Source: Earliella scabrosa
Lineage: Eukaryota; Basidiomycota; Agaricomycetes; Polyporales; Polyporaceae
Reading direction: 5' to 3'
Assembly (NCBI GenBank): GCA_022605405.1
Contig: JABYQQ010000022.1
Coordinates: 62,001 to 126,000, forward strand
DNA: 64,000 nucleotides
Translations under genes and position numbers: made by a program
Notes under the pieces: model-generated
Told to the model about the DNA's origin: nothing
Databases searched by the model: none
What the model saw: only the letters and a program-made list of their open reading frames with translations
Part shown: one piece after another, positions 1 to 64,000 of the stretch
How positions within the stretch are numbered: position 1 is the first letter of the stretch
How the letters are laid out: each line of letters begins with the position of its first letter

Positions 1-213
1 GCGTCTCATTAACGCGGGCCACCCGAAGAGAGGGCGAGACAACATTCAGATTGCAGCACTCGCGCATAACGCAGTGGCCCTATACAAGATCCAAGCACTA
101 CAATACAAGTACGACAGTCGGGATCAGTGAGTAGACTGGGGCCTCTAGCCAGCAGGAGGAACCAGCCCGAGGGCGAGGAAGGGAACTGTGACAGAAAGAG
201 AGTCCGACGAGAG
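1..213. other. 3' flank of the first monooxygenase gene
   Basis: Short stretch downstream of the minus-strand monooxygenase stop codon. It most likely holds the 3' UTR and terminator; no gene is supported. Confidence 0.4.
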
Positions 214-2248
214 CTAAGCCTCGACTTCGATGGTGACCACAGTCTGCTCCTGTTGCGCCTCCTCAATCACCAAGGCAACAGGCTGGTCGACGATCGTCCA
301 GTGTGCCGCGCGCTCCTGCATCAAGCCCCACTCCACCCACCAGTCGTCCGCCTCGTCCTCGGGGTCGTACCCAAATATCTCCACGACGACCTGCATCATC
401 TCCTCGCTCGACTGCTGACGCTTCCGCCCGAGCGTGCTAGCTCCGTTCTTCGCGCGCTCCCGGATCTGCCGGTCGTGCGTCTCCGCGAGCCCGGGCGGCA
501 GCGACACCGCGAAGACGTTCGTCGTCGACGCCTTGATGACGTTCTCCACACGCGACTGCCGGATCTCCTGCACCGCGCTGAGGAAGGACGAGATCTGCTC
601 TTTACGGTGAATGTGTGTGAACAGCCGGCCGAGCACTGCGGCGTCGCCGGTGCACATGCCGAACGTGTACGTCGAGCCGACCTGCGTGAGAGATGGATGT
701 GAGTACGTTGTATGAGAGGATCAAATAACTCGCAATGCTTACAGGAGTGGGATGGGCTGCTTCCCCCAAGCAGACGAGCCTCCCATCAGGGTGCACCCAG
801 TCTTCCAGCCCCACCTGCTCGTAGATGGGAACACACGAGATGGTCGTAGCATGGCTAGCGAGTGCCTTCAACCTACAGGGCGAAGAGACAACGACTCAGC
901 ACGGCCAGCCTCAGTGCGTCGAGGACCATGAATACATACCGCGGGTCCGCATCCTTGATCACCTCAAGCATAGCTTCAGGAGTCACGCTGTACGCGGCCT
1001 GCATCTCCTCCGCGTCTTCGTCGAACTCGTGCGGGGCGTACACGTACAGCGCGAGCATAGGTGAACTGTTGCTCGGTGTCTGAATACAGACTTAGTTTCG
1101 TTCTGCCATATGAACAATGGAGCGAGTCACTTACGACGGGCCACATCTGTGCGCCGAACTCGGAGTTCCCGAACCACGTGAACACCTTGCCCTAAACGCG
1201 ACAGGTCTCCTAGTTAACATCAACGGCGGAGAGAAAATATAGATGGTACGCACCGTACCCCGAATCTTCTCGAGGAACACCTTGTCCTCCATCGCGTCCA
1301 AGTCAGCTTCCGGGATTAGAGCGCTGCCCACACCCCGCGATAGCACCCTCAGCTCTCGAACGCATATCATGTCGAATGCCAGCCACGCACCTGTACACCG
1401 CGATCCCCGTGGGCTCGTGCTCGTGCTCCTGCTCCAGCGCCTCCATGACCTCCTTCCGCGTGTTCCAGCCAGGATGAGAGTACCCGTCCGCGCCGACGAT
1501 CACGTCCGCGCTCACGATCTCGCCCGTCTCGAGCGTCACCGACGGCCGTTCCTCGTCGATCTGCGCGCCGACGACCCGCGCGTCCGGGCCGTAGCGGATC
1601 GTCGCGCCGAGCTCCTGCGCGAACTCGGCGAGCGTGCGGCGGAGGTCCGAGTACTGCGAGAGGAACCGCGCGAGGTGAGCAGAAAGGCATCATAGTAATA
1701 CGCAGCTCGCGAGACGCACGTGGATGAGGAGGAAGTCTCCACCGGTCTCCTCCATCACGTCTTCCTCCCACTCCTGCGAGTCGACCACCGCGCCCGAGTC
1801 GACTGCGACGCACAGGGAGCGCAAACATGTCAGCAGACGAAGACATACGGAGGTCACCGCACTCACACGAAGCGAACATGGTTCCGTTGGAATGAACGCC
1901 GCACTTGCGCAGACGCTCCTCCAGCCCCCACCTGTAGTACATCTTCGTCGAGTTTGGCGGGAGCCGGCAGCCTCCGTCTGCAGGGGTCTATGGGAGGCAT
2001 GAGGAGCCGAGGCGATAGGGGAGTGAGAGGCCGAGATGGAGGACGTGCGTACCGGTTCGAATGGGTTGGTGACATCAAACACCGTCACCTTGTGTCCGAC
2101 GCGGCTGAGGGCGATAGCCGCGGACAGGCCGCACACAGATGCTCCGACGATGACGAACTCGACTTCGATAGAGCTAGACTTGGCCTGACCGGAGAGGAGG
2201 AAGATGGTCAGCGAGTCGCTCGTCGAGGCTTCGTCACCTGCGTACCAT
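214..2248 (-). CDS. FAD-dependent monooxygenase, paralog 1
   Basis: Flavoprotein hydroxylase of the salicylate-hydroxylase/UbiH-like class; such enzymes hydroxylate small, often aromatic, substrates with NAD(P)H and O2. The substrate here is unknown. Exons from the start (minus strand): 2248-2246, 2184-2053, 1987-1867, 1802-1720, 1653-1391, 1323-1254, 1191-1135, 1079-940, 872-743, 681-214; frame is kept throughout and gives 488 aa. The N-terminal dinucleotide fold reads FVIVGASVCGLSAAIAL, with Ala where the second glycine of GxGxxG is usual. The middle has VGADGY. The second FAD motif reads GEAAHP instead of GDAAHP. The C-terminus has the YDPEDEADDWW segment shared with the other three copies. 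The first coding exon is only the ATG. It is the only copy on the minus strand, separated from the tandem trio by two housekeeping genes. Confidence 0.9.
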
Positions 2249-3960
2249 GATGCAATTATGTTGGACTATGTCCGAAAAGAACGTGGAGTGGAAGCGAGAG
2301 GGAGATGTGGAGCGAGCGGTGGGGGTGCGCGACGGCGGGGTCCAGAAGACTTGCGAACGAAGGACGAGCATTATGTATACGAACTGCGCAGATCGCCTCC
2401 ATTGCTCGTAATGCATTCGGATGCAGCCATTCACGCGCGAGACGTGATCGATCGAGGGTCGACCGAAAGGGCGCACGCCTCCAGCCGTCAGTCGAAATTG
2501 TCAGTGGACGCCCATCCACACTCACCGGAACTCGAGAGCGTTGTGGTAGCCCGTTCCTATTAGGAGCGCTTCTGCTAAACTATTCAACAGCACTCCCGAT
2601 TGTTCGGCGGACAGAAGGCTATCATCTCCCTATCGGACATGGCGGTAGCCCTCGACTGGTCGCCGTCCTCCTTCTCGTCGAGTCTGACAAGAAAATCATG
2701 AGCTAGGTATTCACTTGACTGGTCGGCACTTACTCGATATGGGGAACCCCGAGAACATACTACCTCACCAAGAGCTGCGGACACATCCGTTCCCGCCACA
2801 CGAACCCCTCTTCTCATCCCCACCCTACCTCCGTCCTGGGCTCACAGAGCAAACGTTCAAGGGCTGAACCAAGGTGGCTGGGCCGATCTGTCAAAACGTT
2901 GACGCGTCTGTCCCGGGCCCCCAGACGGATGAAGAGCGAATGACCGGAGAGTTAATATTCTCAGGTGATCGGGGCCTGGTCAGGCTAAGAGTTCCTGAAA
3001 TCTGGATCGGGGATGTCTGTTTACAACTGCCTGGTGCTGCCGCACGTCTCAAATACTAATAGATTGTACAACTGCATACCGAGCATCCATCGGCACCGCA
3101 CTGCAAAATATCGAACAGACCGTCCTGGGTGTGACTGGAGTGCATATTCCCTAGCAATGGAAGACAGGGGCGTCGAAGCAAGTGACACGAGTGCCACCAT
3201 CACCGGAATGCGGGTTGGCCCAGCTGGTGCAGCGGTGTGTGCGAATACATACACGCGAGACTCGGACTGGGGGTTCCCGGCTGTTGGACGAGTGCGTGTA
3301 TGTACACGGACACTCGCGGGACCGTCAGCCCTGAGTCCTGAGCAAGCGCGGTCCAGACCGTAACAGGAGCCTGAGATTCCGATCTGCGCAAATGATCTCA
3401 CCCACACGACATCGATCCAGGGTGTGTCCGCCTAATGGTCGCTCCTCTGAACATTGCTGACCGCCCGGGGCCCGAGACGAGCCCGTGTCTTTCGCCCGAG
3501 GTCAACTTGAGTGTGCACTGCGGATCAATGTCATGCGAATCGTCATCGCCAGCCCCCCTGAAGTTTGAACTTGATTCCAAAACTATCAGGCGCGTTCGTC
3601 ACTCCGAACTCCACGACTTACTGCAATATTCCGGGCGATGTGCGACGTCGCCCGAGGGATCGGAGTCCGCTCTCTGCCACTCTGCCAGTGTCTTTGGCAT
3701 TCCATGACGCTGATCAATGACGAAAGGGAAGTGAGTGGCCCCCGTCTCCCTGTCAGGCGGCGACACGAATAATCGTGACCGTACGCGCCCTCTGAAGAAC
3801 TATCACCGTCAGCGGTCGTCTCTCCATTGATGTCAATGACTCACTGCAAAATCCATATGTATCTTGAGCGCCCGAGCGATAGGTGCGATGCTTGGCCGAA
3901 AAATCGGGAGTCCGCTTCCTGGACCTAGCATGGACACTGCGGCCGAGTACTGAACGCTCC
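2249..3960. other. intergenic region, nothing recognised
   Basis: About 1.7 kb upstream of the monooxygenase start. It should contain that gene's promoter. Open frames here are short and show no family motif, and I see no RNA gene or transposon end. Confidence 0.4.
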
Positions 3961-4680
3961 GCGTCTCTCGTCTCTCGTCCAAGGCCAAGTTGCACTGCGG
4001 GTATGTTCCGTGACGCCCTTGAAGCCTATAGGAAGGTTCGAATCCGAAGAAGGAATCAGCCGCGTTCACGTTTACCCCCACCCGCTCCGACCGGCGAAGT
4101 TCAGGTCCAAGTCCAAGTGCAACTCACCATAACACCATCGACCAATCGCGCGCGACTCGCTCCTTGCGTGTTGCGTGTCACAATAGACGGGCGAGTCCCA
4201 GTCCGAGTCCGCCTGACGCGCTAGCTTTCCTACCAGTGTCCTCTCTGTCACCGTCGCACGCCAGGCGTCGTGAGAGCTGGAATGCATTAGCCAAGGGTCT
4301 CCCTCTCCGAACGACGGTCAGTGATTCGAGCCGAACCCGCACTCTCGCCCAAGGCCAAGATGCACTGCGGGCACGTCCATGGACCGCACTTGCACACCCC
4401 TGAAGCCTGAACACTGAAGCCTGAAGGAAGGTTCGAATCCTGAGAAGGAATCAGCCGCGTTCACGTTAACGACCCCCAAGTCCAAGTCCAAGAGCGACCC
4501 ACCATAGCACCATCGACCAATCGCGCGCGACTCGCTCCGTGGTGCGTGTTGCGTGTCACAATCGACCGGGCGAGTCCGAGTCCGAATCCGCCTCCCCCTT
4601 CCTACCAGTGTCCTCTCTGTCACCGTCCCGCGCGCCAGGCGTTGTGAGAGCTGGAATGCATTAGCCAAGGCCGCCTCGAA
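3961..4680. repeat. two direct repeat units with Pol III B-box-like motif
   Basis: Two diverged copies of about 340 bp, roughly 3961-4300 and 4333-4675, lie in direct orientation. Shared blocks in the same order are: a segment with AAGGCCAAG and CACTGCGGG, then GGAAGGTTCGAATCC, AGGAATCAGCCGCGTTCACG, ACCATCGACCAATCGCGCG, and a tail with GTGAGAGCTGGAATGCATTA. GGTTCGAATCC matches the B-box of tRNA-type Pol III promoters, so a SINE-like origin is possible. I could not fold a tRNA here or fix an A-box. Confidence 0.6.
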
Positions 4681-4740
4681 GCGTACACTACTTTTCCGCC
4701 ACCTCCTCACACCTCATACCTCATACCTCAGTACTCAAGT

Positions 4741-7700
4741 TCAAGACTTCGCCTCCCGCCCCTCCCCACCGAGCTCCTCAAGACTCCACACCGGCCTGCT
4801 CTCGATCGAGTACGGGTCCGTGTCCCCCGCGAGGAAGCGGTCCATCGCCGCCCACGCGATCATCGCCGCGTTGTCTGCTCTCGCACGCACGCACGCCCGT
4901 TAGCAAAAGTTGCAGTCGACGACGCCCTCCAGACGGAGACTCACCCGTGCACATCGGCGGCGGCGGGAACACGAGCGACACCCGCTCCTCCGGGTCCGGA
5001 CGCTCCGCGTCCAAACACGCGCGCAACCTATCCACGCACGCACGCACGCCAACCCGTCAGCAACGCACCAACCGAACCCAACCGATCCACAAAAACACTC
5101 ACCTCTCCCTCAAAAACGCATTACTCGCCACCCCCCCACTGACCACCAAACTCCCCACCCGTACTCCCTCCCGCCTACACGCCGCCAGCGCGAGCCCGAC
5201 CTTCTCCTCCAGCTGCGCGACCGCCGCGCGCTGAAAACTCCTCGCCAGTCCCAACCGCGTGCGCGCGTCGATCGTGCCGCGGCGCGCGTCGAGGAAGCGC
5301 TCGACGGTCGAGTGCAGGCCCGTATACGAGAACGCGAGCCGGCCGCGCATCGGGCGGGGCATCTGCACTTCCGGCACTTCCTCTCCACCTCCACCTCCAT
5401 CTCCCCCTTCCTCGTCGCTGGGGTCGGACAGGCAGAAACGCTCGAGGGCGGCGCCGGGCGCGCGCCCCCCATACGGGATCTGGAGGAGCTTCGCGACCTT
5501 GTCGAACGCGTTCCCGACGGGCTCGTCGAGGGTCGTCGCGAGGATGCGGAACGCGGTGGGGGAGGTGGCGAGGAGGAGGAGGGTGTGGCCGCCCGAGACG
5601 AGGAGGGTGAGGAAGGGGAAGGTGGGTTGGGAGGTGGGTGGGGAGGTGAGGAAGGGCGTGAGTGCGTGGGCTTGCTGTGTGTGGGGGGGAGGAGGGGGTT
5701 AGCTTTGTGTTTGTGCGAGGGAGAGGTGGGGAAGAGGGAGAGAGGGAGAGAGGGACTTCGTGCCGGGCGTGCATCGGGAACTGCTGGACGTGGCGGACTC
5801 CATGCCGGAATAGTATTATGCGCGTGGATCTCTTACCAGAGCGTCATGCCAGACTCCGAGCCTCTGTCGCGGACGATGTACGTCCATGAAAAAGTCGGCC
5901 CCCAAGCATCCATTCTCCAACGTTCAACGGCGGCCAACTGTGCAGAATACGACGGGAACGCCAGCGACCACGCCCATCGTACCCTGCGCACAAGCACAAG
6001 TACACGCGCACCGCGCGTGCGCGCTGCGAAATGAACACAGATCCCATAAGCGCGCTCGTGCGCACGCCCGTCAAAGCCCGGTCTTGTCGAACGCGCGCCC
6101 TGGCGGACGGACACGCGCGGGTCGACCACCGTCTTGGGGGACGGGACACGCGCGAGGTCGACGACCCTCTTGGAGGAGGAAAGGACACGCTGCGCCGGGC
6201 TCGACCGTACAGAGCTCTCTGATAGCGTCAGCTCAGATACTAACAGAGATACTCAGCTAGGGCTGCTAGCGCAGCCCCATCCGCCGACACAAGCCTTAGA
6301 GACTGCGTACACAGCGCACACATCGATAGGAGATATGTACATATTCTGCCAACAGAGGGGGCCAGCATAAGACTCTGAGCGATGCACCGTTCTCGGGTGC
6401 GCGCCAAGTGCGTGAAGCCAACCCGTCCTCGATGGCGGTATTGTCGAACTCGCCCTCGCGAACGGACACGCACGCGCGGGTCGACGGACACGCAGCGCGC
6501 GCCGAGTCGGGGTGCGCGAGCGGCGCGCGGGCGAAGATCCCTCTCTCTTCGCCCGCGCGTCCCTCCCGTCCACCCACGTTCACCAGTCCACCCCTGCTAT
6601 CACCACCGCACCGTCCGCAGTCTGCGATCTCGTCCCGCGCGCGGCAGCACGGGACCCGACGCGCAACAGGGCGCCAGGCAGGCGCGCACGTCGTACCTGC
6701 GGACTACGCCCCGGGCCCGTCACGCATCCTCTGTGCCCACCCCGTGCGGGACAAGTGCTGTCCAGTGCGAGTGGTACTCGTCCGCGGCACCTCCGCACCC
6801 CACTAAGACTGTGATGCAGCGTCGGCGTTGCGGTTCCTGATATGAGTCGGTTGCGGCACACAAAGTACGAGTATGCCACCCCCCCACCGCCCCGTCGTCC
6901 GCCGTCTGCAGTCTGCGACGTCATCGCGCGCGGCCACTGCGGGCGCGCACGCCGCACCGTGCAGTTTATATAGAGCTTTATATGGGGCCAGGACACGCGT
7001 CAGATATGCGGCGACGCCTCGGCTTGCGGTCGCACGCATGCGCATTCGGAGGGGCAACGAAGCGGTCGCGGGGCTTGCCCACAGGCCCGCACAGGACGGA
7101 CTGGGACTGAAGACAATGTAGTAGCGTCGGCGTCGCGGAGTCGGTGCGCCGCACCAACTATTCCACTCCTACCGCACCGTCCGCCGTCCGCCGTCCGCGC
7201 GTGGCTGCTCGGCTCGACGCACCCGCTCGCGCTCAACGGCCACGACCGCCGCGGGCATCAGGCACTTTATACAGCGCGTCTGCGCTTGTCGGTGTTCCGG
7301 GGCCAGGTGCAGCGACGCCTCGGCTTGCGGGCGCACGCATGCGCGTATGTACTTTCTCAGCGGGCGCCCTCGTGTGTGCGCATTCGGAGGGGAGCGGACG
7401 TCGCGGGGCTCGCCCACGGCGTATCCGCACCGGCACGGTCGGGCTGGTGTTGCGAGTCGGTGCGGCACACCAAGGATTCCACCCCTACCGCACCGTCCGC
7501 CACCCGCGATGCGCGACGAATCCGCTCGCGCTCAACGGGTGCGACTGGCGCGCGCGTCGTACCATACACCTTATACGGTGCTTCGCGCGCGCCTGCCATC
7601 CTCGCTTTCCGGGGCCAGGTGCAGCGACGCCCCGGCTTGCGGTCGAATGCATGCGCATGTGCATATGTACGTTCTCGGCGCACGCCCCGTGTGCGCATCC

Positions 7701-8687
7701 GGGAGGGGGGGGGGGCAACGAAGCGGTCGACGTCGCGGGGCGGACTGGGACTGTAGACAATGTGTAGCGTCGGCGTCGCGGGTCCCGAGATCAGTCGGTG
7801 CGGCACACGAAGTGTTCCACCCCTACCGCACCGTCCGCGTCATCGCGCGCGTCGTACCATACACTTTGTACAGTGCGTCGCGCGCGCCTGCCATCCTGGG
7901 TTTCCGGGGCCAGGACTGTGGAGCCATGCGTCGGCATGCGGTGGCACGCACGCGGATGCGGAGGGGCAAGCAAGTGATCGCGGGGCTTGGTCATGGCAGA
8001 TCCGCACCCGCACGGAGTGGGAATGATATGTAGCGTGGCGGGTCGTGCTCGCGGGAGGAGGGGATACGGACGCGCATAGAAAGGGGAGGGGATAGAGGTG
8101 GAGAGGACGAAGGAGGACAAGGGACGTACCATGTGGTGGACACCGACGAGCGGTTTGTTGGTGGCAGCAGCGAGGGTGCGGGCAGCGTTGCCGCACACGC
8201 TCAGGCAGCCGGGGATGCCTGGAGGGGGATGAGAGCGGGCGCGTGGACGAGAGGGAGGGACGGACCGGGGCCTCTGGTGAATGCGATGCCGTCAATGTCG
8301 CTGAGGGAGAGGTTGGCTTCGGACAAGGCTCGTTGGACAGCCACTGGCTAGCCAGACCAGGTGAGGACAGGGTCCGGACGGGGGAGAGAACTGAAGAGGA
8401 ACGTGCCATGTTGCGCTGGTGACCGTGGAGGGCGACGAAGGGGTGGATGCCGCCATACTCCTCCAGCCTGTCCCAGTCAGCGAGAGCGAAGAGAGCAGGA
8501 CGGGAGAGGAAGAGACTGACGAGTCTTGCTGGCTGATGACGACGTTCGAGAGGATCGTCCGGTCCGAGTCCACGACCGCCGCACACGAGTCGTCCGCCGA
8601 CGACTCCAGCGCCAGCACCCGCAACCCCCGGCGCTGTCCTGCGCGGGCGACGGCGGCCCTGGCCACGGCGCGGGTGGCAGCGAGCAT
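4741..8687 (-). CDS. QRI7: tRNA N6-adenosine threonylcarbamoyltransferase, mitochondrial (Qri7/OSGEPL1/TsaD family)
   Basis: Transfers the threonylcarbamoyl group to A37 of ANN-decoding tRNAs (t6A), in mitochondria for this family member. Exons (minus): 8687-8521, 8467-8403, 8343-8266, 8218-8130, 5674-5103, 5027-4945, 4874-4741; continuous frame of 395 aa. The start gives an Ala/Arg-rich, presequence-like N-terminus followed by the family's LESSADDS (usually ETSCDDT). GGIHP and HGHQRNMA follow. The metal-binding HxxxH is formed by H132 and H136 in VHHMQAHAL, then LLVSGGHT, PYGG, SGGVASN and CTDNAAMIAW. Length and motif order match the family. The fourth intron (5675-8129, 2,455 bp) is very long for a basidiomycete and falls between M133 and Q134, inside HxxxH. 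The start lies 115 bp from the divergent TORC2 gene, suggesting a shared promoter. Confidence 0.93.
5675..8129 (-). other. 2.45 kb intron of the Qri7-like gene
   Basis: The donor GTACGTCCC follows ...HHM and the acceptor CACACAG precedes QAHALTP, so the frame continues exactly across the family's conserved HHMQAH segment. Other introns in this gene are about 50-75 bp. The inside is GC-rich and dominated by tandem repeats. Long open frames on either strand (about 370 aa at 4910-6034 and 7840-8949) are compositional and show no family motif. Confidence 0.85.
6600..8040. repeat. about five diverged tandem repeats inside the Qri7 intron
   Basis: Units of roughly 230-330 bp begin near 6600, 6831, 7131, 7453 and 7786. 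Each contains, in order, a TACCGCACCGTCCGC-type block, a CGCGCGTCGTACCATACAC-like block (variable), TTTCCGGGGCCAGG, CGGCTTGCGGTCGCACGCATGCG, CATTCGGAGGGG and ATGTGTAGCGTCGGCGTCGCG. Copies are diverged by point changes and indels, so the array is not recent. An additional shorter direct repeat (GGACACGCGCGGGTCGAC type) occurs at about 6077-6130 and 6440-6490. Confidence 0.75.
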
Positions 8688-8802
8688 GGGCGGAGCAGGA
8701 GAGAAGAAGCACGTCCGAATCGGGCGATAGAAGGAGCAGCGCCGCCGACGTCGCCCTCTGCACGCGCGCCTCTTCTCCCGCGATTCGAGTCAGAGAGCAG
8801 CG

Positions 8803-11800
8803 ATGGCGGGCCGCTCTGCGCATGTCCGTCGCGTGTCCGTCGAGCCCCCTCGCGGCCCAGACCGCCCCCGCTCGTCTTCGCACGGCGACGCTGGCTCTCG
8901 CAGGCCGTACCCCGCCCAGCTCTCTCCCCACCACCTCCCGCCCGTCCACTCCCGCTCCCCCAGCCCCGGTCCTCCTCCTCCTCCTGCTCTCTCCACGAGC
9001 GCGAGTGCTGCCCCGGGCGAGCCATCAACGGAGCATGTCCACAGGCGGCTCGCGTTCTTCGGCGATATGTTGCAATTGTCTTCCGCCGGCCTCCTCGCCG
9101 CCGCTGCCTCCTCCCCAGCATCGGTAGCTTCATCAGCCCAGCGCTCCGCCACTACTCCCATCCCCTCCTCTCTCCTCCCTGCCCGCTCCCACTCTCGTGC
9201 AGACTCTGCTCTGCCCCGCGACTCTCGTGACGGCGCTCACTCGCCGGTGCCCTCGGGTCCCATGGCCGCTCCTCCGGCTCAAAACAAGGGACACACGTCT
9301 CCGTCAAAGGTGAGCCTCTTTGTCATCCGTCTTTGGATGGGCATCTTCGGGATGGAAGACTTGTCGGTGCGGTTATCTTTCCCACTCCTTTACTCTGGCG
9401 GATGCGATCTCCCCACCGTGTCCAATCTTGCATTGTCGGATCGCGCGAGAGATACTGGCTAGGTAGGCATGCATGACAGGGACAGAAGTAGCCGTGCAGT
9501 CGGTCATGATCTCAAACGATCAATTCGACGCCTCGAGGGTCGAGCATCTCGTTTCATGCGCCTTCCCTGAGACGCATGGAGACATCCGGAAACCAAGTAC
9601 TCGCCGGTGCACGGTGCATGAACACGTTCGTGCGCTCTTCCAGTGCCGTCCGCTCCAACTCCCCTCTCGCCAGCTCCCGCTCCGACGTCTCCCAGTCGGA
9701 GCGAGAGTTGCTGGGTTTCGGTAGCCTTGCGTACCGCCTGTCTCAGTCTGTATCTTTGTCAACGTCAAGATTTCGCACAGGAATCACTTCCATCATCGCG
9801 TCCTGTTGCTCGTCCACCCAGACGGATAGATTATGCGCTCCTGCCTCCTAGATCCATTGAGCGGCTGTCCCACATCGACACTCGTCGTAGTCGCCCATCG
9901 TGCCGTCTCCGGACTTGAGACAGCCTTGCAGCTCACCGGTCCGAAGGTGGACGCATGCAGGTGCCATGCATGGCCTCATACATCGATCCCGGGAGTGCAA
10001 GCGTTCAGGATTCACATCTCCCGTGCATAGAGCTCTTATATGCGCGCTATAGAGGACCTCCGATTTCTGTGCTAGTCTCACCTTGCATCCTTTGCGGACC
10101 AAGGAGGACCCGAGAGCGCTTGCTATTCGCTGGACGGAACCAGCCGCAGAGCGACCGTGCACCGTGATTCCTTGTCACGGACAGCGACATCTGCGACCCA
10201 AGTCCGTCGTCGGATGCGATCTCGTGTCACGGCATCGCTTTGAGGGATGTGTCAACGTCAACTGAGATGCCTGCGACCGTTCGTGGTGCGCACGGACCAG
10301 CGCGTCCTATCACCCCATGTCAGATTCCACTTGCTCTCCCCGTGCGCTCAGAGTTGACGTCAATATTTGATACGAGCTCTTGTATCCGCGTCTTCCTTTG
10401 CATGCTCTGCGAACCCGACGGCTCTTGTTGGGCTTTCAGCTCCCGAGCGGTGCATCTCTCGAAACCTTGTCGAGGCGTTGCATCACGTCCTAACCTCAAA
10501 TCAAGATATCCGCTCGGACGTGGTGTTATGTCATGACATCGCTTCGTCCTCGTTCAAACCTACGCTTCAGGACCAGTCAGATCTCCGAGCCAATCTCCCA
10601 GTCAACAGCATGACAGACCGCGTCCTGCCTTGATGTGCCTGCTGCTGGCATCGACGTTGTACAGCAGTTCCCATGTCCGATGCGCTCAAGCCTCAATGTC
10701 GTAACCGTCCCATTCCACCCACTGATCTGCATCTCGCATCGTCCCGAAGATCCCTGCGCCCGTGCTTCTTTTTCCCTCGCCGTGTCCCTCGTCAGCCCTG
10801 CCGCCGAGCGCTGACCTCGCCATCCCCACGCACAGGCGTCGTCCACGCGGACATATGACTCGAAGCTCGTCTCGCGCGAGATGCACCGGCTCGGGAACCT
10901 CGCCCACCTGCCCTCCCTCGCCCCGTCCCTCTCCGCCGCACAGTCCTCGCTCGCGCTCACGATGGCCCCCGCCGGCGCGCCCTCGATCGCGGCGAGCGAG
11001 AGCCCGTGGACGTCGCTCCACGTGCTTGTCCTCCCGCTCTTTAACAGCGAGCCCCTCCGCTGTCCTATGTGAGTACGGTTCATTCCTATGACGTCTACAG
11101 TGGTGCTTGCTGACACAGGGTGCAGCGAAGACCTGAATCAGCTCGTGCGGCGACACATCTCGACGGTCGTGTCCGCGGCGCCGGGCAAGGCGCTCGCGAC
11201 GCTCGAGCACGACACGGCGGAGCTGATCGCGAACGGGATGGTCACGCTCAACTCGAGGCTCGCAGGCATCGAGGACGACAAGCTCATAGTGCACCTCGTC
11301 GAGCTCTGGACGTTCTTCTGGGGCCAGGTCCTACCCTACCTCGCCGGCGTGAGTCATCCCCGCCCGCGAACCTGAACTCTGAACTCTGAACGCTGACCAT
11401 TGCCTGGAACTCGGATCCCCGCAGTCGCTCCTCCCGCTGCAGACCGACCCGGTCCTCGCAACCCTCTCCCGCACACCCAAAACGCACCGCCCGTCGTCGC
11501 CGAGCGCGGCGCAGGCCAGCAAAGGCTCGGGCGCGGGCTCGGGCCTCCTCCAGTCGATCGACGTGCGCGCGCTCGCGCTCGTCTCCTTTCGGGACCGCGT
11601 CGTCCTCCCGCTCTTCCCGCGGCTCAACGCACGCCTCGGGATGTCCAAGGACGAGACGGAGTCGCAGCAGGCAAGGCTCCAGCAAATGTACGCACCTGCG
11701 TCTCTCGTTGATCATCTCCCCATCTCATCTCCTCATCTCGTCCTCTCGTCCTCTCACCCCATCTTCCGAATCCCCATCCCCACGCACGCTGACCCGCTCC

Positions 11801-13125
11801 CACACACAAACAGGCTCCTCGTGCTCGTCTCGCAGCGCACCCAGCGCCCCGCCTCGCTCTCCCTCACCTCACCCCCACCCCCACCAAGCGCAGGCGAAGC
11901 AGCCGTGACGCGCCTCCTGCGCGCCCTACACGCGCCCCTCGCGACCCTCGCCCCGCGCCACGCCGCCGCCGCGCCCGCGCCGTCCTTCCTCTCAGCCGGG
12001 CTCCCGCGCGACCGCCGCGGCCGGATCGCGCAGAAGGCCGAGGGCGGGGGCGGGGCGCGCGGGAGGGAGCGGGAGAGGGAGAGGGAGAGGGAGAGGTGGA
12101 GGATGAATATGGATTGGGGGGACGAGGGCGAGGAGCGCTATGGGGAGTACGGGAATGGCAATGGCAATGGTGGGGGGAGGTATGGGGATGGCGAAGGGCG
12201 GTACGGGAATGGGTACGGGCATGGGGGAGGGGGAGGGTATGGAGGGAGGGGAGGAGGAGGAGGAGCAGGGAGCTATGGGGCGTATGGCGCGGCTGCGGAT
12301 TGGGAGGACGCGGAGGCGGACACGCCCCGGGTTGGGGTGACGTTTGCGGACCCGGGGAGGGAGAGGGATAAGGAGTTTTTGGAGAGCCTGAGGTGCGTTT
12401 GTCGTGCTGTCTTCCTGCGTCGAGGTGGAGGGGAGGGGGGGGGCTTGCGAGGGGATGGTGGATGTTGCGTGCAAAGGGTCGGTGTGGACGCGTCAAGAGA
12501 CGGAGACGCGCTGTGGCGCGTCTTGGCCCCCGGACTGTCATGCAAGTGTCGTTCCCCCGCATGAGTTGCTACGCCCGAGCCTAGGCACGCGCGGCGTAGC
12601 TCGTCCCACCGTCCCCACCGTCCTAGTCGCATTTTGGTTCCGTCTCACATTCTCCGCCGCTCGCACCCTACCTATCTCCCTCAGGCTCGCGATCGCACGT
12701 GCTGACGTTTGCGTGGGCGACACACAGGAGCCCAGACCCGGAGAGTTCGACGCGGATGAGCATGGGCGGGTGGGGTCTCGGCGCGGGACGGGAGGAGCAC
12801 GAGCTCGCGGAGGACGAGCTCGAGGACGACGAGGGGATGGATACTTGGGACCAGGCACAGGTGCGTGCGGTCATGCCTATTTCGGTCGGGCATTGCAAGC
12901 TAATGGATGTGTGTGTGTGCTTGCTTGGGCCCCGGTTGGTACCGAACGGCGAATTCGTGTTTCCCTTAGGCGTTGGTGGAACACCTCGTCGGGATCGGGG
13001 GCGCGAATTCGAATTCGAACGCGAAAGGGCCCACGCCGGGGTCGGTGGAGAGCGCGCAGGTGCAGCCTTTGCAGCAGCAGGGTCAGCAGCAGCAGAGACG
13101 GGGGCAACTGGAGGGGTATATGTGA
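8803..13125 (+). CDS. HbrB/Bit61-like TORC2 subunit
   Basis: HbrB-domain protein (yeast Bit61/Bit2, animal PRR5), a subunit of TOR complex 2 acting in polarity and plasma-membrane signalling. Proposed exons: 8803-9309, 10836-11068, 11126-11348, 11425-11687, 11814-12392, 12728-12860, 12970-13125; frame-consistent, 697 aa. The HbrB core is clear: YDSKLVSREMHRLGNL, then LHVLVLPLFN, ELWTFFWGQVLPYL, a TDPVLATL segment and ALVSFRDRVVLPLF. An Arg/Glu run and a Gly/Tyr-rich low-complexity region follow, and a Gln-rich tail ends the protein. The N-terminal exon is Ser/Pro-rich and disordered, as in relatives. The weakest points are the 1.5 kb first intron and the choice of first ATG; a shorter N-terminus starting near 9261 or 10836 is possible. 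Confidence 0.8.
9310..10835 (+). other. putative long first intron of the HbrB-like gene
   Basis: A good donor (AAG|GTGAGCC) and acceptor (CACGCACAG|GCG) keep the frame between a Ser/Pro-rich exon and the HbrB domain. The 1.5 kb between them has no convincing coding signal. It may instead be an intergenic or 5' leader region if the gene starts closer to the domain. Confidence 0.45.
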
Positions 13126-14844
13126 TTCTGTTATGGAGTTGTCTGGACTCTGTCGATTGGAATTTGGACTTGCAGCTTGCGCAGAGTTGTCCGTCTTGTT
13201 TTTCTTGAGCTTGATCGGTGTCTTGCCGCTTGTACATATGTATGTAGCTGTACTCGTTCGTTCGCTGTGCTGTCGACTGTACCTATTGTAGCCGCACTGA
13301 TCATGGGGGGCAAACCTGGCATAGGAGTTGAAATTCGAATCTTCGATGTGGTTCGCACGTATGCTACATATGTAGTGCGTATGCCGTCACTGCACAGGCG
13401 CCACCTGCGCATGCGCCGTAGCAAATATTCGGGAGTTCTCTCATCCTGAACTTGAACCACACCATCCCTGCTGGCTCGCCGCTCCATCGCCCTCTCTTGA
13501 ATCCTGAATCCTCCTTCCCGCGATTCCTCCGTCGCCGTCAAGACGCGATTGCAAGATCTGGGGTCTTGCGCTCATCGATCCCGTCTTGGTCGCATCCGGC
13601 TGCCCGCCCTTCAACCAGCTTCCAGGGTCTGATGGTGGCGCGGACTCGAGGTCGGACCGTGCCCTCCTCCAGCCTCCTCCCCCGCCGGCCCTCGTTCATG
13701 ACGCGCCTCAAGGCTTGATTGGCTGCGTTAGCTCGCCTCGGGGTTGGTCGGCGGGCGCGACGTCGCCCTCGCGGGCTGGATGAACGTCCGACATGGCATG
13801 CAACTCACGAATATTAATGGCGGAGCGAAGTCTGCCGCACGTTACATCCAGATTAAGAACGTATGAATCCACGGAGAGCGACGCCTCGCGGACGATCAGG
13901 GAACTTCAGGGAAGGGCGAACAAGGACGCCACGGTCCCCGGTGCCACCGACCTGTTCTGACGGTGGACACGTTGCCTTCGTCCGATCTCTCGAGATCTCC
14001 ACTGGCGACACGTCTTGCTGAATGCGAAACCTCGTCAACCCCCTCCTCCGAGGTCCGACACGGAGTCAGATAGTGCGGTGAGTGGACTGTGGACAAGGGG
14101 TGGCCATGGAAACGAGTCGTAGGTTCGAACTTCGAAGTGCAACGAACGCTGCGCCTTGCATAATTTCGTTAAAGCTGAGTCTGATGTAATGATAGCATGA
14201 CGTGCATCGGCCACTTCCTGGCTTGGTCTCCAAGTGAGCGTGAAGTATTGTTGCTCGCGATTGGGCGGGACCAATCACCAGCATGTCGGGGAGTGCCTGA
14301 CCATTGACCAATGAGACGGTCAGTCTCATGACATTCATAATCTCAGTCCACTCTTCATCCCGCCACAGCTGCTGAGTGCATGTGTTTTCATGCATTGAGT
14401 ACGGGCGGGTGGAGGGAAGGTATATTCTCTTTCCTGGTATGCCAGTATCTCTCATATTGCAACTCACGGCATGCGAGACCTTCTCGGCGCAGGGAAGCTC
14501 GCCAATTCGGGCATCCTGAGCCTGCTCTTAGGGAGACTTGCCGATGACGATCAATATCTCGTCAAGCGAGCCCTGGTGTGCGCGATCGGGTGCACCCTGC
14601 TTGCCTTCTCCTGGACTAACCATACTCGCGCAACATATATTCTACCAGAGTTTAGCTCCCGTTGCGCGGACATATCTCCTGCTCCTGCACCGCCGCTTCC
14701 GGAAGTTCCTCCCTCACTCCTGCCCATTCCTTCCTCCCCCAGCGTTGTCCTCCCTCTCTCGCAGCCGCAGCCACCACCATTCCCTGATTACCGACCTGTT
14801 AAGTGCACACACCTTACTATCTCATCGGGCATCTCTGCTGAACG
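13126..14844. other. intergenic region, nothing recognised
   Basis: Lies between the TORC2 gene and the second monooxygenase, both on the plus strand. Only short frames without motifs are present. The last few hundred bases should contain the promoter and 5' leader of the monooxygenase. Confidence 0.4.
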
Positions 14845-16984
14845 ATGGTACGTCGTCGTGAGCCGTGATATTATAACTCCTGCTAAGCTACTTCCCCCTG
14901 CCAATCCCTCCGCACGCCCATGCTCCAGTAGTCCATTCCAATAACCCCAAACTTCCTCCCCATCGACTTCGCTATCATCGGCGGCTCGATAACCGGCCTG
15001 TCCGTCGCGATCGCCCTCCGTCGCGTGGGCCACAAAGTCACCGTGTTTGAAATCACGAACCCGTTCGAGCCGGTACGCCTCCACATCGCTGCGCGCAACA
15101 GTCCACCTGTTGCTGTCGGTCCTCTCACCACGCGTGCTGCTCTCTCCAGACCGAGATCGACGCCGGCTGTCGGCTGCCGCCAAACTCGACCAAGATGTTC
15201 TACAGGTGGGGGATGGAGGAGCGGCTGCATGAGCGCGGGATCAAGTGCAAGGGCACCATGTTCGCGTCTTGTACGTATACATCTAGCATTTTCTCCCTCC
15301 TCTGAGCGCTCTCGAACGGGACTGATACACGAGCGGGTGGATGCTGCAGTCGACTCTGGCTCCGTTGTGGCGTCGCAAGACTGGGAAAGCGACGTCTTGG
15401 ACGAGACCGGCGGTGACTTTCTTCTCATCCACGTAAGTCGCTCCATTCCTCCTACCGGTCGCAGCTCATCAATCGCTCGCGATGGACTGATCACGGACCC
15501 GACTCTGCAGTACAGCGAGTTGCGGAGGACCCTCGCGGAGCGCGCGCAGGAGCTCGGCACCACGATCCGATACGGGCCTGACGCAAAAGTCGCGCACGCA
15601 ACACCAGGCGAGGACCGGCCTTCGGTGACGCTTGTCACGGGAGAGGTGGTGACCGCAGACGTCGTCGTCGGAGCAGACGGATACTTTCTCCCAGGGTTCG
15701 TGACGCGGACGATGATGATGGAGGCGCTGGAGCAGGAGGACGAGGGCAAAACGACAGGTCTCGCGATCTACAGGTTCGTCGTCCCTGAGTAACAGTTGGG
15801 GGTTGCGCGCCGCAGCTGGGGGATAACACGGGGCTCTTCGCAGTGCGGTGATCCCCGAGTCGGAGCTGGATAAGATGGAGGACAAGTTGTTCTTGGAGAC
15901 GATCCGGAGCTCGGTGCGTCGCGCGTGTGTTCTCCTTCATTTGCCCAGCCTCTGACCGCGCGCGCATCTCGCACACAGGGCAAGACGTTCGTATGGTTCG
16001 GCGGCACCGAGTGGGGAGCGCAGATATACCCAATGGTGAGTCTTCAGTCCCTACAGTCCTGCTTAGACATCATACAGAGCTGTGATTGCAGAAAGCCCCG
16101 AAGACCGGCGAGGCGCTGTTCAATATGTTCATTTTCGTTCCGCACGATTTCGAGTCCGACGAGTATGGCGCGGGCGTGCACATCGTCTCGGTCGAGAGCA
16201 TGCTCGAGACGATCAAGCGCGCTGACCCGCGGTGAGTGCGTCGACATCGGGCACCTGCACTGTGCGCTGACATGCGGCTAGGTTGAAGGAACTCGCTCGT
16301 CACGCACCGAAAGTCACTCTTGTGCCAGTATACGAGCCGCCAACGCTGAACGAGTGGGTGCATCCGGATGGCAGGATCATTTGCCTTGGAGATGGCGCGC
16401 ACCCTACCTTCGTGAGTGTCCAAACCTTCGATATCACTACCGGACCGCTTCGCGTCATCCCCCCTGCGTCTATTCGCAAACACTCACTCCCTCGCGTACC
16501 CGTCCAGACCGGCTCAACATACGTGTTCGGCATGTCCACGGGCGACGCCGCCGTCATCGGCCGTCTCTTCCGGCACCTGCACCGGCGCGAACAGATCGAC
16601 TCCTTCCTGAGCGCGGTGGAGGAGATCCGGAAGGACCGCGTCGACCGGGTCGTGCACAGCTCGCTCGGGAACATCTTCGCCGTCGCGCTCCCGCCGGCCC
16701 TCGCAGAGGCGCACGACCGGACGCTGCGCGAGCGCGGGGAGAAGGGGGAGCGGACCGCGGGGAACAGGCGCTCGCGGACGAGCGAGGAGATGATGATGGT
16801 CATCGAGAGCGTGTTCGGGTACGACCCCGAGGACGAGGCGGACGACTGGTGGGTCCAGTGGGGGCTGATGCAGGAGCGCGCGGCGCATTGGACGATCGTC
16901 GAGCAGGACCAGCCGGGCGCGCTGGTGGTCGAGGAGGAGCAGACTAGTGTCGCGGAGCAGACCGTTGTGGTTGTCGGGGCATAG
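14845..16984 (+). CDS. FAD-dependent monooxygenase, paralog 2
   Basis: Same family and exon plan as paralog 1. Exons: 14845-14847, 14932-15072, 15150-15270, 15350-15432, 15511-15773, 15844-15913, 15979-16035, 16092-16231, 16282-16411, 16508-16984; 494 aa. The Rossmann motif reads FAIIGGSITGLSVAIAL. The middle VVGADGY and the second FAD motif GDGAHP (Ala to Gly, Asp kept) are present. The C-terminal YDPEDEADDWW segment is intact. The first coding exon is the ATG alone and the intron ends CAGTAG just before TCCATTCC. First of three tandem copies on the plus strand. Substrate unknown; no partner enzyme of an obvious pathway is next to it. Confidence 0.92.
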
Positions 16985-18128
16985 TGCCAGTGGGTTTTGT
17001 CTCTGGGTTCCGATACCATGTGCGTGGGCGCGAGGTGTATCGCTCTTCTTGTTCGGTGTCGATCTCCTCCTGGCATAGTCTGGACCAAGACGCGACAGAT
17101 TTCTTGCGCTCGGGTCGGATAGCTTGTGGTTCCTGTGTGCCACCGTTTCCGACCCTCGCGCGCGCGACCTGGTAAGTACTAAGTATCTTCACCACCATGG
17201 CGGCCTGGTCGCGAGTTTGGTGGTGGTGCCGCGCGTTCCGATCCGCGCGGCTGCAAGGTACGCATTTGGGCGCTCACACTTTGGCGTCCTTTCGTTGACG
17301 TCTGCCGATTTGGTCAGTGAATTACGTTCAAGTTGTACGATTTGCTGACCTTGGTACTTCTTCAGCTCCCTCAGGTCAGCTGGTCTACAGAATCCACACC
17401 TTTTATACCGCCGCACTAGTACCAGACGAACCCGAAGCAATTACTCATCCGTAACTACACCACGGCGATCAAGGTTTGTGATCTATGATGTTGGTCAAGC
17501 TACCAGCGCGCAGACACGCGGGTGCGGTGAAGGATACCGAAAGGCTTAGGCTGGAGGATTGAATGGGACAGAAGGTGAGTGGTCTAGACCGGAAGCGGCA
17601 GTGATAGCGAGTCGTCAAGTGCCTGAATGTCTGTTTCCGCACAGAAGACTTATCCCCGGTTGTCCACTCCCTCAGGGGTCTCGTGCTGGCTACGTACCCT
17701 TCCCTCAAACACAAGCAATCTTGAATCGTCTCAAGACCAACAGGTGAAGCTGGACAAGAAGAACTACAGGTGATACAGTTGGCATCATATCGGCGCGATG
17801 CAGCAAGTAGTACCAGTAGGTTCAACTGGCCAGGCTGGAGGATGCAGCACCAAGGCAGCACCTTTGCGATCGATCTCGTCGGGAAATAGACGAGATCGAA
17901 GTGAGGTCGATAGAATGCAAGGGCTGCTCGGTCTAACCCTGTTTGCTACACCATAAGACTCTCGCACTCCTCGCCCATCAACCGCTCGCCCCGCCTCTCG
18001 CTGCTCCTCTCTAGCCTGCTCACAGATATTCACGTTGGTCTCGCTCACGAAAAGCTCATTCACGTCTCTTTCCTGTACTTGGACTCGTTCACGCCCAACT
18101 ACGAACTCACGACTTTAACAACGTCATC
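16985..18128. other. spacer between monooxygenase paralogs 2 and 3
   Basis: About 1.1 kb holding the terminator of one copy and the promoter of the next. No conserved protein or RNA gene is visible. Confidence 0.4.
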
Positions 18129-20282
18129 ATGGTACGTGCGGGTATTCATATCTCCCACTCTGCGGCGCATGCGCAGTCATGACGTACTGACGCATTCTTC
18201 GCTCCCTTGGCCTGCCCACCTACAGCGCACACCAGGTTTTCTGCCCATCGAGTTCGTCATCATCGGAGGCTCCCTCACCGGCCTCTCATGCGCCATCGCG
18301 CTCACCCGCGTCGGCCACAAAGTTACTGTTCTAGAACGGCACGACCCGGCCAAAGGGGTATGTTCGACTCTCTCACGTTCATCGCTTCTTGCCCTCGTCG
18401 TATCACATGTCAGCCGTTGATGCTGTCACCAGCAGACTCCCATTGACGGTGGATGCAGAGTCCCACCGAACGCGACCAAGATATGGTATCGGTGGGGCAT
18501 GGAGGAGCGCATCCGAAAGTGCGCGGTCAAGTCTACCGGCGCAGTGTTCGCTCAGTGTGCGTTGCTCAGTTCTCTGTCATGTTCTACGCGCGCCCGTGTC
18601 TCAATACGTGACTTTGCGTGCGTAGACCACTCTGGATCCGTCGTGGGCGAGCATGAGTGGGAGGAGGAGATCCTGGAGGAGACGGGTGGCGAGTTCGCGT
18701 TCATGCACGTACGTCACTGCCCAACAATCATCTTCGCCCCGCCCCGCCCCCGCGTCTCTTTCTCGCGCAACGTCGCGCGTCACGCGCGCGCCTCAACGCG
18801 TCATGCTGAATGCTCGCGAGCAGTACTCCGACATCCGCAGGATCCTCGCCGAGTGGGCGAGGGAACACGGCGCGACCCTGCGCTTCAATACCACTGTCGC
18901 AAGCGTGCATCCCGACCCTGATCGGCCCTCGGTTACGCTGGCGAACGGAGAGAAACTCGAATCGGACGTCGTCCTCGGCGCGGACGGCTGCGTCCTCCCG
19001 GGCTTTCTTACTCGAACGGCGGTCATGGAGGCGATCGAGCAGGAGGACGACACGACGCCGTCGGGTACGCAGGTGTTCCGGTGGGTGTCCCCGTTCGTTC
19101 ACTCGCGCGCGTGTCGACTTAAGAGTGTCGTGTGTTTCTGTAGCATCCTGATTCCTGAGGAGGATATGGAGCAGCTAGAGCACCTGAAGAGCGTCCGTGA
19201 TTCTGTGAGTGAGCTATGCGCCGCCGCGAGGCCTCCTTTGACCCCACGACAACCTCAGCGCAAAGTGTACATGTGGTTTGGGCCCGAGTATGGAGCGTTT
19301 GGCTACCCATTGGTAAGTCGACATGTGAGACCCTCCCCGCATGTAGTCGCTGAGCCACAACAGAACCCCATGAACGGAAAGCCCCTTTTCACCGTGTGGA
19401 TCTACACGCCACAGACGAAGGAAGAGCACGAGAAGGACGAGGGCTTGGGCGTGACGAAGCCCGACCGCCAGGTTCTTCTTGACATCCTCACCAAGAATCC
19501 CCCGGAACCCCGGTAAGGTCCCACAGCGCAGTTACATCTCAAGAATATCGTGCTGACTAGACGTGGTGCTCGCGAAGGTTGATGGAACTCGTGGAGCATG
19601 CGGCGGAGACAGTGTGCATCCCGATCATGAAGCAGTCCACACTGGAGGAGTGGATACATCCTGACGGGAGGGTGATGTGCATCGGGGAGGGCGTACACCC
19701 CATACCGGTGAGTCATCTATTCGACATACCTCTACTGCCAGAATCTCACAGGACTGACCTTGTCTCGTACTTGCCTTTCCTTCGTACTTCCCGTCACAAA
19801 CCGCGACACTGATATTCCAGATTGGTTCGACGTACGCCCTCGGGATGGCTGCCGGAGATGCAGCAGTCGTCGGACGCATTTTCTCGCACCTGCACCACCA
19901 TGACCAGATCGACCAGTTCCTCAGCGCAATCCAAGACATCCGCCAGCCGCGCGTCGCGCACGTCCTCAAGGCCGCGGCAGGCAACATCCTCGCGGTGTCG
20001 CTCCCGCCCGGGCTCGCGGAGAGGCACGACCAGCAGCTGCGGGAGCAGGAGGAGCGCGGGATCGAGAACTTGTCGATGACGAGCGGGCAGACGAGCGAGG
20101 AGATGATCGAGGTCGTCGAGAACATCTTCGCGTACGACCCCGAGGACGAGGCGGACGACTGGTGGGTCCAGTGGGGCTTGATGCAGGAGCGCGCGGCGAA
20201 GTGGACGATCACGGAGGAGGCACCGGTCGCGGTGGTCCTGAAGGAGGAGGTCGCGTTGGCGTCGAGCTCACCGGACGAGTAG
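18129..20282 (+). CDS. FAD-dependent monooxygenase, paralog 3
   Basis: Exons: 18129-18131, 18226-18357, 18436-18556, 18626-18708, 18824-19080, 19144-19204, 19259-19312, 19364-19512, 19578-19707, 19821-20282; 483 aa. The N-terminus reads FVIIGGSLTGLSCAIAL, the middle LGADG. The second FAD motif is the most altered of the four, GEGVHP in place of GDAAHP, so Asp is replaced by Glu and Ala-Ala by Gly-Val. The C-terminal YDPEDEADDWW block is kept. Intron positions and phases match paralog 2, with small exon-length differences. Reading frame is intact, so the gene is probably expressed, but cofactor geometry may differ from the others. Confidence 0.9.
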
Positions 20283-21595
20283 CGCGCTGTCACGATGGTG
20301 GGCTGGTGCATTCAGGGCCGTTGATATACCCTTGCTCACGTTGACGTGCAGATAGATGTATCCGGGTTCGTGCTCCAGCTATTCTTCTCTGTACATATAT
20401 GTATCCTGATACAGTGTACAGTACCCGGCGCCGCAGTACGTGATCCTTTTATACCCCCATCGTCGTGCCGCACGCAAAGATGCATGAAAATGCTGAGTCT
20501 AGTGATTCATGTATCATCGTTGTTGGGTGACTGATGTTGATGCAAGCGCGACAGATGCACGATGCATCTCGGACATGTCGGACCAGGCCGTAGTCGGGCG
20601 TCTGTTCTGGTGATCAGTTGTACGTGCACGATCTAGCGCCGATCTAACTCTTCCTGTAGTGCTTCTGCCATCCGTTTTGCTCACCTTCCATCTATGCTTC
20701 AGCTACTCAGCTAACACAGAAAGAACATATATGTAAAAGTGCACGACTACGCAGCTGGAGCGAGTTGCACTCTGATAGTGCGCCTCGTTCTGATGGACGG
20801 TTCGTGTGGCTTTCCTCCCTCGTGGTCGCAGCTCGACTAATAGCTTAGCCGTGTGTGCACAAGACGCCTCGAGTGAATCTGCTGGACATCGATGTCCCGG
20901 GTTTCACGATTGGAGCTGAAACTGGAGCGTGCGGAGCAGCCTGGAGGAGCATGAACCTCGATTTGACCTCGATGGTGCTTTGTGCTTACCCTCTTGGGCT
21001 ATGCGAGAGAAGACTGATGGACGAGGGTATCTGAAGAGAAGCGGACGATCTCACAAAGGCTAATCCCAGGCGTTGCTGATCCTGGGTGCCTGATGACCGC
21101 ACCGTCTCCGGGCCATGTCGGCCATGCCCTTTCTTGGAAGGCCACCACCGCCGCCGACGAGCCAATCCGTGTGCTGTGCCAATGCGCCTTCGTCGGCCAC
21201 CGACGGGTCGCAACCGTGGATCATCCGTTGCCCCCTCCCCTCCGGACCCTCCCCCAGCGCCGCATGAGTCCCGTAGCCATGCGCGAACGTCGGTCCACTT
21301 CCATGCCAGCTGCTACCTTTATGCTGCGCATGTACGGTGTAACCGACGGCCGAATATGTCCTTATGCACTGGAGGAGGAGTACAGACGGGGCGGAAGCAT
21401 CGAAGAAGAAGGATCTCTCGATCTGAGCTCGATCACAGACTAGCCTCCCCGCCCCTATATGACTGATGCCTGGCCTCGTTCATGCCCTCCTTTCCCACTT
21501 TCCCGAAACCTGGACCCTCACCTCTCTCCTTACCCCATTTGCCCATCCTGTCCGCTCACGTCCGTACTACGACCTCACGTCTCTCACGATCCGGA
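20283..21595. other. spacer between monooxygenase paralogs 3 and 4
   Basis: About 1.3 kb. Short frames only (the longest about 126 aa, without family motif). The part from about 21,450 on should be the promoter and leader of paralog 4. Confidence 0.4.
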
Positions 21596-23729
21596 ATGGT
21601 ATGTACTCCTGTGCATCTGTCATTCAGTGGTCTTGTTCTCATGGCCGTGCCTGCAGCGTATGCCCGACTTTTTGCCCATAGAATTTATCATCATAGGCGG
21701 AGGCGTAGCCGGCCTGACTTCCGCAATTGCCCTGAGCCGTGTAGGACACCGAGTGACCCTTCTAGAGGCTGACCCCACATTCAAAGAGGTGCGTTGCCGC
21801 ACACTCGTCTCCGATCTCACCGTGACGACCATCTGCATTCTTTAGACAAACCCAGCCGGCGGCTGTCGTATATCGCCCAATGCGACCAAGGTCCTGTATC
21901 GCTGGGGCATGGAGAAGCGCCTCCGAGATTGTGCGGTCAAGAATACAGGTACCCTCTTCGCAAACTGTGAGTATGCGAACGTCTCCCGCACCCGTTCCCC
22001 GTCGTAATCCAGCCGTTCCGATCCGCAGACAAGACCGGCTCCGTCGTCGGCCTGCACGAATGGGAAGAAGAGGTCCTGGAGGAGACCGGCGGCGACGTGC
22101 TTCTCTGCTATGTACGTCAACGCAGCCCGTTTCCCGCATCGTCGCTTACGCCAGCATGAACGCAATCCGCCTTCTTCCTCTCTCGCCTTGGCAACCGTAC
22201 CCGTCGCAGTACGCAGACTTCCGCCGCATACTGGCCGAGTCCGCCCAAGAGCACGGTGCGAAGCTCCTTACGAGCTCGCAGGTCGTTGGCATCCACTCGG
22301 ACGCGCAACGGCCCTACGTCGCGCTCGCGTCGGGTGAGGTGCTCAGCGCGGACGTGATCATCGGCGCGGACGGTGTGTTCACGCCAACGCCGCTCTGCCG
22401 CAAGGATTTCCTCCTGAAGAGCCGCAAAGAGGAGGTCGTGAGCGCCAAGCCTATGCAGCTCTTCCAGTGCGTTGCTGTCGGAATCTGGTGGTCGCGGATG
22501 CAGGCCCTGACGGTTCGTTGTGTCTCCATAGTGCGGTAATTCCCGAGGCTTCGGTCGAGAAGCTGAGTGACGTAGAGATGCTGCGCCATTTGAGGAAAAC
22601 GGTGCGTTGTTGTTCCTTCCCGTCTTTCTTTCCCGCTGACTTCCTCGCGTGCCTCCTTGTCTCTTAGGGCAAGGTCTTTTGCTGGTACGGACCCACGTAC
22701 GGCGCAATTGGTTTTCCGATAGTAAGTTCCCCCAACTCCGCCCCCTTTGGTCCTGTTCCTCATGCTCCTTCTAGAAGAAGCAACAAACCGGGGAACACTG
22801 CTTCACGGTATTCGTCTATGCCGACTCCGTCGGTGTGGTCGAGCCTGGTCAGGTCAGCATCGATGAGTTTGTCCAGTACCTGGGGGACTGTGATTCACGG
22901 TGCGCATTGCCATCTTGTGCATCGCTGGAGAATCTCTCAACGCTCGACTCATCAACAGACTTCTCTCTTTGGCGCGAGGTTCAGAGCACATCCTGCGCTT
23001 ACCGATGACCACCCGGCCGTTCTTGGAGGACTGGGCTGACCCGCATGGTCGGATACTCGTCATCGGCGACGCAGCACATCCCACTCCCGTGAGTCCGCAT
23101 GCTCCCGTACCCCCTCCATCCGCTCATCCACCCCCACCGTCGTGCCCCCCACCCCTCATCCCCATCCTCGTCCCCAGACAGGATCAATGTACTCCATCCC
23201 CCTCGCGGTCGGCGACGGCGCCGTCCTCGGCCGGCTCTTCTCGCACCTGCACACCAAAGAACAGATCCCGTCCTTCCTTCGCGCAGTGCAAGAGATCCGC
23301 GAGGAGCGCGTCGCGAGCGTGATCAACTCATGCGAGGGCAACACGTCCTCCCTCCCGCCCGGCGTCGCGGAGGCGCGCGCACAGCAGCTCCGCGAGCTCC
23401 AGCAGAGGGGCAGCCCCCGGCTCGGGAAGCTGGGTTCGGGCGCGGGCGAGCGCGCGAGCATGGAGCTCATCGAGGTCAGTCGTCCTTCACTGTGTGAGCC
23501 CCGTTCAAGTTCGAGTATTCTGATTGGTATGCATCCCTTCTCTTTCCCCCGTCCCCCTCCACAGACGATCGAGGGCGTGTTCGCGTACGACCCCGAGGAC
23601 GAGGCGGACAACTGGTGGGTCCAGTGGGGGCTCATGGAGGAGCGCGCCGCGCGGATATTCGACTCGACGCCGATCGTCGTCGACACGCACGACGTGCAGA
23701 CGTCGCATCGCAGCAGTCCCTCGCGCTAA
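21596..23729 (+). CDS. FAD-dependent monooxygenase, paralog 4
   Basis: Exons: 21596-21598, 21657-21788, 21846-21966, 22029-22111, 22210-22466, 22532-22601, 22668-22721, 22775-22899, 22959-23088, 23178-23474, 23565-23729; 478 aa. This copy has the most canonical motifs: FIIIGGGVAGLTSAIAL, IIGADG and GDAAHP. It differs from the other three by one extra intron (23475-23564), which splits the last exon just before the conserved YDPEDEADNWW segment. The segment around PMTTRPFLEDW is diverged from the paralogs but in frame. It lies about 900 bp from the left end of the transposon-like element. Confidence 0.91.
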
Positions 23730-24631
23730 ACCCCGCTCAGGCTGCCTCACTGCCTATATACCGCTTCCCCGTTGCGGTCTTCCTCTGGTGGATCGGCACG
23801 AATAATTGCGCATGGCCGTTTCTCCGTTCTTTCTCTCTCTTTCTCTCGCTCTCGCACACCTTTTAGACGCGAGCGAGCTCCTTGGGCTTGGGTGCCGGGC
23901 GTCGTCGAGACTCGACGCAAAGTCGGCTCGGCTGTACATGCTGTTGTTGTGGACTTGTAGTACCTATTTGCTCATAGTACCTCCGACTCGTCGGACACCC
24001 GTCTCGTGGACAGTGCTCCCCACGACCACACTCACGACTACTACCACGAATGTTGTATCCATCTCAACCGCGCACCACACTATCTGTACCAGCTACATAG
24101 TACATAGTACATACATACCTACGCAGCAATTCTCTCTCTCCTCTCGAGTCGCATCCATCACGTTGTCGTCGTATTCCGAACATCTACTCGTCGCAACGTA
24201 CCCGGACCGGCGATCCGCCCCCGCCCGTCCGCCAGGCACCAACTCCCGAAAGGCGTCGCCCGCGCCGATAGGGCCGTACGGTAGCCTCGTGGCTTTCGCT
24301 GGTAAGTAGTGGACCTCTACCACGACTTCGTCACGGCAGCCTGAGTAGCACTGCATATGTAATGGCGGAAAGCGAGTGATTGGAGGATAGGTTGAAACGA
24401 AGAAATACTACTACATAATACTCTGCTGACTGGCACGAATATCTGAGCGATTTTTGCATCGGACCGAAGCCAACTCGACCATCATTCGAGGGCACGTTCC
24501 GCGTGGAACGTCGGACCTCGGGAACGCCCTGGTGCGGTGATGGTGAATCCTCGAGGCGCAACTTGGCGGGCCCCGACGTCCTGGAACCTTCACCAGACTC
24601 GATTTGGGAGGCACGGTCCGTCCGCCGGAGT
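23730..24631. other. flank between monooxygenase 4 and the element
   Basis: About 900 bp up to the left terminal repeat. No gene is supported; it holds the 3' region of the monooxygenase and the left insertion flank (ends ...CGGAGT). Confidence 0.4.
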
Positions 24632-26177
24632 CACGGCGGGCAGGGCCCAATAACCAGACGCGCGAAAAGTTTGGAAAAATCTCCACTAAGGCGACCTCTC
24701 TCGTAATTTATCTGATATTTACCTCTGACGGATAATGTGACATACATCCGACCCATTTCCAATGTTTTCTCGCGACCGCCATGACTATCTTTCCTGTGAA
24801 CAAAGCAGACGAGTAGAAAGCCCTGAACAGGCGACCTTATCCAAAGGTTTTTGTCTGTCGAACATGACGCTCCAAAGGTGACCTTTCCCGCACATTTTCT
24901 GATACTGTCCTGACAATTGAAAGGTAGCCTCCTCAGGCGGACCTTTCCAGTGTCCAGAAAGGGTCGAGAAAGGCTAACTTCTCTGGTACTCAACTCCGGC
25001 GCAGAACGACTAAAATAGGTCGTCTTTTCAGGTGCAGGGCAGTACCAGAAGAGACGACATTCTCGACCCCGGAAGAGTCTCGCCAGGTAGGTCAACTCTT
25101 CCGAAGCCGAAAATGTATGGCTTAGGCCACCTTTTCTGCCTACGCGAAATAGGCTCTCCACGCCACACCCCGACGCATCTCGCCGCACCCCGACGCACCC
25201 CGACGCACCCCGACGCATCCCGACGCACCACGCCACGCATACTCGCAGCTCGACGCGTCTCGGAGCCCTTCATTGACGGCGCGCCAGTGGGCGCGCCCGA
25301 GGTTGTAGGGCCCTCGTCGCGCCGCTGTGCGCTCATCACAACATGACCCACCGCGCCCCTCCGTCTTTTGTCATTCCCGCTAGACTACGCCAACGATCTT
25401 GCGCCAATGGACGACAACGAACCTCCGGTCCGGATCGCCGACACACCCACTCCCGAGCTCGCCACCGTCGATAGCTCCGTACCGCGCCGCCGCCGCCTCT
25501 CGTTGCTCCCCGCCGGGAGCGGCGTCTGAACGGCACCACTCCCTCTCGCATTCACGCCCGGCCCCGCCCCCGCCACTATGCCGCAGCGCGCTGGTTGAGA
25601 GCGCGCTTGCCGCAGTGCCTCGCCGCCTCCACGCCGCCCAGCGCCCCTCTGCTGTTTGTTCGGCTCCACGCGGTGCTAACCCTCTGCAGTCCCTCTCGCG
25701 TGCCCGCAACACTCCGCGGATGCACGCTGGTGGGAGAGCGTGTAAGAACACGCTGCCGCGGCGCCTCGCCGCCTCCTGCCTGCACGCCGTACGGGGCCGC
25801 CCCTCCCTGCGTCTACTCCGTATCGCTCCCCGCTGCTCCCCGCCCCTGCTCTCCGGCTGTGCGACACGACATCTACTTTCCACGCAAGTCCCAGCCTCTA
25901 TGCCACAGCGCGCCCTGTGAGAGTGCCGCCGCGGCGCCGAGGCGCCACCACTGCTCCCTGCCGTACTGCTCCCCGCCGCTCCTCGTCGCTCCCCGCCCCT
26001 GCTCTCCGCTCTTCCGCTCGCGGTTGCGTAGCGCCCCGCCTCTCCGCCCCGCTGATATTGAGCTCTAGGCCGCAGCGTGCGGGTGCCGTTCGAGAGCGTG
26101 CTGCCGCCGCCCCGAGCCGCCACCACTCCGTACTGCTCCCCGTCGCTCCTCGTCGCTCCCCGCCTCTGCGCCACACC
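24632..26177 (+). repeat. left terminal inverted repeat
   Basis: 1,546 bp, the inverse of 47451-48996. I noticed a single base difference, near the inner edge (CGCCTCTG against CGCCCCTG). The outer 500 bp are AT-richer and carry repeated AGGYNACCTYTYC-like motifs. A (CCCCGACGCA)n run follows near 25,190-25,220. The inner kilobase is very GC-rich and contains about four degenerate units of roughly 140-180 bp (near 25,575, 25,715, 25,895 and 26,065). Long open frames here look compositional. Confidence 0.92.
24688..25136. promoter_or_regulatory. subterminal motif array AGGYNACCTYTYC
   Basis: About eight related sites at 24688, 24828, 24874, 24934, 24969, 25015, 25085 and 25122, for example AAGGCGACCTCTC, AAAGGTGACCTTTC and TTAGGCCACCTTTTC. 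Some are partly palindromic (AAAGGTGACCTTT). The mirror array lies at about 48492-48940. Subterminal repeats of this kind bind the transposase or accessory protein in CACTA elements; that role is inferred here. Confidence 0.6.
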
Positions 26178-26339
26178 GGTGTCGCGCTCCTGTTCGCGCC
26201 CTGCTGGCGCTCCGCTGCACCGTGGGCTCTACCCGTGCGTCGCCGAGGCATCCGCGTCCGCTATCCCGCATTGCTCTGTCCTCCCGGGGACCGGCAGTTC
26301 CGAGATCGAAAAACGTAGAATAGAAGCAAATATAGTACA

Positions 26340-26445
26340 TGGATCACCACTGCATACATGTCCGTTGCGCCGCCGCAGCTGGGTGCATCAAAAACCTCCT
26401 CAGGGAGAAGGGAAAAAGCTACCAGCTGTACGCCGTGACGTTCGT
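26340..26445 (+). repeat. diverged inner extension of the left inverted repeat
   Basis: The block with ACATGTCCGTTGCG, GGGTGC.TCAAAAAACCTCC and AAAAAGCTACCAGC is repeated inverted at about 47110-47210, but with many substitutions and indels, unlike the outer 1.55 kb. It overlaps the area just downstream of the accessory gene's stop codon. Confidence 0.65.
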
Positions 26446-26447
26446 CA

Positions 26448-29400
26448 TTACCCGCGACTGCTGCCCTGCACAAACTCCGGCGGATGGTCGGGGGACGTCT
26501 CCATCTTCTTGGGCACTCTGAGAGTGAAGTTGTAGTCCGATTCGATGATCCGGAGGGCGCGATATTCGTGTGGCTTCAACGTCGCAAGCCAGGCCGGGTT
26601 GTAACAGTTGCGCCAGAGTCCCTTTGCCGGGTTCCCCAGCTCGGACCGGATGGGATCAGCCTCAACTCGCTCGCGAGGAGCACTCCCGCCACCTCGACTC
26701 CGCAAAATCTTCGTCTCGAAGTCCCAGATATGGAGGCGGTCGAGCGTGCGCAGGAAGTCCCTCAACGCATCGCTCATCCAGAGGACCCGGTGTATGAAGA
26801 ACCTGCCCTCACGAGTGCGCCTTCTCGGACCCTCCGCATCGGTCTCGTCTTCGCTGAAGTTCCCAGCCGCCAACCTGCTCATGAGGTCAACGTGCTCGTT
26901 GAACTCATGATCAACGACAACAGCAACGCGACCCTGGTGTAGCTAGAAGCCTAGTCAGACCGGAATGGATCTGAAAGGTTAGTTGAGGGCTCACCGTAGT
27001 CCTCCGAGCGCGTGCGCGAGCCTTCTTAGCGTCCTCTTCCTCATCATCGTCAGAAGATGGCTCCAGGATCTGCCGCACGCGAGCGCGCACGTGCTCCATA
27101 TGTGAGTCCAACGCGGCTCCGATGTGGTACTCCGTCCAGTAGCGTTGTGGAAACTGCAAGTCTTCTCTCTTGTATTCGCCGCCCCCAAGACAGTGGGCCA
27201 AGTGTCGTATGAAGTAGTCGCGAGCCTCGACATTGTAGGCGAATGTAGCCCAAGGCTGCTCAAGGTCGATATGGAAAGTCTCTGGTGTGAAGTAATCGTG
27301 GTCAACAGGGCTGCTGTTGTATGCGGTCAGCTCCGCTTCGGTGAGTGCACGACACTTCTGGGCTATATCCGCATAAGTCCTCGCGCCAAGGAGCTTCCTT
27401 AGATGTATGCGAACAACGCGCTGCTCACGCATTATCAGTCTTCAGCAACTGCACAACGGAAGCGGACGTACGGCAAGGCGATTCAGGTACACGAGTTCGA
27501 TAGCGGCCAGGTGTTCGATCTCGTCCCGGGTCCGCGGCTTGCCGTCTTCCGGAGGAGGTAGCTCGATGCGCGATGCTTTCGAGCGCGAGGTTTTCGGGGC
27601 ACGGGGCTTCTGGATCTTCTTGATGGGAGATAGCGCGTTCCCGCTCAACGCACCCTGTTCAATGCGAGTCAATCGCTGCTCCAGCCTTCCGATGCGACTG
27701 ATCACGGCTTTGCTGTTGAGCGTTGTCAGTATCGGATTATCAATGCCTGAAGGCGCTCGCTCACTTCTGCGTACGGACTTCCGCGAACAGCGCGTTCAAC
27801 TGATCGAACATGTGGAATGCGAGCCGTTCGGATGAGTAGTTGGGTGCAGCTTGCTTGCCGGTCGAACCCCTTTCCTCGTTAGCGTCCCCGAACAATGTTT
27901 GTAGATTGATCGGTCCAGAGGGCGATGGAGAGCGCTCAGGCACGTTTTGATCATTCGTCATGCCATCGCCTGCGTCGTCCTCGCGGTCTCCACGTTCGAA
28001 CTAGCAGGTAGTAAGCAACGAAGCGTGAGTTATGAACAACTGAGTCAGACACTTACATATCTTTCCATATATGCCTCTAATTCGGTATCGAGGTCCGGCC
28101 CCTCCTCCTCCTCCTCCTCCTCCTCCTCCTCCTCATAGTTGTCTGCCTTATGGTAACGTCCCGGGTCATCCGAACTGTCGTCAATGTCGGCGTCGTCTCC
28201 GCCGGCTCCGAGATCGTCGTCCATGGGATCGTCGTCCATGGAATCGTCAAGATCCGCCTGCATCCTCCGCCCCGCTTGCTTCTTCGAACGTCGCTTCAAT
28301 ATCCGAGTCGTGTGTAAGCCCAACTAGAGTATAGCACGACGTATTGGACAGCGCCTACCTGCGCAAGTTTGAACCGCACTGTGTTCCGCCTGCTACGATC
28401 TCCGCTATACGGATGCTTGATAGCTCGCGCGCGCTTGAACTGGGTGGGGCCGCCGCTCTTGAACGATGCTTGGCTGGATGTGCGTGGGTGGGTACGGGCC
28501 ATGGTTTGTGCGGCGGGATGGTTCTGCGTCGCAGCGAGGTGTTGCGGCCCGGAAGCGGGCTGAGGACAGATCGCGGGTTGCTCGGGGGCGTACATCTGCG
28601 TTGCAATGCCGCCTTGTGGCCTGCCATCTTGCTGAACTTGCAGGGCTTGACCGTAAGGTGCCATCCCGTACTCGGGGCCGTAGCCCGGCTGAAGGGTATG
28701 CTGCTAGCAATTGTAAGCAATATTCACGCGCGAACAGAACGAGGAAACTGAGCTCACGTGGTTGACCATTGACTGCTGGAGCTGTGGGGGCTGCTGAGCA
28801 ACCGGACCGTGTTGGTATTGCATCTGTGGCGGCTGTATGTACTGCTGCTGCTGCTGCTGATGTTGATGTTGCTGCTGCTGTTGTTGCATGCCTTGGGCCG
28901 GGTGAAGGGCCTGAGGCTGGAGATGCTGGACGAGCTGCGGGGCTTGTTGAGGCTGAACATGCGGCGGGGTGGGTTGGTGCATCTGAGGCGCATATGCAGG
29001 AGTGTACGGAGGCTGAGGCACGTATCGGACAGGCACTTGCTGCCCCTGCTGCATCGGAGCAGGTTGCTGGTATTCGGGTGGGGGACGCTGAGCATAGAGG
29101 GGATGCTGGGCGGGCGGGAGTGGAGGAAGAGCAGCACGAGGAGGCGGTTCTTGAGCAGCGACACCATTGGCAGTCTGAGAGAGCTGAGCTGCGGCAGCTT
29201 TCTCAGCGGCGCGTCGTAGGGCAGCCCCTCTCTTCTTCGGGACGTCAGGGACACTGAGTGGAGGCGCCCAATGCTGCACGCAAGTCAGTACGCCATGAGG
29301 ATGTGAACAGACAATTGGGATCACTGCTTACCACAGCCTCCGTCCTGCTCGACTTCTCATTCTCCAGGTTATCGACGCCACGCTTGCGCCGCTTGCGGCT

Positions 29401-29727
29401 GGATGAGGAGTTGATGGAAAGAGTTGGCGGCGGCATCGTCTGCGTTGGAGGCGATCCAGCAGGAGTGGTCGAAGCGCCGTCACCAGGAGCGCCGGCGCCT
29501 CGTGGTGGCGCAGTCGAGGCGCCGCTAGGCGTCGGGGGATGCCCTTGAGTAGCTGGCGACAACGAGCCAGCCAGAGGAGTTGTGCCAGGAGCTGGAGTCG
29601 ACGTATCAATTGGCGGTATAGGCGTGGTCTCAACGGAGGGATCGGGGGTGGGTGAGGTGGGTGGATGACTCGTACCCACAGGAGGATCTCCTGCGGGCGG
29701 GGTTGCTCGCGGTTCCGGAGGGGACAT
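26448..29727 (-). CDS. large element-encoded accessory protein, unknown function
   Basis: Multi-exon gene starting at 29727 (MSPPEPRATPP) and ending at 26448, next to the transposase and on the same strand. The first exons encode a Pro/Thr/Ser-rich region with a basic KRRKR stretch, then a Gln/Pro-rich region with poly-Q near 28,850. An acidic exon with a long Glu run (28,100-28,140) follows. The C-terminal half looks globular: RVVRIHLRKLLGARTY, a DHDYFTPETFHIDLEQPW segment and an HRVLWMSDALRDFLRTLD segment. I do not recognise a named domain. By position and composition it could be a DNA-binding partner of the transposase, like TnpA in plant CACTA elements; that is inference. Some exon borders are approximate. 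Confidence 0.7.
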
Positions 29728-29982
29728 GAGCGGGAGAAATGAGCGTCGGGCAGTCGTCGTGAGTCTCAGCTTCTATAGACTCTTGTTACAAAGGCACATT
29801 GTTAGTGAGTGGCGCGCCTCAACCGATAGACCACGGACAATGCAAGGCACGTAGCATGCCGAACGGCTCCAGGAGGAGGGTTCGGCAACCTTCGTGGATG
29901 GAGAACTGCAAAAATTCCATAGCGACTACTGAATACATATCCACGCATTGACGTTTGTCACTCAGCTCTAGATCATCGTAAG

Positions 29983-32900
29983 TCAGTACCACCAAGCGGT
30001 AATACAGAAATCATGTCGCAAACTCACCCTATCCAACGATCGTACCACGATGCACTCGCGTCCAATGTCCTCCGGCGTGTATATGAGGGCTGCGAAGTGA
30101 GAAATCACGTCAGTGAGACGGATGATTTCTGGTTCGAGCGTGAGGTCATTATAGCAAAGCCAGGTGGGAACATCGGGGAACCTCCGGTACGGATCGAGCT
30201 GGGTATGATCTTCGCTTAAAGGAAGAAATCGGTTAACCACGATGAACGGCTCCTCCTCGACAGTATTGCCCCCATCGGTGCTGCGAGTGTGGAATAAAAT
30301 CTCAGAGATCTTGCCTGCGATGGGTTCTCGATGCACGTCGGACGATGAGGAGAACAGGATGAAGGAATTGCGCTGGCTGCTAGTGGACGTCGCGTAGGTG
30401 ACCCCATCGTGATCGACGCTGCGCGCGTAGTCGGCCGAATCAGGAAGATAGTGAGAGCCGCCGATTCGCCCTTCACGGATGGATTCGAAAGGTGGAGACG
30501 TAGTCGCGTTGATGCGCTGGAGGAGGATGTCGTAAATAGCTGGTGGTAGGGTGCGTCTCACCCGCGCTGCACGACGCTGTGGCACATCTTGACTGTCTGG
30601 CTCAGCGATGGACGAGAGTATGTCCGTCGAATGGCTACCCTTCCGATACCCTTGGAACGCTTGGCGGAACGCGTGAATCATCTCTTGGTATGCGGTGAGT
30701 GTTGGCCAGTTTGCGTTGTCGACAATCCATCGTAGCGTTGCGCCCACATAGAAATACCGGATGAACGTTCCGGGCATCTCGGCTACATGCGCGCGTGAGT
30801 GAGCGGTCATCGTCATCATTATTCAACTCACAAGGTTTGTGGTTCGTCCTCAACCTCTGCAGCAGGCCGTTATATCGCTCGAAGGGAAAGGCCCACCATC
30901 CGTGAGATGGCCCGAACAAAAGGAGACAATCCTTTAGATGGAGGGATAGGTGATGGTTCGGGACCAGGTTGGCGTCGTAGAGCGTCCGTAAGCCCTGTAC
31001 ATATGCTTCCATGTGAACGTCATATGCGTTGGCACGCTCCGTTGACATCGAACGCCGAGTTGCGAGGTCGACAGCGGCGATGAGATGCATGAAGTTCTCG
31101 AGGGCACGGGCCTCGGTTTGCGAAGCGGAAGACGTTCCCCACAGGCGTACCAGCGTCATCACCATGGGAACCGTGCAGAGGGTCCGCCAATGATCGGCCT
31201 TCAACTTGCCGTGAGCAGCCTCTCCGATGTTTCGAGGAGGTTTCTCCAGCCAAGATGGAATGAACATTGCATGAATGTCCGCACGCAACTGCTTCAGGAC
31301 CGTTGATGTGAAGATCTCGTTGACACTGTCGGACTCCGGCTCGTCTCCAGGGAGGTAGAATTCGCTCATCGCAGAAGGCTGGGTAGGTGGAAGCTTGAAA
31401 GATCCGATGCCTCCAGGAACCTTCTCAACCTAGACATAGCTCAATGTACACGTCACGATAGGTGTACTACAGTTCGCACTTACCCACGCAAGCATCAGGT
31501 TTGCTATCCCAGCCTTCGTGCTCTTGTCCTCGGGTACCTCAATCCGGTTGAACTTCGCCACCGCGACAAGGTAGTCTCGCCTCGCGCGGGCTGTCGTGTC
31601 TTGGGAACCAGCAGAAACTCCTCTCATGATCAGCCTTAGCTGTTCGGCCTGCTGCTCTGGGGTGTGTGCCGCTGCTCGTCGAGGTGTCGTACGCTTCTCC
31701 GCAGTCTTCAAGCCCCAGATACTTATGCAATGGTGGCGTAGTTCTCCCAGAAAAAGGTTATGCATGGCGTCTAACAGCGCGAATCGCGTGGGGTCCCAGT
31801 ATGGAAGACGAAGCAGCTCTGACCACCTAATCCCATAGGCGTCGAAGATCTTCTTCCGTTCCTTGCCCGTTCGAGCTCGACGATACGCATTGGCGTGCTG
31901 GAGGTGCTCGGTCCATGAACAGGCGGGTGGCCAAGTGGAGCGATCTACGTTGTTCATGTCCTTCTCGAGCAGCTGGCAGAAGTTGCAGAAATGGGCGGCG
32001 GAGTATGACGCGAAGCCAGCCGTTTTCCTGAGGGCAGGCAGATCGCAGATGAGCGGAACCACGGCGACGCGCACGAGACGTCCAGAGGGACAATCCGCAG
32101 TGCACTGAAGGAAGATCCCTGGGTTCCACAGCTGGAGAAGCTCGTCGACGAGCGGGCGTAGGAGGTGATTGAGTTGAACGACATTGGGCTCCTTTGGGCC
32201 CGGAATGATGGCGAAGAGGAAGATGTTTTCCGGACGGTAGCGGAGATGGGGGGGAAGGTTCAGGCAGCACAGATAAACGGCTCCGATGCTATGCGACTTG
32301 CCTGCAGCCTTGTTGCCGCGAGGATTGAACCAGTCGACGAACAAGCTGAACACTAAATGCAGACCGCCGTCATCTTGCACCGAGAAGGGCGTCTTGCCGT
32401 CGGGGCCCATCAGGTTCCTGATCCCAGGCGTCTGCATAATGTCGGTCCACGATTCCCCTTCCTTCGGTTCGATCCACGAGTCCGCGATGAAACGCTCGAT
32501 GCCAACACGTGAGAGGAATTCGGCTAGCCAAGCTCGAAGGCTCCGGCACGGGAACGTCCGGTAGGGTACCCAATGCGAATGTCTCCCGTTCCCTGGCGTG
32601 ACAGCTCCGATAACTCTCTCGAATACGAGCGGCTCGTTGCAAGCCTGCGAGGCGGGGGTCTTCTTGTGTGTGCAAAAGCGAGGGAAAGGATCACGGGGTT
32701 TGGATGGGTCGGCTTGGTAGATGGCGAAACATTGACGGCAGCATGCGTACGTGACGATATCTGGGACGAGATGGAGCATCTTCATGGCGGTGCGTACGTC
32801 CTTGGGAAGGTTTTCCATGAGCAAGCGTTGTACCGGAGTGGGAGGCGAGCCTTGAGCGATGATCATGCCAAGCAGCACGACTTTCAGCGTGGAGAGGACA

Positions 32901-33915
32901 TACGCCGATACCGGGCGCGACACGGCGGCCATGGCATGGAGAACCGTCACCATCATCAGGCACGCAAGCAAGACGGGCTCCATAGAGGTACGGTTCTCGA
33001 GTTGAGGAGCTAGCAATGCCGACATGTCAATTTGAAAACTTGGGTCATGAAGATGGAGACGAACGAGGTGTGATGAGGATCGGTCGCTGATCATCCGGCA
33101 GCACATAGTAGCCTGGCACTCGCGCGAGCACCTTGGCTTGATCCCACGACCAAACGAGAATTCTGTCCAGACGAATAAGATGGGCGTCGAGCCGCTTGAG
33201 ATTCGCCGTTCGTTCTCCGTCAGCGCCCTTGTCACCAATTGGCAGGATGGTGGTGTGTAAGTCCCGCTTCTTCCGCTCGAGCCATGTCCGAAACTCGATG
33301 TATGCAGTATTACTGCGTGCGGACGCCAAGGGACCCGGGGGATCGGTGGACGACGAGGGGGCCGATTGGAAAGCGAGTCGGGTGGAGAGTGGTACGCTGA
33401 GAGACCGGCGATGGATCTCTGCTTGAAGCTCCCCCATAGCGAGAATACGAGTCCGTATCCCCTCCTAGAATGGCGTCGTAAGCAAGAGCAAGTTGTACAA
33501 GTATCACATGTTCACCTTCAGAGAGAGTTGGTTCAACGACTCCACGACGGCCTGGGTATCATCCTCATGGCAACAGTCAGAGCCTGGTGATCAGAGCATC
33601 ATTAGACAGACTTACATCGGCGGTGTCGACTATAGCCCTCGACGGATTCCGGGCTGAACTGCCGGTGCCCGCGGACGCAGAGAGGTCACGGTTGCGGACA
33701 GACGTAAATTTTGGTTGATCCGGCTGCAAGGTCGTTAACAGGACGTCAGCAGCGATACGTTCTTCTGCTTGCTGAGCGAAGTCTCGACGCTTCTTCTCCC
33801 TCAACTGGTGTGTGTTATAGTCAGATTGGGACACGATCGCACCAGGGTGGCGCTCTCCATCCTCGTCCTCGTAACGCGACGTCTTGATGCAGATGGAGCA
33901 AGTACAGATGGGCAT
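29983..33915 (-). CDS. tnp2: Tnp2-family (Transposase_21, CACTA/EnSpm-like) transposase
   Basis: Transposase of the class common in agaricomycete genomes, about 1,200 aa over several exons. The N-terminus (from ATG 33915) has CTCSICIKTSRY and a helical RTWLERKKRDLH region. The central exon (about 33,060-31,490) has WIEPKEGESWTDIM, DGKTPFSVQDDGG, FSLFVDWFNPRGNK, ENIFLFAIIPGPKEP, ICDLPALRKTAGF, HFCNFCQLL, LRLPYWDPTRFALLDAMHNLF and GELRHHC. The following exons carry IGEAAHGKLKADHWRT and WWAFPFERYNGLLQR, and the last exon extends to about 29,983. Acidic residues in the VDWF, CDLP and LDAMH segments are candidates for the DDE triad. No stop or frameshift was seen within the conserved core, so it may be active. 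The junction near 33,090-33,020 and the last intron are uncertain. Confidence 0.88.
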
Positions 33916-34120
33916 GGCGACCGTCTGCGGGGGGAGGGAGGCGAGCTCAGAGTCGGTGGGAGAACAGGTTCACACAGCAGACCGGAGGGCTACGCCTATT
34001 AGTATGAGACGAATACGACGGGTCACATGATATTACAGATTGATATAGTAGACGTACATCAAAGGGCGCTGGAGAAACATTGATCATCGATGGATGGACA
34101 GAGAACGAGAGCGGCGGAAT

Positions 34121-35831
34121 TCACAAGGAGTCCCAGAGAGGATACTCACTCGGTGGCGCTCGTGGTTGGAGCCACCAAAGAAGCGTGACAGCGCCGATGA
34201 GCGCCATGATGGCGCCAGTGGCACGGGCCATGCTGTCTCGACTGAGAAAGATCGCAATGTCGTAGATACTCCGCCAGCGGTCAGACCGCATGGCAGTCTA
34301 GAGGGATGACTTCAATCGTGACAGGAAGAATGTCCGACCAGGAAAAACGTACCAAGGCGCCTCGAACTCGGACGGTGATAGCCTTGCTATGCTCCTCAAG
34401 CATTATCGTCCAGGGCAGTCGGTACGAGCTCTCTCCTCCCGGACCGTCCTGGGCTAAGACTGCGGTCGCCTCAGGATGAGACGTGCAGGACGCGTGGGAC
34501 TGATCCAGAGGCACATCGGGTACAGAGCCAGAAGCTCCCCCGGCCACTTCGTCCCCCGGAGCCCCCGCGACGGGCGTCGCACTCATCGTGGGGGGAAGAT
34601 TGATGGCACGTTCAGCTGTTTCTGCGACGAAAGGCCCTTCAAGGAACGCGTCTAGGGAGGGGAGTGATGAGGAAGTCTTCGCCACTGCGCGGGTTCCCGA
34701 CAGCTCATCGGCCAGATTAGGCCGCGTCGAGTTATGTTTGGCTATGACACCGAGAGCGTCTTCGGAGACGAACTCACGAACAAGCTCCCTCGTTGATTCG
34801 ACCTGCTCCTGGATGGTCTGCTCGCACTCGTGGAGGCGCTGCAACCGACACCCCATATCATCCTGGATGGAAAGAACCTCGGCGATACCATTCGCCATAG
34901 TCTCCATTGCCTGCTTGTCAGAAAGGTGCTGAGCTTGCAGCGTCGCGATCGCGCGCTGAGCCTTTGCGAGCTGTTGCTCCAGTGTCCTGACTGAGTCGGA
35001 CGCAGCCTCTTGCGTCTTCCCCATGGTACGGCGCTCTTTAGCAATGGTTTCTACGTGACAGAGCCGGCTCTGAATGAGGCAATGACGACGGAGCAGAGCA
35101 GTAAATACCTTGGGTTTTGACCAGCAGCCTCCTGGACGTCTTGACAGACTCCCCAAACTGGGTGCGCAAAAGGTTCAGCTCAGTCTCTAATTCGGTCGTC
35201 CGTTGATCAATTTTCCTCTGCGGTGAATGAGTATATGAACGGGTGCATGCTGGAGCGAACTCACTTGTGCGCGCTGGATCTCTCTGATTGACGTGGCAAA
35301 GTAGGTGGACAGACTCGGAGGGCCATCCGATACGGAGAGTGTGTCTTCCGGATTAACGTAGGCACCCGGGGTCAACGGCCTGCGAGCCGGAGGGATGGGA
35401 GGGGAGCGCAGCTTGAGTCCAGAGAACGACGTGACCAGGGGTCCGAGATATTCATCTTCCTCAGAGCCCGCGAGCCCTGCGTCATCTGCATGCCCATCCT
35501 CGGCTGCAACGCTGTCTTCAGATTGAGAGGTCTCTGACCTGGATATGCTGGACCGAGAGGGAACGCGATCCACTTGAGAGGACGTCGGACGATCCGACGA
35601 ACCTACTGAAGGCAGCTCAAAAGAGGAGTCGTTCCCATCCGACGAAATGGCATTTCGCGGCGAGTGCGGGGCGCAAGAAGACGGTGTGCGAGGAGGAGAC
35701 GGCGTGCGAGGAGGAGACGGCGTGCGAGGAGGAGACGGTGTGCGAGGAGGAGATGGCGTGCGAGGAGAGACCATGGGAGGAGGAGAGGCCTTGGGCAACT
35801 CGGAGCTTGTATCGGGAAGTGTCGTTGACAT
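34121..35831 (-). CDS. coiled-coil protein with C-terminal membrane anchor (element cargo)
   Basis: Exons (minus): 35831-35265, 35217-35109, 35050-34353, 34297-34121; 516 aa if the start is the ATG at 35831. An in-frame upstream ATG at 36038 would add 69 aa. The first exon is disordered, with five PPRTPS repeats from an 18-bp minisatellite. Exons 2-3 encode a long coiled coil (RKIDQRTTELETEL through LAKAQRAIATLQAQHL to TIQEQVESTRELV). The last exon, joined by a clean 55-bp intron (GTACGT...CTCTAG), encodes MARATGAIMALIGAVTLLWW, one hydrophobic segment followed by a tail of roughly 14 residues. An alternative donor at CCGA|GTGAGT would change that tail. The architecture is that of tail-anchored coiled-coil proteins. 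No named domain recognised. Confidence 0.65.
35680..35770. repeat. 18-bp minisatellite
   Basis: About five copies of GTGCGAGGAGGAGACGGC in direct tandem, encoding the PPRTPS repeats of the coiled-coil protein on the minus strand. Confidence 0.85.
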
Positions 35832-36109
35832 TGAGGTTCCCTCAGATATGAGCGGGGAGGATGGTGCGAGAGAGACGAAGGCGGACGAGCCATGTGAGGC
35901 GCAAGCGTCGTGGAGGCGTGGAGGTAGTGGACAAAGAATCTTTGTCCACATCAGATCTGCGCGCCGCCATCGTCGTTGATGAAGCGCCCGAGGGCGACGC
36001 GCGCCGCGCGGGCGGTGGCAGGCGTCGTTCGCTTGCATGTCCTGCGAAGTTATGCACTCTCTCCACAGTTCGAAATTTCTAAGTAATAATACAGCAGGGA
36101 GCTAACACG

Positions 36110-37136
36110 TCACAGAAACAGAGCAACACGGTCAGGGTCGGGGGCGGGCGTCCATGTACCTCCCCAACTCCCATCCACACGGGACCACTCGCTGAGCAAG
36201 CCGCCGTCGCGACTGGTCGCCCGCTGCCACACTCCGATGTAATGGAGAGTCGGGTGAGAAGGTCCGGCAGCAGGATTCACCCAGTTGTGAAAGATGCTCC
36301 GCTCGAGGACAGCATTGCCGGGCGTCGTTCCGACGGACCCTGCGGTGTATATGAGGAGCCGCTCAAGATCGACCATTTTATTCAACGACGCCGACCAGGC
36401 AGTGCGGTTGAACCATGGACGCGGTTTGTGCTTATGGGTCTAGAAGATGGTTTAGCAGACGTTTCTCTGGTGGGGAGCCAAGCGGCTGACGCACCAGGGG
36501 TTTGGTCTTCTCGACGAGCTTCAGATGGCGGACCGCCGGCATGCTCGCAGCAATGGTGTCTAGAATCTTGGCGTCGTCGACGCTGAACTCGACAGTAAGG
36601 ACGTAGAGGGCGTCCAGTGGAACAGGGAAATATGCCAGGACGGCTGACGCGAGCGTTGTGGGGCCTGGGAGGTCCACTCGGAGATGCTCCAGGCGTTCAT
36701 GAGCCAGTCGAGGCGCACATCCAAGCGGACAACGGACATCGGTTATCTCCCCAACAACAGCGGGAGAGAGCGGGCACTGGCGTGTGCGTCCGCACGAACT
36801 AATGTCCAATGCCCGCAGGGTGGGATGCGTCGCAAGGAATGGGTATAAAGTCCGGTGAGGGAGGTTCGTCTTGAGCACGTCGACACGAGGAAGCGGGACG
36901 GAAGAAAGGGAGGGGAGCAGAATGGGCGGCGTCGTGAAGATCTCGAGGATGGTGAGGTTAGGAGTGAGCGCAAGGCACACTGGAAGGTACTTCTGGACGA
37001 TGTCTCGTTCCAGCGACGGTACTTTGAGTATGATACTGAGGTAGTCGACCGCTGCACCATGCTCCGGTTTCACGCGGGCGACTTCAACGAAAGTGATGAG
37101 CTCCGCGAGGTTGAGAATCTCGCGAGTGTCCTGTGA
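36110..37136 (-). CDS. LRR-like hypothetical protein (element cargo)
   Basis: Two exons are clear: one from about 37136 to the donor near 36500 (...EKTKPL|GTGCGTCAG) and one from the acceptor TTCTAG near 36445 to the stop at 36110 (joins THKHKPRPWFNRTAW). The protein has irregular leucine-rich stretches such as LTPNLTILEIFTTPP, PTLRALDIS, RLEHLRVDLP and MPAVRHLKLVE, typical of the F-box-associated LRR-like proteins expanded in agaricomycetes. No F-box is visible; the 5' exon was not resolved. It is the last minus-strand gene before the block of mostly plus-strand cargo genes. Confidence 0.55.
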
Positions 37137-38273
37137 AGCAGATCAGTAACTGGGTGTCGTCCATATGCAGCCTGCTCACTCGTAGTGGCGTCGCAGCGGC
37201 GACCTAAGTCGTCCATCAAAGTCAGTTGAGAACATGCACTTGGTTGAATGTCACCTCACTTCTTCCACGTCGTTCTTGAATTGAGAGCGGGTACAGACCA
37301 TGGCGGACTTGTGCGTATTCTACAGGGCGTGATGCTGAGAGTGAGAGGGCGCGACGAAGGACGGCCTGAGGGGGGACGAGCTCCCGCTACACGTGGGAGC
37401 ATACAAAGGGCCTTTGCCCAAGACTCGCGCTGCATCGCGTCAACACAATTTCCAAGCTCCATCTTCCGTCCTAATGATACCCTGCTCGACTTGGGACTGA
37501 TGATGAGACAATGCGTACGAAGATGACATCGGAAGCCCCAGAGGGAAAAGGAGCACTTACTTGCGCAAGAGCAAGGTCTACGGGCATCGACAGTTGGAAA
37601 CCTAGGGATCCTTACAGCATTGCAAAGCAGGTTCGGCCTCGTCCACAACGGGATGTGTATTCTTCTCCACATCTTGCCCGCCTGTTGCGATTCGGGGCAG
37701 GAAGCTGCAAGGTCGGGTCGGGTCGGGTCGAGTCGGGTCGAGTCGAGTCGAGTCGAGTCGATAGACTGGACGCAAATACATAGGAAGGCGAGATACAGCG
37801 AGGACGAGGTAGAAGCCACAACGATGAACTCCGATAGCTGGCATGGATGCGAGGGTGTTAAGAATCGAACGTTGAACGTTGAACGTCGAGAATCCGTCGT
37901 CCCACCTGGGGTCATCGCACGTGCTCAGGGAATTTCTCACGGCGAGTCACGACCGCGTCGGTTGCCAACTCGTCGACGGTCAACTTCAACTTGGTCGTCA
38001 TCGGCTCATCGTCACGACTCGACAATTGCTCGTCCTACTCTTCCGAGATGAGATTATCATACCTACACTGTGCGTCTCCGCTAACCCAATTGCTGTTCTA
38101 GTCGGCACTCACGGTTTCGCTGAGGGATGGAACACGGGGCGGCGCGACCACGTGCCAGTGTCAATCGCGTGTCGTCAATGTGCGCGCTCGAGCTTCTCGG
38201 AGTGGCACACCGATTCGCGACCTCTCACCTCAACTGCACAACCGCTTTCTGTACACACTTAACTAGGATAGCT
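37137..38273. other. spacer with pentanucleotide repeat inside the element
   Basis: No conserved protein visible. It contains a (GTCGG/GTCGA)n run at about 37,712-37,762 and a CTCGGAGTGGCACA motif at 38195, 79 bp before the WD40 gene's ATG. Confidence 0.5.
37712..37762. repeat. pentanucleotide microsatellite (GTCGG/GTCGA)n
   Basis: About ten consecutive GTCGG or GTCGA units. Simple-sequence repeat with no coding role visible. Confidence 0.9.
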
Positions 38274-39924
38274 ATGCCGGGGACTCGATATACTCAAACA
38301 GCTCACTTGACCGACGGCCATTCGGGCGGTATCACTGCAGTGGTCTTCAATCCTGACGGCTCCTTCCTCGCTACAGCGGGACTGGACGGCACGGTCTGCA
38401 TCTGGGATACGAAGACCTGGCTTCTCCTGGACGTCTACCGCTCCAAGGCGAAAGTTACGTCACTTGCATGGTTTGACGACGAAGCGCTTGTGTGCGGGCT
38501 GGCTGACGGCATAATCTCGTCCATGGTCAAAGGCGAGGTGAGTGGCGCACAATGCAGACATACCGCTCGCTCATTCTAGGCTTGAAGAACTTCACCCACG
38601 TACGTGGTATGTGGGGCCACCTCTATCCAGTGGAGCATCTTGCCGTCTCGGGAGGACTGCTTGCGTCTGGCGCACAGCAGGAGTTGTGTATATGGCACTG
38701 GAACCCCAATCGTAGGGATTCTTCGTGTCACGAACATTCGATACGCTGACTTGCCCGCTTAGCCGCTATGGCATGCCTGTTCAGGTCCCTACCGTCGCCG
38801 TTAACTCCTCAGCGCCCGAGCAAGGCTCGGAAGCGACATGGAGACAAGGGAAAAGAGCGGCAGGACACACGGAAGGAGGCCTATGGGCCAGTTCAGCAGA
38901 ACGACGGCCGTAAAGAGGTGGGCGACCAGGAGGTCCTCATCACTGGCGTCTTCTGGACTCCCTCGTGTCTTGTCATCGCATACCTCAGCCACGGAGTGAG
39001 GTGAGCTTATTGTCGATGACGCGGTTGTCTTTTCTCCTGTAGTACTAAACCGCGGCTTAGATTGTTCGACAGAGAGACATGGCAGTGCGTTCAAACTCTA
39101 GGATACCAAGACCCTATGTGAGATGACTTCATCATCTACTCGTAGCTGACGTTGATATAGACTTATTTATTCCAGTGTAACGAGCAGCCTATCTCCTAAC
39201 GGAGCGCTTCTGGCGGCGTATAACCCCGGGGTTGGCTTCCAGATCTATAACCTGGACACCGGCAAGATCACCCAGACGTTCAAGCAAGGGGACGAAGGAG
39301 AGCACTCACGTGCGATCCAGGTGTCTTTCATTCATGGCGGGCACGCCATCGTTGGTGGCAGTACCAGTGGCTCCCTAACGGTCTGGTTCGTTGAGTCCGA
39401 GCGCAAGCTACCTGCGTTAGCCGTGCCAGGTATGTATCACGCCTGTTCGTGCTGCGCTAGGGTTTCTGACCTTCGTGTAGGCGATGGAAAGGTTCTAGCC
39501 TTGTCGGTAAGCATATCAACGCTGATAAAGATGCTTCGGCTTTGCGCTGACAGCATCTTCCAATACAGGGCTACTACGTCGCAGAGAAGGATATATTCAT
39601 GATCGCGGCAGGAATCATGAACGAAGATGGCCCGTCTCCGGTGATCGTATGGACTGCGGGAGGCTCTCTTGGGGGAAAGAAAGCTGCAGAACCACAGAAG
39701 TGTGACGAGGATCAGAAGTCCCCTTTCCTCTGCACTATCAAATCGCTGGTACGTTCCGTTGTCAGTCTCTCCTGTTCGACGCCGAGTCGCTGACACATGT
39801 CCAGATAATTAGGGCAGTAGTCTGGCTGGCAATCGTGCTCCTCTTCGTCAGCGTCATGTACATGCTCCTCAAGGGCGAGTGGGTGGATGAAGAGTATGAC
39901 TACGGCTTCGGAGAGGAGATGTAG
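38274..39924 (+). CDS. WD40-repeat protein with C-terminal transmembrane segment (element cargo)
   Basis: Starts MPGTRYTQTAHLTDGHSGG. Exons: 38274-~38532/38537, 38580-38711, 38763-39000, 39043-39117, 39176-39429, 39481-39506, 39569-39748, 39805-39924; about 427 aa. WD-type blades are visible: GHSGGITAVVFNPDGSFLAT followed by AGLDGTVCIWD; GGLLASGAQQELCIWHW; EVLITGVFWTPSCLVIAYL; SLSPNGALLAAYNPG; AIVGGSTSGSLTVWF. The last exon is a single membrane span (VVWLAIVLLFVSVMYML) with an acidic tail. All junctions keep frame except exon 1-exon 2: the obvious GTGAGT donor is out of phase, and only a GC donor at 38533 restores it. This WD40-TM architecture is common in wood-decay agaricomycetes; its function is unknown. 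Confidence 0.75.
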
Positions 39925-40165
39925 GTTGCATATGATGTACGACACTTAGATTCCTCAGGAATGGGGGGCGCCAATTGACTCATGACGACACCGCGATCGA
40001 TCGGGCGGAAGTCTATCTGTGCCTGAATCGCTGCAAGTCTATCTGACTCCTGATCGGCGCAAGTGACGTATCGGGCCGCATTGATCGCGATACAACGTGT
40101 ACTTATTGGCTGGTCGTAATAGGTCGTAATACATACATAGACAACATTCGGCGGTCCTCCCTCGT

Positions 40166-40832
40166 TCAAGAACACAACTCCGTGAGTGATTCTGGGTTGC
40201 CAGATATCAGCTTCGCCTGAGTATTGGACTTCGCTTTCGCGACCATGCCCGCGAACCCGCGAACATGTTCGAGTACCGTAACTGCGCTCACGCCGCCGAT
40301 GAGTGGCCCGCTTTCAGAGCTCTGAGCCATGGCCACAGGGCGTTCGAGAGAACTGACGGTGTTCTCGGCAATCCAATCTTCCAACGCCGCCTTGAATTCT
40401 TCCAGTATTTCTTCAATCTCGAACGACAGAAACACACCGAAGTGTGCGAGGCGCATGCTGAGCATTGTAGGCGACTGTCGATCGAAGTCAGAAGTGAATT
40501 GCAAACGGATCAGGGAGAATACCCTTACTAGACGTTGCAGTGACACTACTCCCTTGGGGGTGATCTCTAACGGACGGAAGGTGACGACTTCATCGTTCTC
40601 GACTAGAGTGCACAGGAGCACTAGACAGATAAATGGATGAATATATTTGCCGCAACTAGTATGCGCAGAGTGGTGCTCGCAACTCACAAGACAGCGGCTC
40701 GGCGAGCTCAACCAGATATACTTGCGTGCCTTTCGAGGCGTAATCCTCATCCTCAGCATCATCAGTCCCGAAGACAAACACTGTGTCGCACGGAGCGGTG
40801 TAGAACAATTTCACGGGTGCGTCATAGACCAT
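40166..40832 (-). CDS. hypothetical protein (element cargo)
   Basis: Three exons, 40832-40688, 40620-40529 and 40474-40166, with good splice sites and continuous frame, give 181 aa. It starts MVYDAPVKLFYTAPCDTVFV, has an acidic TDDAEDEDYA loop, then VYLVELAEPLSLLLC and LVENDEVVTFRPLEITP. A helical region follows (SFEIEEILEEFKAALEDWIAE). I do not recognise a family. It is convergent with the WD40 gene and divergent from the next hypothetical gene, with which it shares the region 40833-41526. Confidence 0.6.
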
Positions 40833-41526
40833 ACTGGAGCGTCGCGGTGGCTTTGGGCGGTAAAACTATCATCGTTATCTGTCTGTGGTCTCGTGGAATA
40901 CATGGGCGCACTAACCTTGAGTGGCGTATATCAATTGGAGTTGATCGCGCCAACGCAGGAGGGTCGAGGGGCGAGTCGGCGGAGTGCCACTGTAGAGCTC
41001 GGATCAAGGAGCGGAGCTGAGATCGTAGTAGATTCTTCGCAGTGTTCGCACCAATGCAGGCAGGAGGGTCGAGGTGTCAGTCAGTGTGAAGTGCCACTGT
41101 CGAACTCGGCAAAAGGAGCGATCAACGCGTTAGCAATGGCTCCTTCGCGCGAAACACAGCCTGATACGGCAGTCCGCGTTCAATAGGGAGAGGACAGAGA
41201 GCGAATGCTGAGCTTTGGTAGGCTGCACTTGAAACGGGTGTGAAGTAGTCGTTCTAAAGAGTGCCGAGTGTGAAGTAGTCGCGTGGGCTAACGGCATTCT
41301 CCGGGCGTCTTTGCCCCCTTGCGCGATTATTTGCTCCTAGTCGTCGTTTGCTCTCCGTTTGCTCTCCATTTGCTCGCGCTCTTTTTCCTCAGGGTGAAAC
41401 GGAACGCGAAGATGCCCTCACTGGCTTGCTGCTATATAATGACCCTCCCTCGTCCTCGATCTTTACCTACTCCGAGTCAGACCAGACAACTCCTCACGAC
41501 GCAGAGTCGCCCCCAACACCGTCCCA
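40833..41526. promoter_or_regulatory. divergent promoter region with repeated AGTGGCAC-type motifs
   Basis: Lies between two divergent cargo genes. It contains two copies of a block GGAGGGTCGAGG...GTGCCACTGT.GA.CTCGG (at about 40960-41001 and 41068-41109). It also has two GAGTGTGAAGTAGTCG copies (about 41238 and 41266). The AGTGGCAC core recurs upstream of other cargo genes. Confidence 0.5.
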
Positions 41527-42542
41527 ATGGCTCCCGTTCACTCTAAGCTTTGCTCCTCTAACCCCTCAAATTACTTCTTCTCCGCATCGCGTCGTCGCGA
41601 GCATGGATCACCCACTCTAGTTGAGTGCGTGGCTCCAGCTCCGGCTCGTCGTGCACGGGGCGCTGTGCTCACGGCAACTCGACAGTTCAAGAGTTACACC
41701 ACGTCGTACGTCGTTGAGTCTCCCCCTTCAATACCGCGTCTGACCGTCCTCATTCCACAGTATCAAACGCCAAACGCAACTACGGAGGCACGAGACACTG
41801 GTCGATCTCACGTCCCGAGGTGGTACGCCTGGCCCTTCAGGCTCCTCGAAGCGGGGGGCAACTCCTCCGGCTGCCCGCGCATACTCTCCATCGGGCGAGA
41901 GTGCGTCGTCCGAGGAGTCCTCTCTCTCCAGCATCCCATCTTCTCCCTCCCCACCTCCTCTCCCCAAGGCTACCGTCAATGTGCGCGGCTCGGTAAAACC
42001 CCAAGCAGGGTCGGCTCCGCGAGGATCTCTGTTGCAACGGAAGAAGCTAGGCAAGAAGGCATCGCTCGCCACGATTGCGGACTACCTGAGGCCTAATGGG
42101 GAGTTGATCACGCGATATGGCGAAATGGTGAGCTGCATGTACGTGACCCCGTATCTTCGGCGCCCTGACCTCCTCGCAGGACGGCGAACCTTTCTTCCTC
42201 AAAGATAATAGGACAACCTCTACTACGGACCCGGACGTCCGCACTCCATTCTGGGAGTCCTTCTCGGCGGAACCAATCCTCAACCCCCCCGATCTAACGT
42301 CATACCCAGACTTGAAGGTTGGCGATCTCTACAGCAACGTCGTGCTCGACCTGCCCACGGTCACTGTGCAGCTTTGGACGTGGTCAGTGAGCGCCGATGG
42401 TAAAGGCTACTGGAAGAAGACTCGGGAGGGGGCTGTGAGGGACGACGGGCGACGACTCACTATAACTCCGACGAGGCATCAGCCTTCTTGGGTGTCTCCA
42501 GGCTGGGGGATCAAGCAGCTTCGTAACCCAAAGGCGCGTTAG
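41527..42542 (+). CDS. hypothetical protein (element cargo)
   Basis: Exons 41527-41705, 41761-42127, 42180-42542 give 302 aa. The N-terminal part is basic, the middle is a Ser/Pro-rich disordered region (SASSEESSLSSIPSSPSPPP), followed by QRKKLGKKASLATIADYL and a C-terminal part with DLYSNVVLDLPTVTVQLWTW. No domain recognised. The gene is intact and begins a run of four consecutive plus-strand cargo genes that ends at the right repeat. Confidence 0.6.
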
Positions 42543-42935
42543 TTGCTCTCCTGTGTAGCTTGAGTTCTGTTTGGTTTTCTACGGTCGCTTACATGTGCAC
42601 ACGGATGTGGCTTACACTACGAGGTTTGATCACAAATCGTCTGACTTGTCTACGCGCCCTCATGTTCTCATCGTCCTCTGAGTCTGCTCGCGTCAACGTT
42701 TGCTCTTGACTCCCCCCTTGTAAGACAAAAATTTCACCAACGCGGAGAGTAGATGACTCGGATTCGCGCTAGTGGCGCCCTCGTGGTGTGCTGCTATCTA
42801 CTTAGGCGCGCACAAGCACCTTGTACTCAGCTTTGTATCACGCCACTTCGTGGACTCAGGTGAGTGGCACACTCCTTACTTTGGGCCTTCCCAACCCGTC
42901 TCACGAGTCAATAGAGACTTGTGCAAGAAAACGCC
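42543..42935. other. spacer and probable 5' leader of the next gene
   Basis: Includes a possible 5' UTR intron (CAG|GTGAGTGGCAC to CAATAG at about 42860-42913). No coding feature otherwise supported. Confidence 0.35.
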
Positions 42936-43938
42936 ATGTCTGCTCGTATCTCACGTTATGCTACGGTGCCCCTTGGTACGTGACTCCTTGCCAACATATC
43001 GCAGTTCCCAATCTGATTGTGCTTTAGTGCGCAAGCGCGACGAGCGGAGATTTAGAGTCGCGGACGACCGCAATGACCACAACGACCGCGATAACCTCAA
43101 CGACCGCGACGACCACGACGACCGCGACGACCGCGACGACCGCGACGACCGCGACGACCCTGAGGACCGCGATCATAACGACAACGTCATCTACGAGTAC
43201 GCGGAGAGCCTTCCGAGGCGCATTCTTGACGCCATCATAGACTATCTCCTCGGAGATTTCGACTATGACTGTACTTGCGGCCGTTGCGAGCTCCGTGAAG
43301 GGGCCATCTTCGTAGCATTCAACATCATCCGCTCCCTTGGCCTCGGCGTTTTTGGATTTGTCCGCGCCCTCCTCGAGTTCCTCTTCGAGGACATCGTCAT
43401 GGCAGCCCTGGGTGAGGATGACTGCGACTGTGGCGCTTGCTACAACGACACCCCGGCGCTGATCCGCTGCATCCGCGGCTTCGTGGCCGTCGCCCTTATG
43501 CTCTTCAAGTATTTTGCTGTAGCCGTTGTCGTCGTCAACATCGTCATCGTCACACCCATTGGCATGTCAGAGCGACGTGCTATGCAGCTCACGTGTCTCA
43601 TGCTGCCCGCCCTGGCATGTCCTCCGCCCTTCCTGTCTCACACCATCGCTCCAACCATGGCCATCCTCCCAACTTCCCCGCCAGCCGCGCAGTCGAACAT
43701 GGGTGGGCAAGCGTTCGACCTTACGAACACTCCTTCGTGCACCATCGCGCTGCAGCAGATCATGCCTCTCCCTGCCCATGATCGGCCAGACACTACCGGT
43801 CACGCACAGCAGGACTCGGATGCGCCGGTTGTCAAAGTCGTGAAGCCGGAGCTCTCCCCCGACATATCCTGCACTGCGGACTCCGCGCGTACCACGGTGG
43901 CGTTCATAGACGAAGGAGTGCTCACCGGCGCTCTCTAG
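42936..43938 (+). CDS. charged, cysteine-paired membrane protein (element cargo)
   Basis: Exons 42936-42975 and 43028-43938 give 316 aa. A highly charged N-terminal region has DRDD/HDDR repeats encoded by a 9-bp GACCGCGAC tandem (43,100-43,160). Two similar units follow, each with paired cysteines and then a hydrophobic stretch: DYDCTCGRCELREGAIFVAF with LGLGVFGFVRALLEFLF, and DDCDCGACYNDTPALIRC with FVAVALMLFKYFAVAVVVV. The C-terminal third is Pro/Ser-rich. The duplicated CxCGxC-hydrophobic unit suggests a membrane protein that binds a metal or forms disulfides. Family not recognised. The start was chosen because the splice at 42975 joins it in frame. Confidence 0.6.
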
Positions 43939-44457
43939 CATGCCAGACTAGTGCCCCGGTCAGAGAGGTGATTGGAGACTCGGGCAGAAGTCGATAGATC
44001 AGTTGCTTCGATCACACGAATAGATACTACATTTCGAAAGCGTCCTGTATATGTGACTCAGGGCAGGCAATGGAATAGACTTTGAATGGGATACATGCAG
44101 CGGCGGGGCGCCTCTCTGGTGTGCCGGATACAGGCGCTCACCTCGTGGCGTTTCCGTCGCGTTCCCACCAGGCCTCCATGTCGCTCTCTGGTCGCTCTCC
44201 TTTGCGCCGCTCACATTGCCCGTCCGCATCAAGGTCAGTGGCTCATTCGGTTCAATATCCACCTCAGCTCATCTATAATCAGATACTAGCGAACCATCTC
44301 CGAGTCTTATACGTACTTGTCGTACGTGGTATGCCAGATCCGTACAATCCTGATCGATTCCTACCGCCTCGTGAGTTGGACCCCATTCTTTGCCCTTCGC
44401 ATTCTCACTTCTTCGTCAGCTCGAAACGTTCGGTTTAGCTCCAAAGAAGACGAGAAG
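43939..44457. other. spacer upstream of the SUN gene
   Basis: No gene supported. It contains the promoter and leader of the SUN-domain gene. Confidence 0.35.
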
Positions 44458-45372
44458 ATGGCCAAGCGTATCCGCTCGCGAAATGCACATAGTGACTCGG
44501 ACGACGCAGACACTGTTCGCGGAGACAACCAGATTCGTCGTAGTGGCATGTGGTCCACCTGGCTCGTCGTTCTCCTGGGTCTGTTCGGACTAGCCTTGGG
44601 TGCGTGTCTCGGCGCCCTGATCTACGACGAGAGCGGAGTTGTATCCCGAAACCTTGTCAATGTCCCAATCGTCCGGTCGAAGTTCCCTTTCCTCTTCCCT
44701 ACTTTCGTTGGTCGTCGCCGTCCGACTGCAGTCCCACTTCACATCGCTACTTTTGTTCGGAAGGCAATCAAGGAAGCCCTTGACGACCCTGTGGGTTTGC
44801 CCGACTATGCGCTGGCCGCTGAGGGCGCCAAGATTATCCAGAAGCTAACGACCTCGTCGAAATCCGACCTCGAGAAAGCTCGCCCGCCTTCCAACATTCT
44901 AGATGAAGACATACGCAGCGGATCATGCTGGTCCTTCTCAGGCGATCGTGCGCAAGTCGGCATCAAAGTCTCCACGCAACTTTACCCCACCCATGTCACG
45001 ATCGAGCACATTCCCCGTGCGATCACAGCACATATCTCTCACGCTCCTCGTCATGTTGTCGTTTGGGGCGGGTTGGATGGCAAGGACAATGAGCGACGTT
45101 ATGCAGAATCTATGGAACGACTCCGCATGTCCCCTCTGAACGAGACTGGAGAGGGCCCTCCCATCACAGGCGGCAGTACGTTCCTGCCCCTAGCCGCCTT
45201 CGACTACGATCCGAAGGCCAAATCTCACGTTCAGACCTTCCCCATTGACGCTGCAATCTGCGCGTCACGCATCTTCTTTGGTGTCTTCGTCGTCGAGGTC
45301 AGAAGCAACTGGGGTGGCGCCATGACACGCCTGTATCGTGTGCGGGTTCACGGGTTGGAAGCTACATGGTAA
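44458..45372 (+). CDS. SUN-domain protein (element cargo)
   Basis: Single-exon frame of 304 aa. Residues 1-30 are a basic/acidic nucleoplasmic-type tail, about 31-56 a transmembrane helix (WLVVLLGLFGLALGACLGAL). Residues about 114-300 match the Sad1/UNC-84 domain: LPDYALAAEGAKII, GSCWSFSGDRAQVGIKVS, YPTHVTIEHIP, APRHVVVWG and a final RLYRVRVHGLE. SUN proteins sit in the inner nuclear membrane and bind KASH-type partners in the lumen, linking chromatin or telomeres to the cytoskeleton. The spacer between membrane and SUN domain is short, without the long coiled coil of most orthologs, so this may be a reduced element-specific version. Finding it inside a transposon is unexpected. Confidence 0.85.
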   Translation: MAKRIRSRNAHSDSDDADTVRGDNQIRRSGMWSTWLVVLLGLFGLALGACLGALIYDESGVVSRNLVNVPIVRSKFPFLFPTFVGRRRPTAVPLHIATFVRKAIKEALDDPVGLPDYALAAEGAKIIQKLTTSSKSDLEKARPPSNILDEDIRSGSCWSFSGDRAQVGIKVSTQLYPTHVTIEHIPRAITAHISHAPRHVVVWGGLDGKDNERRYAESMERLRMSPLNETGEGPPITGGSTFLPLAAFDYDPKAKSHVQTFPIDAAICASRIFFGVFVVEVRSNWGGAMTRLYRVRVHGLEATW

Positions 45373-45819
45373 CGGTGAGTCATTTCTGTGCGCCGTGACG
45401 TTGCGTGGACTGATGATTGTCAGTTTCCAGATGTGTATCAGTACTATGTGGCTAAATGTCGACCGTCGTTCTGTATAACTACTACAAATGCATATGAGTT
45501 CTCTCGGTTTGCAAGCAACTTAGCGGTCCGTATACACACGTCGTCTCTGCGCCCTCGTCGTCCGCCAATTGGAAGTCAATGCTTCCTCGTGTGGCTTAAG
45601 CACTTGATCTCTCCGCCGTCTCTAACACCACATCCTCGAGCACGACGGCTCTAATACGACCACGCGAGCGTCTCCGGATCATCCGGAGCTTCGCGTCATA
45701 GATCGTGCCGAGTGGCACGCTGGTGTCCTCCAACTCGGAGTGGCACACTGGTGTCCTTCAAATCTTGCCTCTTCTTAACACGCTCGCCCCTACTTGACAT
45801 CGTCAGACTGATTCTCACA
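45373..45819. promoter_or_regulatory. spacer with duplicated CGAGTGGCAC/CGGAGTGGCAC motif
   Basis: Two related blocks, GCCGAGTGGCACGCTGGTGTCC at about 45709 and CTCGGAGTGGCACACTGGTGTCC at about 45735, lie 80-110 bp before the next ATG. The second shares the 14-mer CTCGGAGTGGCACA with the region before the WD40 gene. Confidence 0.5.
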
Positions 45820-47107
45820 ATGGCTCCTGGTCCACAACTAACGTTAGCCTTCTCGTTGATCCGAGGGTTCCCTCCTGTGTTAGAAGACGTTACCACCATG
45901 TTGAACAAGGAGCTGGATAGGTGAGTAGGCTTCAGTGGCTCACTCCCATGCTCGCTACTCACAGTTGTTGTCTGTGTCCTAAAGCGCGCGCGACAAGCTC
46001 ATTCTGCCTGTGGACCTATCTCGTTGGTCTTCAGTACTCTCATCACGCTCAAAGGGACGCTTCGACACACTTGCGACCGTCACTGTCCAGGAGGTGACCC
46101 TGCTCCGAGCCACTCTGGATGAGTTGTACCCTGGAGAGCACGAGCTTCCGACTCGTCTCGATGCGGTCTTTGGGGCGATGCAAACCTCGTTCGGGGAAAG
46201 CAACACGCTCTGGCAACAGGTTCGTTGTGCACATTGTCTGATGCTGTTGCACACGGGTTCAAATTCTCGTAGTTCAAGATGTCCTATGACAACAACGTGC
46301 TCCACCTTGATACCAGCGAGCGGGAATCGATGGAGAAGGCCTTCCCCGATCTGGAGCGGAGGTGCGAGGATATACGTCGTCGAGTTGCTGCTGCAAAGAC
46401 AGCGTTCGCACGCTGGAGGCCCTGCTTCGATTTGGTTCTGACTGAGGTGCGCTGCTCGTCACCTGTGTACTAACCTCGTGAGATCTGATAGCAATTTGTA
46501 GGAAGGACGCCTGGGCTATCACAATGTCCTCGACGAGAGACGAGCGTGGACCAGAGAGACGTTTCCAGACAGGGTTACAGTGGTCGTCAACTCGCTGCAG
46601 CAACTCGCAGATGCACGCGCTGATCTCGTGTTGCAGAGCACGGAGCTCTGGGACAAGTACTTGGATGCATGGATCGGTCGCTCTACTAGTGGGAACCGTC
46701 TCCCAACGAGCGAATTGTGCGCAGCTACTGCCCAGTACCTAGCAATCTGCCAGGCGCTTGCTGAGCAGACCGAGCAGCAGAAGGCTTTGCTCGATGAACT
46801 CAAGGTACGTGGTTTGTAGGAGCGTTATGAATGCACGGCTCATTGGCCGCCAGTCAATCACGAAACAGGCGCATATTTATGGATCCACTCTGAGTGCCGC
46901 TCAAGGCGCCCCTATTTCCATCGAGGACATTCGCAACAGCTTCGACCGCTACGAGTCGATCTGGATCGAGAGCATGAAGCTCAGTGAGGTATGTAGAACG
47001 CCAAGTTCATCATGACATTGGCTGACTTCTATTAGATGTGCAACACTGTGAAGGCGACCTTGCAAGATCGTATGACGATCTTGGAGGGGGCACGCGCGAG
47101 GGCTTGA
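45820..47107 (+). CDS. helical, probably coiled-coil protein next to the right repeat (element cargo)
   Basis: Six exons (45820-45920, 45985-46219, 46273-46446, 46502-46804, 46869-46988, 47036-47107), all phase-consistent; 334 aa. The sequence is almost wholly predicted-helical by composition: VQEVTLLRATLDELYPGEH, a FPDLERRCEDIRRRVAAAK segment, an LQQLADARADLVLQSTELW segment, a LAEQTEQQKALLDELK segment and VKATLQDRMTILEGARARA at the end. No membrane segment or known domain. The gene stops about 20-30 bp before the diverged inner edge of the right repeat. As a soluble helical protein next to a SUN gene it could be part of the same complex; that is only inference from position. Confidence 0.65.
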
Positions 47108-47109
47108 GC

Positions 47110-47450
47110 GGAAAGCATGCGGACGCACGGCTGGTAGCTTTTTCCTCCGCGGGAGGTTTTTTGACGCACCCGGCTGCAGCGACGCAACGGACATGTGTTC
47201 GCAGGCGATTCGTGTACTATATCCATCCTATGCTACGCTATGTTACATGGCCGAGGAAGCATAACTACTGCGGAGCGACGCAGTGCAGCGAAGAAGCGTG
47301 AATGCAGTCTGAGGAGGCCCTGCAGAGCGGCGGGGTGCGGGACGGTGTGGAGGCGGCGTGACACCGCGGCAGCCCGCTCTCATATAGCACACTGCCCCAC
47401 CATTGTCGGGGCAGAGAGGCGGGGCGTTACGCAACCGCGGGCGGACGAGC
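47110..47450 (-). repeat. diverged inner extension of the right inverted repeat
   Basis: Continues the inverted repeat inward with much lower similarity. The block near 47110-47210 matches 26340-26445. The part at 47,300-47,410 is a fifth copy of the GC-rich internal unit that the left side lacks in recognisable form. Confidence 0.6.
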
Positions 47451-48996
47451 GGTATGGCGCAGGGGCGGGGAGCGACGAGGAGCGACGGGGAGCAGTACGG
47501 AGTGGTGGCGGCTCGGGGCGGCGGCAGCACGCTCTCGAACGGCACCCGCACGCTGCGGCCTAGAGCTCAATATCAGCGGGGCGGAGAGGCGGGGCGCTAC
47601 GCAACCGCGAGCGGAAGAGCGGAGAGCAGGGGCGGGGAGCGACGAGGAGCGGCGGGGAGCAGTACGGCAGGGAGCAGTGGTGGCGCCTCGGCGCCGCGGC
47701 GGCACTCTCACAGGGCGCGCTGTGGCATAGAGGCTGGGACTTGCGTGGAAAGTAGATGTCGTGTCGCACAGCCGGAGAGCAGGGGCGGGGAGCAGCGGGG
47801 AGCGATACGGAGTAGACGCAGGGAGGGGCGGCCCCGTACGGCGTGCAGGCAGGAGGCGGCGAGGCGCCGCGGCAGCGTGTTCTTACACGCTCTCCCACCA
47901 GCGTGCATCCGCGGAGTGTTGCGGGCACGCGAGAGGGACTGCAGAGGGTTAGCACCGCGTGGAGCCGAACAAACAGCAGAGGGGCGCTGGGCGGCGTGGA
48001 GGCGGCGAGGCACTGCGGCAAGCGCGCTCTCAACCAGCGCGCTGCGGCATAGTGGCGGGGGCGGGGCCGGGCGTGAATGCGAGAGGGAGTGGTGCCGTTC
48101 AGACGCCGCTCCCGGCGGGGAGCAACGAGAGGCGGCGGCGGCGCGGTACGGAGCTATCGACGGTGGCGAGCTCGGGAGTGGGTGTGTCGGCGATCCGGAC
48201 CGGAGGTTCGTTGTCGTCCATTGGCGCAAGATCGTTGGCGTAGTCTAGCGGGAATGACAAAAGACGGAGGGGCGCGGTGGGTCATGTTGTGATGAGCGCA
48301 CAGCGGCGCGACGAGGGCCCTACAACCTCGGGCGCGCCCACTGGCGCGCCGTCAATGAAGGGCTCCGAGACGCGTCGAGCTGCGAGTATGCGTGGCGTGG
48401 TGCGTCGGGATGCGTCGGGGTGCGTCGGGGTGCGTCGGGGTGCGGCGAGATGCGTCGGGGTGTGGCGTGGAGAGCCTATTTCGCGTAGGCAGAAAAGGTG
48501 GCCTAAGCCATACATTTTCGGCTTCGGAAGAGTTGACCTACCTGGCGAGACTCTTCCGGGGTCGAGAATGTCGTCTCTTCTGGTACTGCCCTGCACCTGA
48601 AAAGACGACCTATTTTAGTCGTTCTGCGCCGGAGTTGAGTACCAGAGAAGTTAGCCTTTCTCGACCCTTTCTGGACACTGGAAAGGTCCGCCTGAGGAGG
48701 CTACCTTTCAATTGTCAGGACAGTATCAGAAAATGTGCGGGAAAGGTCACCTTTGGAGCGTCATGTTCGACAGACAAAAACCTTTGGATAAGGTCGCCTG
48801 TTCAGGGCTTTCTACTCGTCTGCTTTGTTCACAGGAAAGATAGTCATGGCGGTCGCGAGAAAACATTGGAAATGGGTCGGATGTATGTCACATTATCCGT
48901 CAGAGGTAAATATCAGATAAATTACGAGAGAGGTCGCCTTAGTGGAGATTTTTCCAAACTTTTCGCGCGTCTGGTTATTGGGCCCTGCCCGCCGTG
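47451..48996 (-). repeat. right terminal inverted repeat
   Basis: 1,546 bp, inverse of 24632-26177 with almost no differences, ending ...GGGCCCTGCCCGCCGTG. Contains the mirrored GC-rich units, the (TGCGTCGGGG)n run and the subterminal motif array. Confidence 0.92.
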
Positions 48997-50184
48997 TCTG
49001 TCTCATCTCTTTCCACAATAGCAACCCGTGTAGTTGCGTGGAACCCTTGCCCTTCTAGGTCTGACTCATACTCAACGTTCGCTCTCATCGCGGTTCGCTC
49101 TCATCAACCCCCCTCTCGTTGGTGGGTCATAGGTTGAGCCGCCGAGGAGGAAACACAGTTGCGCCCAGGAACGTCCATACTCTCGTAAGTTAGCTCACTT
49201 CCGCTATTGTGATCGTGCAAGCCTGGTTGATGGTCATGCTTCCAGACTGTTGACCGCGATGTGGTACGGACCCAATATCCAGTGGTCGCAGGAACACGAT
49301 GCAAAACACGAGGTTTCTGGTCGGTCTGTGACTCGCCAGCCCGTGCGGCCGTGTGTTCGAAAGCTCCGACCTCAACAATAGACATGCACGGACGAGCCTC
49401 TGCGGCGGCGCCCCAGGCGCGGCCCTGTGTTGGATCCGTATCATGCGGAGGTACGTATTTACTCTCCGTAATATGTACTGACACGGTCTCCGTTCCGAAG
49501 GCCTAATGCTCTACGCTCGATGTTGTGCGTCGTGAAGATGAAGGGATAAGCCGGGGGAGAGTTGGGGAGAGACATCATGTGTAAGCCTGGATATGTGACC
49601 ATCCTTCGATCTTCCCGTGATGTCGCGTTGACACGGAATGACTCGTCCCAATGTTCCCAAAATATACGGCTGGTCTTACTTCGTATGGGGACGTGCGCAG
49701 CGATCTAGAGGGAACCACGAGAAGTCCGAGTCCAGACTCCACCAGAAGTCGCACGGCATATTGTTTCGAATCGCAGAAGGATGTTCGAAGTGACGCATGG
49801 CAGGAGTGGAATGCATCGAGGCACGTCCTTCGAGGTTCTGGGACAGTTCGTGCATGTCCTTCGACAGCGATGCGGTGTAGGCCGACCATGCGTCGTCATG
49901 TACATGTCCGTCGAGTCCTAAAATGACGATGGCCAGGGTGTACAGACTGCACCCGAGATTCCATGGCGAGACACGCTTGTCCAGGTTGAGGTTGCTCGAG
50001 CGGGACAGGAAGAAGCACCAGACCAAAACAAGTCGTTCGCAATGCTGCTTTCAGCTGAGTATTCGCAGCACCATCATCGCCATGAGTGGAACACTTCAAC
50101 TCCGACCATGCAAAAGAATAGGCAGATTATTGACAACGATTCAGTACGAACACGAACGAATAGGGAGACCGTGGAAACCCGATC
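48997..50184. other. right flank of the element, nothing recognised
   Basis: About 1.2 kb from the end of the inverted repeat to the stop codon of the F-box gene. Short frames only. The first bases are TCTGTCTCATC, which do not repeat the left flank. Confidence 0.4.
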
Positions 50185-52155
50185 CTATGATGCAGCCCGC
50201 AGCACGACAGACAGATCAAAGGCCGACGACGCAAGGATGGGCGGAGGCGCGGGCCCACCAACTTCAAGCCTCGTCGCCGCCGCCCGCGTGCGCGCCTGCT
50301 GCTCCTCGCGCATACACAAGAACACCCGCCCCCACCCCCGCCACACATCCCGATCCATATCCACGCGCGTGATGTGCGACCACGGCGGGTGCAGCACGCG
50401 CGACGGTTCCGCACATTCCTCCAGGTCCAGCGCCGGGAAGAGAAGGTTGATATAGTTGGCGTAGCCACTCAACGCCTTCCACCTGAGCTGAACTCGCCCA
50501 TTCTTCCACTCCGTGCGGTCGATGCGCAGGTATACCAGCCTGTGGTCCGATATCTCGCTCGCACACGGCAGGGGAAGGCTCGCGGGGTCCACGGTCAAGT
50601 CGAGGTACGGCAGCGCTAGCTCGCGCAGGTGCGAGCAGTGGCGCCAGAAGTGGTAGAGCGTCGCGGCCGTTGGGATGCGCACGGGCTCCAAATCCGAGCT
50701 CGAGTGCGAGTGGTGCGAGTCGGCGGAGCGGGTCTCGTCTTGGGACCAAGTGATGCCTTCCAGGGAGAGGCGTTGGAGCGCAGGCCACGCTCGCGCCATG
50801 TCCTCGAAGTCGCGGTCGGACGCGGCAAACTTGTAAGCCTCCGAGTACACCTCGAGATCACGCAGCTGGGTGTGCGCGAGGAGCGGCTTGAGCAGCGCGG
50901 AAAGAATGTTGTCGGCGTACACGGATGGGACCATTGCGCGAAAGCGTGGCATCGGAAGGAAAATGGTGAGCTCCCTCAGGTCCGGGGAGCAGGCGGCGGC
51001 GTAGAACGCGGACATGCAGGCGAGGGCGCTGCAGTCTATTTCGTACCATAGTTCGATGGACAGATGTGCGCGCTGTAGCCACGGCATGCGAACGGACGCG
51101 AAAAGCTGGGCCAGAGCTCCGCTCCACCCGCCCACATGGAGGGTGACCAGTCTCGAGAACACAGGTGTCCTAGGGAGGGCAATGGTCTCGCGATCCCAGA
51201 CGATCACGCGAGCGATGAAGGAAACAAGGTTGGTCTTCGACAGGACGTCACAAACCGACGCGACGTCCACTTCGAGGGACCCTAAGTCGACCTCTCGGAG
51301 GTGCACGAACGAGGCAACGGTCCGCATGAGCGACTGGACCACACAGGCCATCGTCATGGGTCCAGACTTGACGCATAAAGATTCCAACAGGGGAGAAGAC
51401 TCCTGCAGGCGTAATAGCAGTGGTGCGAGACCCTCGTCGAAGCCCACTTGGTAGTCGAGGGCAAGGTGGCGCAGTGTCAGACCCGCGAGCACAAGGAAGG
51501 ATGCATCCGTGGTGGAAGCTGGACTCCACCACAATGCCCGAAGGTGTGGAAAGACGGGCCGTGGTTTGCGGGGGTTGTGTGCTAGGACTAGGCCGAGCAG
51601 CGCGAGTTCTTGGTCCTCCGGATCACAGTAAAAGGAAAACTCCGGGTGCCTTGCCAGCTCGCGGACGTGCTTCGTGTACTTGAGGAGTCGGGACCACGGT
51701 TTCTGATCTCTGTACAGCTGCGCCGCGAGGACCTGGTATGGTGCCACTGCTTCATGAGCGAAGTACATAATGACTGCTTGTTCGGATGCGCTCACCGTCT
51801 CGAAGTACTCCTCACATTCCCATGAACATTTCGGAACAGAGCATCCCGCGGGCGTGAAGAAATGCCATATAGGCAGCAACGACGGCAGGCGGGTCCAAAG
51901 CGCGCGGAGAGCAGGCTCAGACCAAGAGCGGCAGACGAGCGCGGCATTGAACAGAGCCACTCTGCATTCCGACGCTTCCCGTTCGTGCAGAGAAGGGTCT
52001 GGAATTCCGGCCTCGATGATCATGCAGAGCACGTCGTAGCAATTGAGGGCTCTGTGCCTCGCTGAGAACACAGGCGCTTGTGCTTGAGCTTGAATGGGGT
52101 CAACCGTCAGCGCGCTTGCTGGAGAGGGAATACGCTGAGACGACTCACAAGGCAT
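50185..52155 (-). CDS. F-box/LRR-like protein
   Basis: Single-exon frame of 656 aa from ATG 52155. The N-terminal region has an F-box-like segment: LNCYDVLCMIIEAGI, then ALFNAALVCRSWSEPALRALW. The rest is a series of irregular leucine-rich segments, such as PHLRALWWSP, LTLRHLALDY, VHLREVDLGSLE, LRDLEVYSEA, ALQRLSLEGI and HLRELALPYLDL. F-box proteins recruit substrates to SCF ubiquitin ligases through Skp1, and this lineage-expanded type is abundant in agaricomycetes. Upstream in-frame codons lack an ATG. Target unknown. Confidence 0.8.
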   Translation of the reverse strand: MPCESSQRIPSPASALTVDPIQAQAQAPVFSARHRALNCYDVLCMIIEAGIPDPSLHEREASECRVALFNAALVCRSWSEPALRALWTRLPSLLPIWHFFTPAGCSVPKCSWECEEYFETVSASEQAVIMYFAHEAVAPYQVLAAQLYRDQKPWSRLLKYTKHVRELARHPEFSFYCDPEDQELALLGLVLAHNPRKPRPVFPHLRALWWSPASTTDASFLVLAGLTLRHLALDYQVGFDEGLAPLLLRLQESSPLLESLCVKSGPMTMACVVQSLMRTVASFVHLREVDLGSLEVDVASVCDVLSKTNLVSFIARVIVWDRETIALPRTPVFSRLVTLHVGGWSGALAQLFASVRMPWLQRAHLSIELWYEIDCSALACMSAFYAAACSPDLRELTIFLPMPRFRAMVPSVYADNILSALLKPLLAHTQLRDLEVYSEAYKFAASDRDFEDMARAWPALQRLSLEGITWSQDETRSADSHHSHSSSDLEPVRIPTAATLYHFWRHCSHLRELALPYLDLTVDPASLPLPCASEISDHRLVYLRIDRTEWKNGRVQLRWKALSGYANYINLLFPALDLEECAEPSRVLHPPWSHITRVDMDRDVWRGWGRVFLCMREEQQARTRAAATRLEVGGPAPPPILASSAFDLSVVLRAAS

Positions 52156-52520
52156 CGAGTAGAGATTGGTTGGCGCTGTCTGTATGCTATGGTGGCTCAA
52201 AAATGTAGGAAAGAGGAGAGATGGTGGACGAGGAGTGTCCTGCGAGAACCCATCAATAGGTGCCACTCGCAAGTCAGTGCCGCTGACATCAAAGGGGTCT
52301 TGGGTGGTATCGAGTGGCGTAATCCACACGCCCCAATCGAAAACGGATGATGCTGGCAAACTTGTACATAGACATGCCAGCTATGATCGGGATGTAAGGT
52401 GTCAATAGTCGGAGTCAAATTGCGATCGTACACGATCACTGATAAATAACTGGGTATATACGTCACCACCACGTTCAGTACGCCAAACGATTGTCACGTA
52501 CCTATGGTAGACATCCTCCG

Positions 52521-53921
52521 TCACGCAGACCGATGAACCGACAACGCGTAAAGCTGGTCTGGAGCACCGGAGCATCCTACTACGAGCTCCTTCAGTGTCG
52601 GGCAAGCCCGCCGAACGCGTTCTAGATGGAGAACTGCGTCCCAGGTCAGAGACGTGCGGGCAACGGCATCCTTTCCTTCCGAATCGATCTGGAACTTGAA
52701 GGATGTGAGCTGTAGGGGCTTGATAATACGAACTGCATATCCCTAGAATACCCCATTAGCATGCAAAGGCCGGGTAAGACAGCATGAGGAAGAAGCACGT
52801 ACGAACAAGACGTCGACATCAGCCCGTCCATCTCCCTGTGTTTGAACTATGCGCAGGTCTAGCTCTCGGATGCACTTCGACGCCTCCGTCCTCTGGAACA
52901 CGGCAGCGAGGCTGCTGTCTTCCGACGCGAGCAATGCGCTAGAGTCTATCTCTAGCCTCAGCCGTGCGGGCTGAGCACGAGACAGCACCTCCGTCAGGTA
53001 GTGCAGGACGCCACGTCTGCCCCTTGCAGACACCCGGAGCGACTCGGCACGGCAGCGGAGAGATATGACATAGAGGTCCGCGAGATCTCCACCCAACTCC
53101 TCCAGGGTAGACCAGCATCCGACACGCTGCTGAGCGTCCTCGTTCATCCAGCAGAACGACGGGAGGGTGGTCACGTCGAAAGTTGAACTGGAAGTGACAT
53201 CGAGGGATGTGATGTTCGGATAAGCGATGATGTAGGGCGAGATGTCCGGAAGCAAGCCGAACTGGACCTGAAGTCGCTTCACGTGCGGATATATGACATT
53301 GTGACGCCGCGCCTCGAAGCTTGTCCCTCGGAGCTCTGTGAGAGTGCTTGCTGAGTTGCGCAACAGACCAACAGGGTCCGCGAGTTCGCAGTTCAGGCGC
53401 CCATTGAGCCATCTGCGCGTGGAGGATGGGAGGTGGAGTGTCGCGGACGCCAGCTGCGAGCGCATCCGTTTGAACATGTAGACGCAATCCGAGTTGTCGC
53501 TCTCTTGTGCAGCGGAGAATTCGATGTGCTTGAGACATGTCAGGGCGGCGAACGCGCGTGGAAGGCGTGGATCGGATGCAAGCAGATGTTCCGCGTCGAG
53601 CAGCACGAGGCGCTCCAGATGGGATATCTTGCAGACAAGTTCAACCAGCGCTTCGGCGGCATCTGGTGGGAGCGATCCAGTGGTGATAGCGAGACGGCGT
53701 CGCAGAAGGGGAAATCGTCGTCCGCGCTCTGCATGCATGAATGAATTGAACGAGGTGACGCCACGCGAGTCCCGCAAGTCGATGGGATGGGCTAGTAGAT
53801 GTCTGACACCCGCGCTCCTGAGTACTTGGCAAGTCTGTGACATGGACGAGATCGTTTGGACATCGGCGCGCGAGGATTGGATGTCTAGTATTGCGAGTAA
53901 CACATCGTATGGCACTCTCAT
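52521..53921 (-). CDS. F-box/LRR-like protein, second
   Basis: Two exons, 53921-52803 and 52742-52521, 446 aa. The N-terminus MRVPYDVLLAILDIQ with SQTCQVLRSAGVRHLL is a short F-box-like segment starting directly at residue 1. It is followed by leucine-rich stretches: LERLVLLDAEHLL, LKHIEFSAAQ, VKRLQVQFGLL, ITSLDVTSS, AESLRVSARG and IRELDLRIV. The C-terminal exon continues with PLQLTSFKFQI and RRACPTLKELVVG. It is on the same strand as its neighbour but not closely similar to it, so this is not a recent duplicate. Confidence 0.78.
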
Positions 53922-54732
53922 CGAGGCATAAAAGCCTGAGGATATGTATGTCAGTGAGATGCTGAGCTACTCGCAGAACAACAGCACTAACTTGGAGGTG
54001 ACGATGGGTTTATATTGCAATTGCTCGAATCGAGGTAAGCCTGAGAGTGCATGTCGACTCGAACGTTATGCGCAGGGCTTGGTGAGGAGACTCAGAGAGA
54101 TTGGAGATACATATGAGCAGGTCTTATATGCGAAGCCTGTCGAGTAGTCGTGAGTCGTGGACATGGTCAGGATGAGGGCTGGCTGCCGTGAGGGCGACGT
54201 GAGGGACAGGGGCAAGTCCGGGCGTCTTTCGTCACCGTGGGCCGTCGCCGCGTCGCGTACTTCGGCAAAAGCCGGCTTGTGAAGTAGCTTGAGGCGCTCT
54301 AGTACTCCTTTAACTTGAAGTTACTGCCTTCAACCTTGCCTCTGCATCCGGGAGGCTCACCTGGGACCATATACTAGTCTCCGTTAGCACGGTGTTACTC
54401 GCTACGCCTGAGGCCACACATGACGCGTCAGGGCGCTTGTTCGCTGTGTTTGTGGTGTCGGGCGGTGGTGAGCAGATTTCTCTTCACTGAGCTACCCGTT
54501 CTTCACAAAAACTACTATGACTGAGCCTATAATGTGTACGAGCGTGTATCTCGAGATTCACAGGGATTCATGAAAGCAGTGGCCGGCGAGTCAAGTATCG
54601 AGTTTAGAGCGCTAAAAGTCACTGTACCCGGACAATTTGTCCTTGTTTGTCCCCTGCGAAGTGCGTCCGGTCAACGCCTACTATTATGGGGTATGCTCGC
54701 TTCGCTCGCAATAACCGCAAACACAAGGTTAC
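53922..54732. other. intergenic region, nothing recognised
   Basis: Divergent promoter space between the second F-box gene and the Crinkler-type gene. No conserved feature seen. Confidence 0.4.
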
Positions 54733-57040
54733 ATGCTGTATGAAACGAGCTCGAAGCGCAAGTTGTCTCCGCCGGTCGTTGAGGAGTCGGCGGGCTCACG
54801 CTCCAAACGTCTGCGCACGTCCGAGTCGGCGGGCCCCTGTCCGAAGGTACTACTGCTCCCGCTAGCTATCGCCTCAACGACGCTGACAGTGTCATTAGGA
54901 CGGTCGCAAACAGCGCTGGCAGTCATTCGTAGACCACTGGTACGGCAACAAGGAAGCGTTTACCAACACCGGCGACATTATCGAAATCCCGGATTTTGGC
55001 GTGCTGTTCAGTAACACAGGGCTGTTCCGAACCACGCAGGGAAAATTCTACGTGCGCGAGGAGTACAAGTCTATGTACGACCGGTTGCGGCGCTTCCACC
55101 TCTTACGTGACAACTCTGCTCCCCCTGGCGTCATCCTGACGGGTCAACAGGGGATTGGTGCGGTCCATTGATGGTGTATGACGATTCGTCGCTCACATGG
55201 TTCACAGGCAAATCGAACTTCGGCCTCTACGTTCTACTCTGGTGTCTGGCGGAAAAGCAGGACGTGTTCTATACCATGATGACGACCACGGTGATCATCC
55301 AGTCCGGTATTGTGTCCATTTCCAAGACCTTCTGCTTCGAAGACTGGTACCTCCCCAATCCCAACGCAGACGCTTCGGCTCATCGCCCCTGGATGCTCGT
55401 CGAACCAGGCGCTGCAAACGAGCCCATCACTCCTGACATGCTCCATTTTCCATTCTTCTTTGTGGTCTTCGCTTCTCCGGGCGAGAGTAGACTTCAAATC
55501 CTCCGGCGTGGCGATCTCGCGTTGACTCAGTGGATCATGTCGCCTTGGACGACCGAGGAGCTCTTTTTGCTGTAAGTCTCGCACCTGCTGCGCCACGTCC
55601 GCACTAACACTGAGCTCATCTTCCTCTAGTATGAAGCATGGCCTGCTTCCGAAGGCAATGTGTGAGACGTCGGAGCCCGATGAAGAGTTTGTGTCGAGTT
55701 TTTATCTCATAGCCGAATTACTTACGTTTTCTTAGTACGATGCGAGCAACGGTGACGAGGTATTCAGCAGAGGCTGGTCCGTGCCCGCGCGATATGATCC
55801 ACCTCTTCCGCGACAAGAGGTTGTTCTATCACAACATCGAAAAGGCATTGTGGTCACTCGCCGACGTTCACGTTGCTCCGCTCTCCTTCGACCTCAACAA
55901 ATGGTCTGGTACGATCTCGCCCGATGAAGAGTTCGTGTCGAATTTTGTATCTCATACTAGTCGAAATGCTCACGACTTCTCAGTACGATGCGAGCAACGG
56001 TGATGAGGTATTCAGAAGAGGCTGTTCCGTGTGCGCGCGAAATCCTCGGACTACTCTTCGGCAGGAGAGCGTTTGATGCGGGCATCCGAAGGTCGCCCAT
56101 GCGGCTCGACAACCTCCAACCGCTCTTCACCCCAGATAGATGGACCCAAACGGATTATTTCAGCCTCATTATGATAGATCGAGACGGCCCCATAGATGTC
56201 AACAACTACTGCGACGATCGCATGCGGATAAGACTCAAGACGAAAGGCGTATCCGAGAGGCTGTGGCGACATTCGTTGCAGCTGCGCGAGACAACGGGAA
56301 CGACGTTCTTCTCGATCGTTGGTCAGGGGACATCGATACTTGCGGGTACTGCATTTATGGGCATTGCACTCCGTGCCTTATCCGTAAACCTGCACTATTC
56401 CGCCATGGACAACATATCGGGTCAGTTCGTACGAATGTCGCCGAGCCCCCCTGCAAGCCAAGCCTTCCCCCACCGCTTCACCTATCGCCCATCGACTCCT
56501 ACTCATCTTCTGTCCGTGGAGGGTATCACCCTCGAACTCCGTGCCCATCGTGGGCTCTCACTAGCCGATGAACCCCTTCCCTCGTTGCCCTCGCCGTTCG
56601 TCAGGCGTCGTGAATGCGTTCAGTACAAAGACCTGCAGGAGGTCTACGTCAACGACTCTGATTTCTACGTGCCCTCTACACACACCAACCCTCCATTTGA
56701 CGCCTTCTACTTCGAAACAAGCCCCGAGAAGGTTGTCCTATGGGTCTTCCAGGTGACGGTCCAGCAGGCGGCGGACCGCGACACTCACACCAGCAGCGGT
56801 TTTGACCTTATCGTCGACCTTCTAGCCAAGGTACGGGACTCCCCCGAGCACCGCAACGCGCAAGTTGAGGTCAAGTACGTTCTCGTCGTACCGCAATCCA
56901 CTGAATGGGCGGTGGAGTGGAACATGGCCCCGGAGTGGGAGGAAGTGCCCGGCGAGGTTTACATCCAGTTCATAGATGCGTCTGTACTGGCCTCGTACTG
57001 CCGTCCTATGGACATTGTTGAGTACACCCAGGACGGCTAG
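54733..57040 (+). CDS. Crinkler/RHS-type P-loop protein with nuclease-like C-terminus, internally duplicated
   Basis: Exons 54733-54846, 54899-55157 and 55208-55571 are clear, followed by exons from about 55630 and a long last exon (about 55988-57040). The N-terminal part is basic (SRSKRLRTSESAG). Next come WQSFVDHWYGNKEAF, FYVREEYKSMYDRL and the Walker A GQQGIGKS, whose codon for Gly is split by an intron. Degenerate ATPase segments (FFVVFASPGESR) and the family's MRYSEEAVPCAREI segment follow. The C-terminus has VLWVFQVTVQQAADR and VEVKYVLVVP, resembling the restriction-endonuclease-like end of this class. The segment at 55670-55800 is repeated at 55915-56045, so the gene may be alternatively spliced or disabled. 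Known relatives act as effectors or in genome conflict; the role here is unknown. Confidence 0.75.
55670..56045 (+). repeat. direct duplication of about 245 bp inside the Crinkler-type gene
   Basis: Both copies contain CCGATGAAGAGTT.GTGTCGA, an intron-like stretch, and TACGATGCGAGCAACGGTGA.GAGGTATTCAG. They differ by scattered substitutions, so the duplication is not very recent. Confidence 0.85.
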
Positions 57041-57950
57041 ATTCATGCTCCTCCCAGTCATCCTCCGTGTATATTACTTGACTGACTTTCGTGCCGCCAT
57101 AGTGTCGGCGAGAAACCATGTATGCTAGCCCCTGTGTCCATCGTTGTCCTGTATCATTGAACTATACGTCATAAGCTCAACGTTACGAGCAGACCGCCGC
57201 AGGCCGCAACTCTCCGCACACCGCCAACTTGAATCCTGGTCGCCTACCGCGCACGCACTTAACTATGATTAGCTCGAATAGTGATACATAAGGAGGCCAC
57301 ACGGAATCACGGCTGGTCTATCATCGTCCGTTGGAGTGGTGAACGCCCATCTCGTCCGCCGCTGTGACTGTCGCCGAGTCGGGCCATTGATCGGTCCGGC
57401 CCAGCCGTCATACGCTTGTCCGTCGTGTATGTTGGATATGTCCGCTTGCCATTGGCGTTGTCATGCACACGACCGCTCCTCCTTTTGCGCCGTTGAGGGA
57501 CGTGCGACAGTTCAACCTGCAAGACGCATGAGATGCAATCAACATCACGGCAGAACGATGCAGGCTACATACATTGCCAATACAGAACATGAATATACTG
57601 CCAAGAGAAGGTCAGCCTCGATCGAGCTCTCAGCGGGCCGGCCCACCTTTGGACAAGGGTAGGGTTATTGCAAACCAAACGAAGTTATAAGGCTGTATCA
57701 CGACCTGCGCGGCAAGGCAGATGTCACCCAGACATTTGTGGAGACACCAGTGGTGACACGGCTCACGAGTATGAATGGGGGTATCGTCAAGGTTCTAACA
57801 GAGAAACGGATCAGTGCGACTTAGGAACGACGGCTCGGAGAACTGACGTGTTGAGTGCGGCTGGACGAAAAGAAGGACGTAAGCCGTCATGAGAGAGAGC
57901 GCATTGACATGGAAGATCCTCACTCGCAATGACGGCGTATGACGCAAGTG
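57041..57950. other. intergenic region, nothing recognised
   Basis: Between two convergent genes. Only short frames without motifs. The 3' end of the DUF6534-like gene may extend into it. Confidence 0.35.
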
Positions 57951-59507
57951 CGTCTAGTACATCGTTTGTGCTGGTGGTCGGAATACGTAGTACACGCTAT
58001 CAATGTGACAGAGTAAAGGAGGCAAATAACGGTACCGTTCGAATTGCGTACGCTGGCCTCGCAGGATAATCACCAGGGCGCCCGTCAGGGCGCAGTCAAT
58101 CACGATGGTGACACCGAAGAAAATCGGAAACGTGTAACGCTACATGACCATTGAATGCATACAGTCAGTCGCATTCACTCTTGTCCCCACTGACAGGGCT
58201 GGTATGCTCACATAGAGAGAGGCGCCTTGAATGACGTTGTCGCTCATGAACCTTCCTAGAGGTGAGTCACTGAGGTCTGCGGTTGGGTGTAGGAGGTCGT
58301 ACCCCTTGACAGAATCGGCTGTTCATCAACAGTCATTGACGTAAAACACGAAACATAGTGGAGAACGGACGACATACTCGCTAAAATTCCTGCACGAAAC
58401 AACCCCCAAGTCTCAGTTAGTGTGCACACGTGCGGACTGGAGCATACACGCCTAGTCCACAGAGCATCAGAAGTCCCTGCGATCACGTCGTTTGTGGACA
58501 TGATGACCAATCGTTGCTCGTCCCTAACTCACAATGAATCCCTGAAACCACCGCCGATACAGTGACTTGGCTATGTACGGCATATCAGTCTACAGGGGTA
58601 TGTCGAGGCGCACAGCGTCGCACCCATGCCAGTAGAGACGCGCCGGAAGTAAAAGCTGCGCCCGATGTCAGCGACTGGGACATGGGGGGTACTGTGTCAG
58701 GAAAGCCTCACCCCTGAGAGAGCAACAGGATGGTTCCCTAAGGAAGGAACAAGAGATAAGCTAGCTTGTCTGCGAGAACAACAAGATGTGAGATGAACTC
58801 GCCGCGAGCAGAGGAGCGCTCTATATTGAGGAGGCGGAGGTTGAATATGAGGTTAAGAACACTAGAACGGTGAGGCAGCAACTCGCCTGAGATGACCTAC
58901 GGTGGTAAGATTCTCAGTGACAGACAAATCACAGCGAGTCATTCTCAAGACACCTACCACCGGTTGTGCGTCAGCGCCAAGATTTTGGAGTGTTCCTGGA
59001 CGAGAAAGTAGTAGCTAGGATATGTCGTCAGCACAACCCCCAACGACCGAAGCACAGTAGGTCAGCACCATAGATCAATGAGGGCTACAGAAAACACAGT
59101 GTTTGTGATACTGTTGCGTGCATGAGTATAGGCAACCTTTCGTGACCTCTCAAGGACTGCTCACAATAGACCAAACGCCTGACGGATAAGTTAGTGTTTG
59201 CCAGGTAACGAGAGAGGGGGAGCGTGCGTACAATGAGCCGTAGAACGAGTGCATCGGTCTTGTAGAGACGAAAATATTGATAGGTCTGGTGGACAAGCAG
59301 CCCGTATAGCCTGGAGGCTGGCAATATCAGTCATCATTGTGTGAGGTCACGGTACGAGATGACACGGATATACACATACATGAGCGTCACAAACGTGCCG
59401 ATTAGGAGCGCACCAAGGGTATCGTCGAGTAAAGAAAACAGTGAAGCCAAGCCCCCAGCTTGACGTGCGGCAGAGAGAGGGGCTACCTGACTAGTAGCTA
59501 CGAGCAT
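57950..59507 (-). CDS. DUF6534-like multi-pass membrane protein, possibly degenerate
   Basis: Start ATG 59507 (MLVATSQVAPLSA), exon to 59380 with LDDTLGALLIGTFVTLM, joined in frame to exon 59310-59232 with LYGLLVHQTYQYFRLYKTDALVL; this is the usual beginning of the large DUF6533/6534 membrane protein family of agaricomycetes. Further exons carry YYFLVQEHSKILALTHNRW (about 59,030-58,970) and YIAKSLYRRWFQGFI (about 58,580-58,533). The exon at 58140-58036 has FFGVTIVIDCALTGALVIIL, the family's late membrane helix before the RTQFER segment. I could not join the middle exons without a stop, so the gene may be decayed or have unusual introns. Function of the family is unknown. Confidence 0.45.
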
Positions 59508-60559
59508 TGGTGGGGGTGGGGCAGTGAACTGCCGGCCTGTAGCGCATGAGACCATTATATCGTGTCCTTCCTCGGCGCCCCAACTGACTGGTCGCGAGCA
59601 AGGGTCGGGCAACGAACAAGATCGGATGAAGAGCTTCCGCTGTGATTGAGCCTGTGCAATGCGAAGCAGCAATGTTCAATAGGGACCCATCAGTGGGGAT
59701 ACACCAGGATAACGACCACAAGTGCTGCCAATGCTATCCGGTCGCGACTCATCAGCGATACCATCCTCGTTCTCAACAACGTGAGCATGATGTACTTACC
59801 CGGTGCGGGATGCTTTAACGCAGCGTACCCTCCGAACTTGTGGCCAGAGATATGTATCCGTCTGTATTCGGCTCAGGTAGCTATAGGATTCGGCGAAGCT
59901 ACATCAATCTGTCAATAGCACGAACCACTGACCGGCGAACGTGCCTACGCTTCCTTTGCTGATGACGCATTGATGAACAAGATACCGTCGCCCTCGTGCA
60001 AGCGGTCAAGGTGAGGGCACCAGCACAAGAGTGCCGCTTGTTCAAGTTATGTAGTCCGGGCAACTCATGTGCGTCCGGAAGCAGCATTATCGTCCCCGCC
60101 AGCGTTGTCGCCGGGTCATCTTACATGCGAGCTCGGTCGCGTTGAAGCTGCACGTGGAAGTCTGGTGATCACAGCGCGCCCGGTGAGTCGTAGTGCAAGA
60201 CAGACTACGCAGCTAGCAAAGCAACGCGACGCACCCCACTGGACATTCTGGCCTGCGCAAGGCTAGATAGTGTCGATCAGCCGTACACTACCTATTCTCC
60301 CCTAGGCAGACGATCGGGCGGACCTACTGACGTGAGGGCTAGACAGCCCTTGCACGACCGTGACGGCCGCAGCGCTGGAGGTTGATATTCCTGGACACTT
60401 CAGTCCAGCTCTTAATTCGCAAAGTCTCTCGTTAACATTACATAAGGCGCTAATAAACAATTGATGCACGGTATTAACCGGGAGTTCTCGGGGCAAGAAA
60501 GATGTGCCCTGAGGCCGCTGGGGATGTGATATGTTGCATGAACGTCTGTCATCTGCCGG

Positions 60560-60763
60560 TCTGCCATAGTTCGGGCGACATCCGTAAGTTTCGCATTCTT
60601 GGGTACTCATGAGTGATACGCACCAGGCAATGATGCATCCGCTGTGCGAGCTCTGGCCCCCGCCGGGCTGCTCCTGGTCGATCAAAACCCCGGCTTCCGG
60701 ACTCCCAACGGGATGATTGTCGATGGGGACGACGGGTGCGATGGTGAAGAACGCGTCTGGCAT
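60560..60763 (-). CDS. lipopeptide mating pheromone precursor 1
   Basis: 46-aa precursor: begins MPDAFFTIAPVVP, has a middle LIDQEQ processing-type site and ends GGGQSSHSGCIIA, a CaaX prenylation motif. Precursors of this size and shape are farnesylated, carboxymethylated and cleaved to give the secreted B mating-type pheromone, sensed by an Ste3-type receptor. The coding sequence runs 60763-60624, where codon TG meets a donor GTGCGT; a 63-bp intron to ..ATGGCAG| supplies the A of the stop TGA at 60560. Without splicing the frame would run past the CaaX. TATAAAACG lies about 120 bp upstream. A related gene follows 0.8 kb away. Confidence 0.75.
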
Positions 60764-60869
60764 GACGGTCGCGATGTGCAAGGGTGCGTATGCAGGGAGG
60801 CAGTACTGATGATGGAGTCCCGTTACACGGTCGTGCAGTTGAGCTGGGGCGTTGATTCTATTGACGACG

Positions 60870-60892
60870 ACGTCCGCCGTTTTATACCTTTG
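60870..60892 (-). promoter_or_regulatory. TATA box of pheromone gene 1
   Basis: GGTATAAAACGG on the minus strand, about 115-120 bp before the ATG. The same element and spacing occur at the second pheromone gene. Confidence 0.55.
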
Positions 60893-61377
60893 GCACAACA
60901 GAAAATTGGACTGGAGACACATATCCAAACGGTGGGCATCCATCGATGACGGCGAAGACAGGCAAACAGACCGATGTACCCGGGTTGGCTGGACATCCGC
61001 GGACATCCATGGCTCAGCCTGAGTGGAACAAGACGTCTCCTTTCGACCCCTATCCGGACTGCCAGCATGTCGGGCATTGTTCGGAAGGGTCACCTCATGG
61101 GAGGACGCTAGAGTCTGAACAACATGTGGGTAAGGTGAAAAGATATGTCATCCTGATCGAGACTAATAGCAGCGATACATAGCTTCAAGTACACTACACC
61201 CGCAAACGCAACAGTGGTTATCATACATGAACTCCATACAGCATTCGCCGGTGTGGATTATCCGAATCCAAGGGAACAGGCGCCAACCCAATCCACCCAA
61301 TCGTGAAGAACGAAAGCCGGACAATACTCAGTCAGAGTTTCGGCGAGTCAAACGTCCGACGACAGTCTGAGTGAGTA

Positions 61378-61573
61378 TCTGTGCATTCACCGATCCGGCA
61401 ATGAGATAACCCTGACATCGTGACGGCATCTGGTTCAATAGCACGCACCAGACAATGACGCAGCCGCTGTGGCCCGAGCCCAGGTTTCCCCGCTCGTGGT
61501 CAATGGACACATACGTATCTCCGTGAGGAGCCTCAACAGGGACGGGAGGAGAGATAGTGAAGAACGCGTCCAT
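61378..61573 (-). CDS. lipopeptide mating pheromone precursor 2
   Basis: 41-aa precursor: MDAFFTISPPVPVEAP start, DHER processing site and GNLGSGHSGCVIV end with CaaX = CVIV. The MDAFF start and an ER-type site about ten residues before the prenylated Cys are typical of basidiomycete B-locus pheromones. The coding part is 61573-61449; TG is followed by the donor GTGCGTGC. A 70-bp intron ending GAATGCACAG places an A (61378) to complete TGA, as in precursor 1. The predicted mature peptide would be short and Gly/Ser/His-rich with a prenylated C-terminal Cys. The gene is clearly paralogous to precursor 1 but diverged in the peptide. Confidence 0.8.
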
Positions 61574-61684
61574 GATGTGCGGAAAGCAGGCGAGTAAAAT
61601 CGTGTATGAAGGGGATGTGCGTGCTGACTGCGAAGGGTGCGATGTGTAGCCCACGGTGGCTGGTAATGAGTTGGAAGACGGTGC

Positions 61685-61700
61685 CTGTCGTTTTATAGAC
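61685..61700 (-). promoter_or_regulatory. TATA box of pheromone gene 2
   Basis: GTCTATAAAACG on the minus strand, about 120 bp before the ATG at 61573. Confidence 0.55.
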
Positions 61701-62761
61701 GGCTCTTGCTCATGTCCCGTCCCGCCGGAGAACCGTTCAACGTACCACGAGCAGAGGATAAATCGGGACGCAAGCCGATCCGCGCAGAATCGTAAGCTCA
61801 AGTGCCGACTCCGCAATGTGGTTTGTGGAAGAGTCACATTGCCGATGGTCTTAGCGGCGGTCTGGCGGGCGAGGGTTCGAAACGGAGCTGAGCTCGCACC
61901 ACCTGAGGTGTACACTGGTCAGCAGCTTCCAGCGGATACGACCTTGACGTTTACGCTGAAGGATTATTGTCTCCAGAGCAGCAGTCAACGCGCGCGCCGT
62001 ATTGTGGCTGGTCCGTAGCGCGTTCTCCATCCAAGTTGTGGCGGAGTACTGGTGCGCGCGCCGCCACCTCCCGGCGACCGCAATGGCGGCGCTACATATC
62101 GGACCGGACATGCGAGATGATGTGGCCCATCTTGTTCGATGACGAGGAAGACAATAGGATGTGTATTCCTGGATGCGCCGCTCGGGATGTTTGGCATCTG
62201 TCTCGACCCCATGTCATTTACCTGGCCGACGATGCCGGGCGTCCGGGACGCTTGACATCTCCGACCTGCTTCGGTCTCAGACTCACATTTCTCTGACAAA
62301 GTTACATCCCTCGTAACCCCCAATTCGTCATCGGGTCTGCCAGTGGACCCTTTGGTGGCACCCAACGACTCGGAGTACTGGTCATTTCGATCATGGCACA
62401 GCAATCATCCTCGGTATCCGGTACTACATTTCCCCACGGTTGACTGGTCGAGGTCTCAGAATCATAATGGCCCGTTGAAGATGCGTCCCAGATCTATCAT
62501 AGCGCTAGATCTTGCACGTCCTATACGCTCAACGATGGGGAAGGAAGAGGACTTCGAGCGTACAGTGCAAGAGGAGTCGGAGAGTTTCTATTACGCTCGC
62601 TGCTCAGGAGCTGGGTGTCGGCTTAACTTATTCTCGCTGCCCACTGAAGGGCCAGTCATCGCGGTCATGATACATTTCCGTTAGGTACAGCTACTATGGA
62701 TACACATGGTACATCATCTTCGACTCGACGCTGATATACGACGTCTACACAAGTGGGCCAT
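61701..62761. other. spacer between the pheromone gene and the CsbD-like gene
   Basis: About 1 kb. I looked for a third pheromone (short MD.F start, terminal CaaX) and for receptor helices and found neither. Short frames only. Confidence 0.4.
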
Positions 62762-63242
62762 TTAAGACGAGCGGTTGAAGTCCTGCTGCATCTCGCCCTT
62801 GTCGTGGCGGACGTTGCCTGCATCGCAAACGCCTTGTCAGCAAACTGCTGCTCCTGCCATCCATCCCCAGTACGTAAAGACATACCTTGAGCCTCCTGCT
62901 GGCGGTCGCCAGTGACCGCGCCGAAGACAGCGTCCTTGCGGCCGCCGAGGCGGTCCTTGGTGCCCTCGACGTAGCCCTTCGCCTGTGCGGCGTTGTACTC
63001 GGCCTCGCCCTGGGCGTGCTCCTGCTTGCCGGACTGCGCCCAGTCCTGCGAGCCCGTGAGGTTGCCGACGGTCTCGACCGCGGAGCCCTTCATCGAGTGG
63101 AACTGGCCGGTGGTCTTGCTGCAGAACAGACAGACGGGTCAGCATCAGACAATCCGACAGACTGGGGACAACAGTGTGGAGGGATAGATCAGGGAAGGGA
63201 GGGGGAGACTCACTTTGGGCCGTTGTTGCTGTTGTAGGACAT
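62762..63242 (-). CDS. CsbD-like / mismatch base pair and cruciform DNA recognition protein (Hmp1 type)
   Basis: Exons 63242-63214, 63118-62886 and 62817-62762 give 105 aa. The protein is small, hydrophilic and repeat-like: MSYNSNNGP, SMKGSAVETVGNLTGSQDW, QEHAQGEAEYNAAQAKGYVE, DRLGGRKDAVFGAVTGDRQQ and a tail GNVRHDKGEMQQDF. The KGS..E..GN.TG..DW pattern is that of the CsbD family (bacterial stress proteins), to which the Ustilago maydis protein Hmp1 belongs. That protein was described as binding cruciform and mismatched DNA. In fungi such genes are usually strongly expressed under stress; the actual role is uncertain. Confidence 0.85.
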
Positions 63243-63803
63243 GATGGATGTGTGTGGTGGTGGTGAGATTAAGTGTAGATAGGTAGTGAGTGGTATCGAG
63301 TGTGTTTGACTTGTGAGGACTTCTCGACGAGTCTGGGACCGCTCTTATACTTCGAAGCGAGGCTCATGACGTAGTTGCTTGAGGTGGTGGGTATGAGGTC
63401 GACATGGCGCTCCCTGGAGTAGTTGCATCAGCGTAGTGGGTTCTTGTGGGCCTGGTGGGGTAGAGGAGGCGTAAGGTGTGCAAAATGAAATGCGCTGTAC
63501 GCACCACTCCCCGCGCGGTGCACGTGGGAAGACGACACCGAAACCGGTTGGCGGCAAGAGAGGGTTGCGCTGTCCATTCGAGAGGGTTCACGAATGCAAT
63601 GACGTCATAGCATAGGTCCGTAGCATGAAGACAAAGCAGGTCGAACGTAGTATACAGACTAACAGTAGATGTATGCGAGATACATGCCTATATCGCTGTA
63701 CAAGATACAAAGTCCATAGGGCTCATAACCTCATCTGCAGAAGTTGTAAGATGTATCAGTCGACTAGAGTGCGTCTCCCTAGCTGAGCACACTGACCATC
63801 CGA
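63243..63803. other. intergenic region, nothing recognised
   Basis: Holds the promoter of the CsbD-like gene and the 3' region of the gene entering from the right. No other feature supported. Confidence 0.4.
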
Positions 63804-64000
63804 TCAGCGTCCTTGCTGCGGGTGCGGCGAAGGCGAGGGCGAACGATCATGCGAGTCGACGGAGGCTGGCGGCCTTCCATCCTCCAGCGTGGTGCTGCTT
63901 GGAACCTGCATCCTGGTGACCAGAGGAATGGTGTCGTTCGTGCCTCCCCGCCCGTTCGGCGCCGACCCTTCCCATCGCGCGCCTGCCGCCGCCGCAGCGC
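63804..64000 (-). CDS. C-terminal end of a gene running off the window
   Basis: On the minus strand an open frame enters at the right edge and stops at 63804-63806. It encodes an Ala/Gly-rich stretch, then TNDTIPLVTRMQVPSST, LEDGRPPASVDSHD and RSPSPSPHPQQGR before the stop. It looks like a disordered, Ser/Pro-rich C-terminal tail; the codon pattern is coding-like and no splice site interrupts it. Family cannot be told. Given the pheromone genes, a receptor tail is one possibility, without direct support. Confidence 0.45.
   Translation of the reverse strand, partial: AAAAAGARWEGSAPNGRGGTNDTIPLVTRMQVPSSTTLEDGRPPASVDSHDRSPSPSPHPQQGR

Follow-up and report, generated by a model that had tools for sequence, protein, structure and literature searches.

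A giant CACTA/EnSpm-type transposon of the polypore Earliella scabrosa with a conserved gene set that includes a SUN-domain protein

The window analysed here, i.e., a stretch of 64,000 nucleotides from the genome assembly of the polypore Earliella scabrosa (contig JABYQQ010000022.1), contains a giant DNA transposon of the CACTA/EnSpm type, in which ten spliced genes (gene models with GT-AG introns, g1 to g10) lie between two long inverted repeats. Its features are listed below in window coordinates, with dN/dS ratios between the subfamily of the window element and its sister subfamily.

24629..24631, no strand: left flanking triplet AGT, which pairs with the right flank of the second copy (C1) and not with its own right flank
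24632..48996, no strand: whole element, 24,365 bp, with an identical second copy and ends CACGG...CCGTG
24632..26178, plus strand: left terminal inverted repeat, 1.55 kb
26376..26428, minus strand: ENE-like stem-loop with a U5/U5 internal loop, about 20 nt after the g1 stop
26448..29436, minus strand: g1, accessory protein of about 850 aa, 8 exons, Q/P-rich N-terminus and conserved C-terminal half (dN/dS 0.21)
29962..33915, minus strand: g2, Tnp2 transposase of about 1206 aa (dN/dS 0.11)
34121..35831, minus strand: g3, Pro-rich N-terminus, coiled coil, one C-terminal hydrophobic segment and a conserved tail ...SEYPLWDSL (dN/dS 0.24)
36110..37301, minus strand: g4, 343-aa protein (dN/dS 0.19)
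38274..39924, plus strand: g5, WD40 protein with a C-terminal hydrophobic segment, a predicted tail anchor (dN/dS 0.17)
40166..40832, minus strand: g6, 175 aa (dN/dS 0.15)
41527..42542, plus strand: g7, 302 aa, with a conserved C-terminal beta-rich domain (dN/dS 0.19)
42936..43938, plus strand: g8, Asp/Arg-rich, with CxCxxC motifs and hydrophobic segments (dN/dS 0.42)
44331..45372, plus strand: g9, SUN-domain protein of 330 aa, with one hydrophobic segment before the domain and a short KASH lid (dN/dS 0.16)
45820..47107, plus strand: g10, 339 aa, without known domain (dN/dS 0.19)
47128..47176, plus strand: ENE-like stem-loop, about 20 nt after the g10 stop
47450..48996, minus strand: right terminal inverted repeat, 1.55 kb
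48997..48999, no strand: right flanking triplet TCT, which pairs with the left flank of the C1 copy

An earlier note on this DNA had placed the unit at 24632..48996, and this extent proved exact to the base, the true ends being 24632 (5'-CACGG...) and 48996 (...CCGTG-3'). The two near-identical 1.55 kb inverted repeats that it described are likewise real: they match over 1550 nt (24629-26178 and 47450-48999) with 3 mismatches, the outer 3 bases on each side being flank. The termini CACGGCGGGC...GCCCGCCGTG are common to the copies in the window and at C1, C2, C39, C43 and C8 (at C11 one end was seen), and thus begin and end as 5'-CAC..GTG-3', as in CACTA/EnSpm elements. Direct 3-bp target duplications, also a mark of that group, occur in the family, i.e., TAT/TAT at C39 (and its duplicate C43) and AGT/AGT at C8, whereas the window copy's own triplets mismatch as assembled. 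These triplets instead match crosswise with those of the C1 copy (AGT, TCT), so that the flanks of these two identical copies look swapped, and TCC is common to the left side of C2 and to C11. Beyond the element, a Pfam search of ten flanking stretches gave one match above cutoff (HbrB-like, 11383-12561), weak matches below cutoff to a FAD-dependent oxidoreductase (21826-22536) and an F-box-like domain (50188-52380), and none in the remaining seven.

The element is not alone in the assembly. A second copy on another contig (C1:1417492-1441856) matches it across 24,366 bp without a single mismatch or gap, and sits in different flanks; the flanks of the two copies differ from each other, each is found once in the assembly, and identity ends within one base of the repeat ends. 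Chance or local duplication is ruled out by this identical copy elsewhere, and the recent movement of the unit proposed before gains support from it. The sister subfamily retains all ten genes in the same order, its coding blocks being 73-78% identical to the window element at the nucleotide level; the repeats of subfamily B are only 84% identical, over 900 bp. The third subfamily (C8, on contig 8) is strongly diverged and has its own 1,703-bp repeats, 99.94% identical and with the same ends; eight of the ten genes were found there, while the C28 locus has six of nine queried proteins and a possible g3 tail. Gene order is not fixed across the family, as in C8 g7 is on the opposite strand, and in C28 g1 is located at the end with the SUN gene. 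Neither g6 nor g8 was found in C8, in C28 or in any of 149 homologous proteins, and g10 was not found in C28 or among those 149. Further copies in which both repeats and the gene order are retained, suggested earlier as the thing to look for, are therefore present in this genome, and syntenic single-copy host genes beside unrelated local repeats were not seen in it. The empty site sought as well did not turn up in the one assembly searched, where both cross-paired flank joins retrieved only the flanks themselves.

Among the ten proteins, the Tnp2 transposase recognised before is confirmed by a Pfam Transposase_21 match above cutoff (5e-15), and CNFC, a candidate for the C(2)C motif that CACTA/EnSpm transposases have along with H(3-4)H between the catalytic D and E, was seen in it by eye. 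The accessory gene g1 adjoins the Tnp2 gene in the window, and its homologue is fused to Tnp2 in gene models of Trametes pubescens and T. cubensis. The WD40 protein g5 (Pfam WD40 6e-16) and the SUN protein g9 (Sad1_UNC 2.2e-21), both above cutoff, had also been named correctly, whereas the LRR-like label given to g4 stays unconfirmed, as this protein has no Pfam match. No Pfam match above cutoff was obtained for g1, g3, g4, g6, g7, g8 and g10; the best rows below it were TFIIA for g1 (0.0006), CA109-like for g3 (0.007) and HTH_Tnp_Tc5 for g10 (0.043), with values of 0.078 for g7, 0.2 for g6 and 0.8 for g8. The g7 model is identical to NCBI C8Q76DRAFT_789324 over 302 aa and its structure model has a pLDDT of 82-93 in ten-residue blocks from 201 to 290, with no PDB match to the fold at E<=0.001; g10 had no PDB sequence match at E<=1. 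Hallmark genes of Polintons and virus-like elements are a protein-primed polymerase, an integrase and a capsid. Across the ten gene models (for g5 among the best 25 of 40 matches) there was no Pfam row for polymerase, integrase, capsid or packaging ATPase, for a Starship captain tyrosine recombinase, or for a TET/JBP dioxygenase. In viral contigs five stretches matched a pattern, none of which encodes a Tnp2 relative.

By both fold and sequence g9 is a genuine SUN-domain protein, with a putative inner-membrane location: it matches human SUN2 at 8e-17, and the top 12 PDB matches to its fold are all SUN1 or SUN2. A tree was built from 17 sequences, 12 of them of the element type; of the 18 proteins P0004, P0007, P0011 and P0015-P0017 were left out, and P0001 comes from the window itself. 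In this tree the SUNs of the element type make up a clade of their own, to which the presumed host SUN does not belong, which argues against repeated fresh capture. In these 12 the loop at the KASH lid, placed as in human SUN2, is shorter than its counterparts in the presumed host SUN and in four SUNs of early-diverging fungi. A candidate partner is g3, tail-anchored and KASH-like by its layout, in which the C-terminus W-D-[SD]-L follows one hydrophobic segment in five of six distinct copies examined. Its tail lacks the PPPX ending of KASH partners, although the C-terminal segment and conserved tail are present, and the short lid and missing PPPX count against a canonical SUN-KASH pairing of g9 and g3. 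The hydrophobic segment of g3 passes with a 17-residue window and not in a 19-residue scan; the hydropathy scan is crude, as its first setting missed this segment while Tnp2, g4 and the interior of the SUN and WD40 domains were flagged.

Both outward-facing end genes, g1 and g10, have an ENE-like stem-loop just past the stop. Elements of this type are reportedly treated, for plant and fungal transposons, in one paper. The stem, the U-rich internal loop and the flanking G-C pairs of ENEs are all present, within a conserved GGUAGC/GAYGCACC surround, while the energy and covariation controls are mixed. The pattern has 15 exact matches in the genome versus 0 when reversed (the g10 stem-loop is missed by the strict form, having six T instead of five on one side), 95% of cells in the alignment are paired versus 32-52% when it is slid, and 10 cells have both sides changed versus 4.5 in shuffles (the C11 copy, the same as the left one of subfamily B, was left out of the pairing analyses). 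On the other hand, two of five covariation measures fall within the shuffles (87 and 141 of 500 reach them), the fold of the right-end stem-loop of the window is no more stable than those of shuffled versions (z -0.58), and in the C4 copies the fold differs in part. No match was found at the left end of C8, nor in Rfam at E<=1. If they act as ENEs, the poly(A) tails of both outward transcripts could be held in these stem-loops.

Comparison of the window subfamily with its sister, at a synonymous divergence near saturation (dS 0.8-2.3), shows purifying selection on all ten genes (dN/dS 0.11-0.42) and implies that the presumed cargo is maintained. Its genes also keep company with the transposase. 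Of 25 SUN loci, 16, 19 and 24 lie within 25, 50 and 100 kb of a Tnp2 relative, where 0.8, 1.6 and 3.2 are expected by chance; 5 of these 24 are 55-89 kb away, and 12 of the 33 Tnp2 loci lack a SUN within 99 kb. Of 17 g4 loci, 16 have a Tnp2 match within 100 kb, and at 13 of these the g4 match starts 4-5 kb from it. All locus numbers are lower bounds, reached by merging fragments: 25 SUN loci from 27 rows (2 merged), 33 Tnp2 loci from 50 (6 merged, 11 weak rows dropped), 23 g7 loci from 37 and 17 g4 loci from 32. The P values for proximity overstate the significance, since some copies depend on one another (that in the window is identical to that at C1, and contig C39 matches C43 over 28 kb, flanks included). 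With the identical copy and C39/C43 left out and pairs up to 89 kb apart kept, identities to the window element rise together for Tnp2 and SUN (17 loci, rho 0.66) and for Tnp2 and g4 (12 loci, rho 0.88); here the Tnp2 of C33 was assigned manually to the SUN at 157211 (68 kb) and not to a nearer B-like fragment at 179526.

Similar neighbours occur in other polypores, where the Tnp2 gene model is fused with g1, g3, g4, g5, g7 or g9 in at least ten cases (10 of the 120 Tnp2 relatives listed). An element-type SUN of another species was seen beside Tnp2 only where gene models fuse (one, P0034), and in Trametes sanguinea the SUN gene and one g7 presumably share a contig, both being on contigs 24,240 long. 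The family is old, with transposase, SUN gene, g4 and g7 together across divergent members, and the co-occurrence of cargo and transposase that the earlier note had raised is borne out both in this genome and in other Polyporales. Its non-transposase gene set is real as well, but core gene set is a better name for it than cargo, given the age and conservation of these genes and their inheritance together with the transposase. It also matters for the annotation of the nuclear envelope in mushrooms that most SUN genes found in this genome are near such transposase genes.

We consider it probable that this is a giant CACTA/EnSpm-type transposon whose ten genes are inherited together, and whose Tnp2, SUN and other predicted membrane proteins act jointly at the nuclear envelope in the maintenance or transmission of the element. 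Tnp2, with g1, would cut and move the unit by its ends, while a bridge at the nuclear envelope might tether the element DNA, the transposition complex or the nucleus itself, and such tethering could cause the element to be better kept or passed on. The core gene set would then include a predicted nuclear-envelope module, which we infer to benefit the element; the nuclear-envelope step is the least certain part of this explanation. Should the SUN and tail-anchored proteins work at the envelope, this would be a transposon manipulating nuclear architecture, one that connects selfish DNA, in a way open to testing, with the pairing and migration of nuclei that typify mushrooms. What stands already is a DNA transposon family in which a large set of genes that might pass for mere cargo is conserved, under selection and inherited together with the transposase. 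A bolder version, tentative and on balance unlikely, is that this lineage of polypore giant transposons encodes a LINC-like bridge (a short-lid SUN and a coiled-coil partner with a tail anchor, joined by WD40 and CxC membrane proteins) with which it drives the host nucleus or itself in the two-nucleus life of mushrooms. A selfish element would in that case act on the nucleus, beyond DNA alone.

It is rather unlikely that the extra genes are instead transposition machinery, serving DNA binding, regulation or escape from silencing, with SUN and membrane features incidental to a role in chromatin or at the nuclear periphery. Fungal transposons do carry helper enzymes, e.g., TET/JBP dioxygenases (PMC12730594, in excerpt), g4 is a close neighbour of Tnp2 and g1 adjoins it in the window and in the two Trametes gene models, but a bona fide SUN fold after a hydrophobic segment points to membranes and not to DNA chemistry, as do coiled-coil and WD40 proteins that each have a C-terminal hydrophobic segment. 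Captured host genes that merely ride along, useless to the element, are improbable. Oversized elements with additional ORFs are on record (En/Spm of Chondrus, 16-20 kb and 4-5 ORFs; PMC6431247, in excerpt), several genes here have no known function and a third or so of the Tnp2 loci (12 of 33) are without a nearby SUN; conservation nevertheless already contradicts, and largely refutes, this reading, as all ten genes remain under purifying selection despite dS of 0.8-2.3, the first two subfamilies agree in gene order, and SUN, g4 and g7 track the transposase over many loci and adjoin it in other species.

We give very little credence to an ordinary chromosomal region, duplicated segmentally or by assembly, with unrelated inverted repeats at its sides: duplicate contigs do exist (C39/C43, 28 kb with flanks) and the flanks of the identical copies look swapped, yet these flanks differ and are each found once, the identity breaks off within one base of the repeat ends, and the strongly diverged third subfamily shares these ends and shows a clean AGT/AGT duplication, by which the idea is refuted for the family. 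A Starship or an integrated virus-like element of the Polinton type, rather than a DDE transposon, is hardly credible in spite of the size, multi-gene content and long terminal repeats, as the transposase is Tnp2, captain, polymerase, capsid and packaging ATPase rows are absent from the Pfam results (for g5 the best 25 of 40) and no Tnp2 relative was confirmed in viral contigs.

How the element compares with known systems is set out here on excerpts of the papers cited. With fungal EnSpm elements (Kojima 2025, PMC12730594) it shares the Tnp2-type transposase, 5'-CAC..GTG-3' ends and 3-bp target duplications, whereas this family reaches 24-27 kb, has inverted repeats of 1.5-1.7 kb and carries ten genes, among them SUN, WD40 and coiled-coil proteins with predicted membrane anchors. 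The TET/JBP-carrying DNA transposons of fungi (Kyakuja, Zisupton, Dileera, EnSpm and Plavaka; PMC12730594) are alike in that a helper gene occurs in many lineages, but no TET/JBP match was obtained here and the carried set is far larger and looks membrane-related; in the main text of that paper the words sad1, wd40 and accessory are absent, and "sun" begins a word twice. The enlarged En/Spm of Chondrus crispus (PMC6431247) is similarly oversized with several ORFs, as against ten genes and relatives in several species here. Starships, too, are large fungal elements that move many genes, with a tyrosine recombinase captain (PMC13066641) in place of Tnp2 and long inverted repeats. ENE poly(A) triple-helix elements (PMC12501189, PMC12846552) resemble our stem-loops in having a U-rich loop just after the stop in transposon genes, while here they are on both end genes of a DNA transposon, in a GGUAGC/GAYGCACC surround and with a putative triple helix. 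Among the matches listed, open-access titles and abstract openings (subscription papers being mostly outside) revealed no transposon carrying SUN or KASH proteins. The closest counterpart in cell biology is the LINC complex, e.g., Sad1 of Cryptococcus (PMC6034078), which likewise has a SUN domain after a hydrophobic segment and is matched here by a candidate coiled-coil partner with a C-terminal anchor; the version described here differs in being transposon-encoded, in its short KASH lid and in a partner tail that reads WDSL rather than PPPX.

In the 51.67 Mb Earliella scabrosa assembly (48 contigs), the giant CACTA/EnSpm-type element of the window has a second copy on contig C1, and the two align over 24,366 bases with neither a mismatch nor a gap, the match breaking off within a base of the repeat ends. 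Elements with near-identical facing repeats are as follows.

Elements and their end repeats
24632-48996 of the window: the element; repeats of 1,550 bases each, 3 mismatches between them
C8:838368-865175: element of a third subfamily; repeats of 1,703 bases, 99.94% identity

A sister group, subfamily B (contigs C2, C39, C43 and part of C11), carries all ten genes colinear with the window element at 73-78% DNA identity (aligned blocks of at least 100 bases within genes), its end repeats being just 84% identical over 900 bases. Simple Nei-Gojobori counts on codons aligned from tblastn gave the dN/dS values below, which are only approximate because dS (0.8-2.3) is near saturation. The ten genes are old and maintained, with open frames in the window copy.

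Element genes, left to right, with dN/dS of the window element against subfamily B
g1, accessory protein: 0.21
g2, Tnp2 transposase: 0.11
g3, coiled coil: 0.24
g4, 343-residue protein: 0.19
g5, WD40 protein: 0.17
g6, 175-residue protein: 0.15
g7, 302-residue protein: 0.19
g8, CxCxxC protein: 0.42
g9, SUN-domain protein: 0.16
g10, no known domain: 0.19

Of nine proteins queried by tblastn, seven were matched at the C8 element, where g7 lies on the opposite strand, g6 and g8 were not found and g3 was matched in a separate search; six were matched at a C28 locus, where g6, g8 and g10 were not found, a g3 tail is possibly present and g1 sits at the SUN end instead of adjoining Tnp2. Genome searches with SUN, Tnp2, g7, g4, g3 and g10 detected more loci. 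A partial, rearranged subfamily B relative, about 84-90% identical, lies at C33:177482-182437, its SUN match interrupted by stops (introns are possible), and C11:109568-115716 holds three g7-like matches close to one Tnp2 and one SUN gene.

Most SUN genes found are near a relative of the transposase: 16 of 25 SUN loci lie within 25 kb of a Tnp2 relative, 19 within 50 kb and 24 within 100 kb, against expectations of 0.8, 1.6 and 3.2, respectively. In five of these 24 cases the distance to Tnp2 is 55-89 kb, and there the two genes may not belong to one element. C12:1197988-1198509, the sole SUN match found more than 100 kb from any Tnp2 relative, presumably represents the Sad1-type gene of the host itself. 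Identity to the window element is correlated between Tnp2 and SUN (17 loci, rho 0.66) and between Tnp2 and g4 (12 loci, rho 0.88). At 12 of 33 Tnp2 loci any SUN is at least 99 kb off, one of these loci being truncated by a contig end. Tnp2 relatives that have no SUN match as near as 100 kb, among them C2:895149, C2:2693935, C3:1958211, C7:1859628, C7:2008419, C10:128589 and C18:502551, would be a related lineage or decayed elements.

Relatives of the SUN gene are present in Cerioporus, Daedaleopsis, Lenzites and Trametes, with more distant ones in Mortierella-group fungi, and those of g7 (whose protein model is identical to Earliella scabrosa C8Q76DRAFT_789324) in Lentinus, Daedaleopsis, Cerioporus and Trametes. 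In Trametes sanguinea a SUN and a g7 each lie on a contig of 24,240 bases, presumably the same one. Among the best 120 of 246 Tnp2 relatives, ten gene models fuse Tnp2 with other element genes; these are probably annotation mergers, yet show the fused genes to be neighbours in those genomes. No match to g6, g8 or g10 was seen in the 149 homologous proteins examined.

Gene models fusing Tnp2 with other element genes
Trametes pubescens: two models, one with g3, one with g1
T. cinnabarina: with g3 and g4
T. cubensis: with g1
Ganoderma sinense: with g9; with g3 (two models); with g7; with g4
Phlebia brevispora: with g5

In the assembly, the window copy is flanked by AGT to its left (24629-24631) and TCT to its right (48997-48999), and the C1 copy (C1:1417489-1441859 including triplets) by the reverse pair, TCT left and AGT right, so that each left triplet pairs with the other copy's right one. 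TAT flanks both sides of the element in C39 and in its C43 duplicate, and AGT both sides of the C8 element; TCC is the left triplet of the C2 element and also stands on the outer side of the element within which contig C11 stops. The right flanks of the C2 and C39 elements are the same, their left flanks differ. We take this as a 3-bp target duplication, with exchange among like copies, either in the genome itself or through assembly. The crosswise triplets suggest either an assembly crossover or a genuine exchange between C1 and the window's contig, C22, and hence the window's two flanks, and with them its left and right halves, may derive from different chromosomes. C39:113714-141900 and C43:6400-34587 are near-duplicates, flanks included; this duplication and the sharing of the C39 right flank by C2 (C2:1508653-1510505) would reflect leftover haplotigs or another crossover via an element.

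Outside the element, coding-like segments at 16503-23652 and 283-684 form a repeat family, with copies that are 67-93% alike and spaced about 3.3-3.5 kb; inverted partners lie at the window's left edge. Of these surroundings, 16271-16981, the single scanned stretch overlapping a copy, had no Pfam match. An open reading frame at 11383-12561 with an HbrB-like Pfam match (1.3e-8) is probably a host gene, and an open frame of 731 residues at 50188-52380 has a weak F-box-like match under the Pfam cutoff.

By profile (2.2e-21), sequence (8e-17 to human SUN2) and predicted fold (best 12 PDB matches all SUN1 or SUN2), g9 is a SUN protein. In a small tree, 12 element-type SUNs are separated (support 0.985) from the SUN presumed to be the host's and from four SUNs of early-diverging fungi, and they have a shorter loop than these where human SUN2 has its KASH lid. 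The g3 protein contains a coiled coil and, at its C-terminal end, one hydrophobic segment followed by a tail of 15-32 residues. The last four residues read WDSL in four copies and WDDL in another, and differ in C28; the layout is that of a KASH protein, but the PPPX ending is lacking. Hydrophobic segments also occur in g8, with its CxCxxC motifs, and at the C-terminus of g5, as judged by a crude hydropathy scan, in which a 17-residue window detects the g3 segment, whereas a 19-residue one misses it and also marks stretches in Tnp2, g4 and within SUN and WD40 domains. The C-terminal domain of g7 is predicted to be beta-rich, with no PDB fold match at E<=0.001.

Mushrooms have two nuclei per cell, and nuclei move between mates, so control of nuclear position would presumably benefit a selfish element. 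We postulate that Tnp2 together with g1 would recognise the element ends and move the unit, and that an inner-membrane SUN could, with a tail-anchored partner, span the nuclear envelope. Such a bridge could keep the nucleus, the element or its transposition complex favourably placed.

The same stem-loop follows the stops of the outward-reading end genes, g1 and g10, by about 20 nt. Its core, GGUAGC-UUUUU / UUUUU-GAYGCACC, encloses a small hairpin and is closed by an outer stem of variable sequence with compensating changes. The strict pattern has 15 genome matches, the reversed control none. In an alignment of 10 sequences 95% of cells are paired, against 32-52% in slid versions, and both sides have changed in 10 cells against 4.5 in shuffles (0/500 reach 10); two cruder covariation measures are unremarkable (reached by 87/500 and 141/500 shuffles). 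Four copies have folding-energy z-scores of -2.5, -0.6, -1.9 and -3.2, the two C4 copies partly adopt another fold, and Rfam gave no match. In layout this ENE-like stem-loop resembles ENE elements, the structures by which transposon RNAs have their poly(A) tails clasped (PMC12501189, PMC12846552).

Among the matches listed in searches of open-access literature, no SUN-protein transposon was found. The giant fungal transposons described in passages of PMC13066641 are Starships, with a captain recombinase; the closest kind is CACTA/EnSpm, with which the window element has its ends and target duplications in common (PMC12730594).
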